Virus record (IMG/VR): IMGVR_UViG_3300033064_002060
Coordinates: 1-23,739 of that record
DNA: 23,739 bases
DNA from: a virus
Direction: 5' to 3' (one strand)
A program made the position numbers and the translations under genes. The notes beneath the pieces were generated by a model. It ran no database searches, was not told where the DNA came from, and saw only the letters and a program-made list of their open reading frames with translations. Positions 1 through 23,739 of this stretch are shown here, piece by piece (position 1 is the stretch's first letter; every line of letters begins with the position of its first letter).

Positions 1-413
1 GTCCAAGGCTTCATGTCATATAGTTTCTCAACTTGCTCTTTTACAAACACTTTTGACTTTATTCCTTTGATTCTTGCTATGCCAAATGCTTTCTTTCGTG
101 CTGTTTGAGCATGTATGCTTTCTACTTTCAATTTATAATGGTTTTCTAAGATATAACCAACAACTGCCTTGTTTTTAACAAGCTTGATTATAACTTGCTG
201 CGAAGTGCCTCCACCAGCAAATCCAAACAAGCTTTCTTCAATCATTATTTTTTCAAAAGTTTGATCTTTTAAAGCAGTTATAATAAGTTCTGCTTTAGCA
301 GCATACTCAATCACATCAGAAATATCAACAAATCCAGCACCAATAATAATCTTATTTTCTGATACAGCCCAACCACATGTTGAACATGATAAATCTAATC
401 CCAATACTTTCAT
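1..413 (-). CDS. RuvC-like Holliday-junction resolvase, C-terminus cut by window edge
   Basis: A reading frame opens with ATG at 413 and runs open to the left edge (137 full codons). The N-terminus, beginning MKVLGLDLSCSTCGWAV, is the first strand of an RNase H/RuvC-fold nuclease with the acidic residue at D7. A second acidic motif, IMIEES, places E59 at the end of a buried strand and is followed by a Gly-rich turn (GFAGGGTSQQ). In this fold, paired acidic residues bind two metal ions and cut branched DNA; in phages such enzymes resolve recombination and replication junctions before packaging. The remaining catalytic residues lie outside the window. The gene starts 23 bases after the stop of the 105-aa gene, without a clear Shine-Dalgarno. 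An alternative is another RNase H-fold nuclease of the same superfamily. The fold assignment is fairly secure; the substrate is inferred. Confidence 0.72.
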   Translation of the reverse strand, partial: MKVLGLDLSCSTCGWAVSENKIIIGAGFVDISDVIEYAAKAELIITALKDQTFEKIMIEESLFGFAGGGTSQQVIIKLVKNKAVVGYILENHYKLKVESIHAQTARKKAFGIARIKGIKSKVFVKEQVEKLYDMKPW

Positions 414-436
414 ATAACCGTTTTATAAAAACTATA

Positions 437-754
437 TTACAAACGACCACTTGGTGCGTACTTTGTGGTATTAATACCTTTGGTATCAATGTAATTCAAA
501 CCGGCGTCTGTGAATTGAGTGATTTTAATTGGTTGCTTGGTTTTGAAATTTGTTTGTGCAAAATCGTTTCCGGTAGCACCAATTGGTGTACCGTTGATAG
601 CATTGGTTGCGGTGTTATCTGTACCTGCGTCCTTGGCACTGCCGCCGCCAACGTTGGCAAGATCTTGATATCTTTTATAAATACCTTCAAGACCTCCGTC
701 GGTTAGTGAATGTCTTTCTACTTTGTCTCTTGGTGTTGTTGAACCTGGATGCAT
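437..754 (-). CDS. Hypothetical 105-aa protein, possible small virion protein
   Basis: I do not recognise a family. The protein is polar, rich in Thr, Gly, Asn and Ala, with no membrane segment. Residues 1-45 contain a charged segment that looks helical (GLEGIYKRYQDLANV). The C-terminal half is Thr/Asn-rich and ends in SGRL. The start is well supported by an AGGAG Shine-Dalgarno at 764-768, nine bases before the ATG, and by a TATAAATATA-like element just upstream of that. It lies directly after the large fibre-like gene and before the RuvC-like gene. A minor structural or assembly role is inferred from position only. Confidence 0.6.
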   Translation of the reverse strand: MHPGSTTPRDKVERHSLTDGGLEGIYKRYQDLANVGGGSAKDAGTDNTATNAINGTPIGATGNDFAQTNFKTKQPIKITQFTDAGLNYIDTKGINTTKYAPSGRL

Positions 755-777
755 ATATGTTTTCTCCTGTTGTTTAT

Positions 778-787
778 TATAAATATA
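778..787 (-). promoter_or_regulatory. Late-promoter-like octamer, inverted, upstream of the 105-aa gene
   Basis: The plus strand reads TATAAATATA here, so the coding strand reads TATATTTATA. The octamer ends 23 bases before the ATG at 754, with the Shine-Dalgarno in between, which is a workable promoter and leader geometry. TATAAATA is the T4 late promoter sequence, but here it faces away from the genes. Function is inferred from its recurrence in other gaps. Confidence 0.4.
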
Positions 788-790
788 ATG

Positions 791-3700
791 TTATGTATCA
801 AAACGGACAATAATATTGACTGGCCAATCAATTAAATTTTTTATAGGACGCCCAAGTTTGCCAACTGCCACAAGTTGATTGTCTTGATATAATCCAATTG
901 TTGTGACACATGGTGACAAAAATGAACCAGTTGCATCATATGATGAACTATATTGATAGCCAATAAATTCTGGATTGACTCTGAATGGATCATTTCCACA
1001 ATATGGATTTAGATAATCTTCTATATCTTTCACATATCTACGAGCAGAATCTGATGTGAGATATTGTGCCAAAGTACTTGGATTCAATCTCTTCAACACA
1101 TACAGTGCCAATATATGACCATCATTCATGTTGATATTTCCATCACCGTCAATATCTAATAAACCAGTATCATATAAATTATTTGTTATAAATATATATG
1201 CGGTATTGGTGAACGCAGACAGATATGAATATTTTACGCTGGATGCTGTATCATCTTCTTGTTGTAACACATCTTCAGATTCTGTTTGAAGAATATCATT
1301 TGCCCACCAACTAAAATCGGTGTTTGTATCTTGTTCCAAAACAATGCCATTATCATCCAACACATAATCTGCATAAAACTTCTTGAGCTTCAAATATCTC
1401 ATAATAAGATCCACATCTTTATGATCAAATACACCATCTTGATTCACATCAAATGTAAGAGGATTTGGCTGCAATGAAGTTGGGTTGGTACTATAATTAA
1501 ATTCACCCGGTCTTATTGATACAAGATATTCATGTTCATATATTGTATGAGCACCTTGATAATCCAACGTAAATCCGCGAGAACCCGTTGCTGTCATCAC
1601 ATCATGATACATTGATGATGTGTTGGTGATTGCCAAATGTCCATTCTTATAAAATACATTGCCAATCTTTGGATCGGCTTCATATTTGTTCATGTCATAC
1701 ACAAACACAGAACCGGAATATGATGATGAAAATGAACCAGATTGATTTACTGGATTAATTATCTGTGAATAAGATGCCAGCGATGCAGTATTCACAATTG
1801 GTGCTCCGACGCACATAAAATCAGATGCAATAGAAACAGAATATCCATATATGTTGTATGGATGATTTTCTTCTTTGTTTCTTCTCAATTCACCAGCTCT
1901 ATACCAAGCATCATTTGTGAAATCAAAATTATACAATGTTACTCTACCCAACACAGAATCTAAAGAAGCAGAAGATTCGTAAGAATAATTTTCTAATATA
2001 TAAGAACCACTGGAATATACCACAGTTCTACCCAAAGTATCTGGCAGAGATGTCACCGCCGCTATTGTGCCATCAATAGACACAGCATGTCCAAAATTAT
2101 TATTGGTCAAATATTCTCTGTTTCCAAATGTTTTTGTAATCAAATCATATTGCCATGCCAAACAGTCTGAGTTGTATCTGTAAGTGTATAAATAAGCCGC
2201 ACCAAGAATCATTGCACTTCCTGTATATCCATAATATGGTTTAAAACCTTTATCGGCTTTGCACCCGATAATCAAGTTCTTTCCGCTTATATCCACGCCG
2301 TAACCGAACATGTCGGACACAATTGTACCAGACACATCAACAGAATATTCCGGTGCATCAATATCCAAATCGCCATAACCCGAAGTTGCGGTGAATAGTT
2401 GATTTTGACTCCAAGATGCAGTTGGACATGCGGATAGAGATGCTGAGTGATAAGAACATGTGAACACAGTCGCGTAGCCTTTGCCGGTTTTGTTTGTTCC
2501 CACAACCAATCGGTTTGAATCCAAAGATACGCACCAACCAAAATTGTCACCAGCCGACTGATTGCTAGACGTGATTGTAGTTTCATACACCCACGAATAG
2601 TTTCCGGAAACAAATGTTGGTGTGTAACTTTGTGACGCAATATATGAACCTGTTTGTAGCTCTTTGCAAAAATCTTCTTGTGTAACAACCTGCATCCAGA
2701 CTGAACCCGTGTCAATGTTTTGACACGGATATTCAGAATCCATGTATCTTTTCTTTCTGTACAAATATACCGCACCCTTACTGCCGCTAACACCCGTGGC
2801 ACCAACAGCAAGAATATCATTGTCTATGGCAACCGAAGTACCAAATCTGTCTTCATCACTCTTTCCTTTTAGAATATTAATTATTCCCCAATTATCTTGA
2901 CCACCCTTGTATCTGTCGTAAACACACACAAAACCTGGATACATACTGGAAGAACAAACAGACCCCGTTGGAGAACCAACCGCCAAGAAATTGTCTCTTA
3001 CACACAAAGATGTACCAAACGAGTCTTTAAAATATGAAGATGTATCAGTCAAACTTTGAGTAAATGGAAAATGAATCTTTGCAATTGGGCGATGATGACC
3101 CAGTGTTTCATCATACTTGAATAACGCAGCGTGACCAATACGAGAATCAGATAAACTATAAGCATCCATTGATGAACCAACTGCAACATATTTTGACCAA
3201 CAGCTCACGGATTCACCAAAGTGTTCATTTTCAGGAAAAAATAAATCTTGGTAGCTGCTTGTGTTCAATATAAAGGCAGATCCACTTGGAGTTGGTGAAA
3301 CATATGTCACTTGAAGCCCCATTGCCATATATTGTTTGGCATTCACATAATCAACATATTGCGTAGTACCATTACTGAATGTTACATAAAATAAACCACT
3401 GCCCGTGTCCCACTGTGAAATTGATACACGAGTGTCTCTTATGGCTTGTATCTCCGCCGTTGATGGAAAGTGAGATCCCGTCACATACAAATTGGTATAA
3501 CTATCATCGTAAATTTTTAGCGTTTGATGGATGTTGGAATCATCCACAATTTTAACTGTATCTGGTATAACCTTTTCACCGTATACATTATGTTTCAATG
3601 TTGCAGTAATGATACGATCATGAATTTCACGAACTTCTTCTTTTCCAGTTTTTTGGTCTTGAGTATATGCTTCAACGCCAAATAACTTGATTGGTTCACC

Positions 3701-3979
3701 CGCATTCTTATAAAACATAGCATCAGTCATGCTGTGTATATTTCTTGAATATTTACCGGAAGAATTTATTGGCTCATTGGCAGAAACATAGTATATGCTA
3801 CCAGAAGGATAAAAAGGAGTAGAAAGTTTCAGTCCTTCATTCACTTCCATTCTTCCATTATAATAAGTGTTATCACCATATACATTTACACTCGCGGAGT
3901 CAATACTTTGCATCGTCCAATGTTTGAACGTGCTAAATGGTCTTACTGTGATGTCTCCCGCAGTGAACTGCTTAATCAT
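791..3979 (-). CDS. Tail-fibre-like protein: FG-GAP beta-propeller plus split dockerin-like segment
   Basis: A 1062-aa virion-type protein. Seven FG-GAP-like repeats run from about residue 252 to 800. Their cores are FGESVSCWSKYVAVG, FGTSLCVRDNFLAVG, FGTSVAIDNDILAVG, FGWCVSLDSNRLVVG, FGYGVDISGKNLIIG, FGHAVSIDGTIAAV and YGYSVSIASDFMCVG. This fits an integrin-type seven-bladed propeller. Two EF-hand-like calcium loops of dockerin type follow, DVNQDGVFDHKD at 844 and DIDGDGNINMND at 942. The N-terminus (MIKQF...DI) and C-terminus (VTTIGLYQDNQLVAVGKL) match the neighbouring 380-aa protein, so the central part looks like a module exchange on a shared virion-anchoring scaffold. The role is probably adhesin or receptor binding at the tail tip. 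No signal peptide or membrane segment is visible. The ATG at 3979 has no clear Shine-Dalgarno. Domain calls are strong; the exact virion position is inferred. Confidence 0.78.
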   Translation of the reverse strand: MIKQFTAGDITVRPFSTFKHWTMQSIDSASVNVYGDNTYYNGRMEVNEGLKLSTPFYPSGSIYYVSANEPINSSGKYSRNIHSMTDAMFYKNAGEPIKLFGVEAYTQDQKTGKEEVREIHDRIITATLKHNVYGEKVIPDTVKIVDDSNIHQTLKIYDDSYTNLYVTGSHFPSTAEIQAIRDTRVSISQWDTGSGLFYVTFSNGTTQYVDYVNAKQYMAMGLQVTYVSPTPSGSAFILNTSSYQDLFFPENEHFGESVSCWSKYVAVGSSMDAYSLSDSRIGHAALFKYDETLGHHRPIAKIHFPFTQSLTDTSSYFKDSFGTSLCVRDNFLAVGSPTGSVCSSSMYPGFVCVYDRYKGGQDNWGIINILKGKSDEDRFGTSVAIDNDILAVGATGVSGSKGAVYLYRKKRYMDSEYPCQNIDTGSVWMQVVTQEDFCKELQTGSYIASQSYTPTFVSGNYSWVYETTITSSNQSAGDNFGWCVSLDSNRLVVGTNKTGKGYATVFTCSYHSASLSACPTASWSQNQLFTATSGYGDLDIDAPEYSVDVSGTIVSDMFGYGVDISGKNLIIGCKADKGFKPYYGYTGSAMILGAAYLYTYRYNSDCLAWQYDLITKTFGNREYLTNNNFGHAVSIDGTIAAVTSLPDTLGRTVVYSSGSYILENYSYESSASLDSVLGRVTLYNFDFTNDAWYRAGELRRNKEENHPYNIYGYSVSIASDFMCVGAPIVNTASLASYSQIINPVNQSGSFSSSYSGSVFVYDMNKYEADPKIGNVFYKNGHLAITNTSSMYHDVMTATGSRGFTLDYQGAHTIYEHEYLVSIRPGEFNYSTNPTSLQPNPLTFDVNQDGVFDHKDVDLIMRYLKLKKFYADYVLDDNGIVLEQDTNTDFSWWANDILQTESEDVLQQEDDTASSVKYSYLSAFTNTAYIFITNNLYDTGLLDIDGDGNINMNDGHILALYVLKRLNPSTLAQYLTSDSARRYVKDIEDYLNPYCGNDPFRVNPEFIGYQYSSSYDATGSFLSPCVTTIGLYQDNQLVAVGKLGRPIKNLIDWPVNIIVRFDT

Positions 3980-3980
3980 A

Positions 3981-4000
3981 TAGACATAAATATTTGTCTA
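3981..4000 (-). promoter_or_regulatory. Inverted repeat with late-promoter-like core before the fibre gene
   Basis: TAGACA at 3981-3986 and TGTCTA at 3995-4000 form a six-base-pair stem. The region between and overlapping contains CATAAATA (3985-3992), one mismatch from the octamer seen in other gaps. The element ends two bases before the start codon of the 1062-aa gene, so it could act on translation as an RNA hairpin as well as, or instead of, on transcription. Confidence 0.35.
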
Positions 4001-4001
4001 C

Positions 4002-4018
4002 AGCGGGATTTACCCGCT
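4002..4018 (-). terminator. GC-rich hairpin after the 380-aa gene, without a U-tract
   Basis: On the coding strand AGCGGG, loop TAAAT, CCCGCT forms a six-base-pair GC-rich hairpin two bases after the stop codon of the 380-aa gene. No T-run follows, so it is not a classic intrinsic terminator. It could protect an mRNA 3' end or attenuate read-through into the fibre gene. Confidence 0.4.
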
Positions 4019-4020
4019 AC

Positions 4021-5163
4021 TCACGTATCAATCTTTATTTTCACCAAACATTCGTTGGTAAAGTCTTTGAGCAGTGGCTGGCTTAACTTAGCAACAGCCA
4101 CAAGGTCGTTGTTGTCATTATATAAACCAACCGTGGTAATATACACCTTCGGGTTGGTATAAAATTCGGTAAACCTCAACTTACCAATATCTTGAGAATT
4201 ACTTGGATTATCGTTATCGGATATTACAAATGTTGGATTGTTGCTGTAGTTGTATTCTTGGTTCTTCACTCGAACAAAGAAATGACGAGCGGGAACATGT
4301 TCAGTTATCCTAGCTTTCATGCCACTCAATGCTGCACCCTTCTTTATGGCAGTAAATAACACGTTTGACATGCGCGCAAACTGGGTTCCCCACTCATTTG
4401 CAGTATTCCAATACAAAGAGTATCCATCAACTTTGCCAATCAGTCCGGAAATCTTTTGCGCGTTTAAAATGATGATACCCAAGTCTGGATACATCAAGCC
4501 AATTCCTTGATAGTTTCTTGTGGCAAGCGAACCGGATGCCAAGGTTCCTTGAATCAAGTTGTATCTCTTGCCACCGGATTGTATTCCGGTGTCGGGATTG
4601 TCTCTGGAGTCGTCGATTATGGTTACACTGGTCGCAGAACCGCTGACACCAGAACCGCTCAATGTCATTTCAAATTGACCGGGATCTAGCTTGTCTTTGT
4701 ATTTGGAATTTCTGAAAGAAATTGCATATATATCATCGGCGCTTGTTACCGAACCGGAAATTGAAGAAGTTGCAAACGTGAACGTATCATCGCCTGGTGA
4801 CAGCAATAAATTTCTGTATTGATTATATATTACCTTGGTTGGAAACAATAAACTGCCTTGTGAAGAATTCACATCAAACGCGGAAGAACCCGACCCAGCA
4901 TAATGACCATATGCAATTGAAAAATAAATGTCGGAGTTTGATGATCCGGTTGGAGCATCATACACGTTGGTATAATACAATCCATTCAATGGTTCAAAAA
5001 GAGAAGAAGATTGTTGAGTTTGACGACTGCTGGTATAAAATGACGATCCGGACGCAGTTGAACCATTTCCCCACACTGTCTCACCGTCACTCCACAATCC
5101 AGTAGAAACTGGTTGAGTTCTTCCGGCCACTATGTCTGTTGAATCAAATTGTTTAAAAATCAT
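4021..5163 (-). CDS. Tail/fibre-like structural protein, scaffold paralogue of the 1062-aa protein
   Basis: A 380-aa polar, Ser/Gly/Asn-rich protein with no signal peptide or membrane segment. Its N-terminus (MIFKQFDSTDI) and C-terminal module resemble those of the downstream 1062-aa protein. The C-terminal module contains EYNYSNNPTF, then YITTVGLYNDNNDLVAVAKL, then a Lys/Asp-rich last strand. A middle segment, IYAISFRN...YKDKLDP followed by IIDDS, also has a counterpart there. This C-terminal pattern is common in T4-like phage tail proteins as I know them, but I cannot give a named family. The gene begins 12 bases after the 213-aa gene and is probably translated from the same mRNA. It is likely a baseplate or fibre component, perhaps the basic version to which the larger paralogue added a propeller. 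Confidence 0.62.
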   Translation of the reverse strand: MIFKQFDSTDIVAGRTQPVSTGLWSDGETVWGNGSTASGSSFYTSSRQTQQSSSLFEPLNGLYYTNVYDAPTGSSNSDIYFSIAYGHYAGSGSSAFDVNSSQGSLLFPTKVIYNQYRNLLLSPGDDTFTFATSSISGSVTSADDIYAISFRNSKYKDKLDPGQFEMTLSGSGVSGSATSVTIIDDSRDNPDTGIQSGGKRYNLIQGTLASGSLATRNYQGIGLMYPDLGIIILNAQKISGLIGKVDGYSLYWNTANEWGTQFARMSNVLFTAIKKGAALSGMKARITEHVPARHFFVRVKNQEYNYSNNPTFVISDNDNPSNSQDIGKLRFTEFYTNPKVYITTVGLYNDNNDLVAVAKLSQPLLKDFTNECLVKIKIDT

Positions 5164-5175
5164 TGTGGTAAATTA

Positions 5176-5817
5176 TTAAGAGGACGTGGTTCCCTTTACA
5201 TTCACACTAACCGGTATTGTCACAGAACCGCCGCTTTCATTTCCAATCACAGTGAGCGTTGCATTTAAGGTTTGTGTCAGTGCTGAGTTTGGAACAAAAC
5301 GGAAACGAAGACCAAGGCTAACTTGAACAGTCGTCGAAGAAACGTCTCCAATGAAGGTTGGAATGGTTGCGGTTGTAACATTCTGAAGTTGTTCACCGAT
5401 TATTGTACCAGCCGACTTGTTAGACAAAATTGCCGTGTAACCAAGAGTTGTGTTGTAAACTGGGTTGGTGGACGGAATAATGATCACTTCACCCTTATAG
5501 TCCTTGTCCACATAAATTGCACTTTGTCCGAGAGAAATGACTGGAATAGAAGTAACGCCGGAAGGAAGAGTGACGAGCTTGTATTTCAACAATTGTGTTT
5601 CGTCGGTAAATGCCTCAAATACAGGAGTGTTGCGAATAGCCAAATCATAATAGGCAGAACCTTGTGGATGATTTGGTTGATACAGACGATAATCAATTTC
5701 GTCGTCGGACAAGGCATATGACTTGATATTCAATCCACCATTTGCCGCAAGCAGCTCTCTACCTTTCTTTGTCAAGACCGCATCCACTGTTATTATTTCA
5801 TTATTGATATACGCCAT
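5176..5817 (-). CDS. Structural protein, 213 aa, probable baseplate/tail component
   Basis: No named family is recognised. The N-terminus (about residues 9-45) has the pattern VDAVLTKKGRELLA followed by SYALSDDEIDY, a signature I associate with small phage tail proteins. The rest (about 100-213) is beta-rich with alternating Val/Thr and a Ser/Gly-rich end, as in an immunoglobulin-like or jelly-roll domain, without Cys or membrane segments. It sits between the 1561-aa P2 gpI/LamG protein and the 380-aa fibre-like protein. A weak purine stretch, TAGAAAG, precedes the ATG at 5817. Its role is inferred from position: joining fibre-type proteins to the baseplate is one possibility. Confidence 0.55.
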   Translation of the reverse strand: MAYINNEIITVDAVLTKKGRELLAANGGLNIKSYALSDDEIDYRLYQPNHPQGSAYYDLAIRNTPVFEAFTDETQLLKYKLVTLPSGVTSIPVISLGQSAIYVDKDYKGEVIIIPSTNPVYNTTLGYTAILSNKSAGTIIGEQLQNVTTATIPTFIGDVSSTTVQVSLGLRFRFVPNSALTQTLNATLTVIGNESGGSVTIPVSVNVKGTTSS

Positions 5818-5833
5818 ATAGTGTTACTTTCTA

Positions 5834-5841
5834 AATAAATA
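5834..5841 (-). promoter_or_regulatory. Late-promoter-like octamer variant upstream of the 213-aa gene
   Basis: The plus strand reads AATAAATA, followed by TATAT. This is one mismatch from the TATAAATA octamer in other gaps and has the same inverted orientation. It lies 16 bases upstream of the ATG at 5817 in a 50-base gap, and probably starts or boosts the 213/380-aa transcript. Confidence 0.33.
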
Positions 5842-5867
5842 TATATCTGATTACTTTTTTACCATTT

Positions 5868-8800
5868 TTATACTGTTTTTGTTTCAATTGGGTCAGAGTT
5901 ATTCAACAAACCCGTATTTACATCAACAGTAGTTTTTTTATTTTGGCTGTTTTTCTTCCATTTAAACGGTGTATTTGTGTTGTCATATGAGTTTATCTCT
6001 TTGATAGAAAACTGCTTTTTACCGTATTTATGGTGATTGTTGAAATATCCATTGAGCAATTGGGCGTTCTGTGGGTAATATTCCATAGAATATGATTTTC
6101 TATAATTAATACCAGATGCCAACGATCCAAAGAAGGCACCCTCCGTTCTATATTTGAAGTCTTCGGTAACAGGACCGGTATCCGATGACAAAAATGTGGT
6201 ATTGTACTTTGCCAAATTTAGCGTGGCGGGAACTCCTCCAAATATGCTTCCGGAAAAGTGATATGTTCCACCGGAATAACCAAAATTTCCGGTATAAATC
6301 ATTGGATATGCCGAAACATAATCTGCATTTATTAAAATACCGGTTGAAATTATCACACCATTTCCGATTGATCCCCAAACAGACCCAGATACTATCCTTC
6401 CATTCAATGAATGTGCGGACGATACGGTGTGTGATATTGACGAACCGGTGGATGCTGGAGTAAAGCTCACGCTTCCGCTGTAGTATATATCTTCATATGA
6501 AATTGTTGCGATATATGAAGTTATTTCTGGTAATTTTACCAGATTTATTTTGTAATAAGAAGATGATATTGTCTGCACCGTTCCATTCAAATTGATATTG
6601 ATTTCTCTATCATTCAACGAAGATGTGTTGGTTGATAGATTATATTTGTTGTATACTTGATATTGTTTTTTTAGTTTGATCACATCCGCTCTGTAATATT
6701 CTCCATCGTAGTATGTAATTCCATTGTCTGAATATATTCCAAATCCGTATTGGTCTTCGTCTGTTGGGAAAAATATTTGATTTACGTCACTTAAAATTGA
6801 TGTTCCTTCATTTTTAGTCACCAAAGTATATTCCAATTTTGGAGATTGTGTTCCAGCAACTTCGCGACGAACTTCTATGTGTGATTCTTTTTGTTGAATT
6901 GTTTCTTGTACAATTGGTTTCAACTGAATCTTTGAACGCTCCAATATGGATGGTTCAATCAAAATACCATCAACAAGGTTTGCTCTGGCTGGAACAAGCG
7001 ACTTTATATATTTGAACATCGCCTTATCAAAGTAGAATCGTACCACGTTCATAAAGAACTGATAGTCTATTGCACCAAATCCTTGGTCGTAGAATATTTG
7101 CTTAAACTTTTCAAATCGAGTGTATGAACTTGCATACACATATGACGGATCTCCAATTAGTTCCGATAGAGGATAATTTCCAAAGAATTTGATTATTTCT
7201 GTGTTTTGAATTTCGGAGGGAGAAAAGAATATACCAAGTCTATTAGATCCCACCCCAACAAGTTCACTTGATTGCAACGAAGAGCGTTCGGTTGAAGACA
7301 AGTTTGATATCAATTCTTGTTCAACATAATTTATTTTATTACTTCCGAACTTACCGGCACCATAATCTGGCAATTTTACCGTCTGCCTTGAATCCTTGCG
7401 AGTAAACTGCCACGGAAATGCCGATCCATTTATAGGATCACATTCACTGGTTTGTGTCATAGGAATATTATTTTCTGGGAAGTTTATTGCAACAAACGTT
7501 GGAAAGTCACTTCTGAACGACAAATTATTTAAGGTGGTGGAATTTGAAGGTGCATACAATTCCAACGGACGTTCGAACGATATTCTGAGTAGATTATCAG
7601 AAATCATATCCACCGGTGAATTTATATCATATGCATTCTGATGCAATGTGTGATTTTCAAAAACAGAATTGCCGACAGGAGATTCCCAAATCTTGATTTC
7701 GTCAATATTTCCAAAAAATGCTTCTGGGTCAACATTCAAAGACGCAGTGTTCTGGTTATAATTACCAATATATACATACGAACCAGAACGAAATTGTGTG
7801 TTGTAACTACCACTCAAATATTGACTTGCCGTTGCAAAGAATGTAATTCTTGAATCTTCGGCACGTTGAAGATACACATCATACTTGATTGGGTATTGAT
7901 CAATTTGTGACGGAGTAAAATTGTAAACGGAAAACTCTTGAGATGCGTCATTGCGACGTAGCATGGCATGATATGTGTTGCCATCAAACACCGGTGCCCT
8001 GTTTGTCATGATCGTCTTTACGCTTCCGGAGCCATTGTCCAAGCTAAAGAATAGTTTTCCCCAATCTAATCCTTTGTCTCGATACACACCCACCAACCAA
8101 CTACCTGGACACTCCGCCAGTCTGAACACATGTCCAACATCACTGGTTTTGGTCGTATCAAACGCAAAGTTGAATTCCAATGTTTGAGCACTTCCGGTCC
8201 AGTTGACCTTGAAATATTCTGCACTTCCACTGAAATATGGTTCATATTTTACTTCATCGATCACATACTCAGAAGTATCTTGTAGATTGTGTATATTTTT
8301 GATTCCACCATACTCTTTTATTTTTATGATATTCTTTGGTATGCCAAAACAACTCAACAATGATGACAATGAAGCTTCTGTGCCCTTAGTCTTGTAGATA
8401 TATGGCAGGGTGTTTAAAATACGCTTCCAGATTATTTGATTACGTTGTTCTTCGGACAATTGTCTGGCTTGGTTATACAACTCCGAGTCAACATCAAAAT
8501 CATTTTGATTGAATGAAGACAGCAGCAGTGGAAGATTTTCACTAGAAATCTCCGCTTCCCACCCAAGCGATGCCAACATGTCTTCAACAATGTCCACAGA
8601 AATGCCATAATTTGGACTATTGGAATAGTTATTTTTCTCGGTGATTTGTTTGATGGTCAGAGAGAGATTGTCAAAGAAATGACCAACCATGCCAACAAAC
8701 TTTATATAATCAACATTGGCATCCGATTCTTCCACCATGAATTGAGGAAGATTGTTGATTAAAGAATTCCCATTTCCGCGATCATACAAAGACGCAGAAC

Positions 8801-10553
8801 CAATATGCTCCGTATACCACGCGGGATTGTTGTACAAGAATTTCTCATATCCGTCCATTGAAGTTTCAATGTTGTCTATTTCCGTATTTGCGTCCGTGTT
8901 TTGTTTTATATAAAACAGGTCGTCTGGATTTCTATCAAGCTCGGCTGTAAAATATTCCATGTCGCCTTGCAATTTTTCAATCTGGGATTTTTTTGTATCA
9001 AATGTTGAAATTCTTAAAGTTGCGGATGAAAAATTAACAAAGTTTCCAAAATTTCTGTAATTTGTGTTATCAACAATGGTGTCAAATGGAACGCTTATCT
9101 TGGAAACAATTTCATTGTAGGCACTACCGGTTTGATTTATCAATTGCTCCATTGATAAAGCTTCCGTCGCATTGCCTTGGCTTTCAATCCTAACCAAAAA
9201 ATTTGGACCCTTCAACGAAATCGTTTGTATATTTGGTTTGGTAAAATAATATAAGTTCTGAACTATTGGAAGAAATCCAAAGTTATTTGTAATCCATAAA
9301 TCGTCGCCGACTGATATTGACGCTGGCAGAGGATCGCTCAGTTTCAAGACCAACTTATCGTAAAATCTTGGGTCGGAGGCGGAGACCACCTTCTTGTTTA
9401 GAATGGAATATTTTCCATCTCCGTCAAAATTTATATAATTCTTGAAATATCCCGACAAATATATGTTGTGCTTTGCTTCTATAACATAAATCTTTGGATA
9501 AAAAATGAGATTGTAATAGATATACCCAAGAAATTCTATTATAGAGTTATAATCATCCGGCTTTCTGTTGGTTATTCTGTTGAGTTCTTGATCAACTACG
9601 AATCTGAATATGCTATAGTAGTAGTCGCGGACATCTTGGAAATTGGAACCCGATTCATAATTCTCATATAGCCAGTTTTTAAATTGATCATATATTCCCA
9701 GAATGTCATTGGTAGAAATTTCACCATTGTTGCGTATATTTCCTTTTCTTACTCCATAGAATATGTCCGTAAGAAGATTTATAACATCAATGTCACTGTC
9801 ATTTTCAGAATTTCGGGTATTCAATCCGTAATTATACTTAAAACTCGCAACACCGGTTTGATATTGATCTTTGGCGGCGTAATACAAACTATATATAGGA
9901 GAGGAAGAAATAGAATCGGTAATATTCTTTGCGATTTCCTTTATCTGAAATTGATAATTTGAAAATACATTAAATTCATCAACCGTATTTGACTGTATTC
10001 CCTTTAGTGTTTTTGGAATTACAGCTATCTCGGTTCTTGATGTGGAGATTGTATCTATTATCAACCTTTCATCTGATCCAGATTCTGTTCCAACTAAATT
10101 TCTCAACAATTCTATGGAAACCTTGTAATTTCCGTCGGTTATTCCCAACTTATTCAACTCCTTGGCCACATCCAAGAAAAGAGAACTTGTTGAAACGGAT
10201 ACCGATGTATTTGTTGAATCGGATGTCGCTGAAGAACCCGGTGTTGAGGTTATGAGAGGAAAAGTACTGTTAAATTTCTGATATGAATAAGTAACATATT
10301 TATTGGCTACATCATAGTATGACTGGGTATTTTTTGTATACGAACCGGATGAAACAACTACAGATGCAGTAATCTGAGATTCATCAAAGTTGAATACAGA
10401 AATCTTTATTGCGTCCTTGTCAGATTCCCCGAACGGAAAATTAACATAAGTTTGATCCTCGGTATAAAACTTCAAATCTTTTTCCAAAAAAGTAGAGCCA
10501 ACATTCAAAGAAGATGTGGATTGGGTTCTATATTTTATATCTACAAGTTTCAT
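5868..10553 (-). CDS. Large baseplate wedge protein: P2 gpI/T4 gp7-like domain plus LamG-like domain
   Basis: At 1561 aa this is the largest gene in the window. Around residues 705-750 is the signature of the P2 gpI-type tail domain: LPYIYKTKGTEASL, then a short helix and CFGIPKNII...EYGG. In contractile baseplates gpI corresponds to T4 gp7, which partners gp6 in the wedge. Residues about 775-960 look like a concanavalin/LamG-like beta-sandwich, with VNWTGSAQTLEFNF at the start and FGNIDEIKIWES at the end. A later conserved block near 1150-1250 contains YFDKAMFKYIKSLVPARANL and ILIEPSILERSKI, which recurs in large T4-like baseplate proteins as I know them. The gene overlaps the 73-aa gene by an ATGA junction, so translation is probably coupled. 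It follows gp25, gp6 and the DNRLRE-like gene, the expected wedge order. The LamG insertion may bind host glycans. No lysozyme or protease motif is seen. Confidence 0.7.
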   Translation of the reverse strand: MKLVDIKYRTQSTSSLNVGSTFLEKDLKFYTEDQTYVNFPFGESDKDAIKISVFNFDESQITASVVVSSGSYTKNTQSYYDVANKYVTYSYQKFNSTFPLITSTPGSSATSDSTNTSVSVSTSSLFLDVAKELNKLGITDGNYKVSIELLRNLVGTESGSDERLIIDTISTSRTEIAVIPKTLKGIQSNTVDEFNVFSNYQFQIKEIAKNITDSISSSPIYSLYYAAKDQYQTGVASFKYNYGLNTRNSENDSDIDVINLLTDIFYGVRKGNIRNNGEISTNDILGIYDQFKNWLYENYESGSNFQDVRDYYYSIFRFVVDQELNRITNRKPDDYNSIIEFLGYIYYNLIFYPKIYVIEAKHNIYLSGYFKNYINFDGDGKYSILNKKVVSASDPRFYDKLVLKLSDPLPASISVGDDLWITNNFGFLPIVQNLYYFTKPNIQTISLKGPNFLVRIESQGNATEALSMEQLINQTGSAYNEIVSKISVPFDTIVDNTNYRNFGNFVNFSSATLRISTFDTKKSQIEKLQGDMEYFTAELDRNPDDLFYIKQNTDANTEIDNIETSMDGYEKFLYNNPAWYTEHIGSASLYDRGNGNSLINNLPQFMVEESDANVDYIKFVGMVGHFFDNLSLTIKQITEKNNYSNSPNYGISVDIVEDMLASLGWEAEISSENLPLLLSSFNQNDFDVDSELYNQARQLSEEQRNQIIWKRILNTLPYIYKTKGTEASLSSLLSCFGIPKNIIKIKEYGGIKNIHNLQDTSEYVIDEVKYEPYFSGSAEYFKVNWTGSAQTLEFNFAFDTTKTSDVGHVFRLAECPGSWLVGVYRDKGLDWGKLFFSLDNGSGSVKTIMTNRAPVFDGNTYHAMLRRNDASQEFSVYNFTPSQIDQYPIKYDVYLQRAEDSRITFFATASQYLSGSYNTQFRSGSYVYIGNYNQNTASLNVDPEAFFGNIDEIKIWESPVGNSVFENHTLHQNAYDINSPVDMISDNLLRISFERPLELYAPSNSTTLNNLSFRSDFPTFVAINFPENNIPMTQTSECDPINGSAFPWQFTRKDSRQTVKLPDYGAGKFGSNKINYVEQELISNLSSTERSSLQSSELVGVGSNRLGIFFSPSEIQNTEIIKFFGNYPLSELIGDPSYVYASSYTRFEKFKQIFYDQGFGAIDYQFFMNVVRFYFDKAMFKYIKSLVPARANLVDGILIEPSILERSKIQLKPIVQETIQQKESHIEVRREVAGTQSPKLEYTLVTKNEGTSILSDVNQIFFPTDEDQYGFGIYSDNGITYYDGEYYRADVIKLKKQYQVYNKYNLSTNTSSLNDREININLNGTVQTISSSYYKINLVKLPEITSYIATISYEDIYYSGSVSFTPASTGSSISHTVSSAHSLNGRIVSGSVWGSIGNGVIISTGILINADYVSAYPMIYTGNFGYSGGTYHFSGSIFGGVPATLNLAKYNTTFLSSDTGPVTEDFKYRTEGAFFGSLASGINYRKSYSMEYYPQNAQLLNGYFNNHHKYGKKQFSIKEINSYDNTNTPFKWKKNSQNKKTTVDVNTGLLNNSDPIETKTV

Positions 10554-10771
10554 AGTTCTTTGAATGTAACATCATATTTTGTTTCTACTTTGGTTGGATC
10601 ATACACCACATTCTGTAGAGGAATCATTATTGATGATGAATACAACTGACCCTGCACGTTTTGTATAATCAAATTACCGTATGAATCTATATTCAGTGCG
10701 ATTGATCCGCTTTGATATAGCTTCTGTACGTCATCTTGGTTGTATCCCGTTAGATTTGGATTTGCGTTCAT
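10550..10771 (-). CDS. Hypothetical 73-aa protein in the baseplate operon
   Basis: Unrecognised. It is a short soluble protein with a helical N-terminal half (NQDDVQKLYQSGSIAL) and a likely beta-rich remainder (YGNLIIQNVQGQLYSSSIMI). It is joined to both neighbours by four-base ATGA overlaps: with the 448-aa gene at its start and the 1561-aa gene at its end. This tight coupling supports it being a real gene expressed in step with them. It could be a small linker or chaperone for the large wedge protein; that is inference only. Confidence 0.6.
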   Translation of the reverse strand: MNANPNLTGYNQDDVQKLYQSGSIALNIDSYGNLIIQNVQGQLYSSSIMIPLQNVVYDPTKVETKYDVTFKEL

Positions 10772-12114
10772 CTAGAAATCTTGAATGCGGTTGGAACGGT
10801 GAACGTCATAATAGACCCGCTTTGCTCCGAACGAATTTCCACTTTGAAATATCTTTCTTGAGGAAGGCAAGTTGTATCCAACATAAAATAATTTTCATTT
10901 CCATCAAAACTCAACCTGGTGTATTTGTCGTATGGCATCACGGTTTCTTCGCTTTCTGCATCTTTTATAGAATAGAAACTACCCGTTGGAAGATAATATG
11001 GAGCCATATAATCAGAAAATTTATTTGTGAATGTCTTGACTGGATAACGTTTTCTGGCGGATACATCCATTCTTAATATAGATCCAAATTTATATTGTTT
11101 TGACATGTTTTTCATGTTAACAACCGCATCGCGAATTTGAATTTGATCGGCACTGCCCGTGGTAATTGTTGCATCTTCCCATGCCACATCAATACACGGA
11201 GAATATACAGTGTTGGTTTCTTTTGAGAAGAAACGCAACTTACCATAATCTATAGAACTGGACTCATCACTGTGCATCAATATCAAACCATTGTTCCGGA
11301 TCTGTCCCGTCAACCACGCATTCACGATTGTGGTGACATCCATTCTAACATCCGAAGTTTGATAATCAAAACTTTGATAACAAGTATACGAACCCGTTAC
11401 ATGTGGAATTGGACTTGGAACCGGTGGAATGTATGGAGCGGTTGGGCAATCCGGATAATACACAGACGCGGTTACATACTGAGGATCTGCGTAACCGACA
11501 CCGTATGCAATTGATCCACTTTGAAGCCACCACGCACCTCCACCAGAACAATCAGTCAAAGAACTGCTATACCAAGTCTTGGAATATCCGTCAGAGAACT
11601 TCCAATTTGCACCATCCGACTGGGCTTGTCCATCATACTTGTATCCAGTTCCCATTTCCCACGACTGTGATACCGGATATGCAGCCAGAGTATATTCAAC
11701 CGGAACTTCTTTGGACTCACACACTTTCAAGTTTAGATAAAACTTTGGATTTACTGGTCTGTATGCATCGTTAGATGCAATTGATTTTGATATCTCGGTC
11801 AAATCAAAGTTTAATAACGCCCTTGATAAAACCGATCCCGCTGTGACTTCTCCCGACACAAGTCTATAAGAACTGGACACTATGCGCGAGTCTGTTGACC
11901 CCGATGCATAAGAAGCGGACATAGAGCCACTCAATAGTTGTATGCTGGAGCTGGTGTAAGAAATAAGTACAGGAAACGTGGATGTGCTTGAACAACTATC
12001 AAAGGAAATCCGCTTTTCCACTTCAAGAATTTCGTCCAACCCCATGTTCTTGAGCATATATGACGGCTCGTTACTGATGGTGGTGTCTTTGGTTGGATAT
12101 AAAAAGTAATGCAT
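10768..12114 (-). CDS. DNRLRE-like (carbohydrate-binding-like) structural protein
   Basis: A 448-aa protein whose N-terminal 300 residues follow the DNRLRE/CBM6-like beta-sandwich pattern. This begins with YPTKDTTIS near residue 6. SRALLNFDLTEI lies near 95-108, SQSWEMGTG near 150, and VRMDVTTIVNAWLTGQ is followed by NGLILMHSDE near 255-285. In known proteins this fold occurs in cell-surface and carbohydrate-active proteins, which suggests glycan or surface binding. The remaining 150 residues (KRYPVKTF..., CLPQERYFKVEIR) are beta-rich and unassigned. Several Cys (CSGG, CPTAP, CYQSF) are present, which is unusual beside its Cys-poor neighbours. It lies between the gp6-like gene and the gpI-like gene, so it is probably mounted on the wedge. 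The ATG at 12114 has a weak AAAGAA upstream. Confidence 0.6.
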   Translation of the reverse strand: MHYFLYPTKDTTISNEPSYMLKNMGLDEILEVEKRISFDSCSSTSTFPVLISYTSSSIQLLSGSMSASYASGSTDSRIVSSSYRLVSGEVTAGSVLSRALLNFDLTEISKSIASNDAYRPVNPKFYLNLKVCESKEVPVEYTLAAYPVSQSWEMGTGYKYDGQAQSDGANWKFSDGYSKTWYSSSLTDCSGGGAWWLQSGSIAYGVGYADPQYVTASVYYPDCPTAPYIPPVPSPIPHVTGSYTCYQSFDYQTSDVRMDVTTIVNAWLTGQIRNNGLILMHSDESSSIDYGKLRFFSKETNTVYSPCIDVAWEDATITTGSADQIQIRDAVVNMKNMSKQYKFGSILRMDVSARKRYPVKTFTNKFSDYMAPYYLPTGSFYSIKDAESEETVMPYDKYTRLSFDGNENYFMLDTTCLPQERYFKVEIRSEQSGSIMTFTVPTAFKISR

Positions 12115-12132
12115 ATGCTATGTTCTTTACAT

Positions 12133-12142
12133 TATAAATATA
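12133..12142 (-). promoter_or_regulatory. Late-promoter-like octamer, inverted, upstream of the DNRLRE gene
   Basis: The plus strand reads TATAAATATA; the coding strand reads TATATTTATA. It lies 18 bases upstream of the ATG at 12114 in a 55-base gap after gp6. It may give the DNRLRE/73-aa/1561-aa group its own start of transcription. Confidence 0.42.
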
Positions 12143-12169
12143 CGCCCCAACCAATAAATTTGACCTAAA

Positions 12170-14125
12170 TTAACTCACACGTCCCACAATGTCTTTTGTG
12201 GGAAATCTTACTTCAAATATCGAAGGATCAATTGATGGATATACCACTTTGTCCAATGTGGCTTTGGAAATGTCATATTCGTATGGAGAATAATCACCAT
12301 CTCGCAATGTCAAATTTTTTATTTTCAATAAAGAAACAGATTGTACACCGCCGATCTTGGCAATTTCAAGCTCCAAACGACTGAGATTTATTGGTTGGCA
12401 GAACTGAATATTGTTTATATCAAAGAATTGTTGCACCAAAGTTAAACAGTTTGCCAATACTTCACGTTTGTTATAATTTTTATAAGCAATGATGGTGAAG
12501 TCCACCCCGATATTTATTATATATCCATCCAATAAATTTACACTGTCTGTTAACATGCGATATTGATTGAGATAGTTCTTGAGATTTTGACGAATTGCCT
12601 CGTTGGTATTTATCAAACGCTGATTGGTATCATAACCAAGTAAATATAGATTGATAGCAAATGGATTATTTTGGTTGATATTCTTGCGATTTGTATTTTC
12701 CGGTGCAAATGAATTCACAGACAATTGGTTTGGTTGTAGTTGAATATCCGGAGAATCCAAGTTGGTATCCGCTACGGCATATGCTTTGGCAATTGAACCG
12801 TATTTTGAAGGCATTGCGTATGTTCTTACAACATAATCTTTTTGGGTCACTGCTCGGCCTTGTGCAGAAAAACTTGATAATGCATTGTTGCGAATTTCAT
12901 CATTGGTTTCTGAACCGCGACCACCAGAAGCAGGAACTGGGTTGTTTACTTTTACAGAACGTCTAACTAAATTTGTCAACCCCTGATCAAATACCGGCAA
13001 TTCTGTGATATCTCCAAAGAATTCCACGTTGGTGATGTTCTTGATAGTATTGGCGTTAACATTGCTTTCTAATCCCCCACCGGTTATATAACGAATGGTC
13101 AATGTTGTGTTGCTTGGAGCTTGTCCAAATGCTCTGGACGACAGAAAGTTTGCTGGGTCATAGTTTATGCTCTCATTTCTGAATGTGTTTGGCTTTCCAA
13201 CCGTATATACATTTGGAACAATAATCTCATCGTCGGCAATATTTGTTCCAGAACCAAACTCTATAAATGTTGTATTGTCCGATTCAACGCCCGTAACAAA
13301 TCGTTTGGATGTTCGAAGATACTTCAACAAGAACGGAACGGTGTCTCTGTGTGAAGAAAGTGACATATCGTTTTTGTATATATTCTCACTTTCAATTGGC
13401 ACTAAATCCTGTGCAAGATAATCTGTTTCATGCCACCGATTTCCGTCAGAATCATATACATCAAAAACTTCAATGATATTTGTTTCAGAAAGATATATTT
13501 TATAAAATGGAGATGGTGCTGATATGCTCACGGTCTTGGTTATCAATTGACCCGAAAATGCTTCAGCGGACTTTTTTAATACATAAAATTCTGGCTGACC
13601 AGCAGCGTTGCGTTGATATACAGAAACTTCAAGTGGATCGTTCTGGGTATCTACAGTAAAGTCCACTGGTACACTTGTCAAAAATGAAACGCCAGAATCG
13701 CTGGTAGCAGACATACCCGGTTTTATGATTTGAGCATAACTCATATCTGGGACAATGCTACCGTCTTCTGAAATTTTTGATGGCACCAATTGATATACAT
13801 CAAAATTTGTGACGCTGGGTGCGGTTGGTTTTGACTTGTAGCTCAACGAACGAGCAGAATCAATAATATTTTGACGCTCTTCTGAATTAACCAACATAGA
13901 TTCTTTGAATTGATAATCTATGTAGTATGATAATACATCACCAACATAAGCCGCCATTTCAATATACATCATTCCCGGTGAAGCATCACTAAAATCCTTG
14001 TATGTGTTTGGATAATATGTTTTAGAAAAATCAATCAAAGACTGTTTCAATTGCGAAAAGTCCTTGCTGAGATACTTAATATCTCTTTTTCCCGGTTGAA
14101 AAGATTTTGGTGTGTCTAAAATCAT
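12170..14125 (-). CDS. 6: Baseplate wedge protein, T4 gp6 / phage J-like
   Basis: A 651-aa protein, close to the 660 aa of T4 gp6. The N-terminus carries the T4-like wedge pattern: KYLSKDFSQLKQSLIDF, then DASPGMMYIEMAAYVGDVL at about residues 48-70 and YYIDYQFKES. Near residues 425-445 is the J-like core RAVTQKDYVVRTYAMPSKYG followed by IAKAYAV. The C-terminus ends PSIFEVRFPTKDI. In T4, gp6 dimers form the inner ring of the baseplate together with gp7, gp53 and gp25. The start overlaps gp25 by ATGA, as expected for subunits made in ratio. No truncation or frameshift is seen. Confidence 0.9.
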   Translation of the reverse strand: MILDTPKSFQPGKRDIKYLSKDFSQLKQSLIDFSKTYYPNTYKDFSDASPGMMYIEMAAYVGDVLSYYIDYQFKESMLVNSEERQNIIDSARSLSYKSKPTAPSVTNFDVYQLVPSKISEDGSIVPDMSYAQIIKPGMSATSDSGVSFLTSVPVDFTVDTQNDPLEVSVYQRNAAGQPEFYVLKKSAEAFSGQLITKTVSISAPSPFYKIYLSETNIIEVFDVYDSDGNRWHETDYLAQDLVPIESENIYKNDMSLSSHRDTVPFLLKYLRTSKRFVTGVESDNTTFIEFGSGTNIADDEIIVPNVYTVGKPNTFRNESINYDPANFLSSRAFGQAPSNTTLTIRYITGGGLESNVNANTIKNITNVEFFGDITELPVFDQGLTNLVRRSVKVNNPVPASGGRGSETNDEIRNNALSSFSAQGRAVTQKDYVVRTYAMPSKYGSIAKAYAVADTNLDSPDIQLQPNQLSVNSFAPENTNRKNINQNNPFAINLYLLGYDTNQRLINTNEAIRQNLKNYLNQYRMLTDSVNLLDGYIINIGVDFTIIAYKNYNKREVLANCLTLVQQFFDINNIQFCQPINLSRLELEIAKIGGVQSVSLLKIKNLTLRDGDYSPYEYDISKATLDKVVYPSIDPSIFEVRFPTKDIVGRVS

Positions 14126-14526
14126 ATATTATTTGTGTTCATACCAACCTGTAATGTTTGTTGGTCAAAAACTCCAATGGATGGAACGGTGAATACAACA
14201 GATACATCCAAGCGATTATAATTATTATCTTTGTTATTCAACACAGATACAGATTGCACATTCACATAACTCATCCATTTGGCAATGTCTCTGCGAATCG
14301 TGCTATCAATGATTGGGGTCATGTCATCTGCCATATTCTCAAACAAAACATTCCACAACCCAGAACCAAAATCCGGATTCATTCTGCGTTCTCCCTTTTT
14401 TGTTTTTAGCAACAAATTTAAGTTGGATTTTACTTGTTCAATTACACTGATACTTTGGTTAAAATAACCCTGCGGCCCATGCGTGATGGGAAGAACTATA
14501 CCATAAGTCTGTGTTGTTGTTGCCAT
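14122..14526 (-). CDS. 25: Baseplate wedge protein gp25 (GPW/gp25 family)
   Basis: A 134-aa protein matching the gp25 length of about 132. The family motif is present at residues 43-55: KKGERRMNPDFGS, the segment that usually carries the EPR-like core (here E-R-R). This is followed by GLWNVLFEN, a predicted helix, and a beta C-terminus (LDVSVVFTVPSIG). In T4, gp25 binds gp6 and primes sheath polymerisation. It starts two bases after the 149-aa gene and overlaps gp6 at its end. The E-R-R in place of the usual E-x-R spacing is only a minor variation. Confidence 0.9.
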   Translation of the reverse strand: MATTTQTYGIVLPITHGPQGYFNQSISVIEQVKSNLNLLLKTKKGERRMNPDFGSGLWNVLFENMADDMTPIIDSTIRRDIAKWMSYVNVQSVSVLNNKDNNYNRLDVSVVFTVPSIGVFDQQTLQVGMNTNNI

Positions 14527-14528
14527 TT

Positions 14529-14978
14529 TTATGCAGGTCTACCAGACTTTGCTTTGGCATCCATCGCTCTCATCAATTTGGAATAGTCTCTGGTCATAGC
14601 GTTTGCTACGGCAGCAATATCCTTGTTTTCAGCCAATACTTCTTTTGGCATATTTTTTATGGTGTCTATAACCGAAGGAACGGACGCCGAATTTTCGTCC
14701 GGAATTCCTCCGACCGTCTCGTTTAATATTTGGTTGAATATTGGGTTTGATGAAAAGGTTCTTGGTGCTTGTACAGGTGCTTTTTTAAGCGGTGCCTCGA
14801 AAGTAACAGAAGAATTCTTTCTTGGCGCGGAGACCTGAACTGGGATTTTTTCTTCCACAATTATCGGTTGAGCCGTAATTCTTTCGGCCAACACTTCCAT
14901 GAGATATTGAGGAAGAGCATTGTTGATTTCTTCCCGCACAACCGTTCTGACGATTTCTACCAGTTCTTTCTTGTTCAT
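14529..14978 (-). CDS. Hypothetical 149-aa protein between the hub genes and gp25
   Basis: No family is recognised. Residues 1-35 are an amphipathic helix (MNKKELVEIVRTVVREEINN) suited to oligomerisation. Residues 40-75 are Pro/Val/Lys-rich and likely unfolded (EEKIPVQVSAPRK). The C-terminal third (SVIDTIKNMPKEVLAENKD, then MTRDYSKLMRAMDAK) is again helical. The start is firm: AAGGA lies about 10 bases before the ATG at 14978, preceded by the TATAAATATA element. A helix-linker-helix protein in this position could be an assembly or chaperone factor for the hub or wedge. That is inferred from layout only. Confidence 0.6.
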   Translation of the reverse strand: MNKKELVEIVRTVVREEINNALPQYLMEVLAERITAQPIIVEEKIPVQVSAPRKNSSVTFEAPLKKAPVQAPRTFSSNPIFNQILNETVGGIPDENSASVPSVIDTIKNMPKEVLAENKDIAAVANAMTRDYSKLMRAMDAKAKSGRPA

Positions 14979-14993
14979 ATATATGATTCCTTA

Positions 14994-15003
14994 TATAAAT
15001 ATA
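14994..15003 (-). promoter_or_regulatory. Late-promoter-like octamer, inverted, upstream of the 149-aa gene
   Basis: The plus strand reads TATAAATATA; the coding strand reads TATATTTATA. It lies 15 bases upstream of the ATG at 14978, with the AAGGA ribosome site between. It would drive the 149-aa gene, gp25 and gp6. Confidence 0.42.
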
Positions 15004-15018
15004 ATGTGTTTTTGATAA

Positions 15019-15915
15019 TTATCCCGATGGAGGGAAACTGAATGCACTTATTTTATCATTTGTGAATGACGTGGCACCCGAAAGTGTATTGTTTATTGGT
15101 GTTGATACCGCCGACAGATTTAGATTGGCAATTCCACCAGAAGTATTTTCTGCCACGGTGCCAGAAACAGCGTCTCCAACTGCACTAGTTGCACTAGATG
15201 CTGCATTTTGGATGTTTCCTTGTATTCCTTGAATTTGGTCCTGTATGGAGGATATACCAGTTTCGCCCATAGCTCCGCTTACCGCTTCACCGACTTGGTT
15301 TTTTAAATCACCAACCGCCTGATCTACCATATCTTCAACCAGTGACTTCAATATTGCGCCGGGATTTCCCGAAGATAATGCGGAAATTATTGCAATTGCC
15401 CCACCCACCATTGCCATGTTTATTTTAAGACCCGGTGCAAATGGAGGCACTATGGTTGTGTATTTTGTAATTTTTTCGGCAATAAACTTTGGTCCAGCAC
15501 CAAGAAGAATACCAGCTTTATCTAAGCCTGGAAAGCTTGGCATGTTTGGTAAGTTCAAACTCGGAAGTGGCGGCAATGATGCTGCAAAATTTGGAAGCGA
15601 TGTTGATAATCCGACCGTACCTGCGATACCAGACAGAGAAGTTGGACCTCCAAACGCCGCCGATATACCACCAATCGTAGTTGGAGCCCCAAAACTTCCA
15701 ATAGCCCCCGACAATGTTTTTGGAACCCCGCCAATTGTTGAAGAAATTCCCGAAACAGATGCAATAGAAGATAAAGAAGAACCGGCACCGATAGATATTG
15801 TGGGAGATTTTAACATCGACAAACCGGTGGATGTCACGCTGTTTGTCATAGCCGATAGAGACGTTGGTGGACTGAAAGACACAGTTGGTGCAGAAAATAA
15901 TGGAATGTCTGGCAT
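15019..15915 (-). CDS. Ser/Gly/Ala-rich hub-associated protein, 298 aa
   Basis: Unrecognised by family. Residues 1-130 are a low-complexity Ser/Gly/Ala/Pro/Ile/Leu tract with loose repeats of the type SxxxGxxG (for example SSTIGGVPKTLSGAIG), then a Pro/Leu segment. Residues about 150-200 contain KITKYTTIVPPFAPGLKI followed by a hydrophobic stretch, MAMVGGAIAIISALSSG. The C-terminal 90 residues are an amphipathic Ala/Gln/Ser-rich helix region (QDQIQGIQGNIQNAASSATS). It starts three bases after the gp5-like gene. In T4 the hub gene neighbourhood holds PAAR and other central-spike parts, but I see no PAAR motif here. It may fill or line the hub or tail end; a tape-measure role is unlikely at this length. 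Confidence 0.6.
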   Translation of the reverse strand: MPDIPLFSAPTVSFSPPTSLSAMTNSVTSTGLSMLKSPTISIGAGSSLSSIASVSGISSTIGGVPKTLSGAIGSFGAPTTIGGISAAFGGPTSLSGIAGTVGLSTSLPNFAASLPPLPSLNLPNMPSFPGLDKAGILLGAGPKFIAEKITKYTTIVPPFAPGLKINMAMVGGAIAIISALSSGNPGAILKSLVEDMVDQAVGDLKNQVGEAVSGAMGETGISSIQDQIQGIQGNIQNAASSATSAVGDAVSGTVAENTSGGIANLNLSAVSTPINNTLSGATSFTNDKISAFSFPPSG

Positions 15916-15918
15916 ATG

Positions 15919-17346
15919 TTAATCAACTCCCCCAGCAACAAACACTCTACCACTCATGAGCGAACTCAATTGAGAGCGAAGAGCCAGCAAACTGACCTGT
16001 GACGCTTGCAGAGATAGCAATTGTTCCGCCCATAAGACCGACGCGGGTGGTAATATAGGAAGTAGGGTTGGACCGGTTTTGGTCAAATGCAAATGGGTCT
16101 GTAGGGTCATTAGCACTTGAATTTGTGTATTAACATTTAGTAACATCCAATCGCACATTGAATACATCCACGCCACTGTACTTCTACCCAACAACGCTGG
16201 CTCATATGTTTTTCCATGGTCTCCCAAATATATCTTGGGGGAATTTATTGTCGTCGTTTTTAACGCGGTTATCGTCATTCTATCAAAGCAGGATATGGAA
16301 ATTGAGTCGTCACTCGTCATTCCAATTTTCTTTTTGGAGAAGAAAAACATTTCATTGGCTTTGGAAGAAAATACCAACCTATCGCTGTTTATCACAATCT
16401 GATCACCGTCCAGTTTTGGTAAACTAACCAACTTGTTTCCTCGTATTATTGCGTTCGTTGTGGTAGGTTGAAATTTTGAAATAGTTTTTCCAGAAGTAAT
16501 GTGTACGGAAGATCCATCTTTATTTATATCTTCTTCAGTGTATCCTTTTGAGGTAAATCCTTCTAGATTTTTAATTGGTGCTTGACTATTACGCAAAATA
16601 ATCTTTGAATTTCCACCACCATCGGCATAATCATCTTTTCCATTATCATTTCCACGATTATCGTCATATGCTCCAAATCTTATAGAAGATCCAAATCTTG
16701 ATTCCAGTATAGTATCTCCTTCATATCTTTTTAGAGCACGAATCTTTGGATTGAACTTAAAATAGTTTCCCAATACTCCTGTATAATTTTCTCCACCAGA
16801 AAAATTCAATGTTGAATTTGGTCCAGTGTATGGTTCTCCGTTGTTGTATTCATCTGTATTTTGATCTACCCAACCAGACACACGCTCAGTTATAAAACTT
16901 GCATTGCTATTCACAACCGATTTGAAGTTTAATTTACGAGAATAGAAATAGCTTTCCATATATCTACCAACAATCACCATTTCATTCATCAACGGCCACT
17001 CGGTTATACCAGTATTTTCAATTGGATATGCCCAACCAAGTTGTTCTTTATCTTTACCTCTTTCACTGTTCAAGAATCTAAATTTTATTGCACCAATTTG
17101 ACCATAATCATTTGTTCCAGCAACCGGTTCACTGCCATCTATGTTCGGTGGAAAATCGTTAGCATCCAATTCATCTGTAAATGCTGGATGTTTATCGTCT
17201 AATATAATATCCAGCACCACCGCTTCTTCCAATTCAAAGAAATAACTTGTATCAGGTTTGCGTTCAATAACAAACCTTTTTGAAGCAAGCATGTCATCTT
17301 GCTTTATGTTGAGGTCACTTCTGCGTTCTGTTTCTGTGTATGACAT
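15919..17346 (-). CDS. 5: Baseplate central hub protein, T4 gp5-like, no lysozyme domain
   Basis: A 475-aa protein. The N-terminal 130 residues look like the gp5 OB-fold region that docks to the hub (for example YGQIGAIKFRFLNSERG, then GWAYPIENTGITEWPLMNEMV near 103-123). Residues about 310-390 form short repeats typical of the gp5 beta-helix needle: QIVINSDRLVFSSKANEM, FFFSKKKIG, SISISCFDRMTI, TTINSPKIYLG. The T4 lysozyme domain between these parts is missing; the corresponding stretch is Gly/Asn/Asp-rich. The C-terminus (AWMYSMCDWM, LQTHLH, then a Leu/Ser helix ending MSGRVFVAGG) is as I know it from marine T4-like gp5 homologues. The gene overlaps the upstream 126-aa gene by one base (TAATG). 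The hub call is fairly secure. Confidence 0.75.
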   Translation of the reverse strand: MSYTETERRSDLNIKQDDMLASKRFVIERKPDTSYFFELEEAVVLDIILDDKHPAFTDELDANDFPPNIDGSEPVAGTNDYGQIGAIKFRFLNSERGKDKEQLGWAYPIENTGITEWPLMNEMVIVGRYMESYFYSRKLNFKSVVNSNASFITERVSGWVDQNTDEYNNGEPYTGPNSTLNFSGGENYTGVLGNYFKFNPKIRALKRYEGDTILESRFGSSIRFGAYDDNRGNDNGKDDYADGGGNSKIILRNSQAPIKNLEGFTSKGYTEEDINKDGSSVHITSGKTISKFQPTTTNAIIRGNKLVSLPKLDGDQIVINSDRLVFSSKANEMFFFSKKKIGMTSDDSISISCFDRMTITALKTTTINSPKIYLGDHGKTYEPALLGRSTVAWMYSMCDWMLLNVNTQIQVLMTLQTHLHLTKTGPTLLPILPPASVLWAEQLLSLQASQVSLLALRSQLSSLMSGRVFVAGGVD

Positions 17347-17726
17347 TATTTGGGTTCTGCTTTTGATTTTTCTGGAGACTTCATTGTTTTGGCGGTTTCT
17401 TCTATAGCCGACATGAGTTGCTTTTTTTCTTCCTCAGTCAATATTGTACCACCACCTTCACCATCCGGTCCAACCTTACCAGACATCAATCGTTGAATAA
17501 TGGCAGCAAGTTTGATTAGTTGCTCATCATTGCGCACAGACACATCAAAATATTCCTTGAGCAACGGAACGATTGTAACAGCGTCATTTACAGTCTTGAT
17601 CATGTCCTTCAAGTCGGTGATCAATATGTCCAACTGATCTTTCTTTTGTTCTGAGTTATTTATAATATCTTTGCACAAAGAAGCAAAACTTTTTCCCTTG
17701 TAAATCTCAAATTCATATGTTTCCAT
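17346..17726 (-). CDS. Hypothetical 126-aa protein coupled to the hub gene
   Basis: Family unknown. It is mostly helical and charged: an N-terminal strand (YEFEIYKGKSF), a long helix (about residues 20-80, ending NDEQLIKLAAIIQRLMSGK), a Gly-rich linker (GPDGEGGG), and a Lys/Glu-rich tail. Its TAA overlaps the ATG of the gp5-like gene, so the two are probably translated together. A hub-assembly role, as for the T4 hub chaperone genes, is possible but unproven. The start at 17726 is preceded only by AGG, three bases after an octamer that itself abuts the gene, so the leader would be very short if that octamer is the promoter. Confidence 0.6.
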   Translation of the reverse strand: METYEFEIYKGKSFASLCKDIINNSEQKKDQLDILITDLKDMIKTVNDAVTIVPLLKEYFDVSVRNDEQLIKLAAIIQRLMSGKVGPDGEGGGTILTEEEKKQLMSAIEETAKTMKSPEKSKAEPK

Positions 17727-17729
17727 GCC

Positions 17730-17737
17730 TATAAATA
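17730..17737 (-). promoter_or_regulatory. Late-promoter-like octamer, inverted, abutting the 126-aa gene
   Basis: The plus strand reads TATAAATA. It ends only three bases before the ATG at 17726, too close for a standard leader, so this copy may instead be an operator or processing site. A copy in the normal T4 orientation (coding strand TATAAATA) lies at 17842-17849, inside the end of the sigma gene, and is an alternative promoter for this operon. Confidence 0.32.
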
Positions 17738-17767
17738 GTTATTGAGTGAGTATTTTCACGTTGGTTG

Positions 17768-18670
17768 TCAAGCATCAATACCAGTTATTTTTCCGGTGTT
17801 ATAATATTCCTCTCGTATTTTACGCTGTGGCTCCATGAGCTTATTTATAACTTTGGTGATGTGTTGAGTTTGGCAGTCTGCGATTTCTCGTATATATAGA
17901 TACAATGCTTTTTTATTGAATATATCAATACGATCAGCATTTCTGAATATTTCAACAACTGCATTTGCAATCTTCAAATCACGATCTTTGGTAAAATACT
18001 TGCCCACATTTTGGTCCCAATATTCGACCATGAGTTTGATAAACTCACGTGCTTCACTTTCTTGTTTTTCGTGTTCTGGTTGAACCACAAACTCACCAGA
18101 GTCTCCGGTTTGTTCACAAATCTCAACGTGTTTTTTGAAACGACGATATGTTGTATTGTTGTCCAAAATAAACCAATGTTTGGCTACAATACTAAAATAA
18201 CTGAATGCTTTGCCTTTTCCTTTTTCATATTTGCTCATGTTTGCAACCATATGTGAAATGGCCTGTTTCTGAATATCAAGTGGACTTACATCAGCATAAC
18301 TAAACTTGAATGTATTATAAATATTTTCGGCTATTTTACCAAAAGCACCTTGTATCTTTTCGTTGTATATTTTATCCTTTTCCCTTGGATCTTCGGTTTC
18401 ATTATAAGCAACAATTGCCGATTCTGTGTCTGGAGTAAAGTATACATTGGAAATCTTTTTTTCAACTCCTTCAACTGCCTCTTTTTTATTCTTTTTTCCT
18501 TTTGGTCTACCACGTGGGCGAGAAATCTTTTCATTTACATGAAACTCTTCAGTATGCACAGTTTGTTTCTTGATTTTATTTTTAGGCTTTTGAGTTTTGA
18601 CAACTTTTTTTGTTGGTTTAGATTTTTTTGCAATCTTTTTAGATTTGCCGATTTTTTTAATTTTATTCAT
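17768..18670 (-). CDS. 55: Late-transcription sigma factor, T4 gp55-like, with Lys-rich AT-hook N-terminus
   Basis: A 300-aa protein, longer than T4 gp55 (185 aa). Residues 1-63 are very Lys-rich and include an AT-hook core PRGRPKGK at 52-59, suited to binding the minor groove of AT-rich DNA. The sigma-like part starts near residue 100. It contains a helix pair followed by KGKAFSYFSIVAKHWFI around 153-167, resembling region 2 of gp55-type factors, then RRFKKH. The C-terminal helical region includes KALYLYIREIADC, QTQHITKVINKLM and KIREEYYNTGKI. In T4, gp55 replaces sigma70 on host polymerase and reads TATAAATA late promoters with gp33 and the gp45 clamp. The short hydrophobic clamp-binding tail expected at the C-terminus is not obvious. 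The gene begins five bases after the homing endonuclease stop and has no Shine-Dalgarno (coding strand TAATAAAAATG), as if an insertion displaced it. Confidence 0.66.
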   Translation of the reverse strand: MNKIKKIGKSKKIAKKSKPTKKVVKTQKPKNKIKKQTVHTEEFHVNEKISRPRGRPKGKKNKKEAVEGVEKKISNVYFTPDTESAIVAYNETEDPREKDKIYNEKIQGAFGKIAENIYNTFKFSYADVSPLDIQKQAISHMVANMSKYEKGKGKAFSYFSIVAKHWFILDNNTTYRRFKKHVEICEQTGDSGEFVVQPEHEKQESEAREFIKLMVEYWDQNVGKYFTKDRDLKIANAVVEIFRNADRIDIFNKKALYLYIREIADCQTQHITKVINKLMEPQRKIREEYYNTGKITGIDA

Positions 18671-18675
18671 TTTTA

Positions 18676-19389
18676 TTATTTGAGTGTTTTTAATTTTCTT
18701 GGTCCCCGTTTTATCCCTATCATTGATAGGGATTTTCTCAGTTTCCGTTCATCTGTCCATTTTCCTTTTGGCCTGCCGATGAGAGATTTTGATATTTTGA
18801 TCTTAGATTCTTCGCTCTGTTTAATGCCAATATGTGATTTTGATAATTTATTACAATGTTCCGATGTAAGAGATTTATTGATTCTACCCGCAGACATTCT
18901 CGCACGGGCTTCAATTGAAACATGATCGCTTCCAATTTTTTGTTTTGCTCGGGCAATTCTTATTTTTTGTTTTGTTTCTTCCGCGTGTTTTTTACCAAGC
19001 ATTGGTTTGTGGTCAAATATACCTCCTGCGTTGCAATTGTAGCCATTTTTCAAAGAATTTTTTTCTTTTATCCAAAAAGTTTCTCTTTCATTTAGAATAT
19101 TACGATCTAATTTGCAAAGTTCTAATATTATTTCTTCAAAATTTTCATATCCATATTTTAATATTGCGCGATATATTTTTGGTTGACCTTTACATCGTAA
19201 CCCCTTGTAATCAGAAAATCTGTTTTTTATTTCGTTGCATGTTTGCCCAACATACCATTTATTTGTAATTTTATTTTTCAATCCGTATATCCCTATCTTT
19301 TTTTGTGTGATATCTCGCGAGATTATTGGCTCGTTCTTTGACGGCGTGTTTCCAATAACTTTGCATTCGTTGTTCGTTGTGTCTTTCAC
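18676..19389 (-). CDS. GIY-YIG homing endonuclease with NUMOD3 repeats
   Basis: A 237-aa freestanding homing enzyme. The GIY-YIG motifs are intact: GIY at 33-35, ten residues, then YVG at 46-48; Arg57 in NEIKNRF; a Glu in NERETFW; and the Asn of NGYNCNAGG closing the domain near residue 125. After residue 125 come NUMOD3-type DNA-binding repeats (GKKHAEETKQKI, SIEARARMSAG, SEESKIKISKSLIGRPKGK, SDERK-like). These enzymes cut intronless alleles and spread themselves into them. The start is a GTG, supported by GAAGGA at 19398-19403, eight bases away. The first 30 residues have no motif and overlap another small reading frame. It sits between the small membrane-protein gene and the sigma gene, with no intron evidence. 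Confidence 0.86.
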   Translation of the reverse strand: MKDTTNNECKVIGNTPSKNEPIISRDITQKKIGIYGLKNKITNKWYVGQTCNEIKNRFSDYKGLRCKGQPKIYRAILKYGYENFEEIILELCKLDRNILNERETFWIKEKNSLKNGYNCNAGGIFDHKPMLGKKHAEETKQKIRIARAKQKIGSDHVSIEARARMSAGRINKSLTSEHCNKLSKSHIGIKQSEESKIKISKSLIGRPKGKWTDERKLRKSLSMIGIKRGPRKLKTLK

Positions 19390-19429
19390 GTTTTTGATCC
19401 TTCGTTATATTTAATGGTTTTCTTCCCAT
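19271..19429 (-). CDS. Small basic frame overlapping the homing endonuclease start (MGRKPLN type)
   Basis: A 52-aa frame, offset by one base from the endonuclease frame. It begins MGRKPLNITKDQKRERHNEQ and continues with Arg/Lys/Asn-rich helical sequence to a stop at 19271. This 'MGRKxLNxTxEQKxER' opening recurs in short viral proteins as I know them, so it may be real. The rest of the family would normally be longer. It has no Shine-Dalgarno, and its ATG follows an AATAAATA-type octamer by three bases. Possibilities are a leader peptide, the remnant of a gene interrupted by the endonuclease, or the true N-terminus reached by frameshifting. Low certainty. Confidence 0.35.
   Translation of the reverse strand: MGRKPLNITKDQKRERHNEQRMQSYWKHAVKERANNLARYHTKKDRDIRIEK
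19398..19403 (-). promoter_or_regulatory. Shine-Dalgarno deciding the GTG start of the homing endonuclease
   Basis: The coding strand reads GAAGGA eight bases before the GTG at 19389. It is one of the better ribosome sites in the window and favours this GTG over a later start. It lies inside the overlapping small frame that begins at 19429. Confidence 0.6.
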
Positions 19430-19432
19430 ATC

Positions 19433-19440
19433 AATAAATA
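19433..19440 (-). promoter_or_regulatory. Late-promoter-like octamer variant upstream of the endonuclease/sigma genes
   Basis: The plus strand reads AATAAATA (then TA), one mismatch from the octamer in other gaps and in the same inverted orientation. It lies in the 91-base gap before the homing endonuclease and could transcribe the endonuclease and the sigma factor together. Confidence 0.3.
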
Positions 19441-19454
19441 TAAAAAAGTTTAAT

Positions 19455-19479
19455 AAAAATCACAAAAAAATCACAAAAA
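19455..19479. repeat. Tandem 11-base AT-rich direct repeat
   Basis: AAAAATCACAAAAA occurs twice in register with an 11-base period (19455-19468 and 19466-19479), just after the stop of the small membrane-protein gene. The spacing of about one helical turn would put the A-tracts in phase and bend the DNA. Coding-strand T-runs may also help transcription stop. Confidence 0.5.
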
Positions 19480-19480
19480 T

Positions 19481-19732
19481 TTATTTTATTTTTTCGTCAA
19501 ATTCATTTATAACCCGTTGAATTTCGGAGAAAACAAAACCAACATCGTCATCGTTTGAAAATAATTGTTTGTCATCCACCATCTTGAGTCGCTTTTTAAC
19601 TTGCACAACCTCACCCCTAAAATATTCAATCCATTCTTCATGTACTTCAATCTTTTTTAGCATGTTGTAGCATGCATATCCCAACGCACATGTTGAGATG
19701 AAAAACAAAACCATTAATATTGTTATCCACAT
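19481..19732 (-). CDS. Small single-pass membrane protein, 83 aa
   Basis: Unrecognised. Residues 1-24 form one hydrophobic membrane segment (MWITILMVLFFISTCALGYA), followed by YNMLKKIEVHEEWIEYFRGE, an amphipathic or coiled-coil stretch, and an acidic C-terminus facing the other side. It starts three bases after the stop of the 50-aa gene and belongs to the PDF operon. Its size and shape would suit a small inner-membrane anchor, a lysis-regulator type protein or a superinfection-exclusion protein, but nothing picks one out. The topology call is firm; the function is unknown. Confidence 0.65.
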   Translation of the reverse strand: MWITILMVLFFISTCALGYACYNMLKKIEVHEEWIEYFRGEVVQVKKRLKMVDDKQLFSNDDDVGFVFSEIQRVINEFDEKIK

Positions 19733-19735
19733 AAA

Positions 19736-19888
19736 TTATTCCTCGTCTTCTTCAAGTTCCTCGGCTTCATAACCAAGTTCTTCTTTTAGTATTGTTAGAG
19801 CATCTTCAACGGCTGGCCAACTGTGTCGTTCAAGTGCATGTTCAAGCAGTTCTTTTATTTCTTCAAGGTTATCAATGTTTATGTTCAT
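19736..19888 (-). CDS. Acidic 50-aa hypothetical protein
   Basis: A short frame starting one base after the peptide deformylase stop and ending three bases before the next gene, so it sits snugly in the operon. The protein is highly acidic, with about 18 Glu/Asp. Residues 5-37 form predicted helices (NLEEIKELLEHALERHSW, then VEDALTILKEEL), and the C-terminal tail is EELEEDEE. No motif is known. Its spacing and the codon-filled gap are the evidence that it is expressed. Confidence 0.55.
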   Translation of the reverse strand: MNINIDNLEEIKELLEHALERHSWPAVEDALTILKEELGYEAEELEEDEE

Positions 19889-19889
19889 A

Positions 19890-20504
19890 TTATAGAATTT
19901 TCCAGCCTTGCTCCACGAGTTCCAAAGCCTTCTTGTATTTTATATATTGAGTTTCTCCGGATTTTTCCACCATAACTTTGTCATTTCTTCCATGTTTCAC
20001 TTTTTTCTCGACCGTTGGAACAAAACGAATGCCTTCATCAATCATCAACACTCCGTTGGTATGATCTGTTTCATGCTGAATACATATACTTTCTAGCAAG
20101 CCCAAGTCCTTGCCCACAGATTCTTGGGTGATGGGGTCTGTATCTGGTCCAAATGAAAGAGGATTGGCATGATTGAGAGTGGACACCGTGACCTTCAGTG
20201 AACGAACTGTGTTGGTAAGCTTGCCGGGCAAACTCAAACAACCTTCGGTGAATATTAGTTTTTCTTTACTTGCCTCAATAATTGTTGGGTTGATTAGAAT
20301 AATAGGCGGATTATCTTTACGAACTCTTACAATTGATACCGCCTTGGGTATTCCTATTTGTATGGCAGAAAGACCAATACCATGTGAAAGTGTATCCAAA
20401 GCCTCTATCAATTTTTTGGCTATTTCTTCACCTTCTTGTATTGTTGATACTGGTTCGGTTTTCTTGTGTAGAATATCTTTATTTTTGACAATTTTGTAAC
20501 TCAT
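19890..20504 (-). CDS. def: Peptide deformylase with insertion and C-terminal extension
   Basis: A 204-aa enzyme. All three metal-site motifs are intact: GIGLSAIQ at 42-49, EGCLS at 87-91 (zinc-binding Cys89) and QHETDH at 143-148 (His144, Glu145, His148). Peptide deformylase removes the N-formyl group from nascent proteins; phage versions are thought to keep phage or photosystem protein maturation going. Two additions are unusual. About 20 residues lie before the HExxH helix (FGPDTDPITQESVGKD near 118-133), and a C-terminal tail (KHGRND...YIKYKKALELVEQGWKIL) resembles the end of some phage SEC-C-like proteins. An in-frame GTG at 20534 would add ten residues, but a TTGACA element and leader fit the ATG at 20504 better. 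No Shine-Dalgarno is seen for either. It heads a small operon with the 50-aa and 83-aa genes. Confidence 0.92.
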   Translation of the reverse strand: MSYKIVKNKDILHKKTEPVSTIQEGEEIAKKLIEALDTLSHGIGLSAIQIGIPKAVSIVRVRKDNPPIILINPTIIEASKEKLIFTEGCLSLPGKLTNTVRSLKVTVSTLNHANPLSFGPDTDPITQESVGKDLGLLESICIQHETDHTNGVLMIDEGIRFVPTVEKKVKHGRNDKVMVEKSGETQYIKYKKALELVEQGWKIL

Positions 20505-20529
20505 ATTTTGTGAATGGTCGTATATACAA

Positions 20530-20565
20530 TTCACATATATATGCTAAATGTTTATATTGTCAATA
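20530..20565 (-). promoter_or_regulatory. Sigma70-like promoter candidate upstream of peptide deformylase
   Basis: The coding strand reads TTGACA (within ATTGACAATAT, itself a short palindrome), then about 16-17 bases to a TATATG/ATATGT -10-like hexamer that overlaps the GTG at 20534. If used, transcription would begin downstream of that GTG and favour the ATG at 20504 as the start of peptide deformylase. The palindrome could also be an operator. Confidence 0.4.
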
Positions 20566-20588
20566 TATAATAAACAAAATGTAAAGAA

Positions 20589-22103
20589 TTATTCTTTGTG
20601 CATTTTAACTTTGCCACTTGATATGCCATGTGGATTGATTGGTGCCGGTGGCAGCGATGTTCTGAGCGTGCCGTCTGGCGAAATTGATTCTGGTGATACA
20701 ACAACATCAACCACAACAGATTCATTGACCAAAACATCTTCTGTAACTGCGTCGGACGTTGGTGTTGGTTCTGGTGTGGATGTTGGTGCAGTTGTCGGCG
20801 TGGATGTTGATGTCGGTTCTGGCTCTGTCACAATCTTTGGTTGTTGTTTATTTTTTGATTTTTCACCTGTCCCAATCAATGTATTAAACGCCAAAATTAA
20901 ACATATTGCCAATGGATCAAACACAGCAATAATGGTCCAAATAAAATAATTAACTGCATCGTCCAATGGAATGTTTAGACTTTTAGCAATAAATTTGAAT
21001 GTGCCCACGTCTGTGTTCACAATTTTTTGCTGTGTATCAGTGTTTTGTGCTCGCAATGTTTGTATATTGTTTTGATATTCAGTTATCTTTTGCTTACTTT
21101 GTTCAGTCATTTCACCTTTTTTGGTGTTTAATGTAGCAATCTTTTCGTCTGTTTCTTTGTTGTATGCTGTTATAGATGCAGCAATTTCAGCACTTTCTTT
21201 TTCAACATTCTTTATATTTGTATCTATTTCACTTCTTTGAGATTTGCCGCGAGATTCAATTGCTACCACACGATCATTATATTCTTTTACTTGACTAGCA
21301 TATTGCTGACGAAGTTTTTCTATTCTGTCTTGTGAAGATTTTATTTGAGTATCAATGTCATCACGTTCTTTTTGTTGTGATTGTTTGATTTCTCGCGCTT
21401 TGTCCAAGCCACCTTTTTTGAATATGTTTCCACTGCCTTGGTCTATCCATTTTTGTACTTCTTTGTCCAATATCTCAAGTCGTGAATTATACAACTTTAT
21501 TTGTTCAAGTTCTCTACCAACCTCAGAATCTGTAGATGATTTAGAAAGTTCCAATGCTTGTTTTGCTGATATGATATCAGCCGAAGCATCTTTGTTTGTG
21601 TCAGTTGATTTTCTTATAGTTTCTGTTTGCTGACTCTTTTGATTTATAAGCAAAGTACGCTGTTCAATTATTTTCTTTCTGTTGTCTTCAATAGATCGTA
21701 TTTCTGCTTCATTATAAGTTGATGTCTTCAATGATGCTATCTCTTTATCCATTTCATTGATATTGGTTATATTTGCTTCTATTTGATGTTCATAACCCTG
21801 CACAGCGATAGATGTGGCAGTATATCCTGCACTCAAATATCCATATATACCAATTGAGGTTATAAACATAAGAAAAAATGTGGCTATGACCATGTATGTT
21901 TTCATCCACAAAGTTATGTCGTTCCATTTTTGTTTGAGAAATGTGGCAGTAATAAGTTTGCCAACTTCCAATGCAGTTCCCATTATTATAATGGATATGC
22001 CGCCGCCAACAAACAACAATTTTAGACCAACGATGCTAAAATAAGCACCGCAAGCGGATATAACAATTGCACTCAATAATACTAAAAATGCTAAAAAGGT
22101 CAT
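20589..22103 (-). CDS. Membrane-anchored coiled-coil protein with Pro/Thr-rich tail (DUF4407-like)
   Basis: A 504-aa protein of unknown function. Three hydrophobic segments lie at about 2-22, 26-53 and 69-92. A long charged coiled coil covers about 100-365 (Lys/Glu/Gln/Ser-rich, for example QRTLLINQKSQQTETIRK). A fourth membrane segment spans about 387-409 (FIWTIIAVFDPLAICLILAF). The C-terminal 90 residues begin with a Thr/Ser/Pro repeat tract (about 428-450) and end in KMHKE. This 3-TM, coiled-coil, 1-TM layout resembles bacterial DUF4407 proteins; I cannot run the profile. In a phage it might reorganise the host inner membrane, block superinfection or act in lysis. It has an octamer element 25 bases upstream and no Shine-Dalgarno. 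Confidence 0.68.
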   Translation of the reverse strand: MTFLAFLVLLSAIVISACGAYFSIVGLKLLFVGGGISIIIMGTALEVGKLITATFLKQKWNDITLWMKTYMVIATFFLMFITSIGIYGYLSAGYTATSIAVQGYEHQIEANITNINEMDKEIASLKTSTYNEAEIRSIEDNRKKIIEQRTLLINQKSQQTETIRKSTDTNKDASADIISAKQALELSKSSTDSEVGRELEQIKLYNSRLEILDKEVQKWIDQGSGNIFKKGGLDKAREIKQSQQKERDDIDTQIKSSQDRIEKLRQQYASQVKEYNDRVVAIESRGKSQRSEIDTNIKNVEKESAEIAASITAYNKETDEKIATLNTKKGEMTEQSKQKITEYQNNIQTLRAQNTDTQQKIVNTDVGTFKFIAKSLNIPLDDAVNYFIWTIIAVFDPLAICLILAFNTLIGTGEKSKNKQQPKIVTEPEPTSTSTPTTAPTSTPEPTPTSDAVTEDVLVNESVVVDVVVSPESISPDGTLRTSLPPAPINPHGISSGKVKMHKE

Positions 22104-22128
22104 GTTGTATATATAATTTGTATGAATA

Positions 22129-22136
22129 TATAAATA
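22129..22136 (-). promoter_or_regulatory. Late-promoter-like octamer, inverted, upstream of the membrane coiled-coil gene
   Basis: The plus strand reads TATAAATA; the coding strand reads TATTTATA. It lies 25 bases upstream of the ATG at 22103 and downstream of the intrinsic terminator at 22181-22210, consistent with restarting transcription after that stop. Confidence 0.42.
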
Positions 22137-22180
22137 TCAACATTGCTGCCCATTGCGATGACTTATTATAAGATTGTATA

Positions 22181-22210
22181 TAAAAACAGCCCCACATTTC
22201 TGTGAGGCTG
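22181..22210 (-). terminator. Intrinsic terminator
   Basis: On the coding strand a ten-base-pair stem CAGCCTCACA / TGTGGGGCTG, with one T-G wobble, closes a GAAA loop (plus strand 22187-22196 and 22201-22210). It is followed at once by TTTTTA. This is the only full rho-independent terminator I see in the window. It would end the Hsp20 transcript or a small RNA started near 22284. Confidence 0.82.
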
Positions 22211-22284
22211 AATTGGGGTGATTGAACTCAATATCACCCTCCACCATCCAATTATTAGAACTGGAACTTTATATAACCTTTAAC
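22181..22284 (-). ncRNA. Candidate small RNA of about 100 nt between Hsp20 and the membrane gene
   Basis: A TTGACA-type promoter candidate (22291-22319) would start an RNA near 22284. A second hairpin, coding strand GGGTGAT / ATCACCC with a ten-base loop (plus strand 22216-22222 and 22233-22239), and the terminator at 22181-22210 would fold its 3' half. The result would be a two-hairpin RNA of ordinary sRNA size. It is not a tRNA: the T-loop-like GTTCAATC has no matching stem. It could equally be the 3' untranslated end of the Hsp20 mRNA. Confidence 0.35.
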
Positions 22285-22290
22285 ACTGAT

Positions 22291-22319
22291 ATATTGTATG
22301 AAAATACATCAATTGTCAA
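22291..22319 (-). promoter_or_regulatory. Sigma70-like promoter candidate after Hsp20
   Basis: TTGACA at 22314-22319 matches the -35 consensus fully. A CAATAT hexamer at 22291-22296 gives a 17-base spacer; the better-matching TACAAT (22293-22298) gives only 15. The 12-mer TTGACAATTGAT is repeated downstream of the glycosyltransferase-like gene. Confidence 0.42.
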
Positions 22320-22327
22320 CACTTATC

Positions 22328-22774
22328 TCATAGCAATTTGACTTTTTGTGGCTTTTGTTCTTCAATTTTAATTCTGGGCAATATAATCTTGATTGATCCA
22401 TTTTGATAATCAACTTTTATTTTGCTTTTATCAATGCCCTCGCCAACAGCAAAAGAACGAACAAAACTTGAACGCTTTATTTCTCTATAAACATAACGAG
22501 CATTGCTGCCTGTTTCAGTTGATGCTGGCTTCTTTCCACCACGAATGGTGAGAGTATCGCCTTCTAGTTCAACGCTTACATCTTCTTTGTCCAGTCCAGC
22601 AACATCTGCTTCTAGCACAAGTTTATCTATATATTCAACCACATCCACTTTGGGAAAACTAGTTTTTGTATATGAACCTGCATATGGTGTTACTCCGAAG
22701 TTATTGAAAACTTCATCAAACAATCTATCGAAAGGGGTGAGAAACTCATCCCTTGTGTATTTAGTTAGTGACAT
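22328..22774 (-). CDS. Small heat-shock protein, Hsp20 family
   Basis: A 148-aa protein of usual length for the family. The N-terminus (FDRLFDEVFNNFG) is the amphipathic arm. The alpha-crystallin domain covers about 40-137: FPKVDVVEYIDKLVLEADVAG at its start, LEGDTLTIRGGKK, then FVRSFAVGEGID and KVDYQNGSIKIILPR at its end (the usual GxL is GSI here). IxI-type RIKIEE follows near the C-terminus. These chaperones hold unfolding proteins for refolding; Hsp20 genes recur in T4-like cyanophages, where a role in virion assembly has been suggested. A good AAGGA site precedes the ATG by nine bases. A TATAAATA in the standard late orientation lies directly upstream at 22790-22797, so late expression is likely. 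Confidence 0.93.
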   Translation of the reverse strand: MSLTKYTRDEFLTPFDRLFDEVFNNFGVTPYAGSYTKTSFPKVDVVEYIDKLVLEADVAGLDKEDVSVELEGDTLTIRGGKKPASTETGSNARYVYREIKRSSFVRSFAVGEGIDKSKIKVDYQNGSIKIILPRIKIEEQKPQKVKLL

Positions 22775-22789
22775 ATTTATTGTATCCTT

Positions 22790-22797
22790 TATTTATA
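22790..22797 (-). promoter_or_regulatory. T4-type late promoter octamer in standard orientation upstream of Hsp20
   Basis: The coding strand reads TATAAATA (plus strand TATTTATA), directly followed by AAGGATAC and the ATG at 22774. This is the only intergenic copy in the orientation known from T4. The transcript leader would be very short, with the ribosome site at its start. Confidence 0.45.
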
Positions 22798-22895
22798 TCG
22801 GCTTCATTATGAACACCGACATATACACATTATCATGTTTCGTGCCAAATATTGTGTCACACTATCTACCTCGTAATTAATAAAAAATACATATT

Positions 22896-22942
22896 TTATG
22901 TGTATCATTTTGTCACACACATGAGACTATATGTATCAATTG
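22896..22942. repeat. Direct repeat TGTATCAxTT(T)GTCA upstream of Hsp20
   Basis: In the 168-base gap before Hsp20 the plus strand holds TGTATCATTTTGTCA and, about 30 bases on, TGTATCAATTGTCA. Next to the first is an imperfect palindrome, ATACATATTTTATGTGTAT. On the coding strand the second copy contains TTGACAATTGAT. These could be regulator-binding sites or tandem -35 elements. No RNA gene or open frame of note is seen in this gap. Confidence 0.4.
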
Positions 22943-23739
22943 TCAAGACTCTTTTCTCAATGCGCCATCATAATGTTCAAATCTATGGTGATTTGTTGGA
23001 GTTAATAACAATAATCCAGAATTGATTTTTCCTTTGACGGTTTGCTGATAACAATGGCTCATTAGAGTTTGTTCAAATGGACGTGCCCATTTTGTTTCCA
23101 AATAACATTTATAATTACCATCTCTTGTTAATACAATTGGCCAATTACATAAGTAAATTTCTCCCGACGCATATGGCAATCCTTCGTGCGATTTGATTTC
23201 CTTGAATTGTGTTTTTGGTGAATTCGGGTCCAACCCATGTACCGGTAATTTGGGATTGTTTGTCCAATGTTTTTGTCTAAAATCTTGTGGCACATTATAC
23301 CAACTCCATTGAGTACTATTATCTCCAAAGAATTCGGTGAAATTGAGTTTTAAAAAATCAAAATTTTCTTTTTTAATAATCTCTAAACTTTTTTGGTACA
23401 ATTTATCGGTGTATCTATTGAATCCATTTTTACAAACTTCTCCTTTTTTCTGGTAAAATGCCATATCATCTTCAAACCAAAAATAACAATCCAAGTCTGT
23501 ATTGTTAAAGTGTTCTGCAACAAAAATACGGCCACCAACTATACCAATGTTATCTTTTTTAATATGTTCAAATCCATATTGTTCACACAGTTCAACATAT
23601 CTTGGTGTTGTTGACAAATCAGTTGAATTATCTAATAAATATTTTTTGGGTTTATCAATAAAATCCTTATCATATTCCAACATTGATTTAATTAATGTTT
23701 CAAATTGGTTTGGACTATTAAATGTGATAACATAAAGAC
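22943..23739 (-). CDS. Glycosyltransferase-like protein, N-terminus beyond the window
   Basis: The frame stays open through the right edge, so the start lies outside; the ATG at 23683 is internal. The first visible residues, LYVITFNSPNQFETLIKSML, match the opening strand and helix of GT-A (family 2-like) glycosyltransferases. A DxD-like acidic pair occurs in YFWFEDDMAFY, about 90-95 residues later, where the sugar-nucleotide metal site would be. Further on are GLPYASGEIYLCNWPIVLTR and a His-rich C-terminal end (NHHRFEHYDG). No membrane segment is seen. It could modify phage DNA, virion or host surface sugars; the sequence does not say which. No transcription signal is visible within the window for its start. 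Confidence 0.6.
   Translation of the reverse strand, partial: LYVITFNSPNQFETLIKSMLEYDKDFIDKPKKYLLDNSTDLSTTPRYVELCEQYGFEHIKKDNIGIVGGRIFVAEHFNNTDLDCYFWFEDDMAFYQKKGEVCKNGFNRYTDKLYQKSLEIIKKENFDFLKLNFTEFFGDNSTQWSWYNVPQDFRQKHWTNNPKLPVHGLDPNSPKTQFKEIKSHEGLPYASGEIYLCNWPIVLTRDGNYKCYLETKWARPFEQTLMSHCYQQTVKGKINSGLLLLTPTNHHRFEHYDGALRKES

Follow-up and report, generated by a model that had tools for sequence, protein, structure and literature searches.

A probable variant of the T4 late-promoter box lies at two distances before start codons in a group of related phages

Why should an octamer that matches the T4 late box recur in the gaps between phage genes in the orientation opposite to those genes? The late genes of T4 are the textbook example of transcription coupled to replication. 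The T4 late promoter is the box TATAAATA, which is used with gp55, gp33 and gp45, precedes the transcription start by about one turn of the helix and is not accompanied by conservation at -35. The same octamer is found on the plus strand in a 23,739-nucleotide stretch of viral DNA (IMG/VR record IMGVR_UViG_3300033064_002060, positions 1 to 23,739; hereafter the window), and a preliminary description reported it as running against the genes. This opposite orientation is an effect of reading: the coding strand reads TATTTATA, in normal orientation towards the genes, and TATTTATA is the T4 box TATAAATA with two central bases changed. We consider it likely, by comparison of sequences, that coding-strand TATTTATA is the -10-like late-promoter box of this phage group, a variant of the T4 box that is read by a gp55-like sigma and has two placements, leadered and leaderless.

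The positions given in the preliminary description are correct throughout. Exact plus-strand TATAAATA occurs in five gaps (778, 12133, 14994, 17730 and 22129) and inside genes at 1187, 2187 and 18316, one-mismatch copies lie in gaps at 3985, 5834 and 19433, and the single gap copy in the T4 orientation is at 22790. To these can be added an exact plus-strand copy inside a gene at 676, exact minus-strand copies inside genes at 16521, 17657 and 17842, and seven more one-mismatch words in gaps. The gaps, put at about 4 percent of the window, measure 907 of 23,739 bases (3.8%) on a hand-set gene list. Over both strands of the whole window there are 13 exact octamers against 2.1 expected, a number reached by none of 100 shuffles. 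The enrichment claimed for the gaps is real, exact TATTTATA being present in 5 of the 11 same-strand gaps against 0.21 expected; sense TATAAATA is present in one of 11 such gaps, as called by script, against 0.31 expected.

In six relative contigs (G001-G006) the gap enrichment of TATTTATA is confined to the sense strand. Sense TATTTATA is found in 14 of 92 gaps in G001 (1.55 expected from dinucleotide shuffles), 28 of 158 in G002 (4.44), 12 of 53 in G004 (1.78), 16 of 39 in G005 (0.33) and 12 of 38 in G006 (1.05). G003 has it in 26 of 141 gaps, with 3 antisense copies and 2.3 expected from trinucleotides. G001, G002 and G006 are mutually related, as are G003-G005, so these counts are not independent. 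Genes were called with a home-made caller on 20-kb pieces; coverage stopped 3.6 kb before the end of G003, and was complete but for 318 b in G004 and 410 b in Flavobacterium phage immuto. Counting in gaps against a shuffled control, which the preliminary description had proposed, gives enrichment in the window and its relatives on the sense strand only. A pooled motif search of 380 gaps in five contigs used 45 seeds (40 common hexamers and five chosen by hand, with TATTTA in both sets); the best-scoring outcome, to which several other seeds also converge, is aTaTTTATAaaa on the sense strand, present in roughly half of the gaps. The gaps are about 69% A+T, and the words might be a product of this richness alone; that is scarcely credible, as it is excluded by the dinucleotide shuffles of the same gaps, by permuted octamers and by the strand asymmetry.

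The distance from the box to the start codon is bimodal. The six contigs have 133 exact boxes that precede genes, with 62 of them at 3-6 nt, 7 at 7-11 nt and 40 at 12-25 nt. Independently of the gene caller, 49 of 208 copies of TATTTATA in five contigs end 3-6 nt before an ATG that opens at least 50 codons; the figures for the controls in these contigs are 1 of 208 for the reverse complement and 187 of 6120 for 40 permuted octamers. In G003, 25 of 65 copies lie 3-6 nt before an ATG, against 1 of 65 for the control. The spacing class is preserved in 16 of 20 cross-genome families.

The strand asymmetry bears on the idea that the T4 box itself is used, either to make antisense transcripts or as a palindromic core serving both directions. 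The plus strand of the window does read TATAAATA. However, a constrained distance is seen for sense TATTTATA only (the 49 copies against 1 at 3-6 nt), and the gaps hold about as many sense copies of TATAAATA as expected (1 observed against 2.28 expected in G001, 6 against 4.15 in G002 and 1 against 0.31 in G005), save in G006 (4 against 1.07) and G004 (4 against 1.85). We therefore regard an antisense or bidirectional T4 box as very improbable and, as a candidate, ruled out by the asymmetry. The preliminary description had offered a palindromic core as one option, which is not supported, since no such placement just ahead of genes is seen for the reverse complement; its other option, a new form of late promoter probably read by a divergent gp55-like sigma, is the one that we retain.

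The boxes of the window, all of which lie before minus-strand genes, fall into the same two classes. Relatives were compared at each locus by their distinct upstream sequences, identical ones being counted once and rows with a protein match starting after residue 4 or 12 (in two separate surveys) being left out. Two boxes belong to the putatively leaderless class. Gene 791-3979 has the one-mismatch box TATTTATG (3985..3992) 5 nt ahead of its ATG, with TATTTAT at 5 nt in all three relatives found. Gene 17346-17726 has the exact box at 17730..17737 only 3 nt ahead of its ATG, and TATTTAT is kept there in 21 of 23 sequences (15 at 4 nt, 4 at 3, 1 at 5 and 1 at 0); the flanks vary among relatives and the box and its spacing of 3-4 nt are retained.

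Five boxes lie further away. The exact box at 778..785 is 23 nt before the start of gene 437-754, with AGGAG in the leader and the same 23 nt in the sole relative locus found. The one-mismatch box TATTTATT (5834..5841) is 16 nt before gene 5176-5817, and five of seven relatives found have TATTTAT, three of them at 16 nt. For the exact box at 12133..12140, 18 nt before gene 10768-12114, TATTTAT is present in 14 of 27 sequences, 9 at 18 nt. The exact box at 14994..15001 is 15 nt before gene 14529-14978, with AAGGA in the leader; TATTTAT is kept in 19 of 23 sequences, either at 13-15 nt (9 at 15, 2 at 14, 3 at 13) or at 6 nt (5). The exact box at 22129..22136 is 25 nt before gene 20589-22103, where 19 of 23 usable sequences keep TATTTAT at 3-27 nt, row L005 being left out.

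A second copy of TATTTATT (19433..19440) precedes the GIY-YIG endonuclease gene 18676-19389, which starts with GTG, by 43 nt, a distance found for TATTTAT in both of the two relative sequences, and 3 nt before the ATG at 19429 of a 52-aa ORF in another frame (19271-19429). The spacing of 3 to 25 bases reported earlier thus holds for seven gap copies (3, 5, 15, 16, 18, 23 and 25 nt) and not for this one when the GTG is taken. TATTTAT is found before neither the peptide deformylase gene (0/18) nor the Hsp20 gene (0/17) in relatives. The sense TATAAATA at 22790, before Hsp20, was considered as a true T4 promoter and rejected; it is exact in just 3 of 17 distinct relative upstream sequences and half of it lies inside a hairpin.

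The box, its orientation, its bimodal spacing and its conservation between relatives are read directly from these comparisons. A word near start codons, often at 4 nt and reading UAUUUAUA in RNA, could also be an mRNA element such as a translation operator or a processing or ribosome-standby site. Against this, the window encodes a gp55-like sigma, and the spacing is bimodal and reaches 25 nt and beyond. Moreover, of 240 starts in the window and five contigs that have an upstream gap below 10 nt, none carries a box within 40 nt, although a translation element would still be useful there; the known late box of T4 behaves alike (0/106). The box is likewise before none of 90 such starts in immuto. 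Its lack at starts with so short an upstream gap indicates that it marks the heads of operons. We consider an mRNA element unlikely, and infer that the box is a promoter and acts late.

As a promoter, a box at 12 nt or more from the start codon would give an mRNA with a leader. With a box at 3-6 nt, initiation about one helical turn downstream would fall on or adjoining the A of ATG, and such boxes should give leaderless mRNAs. Since the boxes of relatives often precede the start codon by about 4 bases, it is probable that many late mRNAs have their 5' end at the start of the protein. The exact T4 geometry (box at -13 to -6) combined with a 4-nt spacing puts +1 on the T of ATG, so initiation would lie one base nearer than in T4. 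In seven records, all 48 starts whose box is no more than 6 nt away are ATG, and none of the 48 has AGGA, GGAG or GAGG; ATG is the norm in these records, however, and the box fills the SD position. Short spacing had been taken earlier as an argument against a promoter for some copies; this argument loses its force, as 3-6 nt is the largest spacing class in relatives and several genes retain it across distant genomes, as expected of a promoter for leaderless mRNA. Ten short-spacing genes were scanned: two match head-tail adaptor Ad2, one weakly matches a tape measure protein and two a cytidyltransferase, and the others gave unknown proteins or no match.

The sequence upstream of the box bears on which sigma factor reads it. 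The -7 box of Bacteroidota has the consensus TAnnTTTG. TATATTTA resembles it, and 15 sites of another promoter class in immuto, TTG-N20-TATATTTAGG, look like that Bacteroidota type, so the word could be a -10/-7 box recognised by a sigma factor of the host in ordinary promoters. However, over 45 nt upstream of 109 dereplicated boxes there is no -35 motif, with a weak A/T bias at -17/-16 and -29 only, beyond the bases adjoining the box. TTGAC is at the right distance in 5 of these 109 and in none of 21 immuto boxes. Immuto, with its TTG-N20 class, and other relatives, with TTGAC-type elements, nevertheless share the same TATTTATA, with A or C before it; the preceding base is A in 70% and C in 22% of copies, so the first two bases of TATATTTA are dispensable. 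Early-type elements and late boxes lie in partly separate stretches of G001 and immuto. A host-type promoter is thus the less likely reading, and to us a rather improbable one. Just downstream of the box, A+T is 71-85% in the first four positions, compared with 69% in gaps.

The gp55-like reading has a candidate protein. A sigma-like protein of 300 aa (17768..18670, minus strand) is probably a factor of the gp55 kind that recognises late promoters; it carries an extra helical domain at its C terminus, and in its predicted structure it has a sigma-2 fold like that of gp55. The best VIA-align match of the model is 7d7c_F, T4 gp55 in the open complex (Z 10.5, 125 residues, rmsd 5.3), a Z that the tool rates as uncertain for helical proteins. 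Foldseek returned no PDB match at E of 0.001 or below; one nameless viral match was seen in the structure search, at 3.2e-5. The protein of the window has no PHROG or Pfam match at 0.001, and its profile-profile comparison with T4 gp55s (hhalign) is not significant (probability 2.9, E 0.016). The late sigma family PHROG_234 is matched by 2 of 17 family members and, in a scan of 8 relatives, by G002 and immuto (3.1e-4 and 6.7e-5 in relatives); it also matches 2 of 14 control bacteria and is therefore not gp55-specific at weak scores. No C-terminal hydrophobic/acidic sliding-clamp epitope is obvious by eye in the sigma sequences. The T4-type clamp (PF02916) is detected in T4 only among nine records and in none of the eight relatives, a search that divergent clamps may escape. 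We suggest that two central A-T pairs of the T4 late box were swapped to give TATTTATA, which would most likely be read by host RNA polymerase with this phage sigma, and with no -35 element.

The re-coded central bases and the divergent sigma would form a matched set for asking how a -10 box is recognised by sigmas of the gp55 type. Nature would also have supplied an experiment on the translation of leaderless mRNAs in lytic phages, in the form of two spacing classes separated by a shortage at 7-11 nt and of orthologues that switch class.

Run identically, T4 shows TATAAATA in 9 of its 110 gaps, with no late box less than 13 nt from a start, whereas none of these gaps contains TATTTATA. Sense TATTTATA does lie within 70 nt upstream of seven T4 gene starts, outside same-strand gaps, because opposite-strand TATAAATA reads so. 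The T4-like contig G014 has TATAAATA in 5 of 104 gaps (d 19-61) and TATTTATA in one, and G013, with TATAAATA in just 1 of 116, is no useful control. The part of S-PM2 that was covered gave 1 of 21 gaps. In the phage group described here the T4 sense consensus is not generally enriched, and TATTTATA stands in its place. Both systems have an 8-bp AT box near gene starts with no -35 element, a phage sigma of the gp55 fold type, as modelled here, and some structural genes downstream, putative ones in the present group. The phages of this group differ from T4 in having a core of TT and not AA, many boxes 3-6 nt from ATG, no detected T4-type clamp and a sigma with an extra C-terminal helical domain.

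In the parts of one study that we consulted, the late box is reported to be highly similar in several T4 relatives, and Aeromonas phage Aeh1 has a variant of the T4-type consensus with a/gC at -13/-12 (PMC2988020). Aeh1 is thus another relative of T4 whose late box has changed, at the first two positions there and at the centre here. A phage late box of the form TATTTATA is not described in the portions of the open-licence literature searched (PMC5587285, PMC7892883, PMC11598898), nor are the promoters of RM378 in the portions searched. Leaderless phage mRNAs are known from lambda and P2, as cited in the part consulted of PMC4633059, and phage transcripts are termed 'often leaderless' in that of PMC5312081. 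The lambda and P2 mRNAs are alike in beginning at the start codon, as we infer for the short-spacing class, which differs in being linked to one late box over many genes.

A homologous sigma does not always go with the box. LR756508 has a close sigma homologue (E 3.6e-75), yet in the 260 of its 484 kb that were covered TATTTATA is in just 1 of 198 gaps, and a weak ACTTAAA word there has no distinctive spacing. In Mel-JY01 11 of 102 gaps contain the box, at a distance from the start that is mostly 24-52 nt and never 3-6 nt, and TATTTATA is in none of 12 gaps in a part of Atu_ph07 and none of 17 in a part of Rhodothermus phage RM378. The sigma of RM378 is homologous (E 3.9e-12), and its whole genome has a sense TATTTA core, with TATTTAA in 15 of 45 gaps; 11 of 61 copies are exactly 6 nt before an ATG-opened frame and 11 are at 8-11 nt. 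Its box ends in AA and not TA, and unlike that of our group it shows no shortage at 7-11 nt. This last difference weakens a wider reading, towards which we still lean slightly, in which a lineage of distant T4 relatives (this group, Flavobacterium phage immuto and probably RM378) changed the core of its late box to TATTTA and uses it in two placements; in this group about half of the boxes would directly adjoin the start codon, leaderless mRNAs would serve a large share of the late genes, and single genes would switch between leaderless and leadered form from one relative to another.

The candidate late promoter box reads TATTTATA on the coding strand of the window. This sense octamer is present in 5 of the 11 same-strand gaps, where 0.21 are expected from a dinucleotide shuffle. 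The box coordinates in the preliminary description are all correct on re-checking, and several further copies had been overlooked. A count in the gaps of relatives against a shuffled control had also been proposed there. A search with the putative sigma returned 59 virus loci, and six larger contigs were read in pieces: G001 (184.8 kb), G002 (297.3 kb), G003 (300.0 of 303.6 kb), G004 (100.0 of 100.3 kb), G005 (99.1 kb) and G006 (91.3 kb). Sense TATTTATA is enriched in the gaps of all six. Its reverse complement stays close to or at the expected count there, and is highest in G006 with 4/38 gaps against 1.07. TTGAC words rank level with or above TATTTATA in individual contigs. A pooled motif search of five contigs reached aTaTTTATAaaa from several unrelated seeds.

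The window is an entire virus record of 23739 bases, possibly a fragment, and all of its accepted genes lie on the minus strand. These include a baseplate wedge protein named here gp6-like (12170-14125), a gp25-like baseplate wedge protein (14122-14526), Hsp20, a peptide deformylase and a GIY-YIG endonuclease. By the gp6-like protein the nearest records are Microcystis phage Mel-JY01 (43%), LR756508, a 484-kb uncultured phage (40%), and Flavobacterium phage immuto (37%); the window phage is taken as a distant T4 relative. A minus-strand hairpin lies just upstream of the Hsp20 start region (22794-22823, fold z -2.7). Its arms, judged by eye, change together in the relative L037, and the hairpin might therefore act as an RNA regulator of Hsp20. 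A 52-amino-acid ORF (19271-19429, minus strand) begins 3 nt past the box at 19433 and overlaps the upstream end of the endonuclease gene in a different frame.

Run identically on T4, the pipeline locates the T4 late box TATAAATA 13-34 nt ahead of 20 gene starts, and therefore gets orientation right. TATTTATA is in none of the 110 same-strand gaps of T4, though it precedes 7 starts outside such gaps by no more than 70 nt. The orientation opposite to the genes suggested earlier is thus not borne out; the group's box departs from that of T4 in its two central bases, with direction unchanged.

The gene caller gave 1029 starts in the six contigs, and 133 exact boxes lie up to 62 nt ahead of them. 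Their spacings are 0-2 nt (3), 3-6 nt (62), 7-11 nt (7), 12-25 nt (40) and beyond (21), the commonest being 4 nt (28 copies). A test independent of the gene caller counted copies whose end lies 3-6 nt from a downstream ATG with an open frame of 50 or more codons. It agrees with the called starts: across five contigs 49/208 boxes qualify, against 1/208 for the reverse complement and 187/6120 for 40 permuted octamers, the best of which are shifted overlaps of the box. In G003 the figures are 25/65 against 1/65. Boxes in immuto fall at 3-6 nt in 4/45 cases and at 12-25 nt in 15/45. None of the 32 T4 boxes is closer than 12 nt, and Mel-JY01 has 0/63 at 3-6 nt.

RNA would begin downstream of a -10-like box, so a functional promoter 3-6 nt before ATG would make a leader with a ribosome site impossible. 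If the first six bases act as a -10 hexamer, a 4-nt spacing would set the A of ATG seven bases downstream, and seven bases is the usual sigma-70 start distance. By strict T4 numbering (PMC2988020) the start would miss that A by one base. The shortage at 7-11 nt would fit leaders that leave no room for a ribosome site yet are longer than leaderless initiation allows. Transcription from the box, the positions where it starts, its timing, the specificity of the sigma and translation without a leader are all predictions from sequence.

Box and spacing class were compared in 123 box-headed genes of eight records, divided at 6 nt. Twenty families cross records and 16 keep one class in every member; some of these records are closely related, and some pairwise alignments in several families start after residue 1. 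A head-tail adaptor-like protein retains 4 nt in G001, G002 and G005, and the G001 and G005 copies match PHROG_211. Upstream of gene 17346-17726, TATTTAT is present in 21 of 23 distinct sequences (15 at 4 nt, 4 at 3 nt); the flanks of the box vary among the upstream sequences listed, and ATG stands at the homologous start in 21/23. Spacing at gene 14529-14978 varies among relatives: some have 13-15 nt, and several of these carry AAGGA in their leader, while others have 6 nt.

A second promoter class in immuto, TTG-N20-TATATTTAGG at 15 gene starts, resembles the Bacteroidota host type. These fifteen near-identical promoters (TTG-N20-TATATTTAGGTA) precede genes mainly at 60-80 kb and are probably the early class; 14/19 early-type elements of immuto lie in that interval. 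Metagenomic relatives carry TTGAC elements in gaps instead, and the late box is common to both. Among 109 dereplicated sites of the six contigs, 92% have A or C just before the box, as do 21/21 in immuto. No -35 element is evident in the 45 nt upstream of these sites; both sets lean weakly towards T/A some 16 nt ahead of the box. The same late box beside differing second classes, and without a -35, argues for a phage factor rather than the host's as its reader. Late timing is suggested by a few structural genes downstream and by the box lying partly apart from TTGAC or TATTTAGG elements along G001 and immuto.

The putative reader is the gp55-like protein 17768-18670 (minus strand). Its own family search gave no match at 0.001. 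PHROG_234, the family of the late sigma transcription factor, is matched by two of 17 homologues, at best with 3.1e-4, and by G002 at 6.7e-5; this family also matches in 2/14 control bacteria. An AlphaFold model has a mean pLDDT of 69, with residues 1-74 and 186-197 below 50. VIA-align ranks T4 gp55, from the open-complex structure 7d7c, first (Z 10.5); many sigma factors come next. When its profile was compared with those of 15 T4-type gp55s the result was not significant, although the portion that aligned is the sigma-2 region. The C-terminal helices lie outside the gp55-matched part; residues about 198-292 form an additional helical part, helix-turn-helix-like by eye. T4 gp55 lacks this part, which might stand in for gp33 or sigma-4.

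Sigma homologues are present in all six contigs, immuto, Mel-JY01, LR756508 and the Rhodothermus phage RM378. In LR756508 neither box is clearly found, therefore the link between sigma and box is not one to one over the whole family. Sense ACTTAAA occurs there in 19/198 gaps (antisense 5, expected 6.4), and is possibly yet another late box. In RM378, 15/45 gaps hold sense TATTTAA, against 3 with the antisense word and 1.4 expected. Of 61 copies, 11 have exactly 6 nt between their end and the ATG of an open frame; the reverse complement gives 3/61 at 3-6 nt, and permutations 15/1063. RM378 does not show the two-class pattern, since another 11 copies lie at 8-11 nt. Its TATTTA core stands one base farther from ATG than in the window's group at its 4-nt peak.
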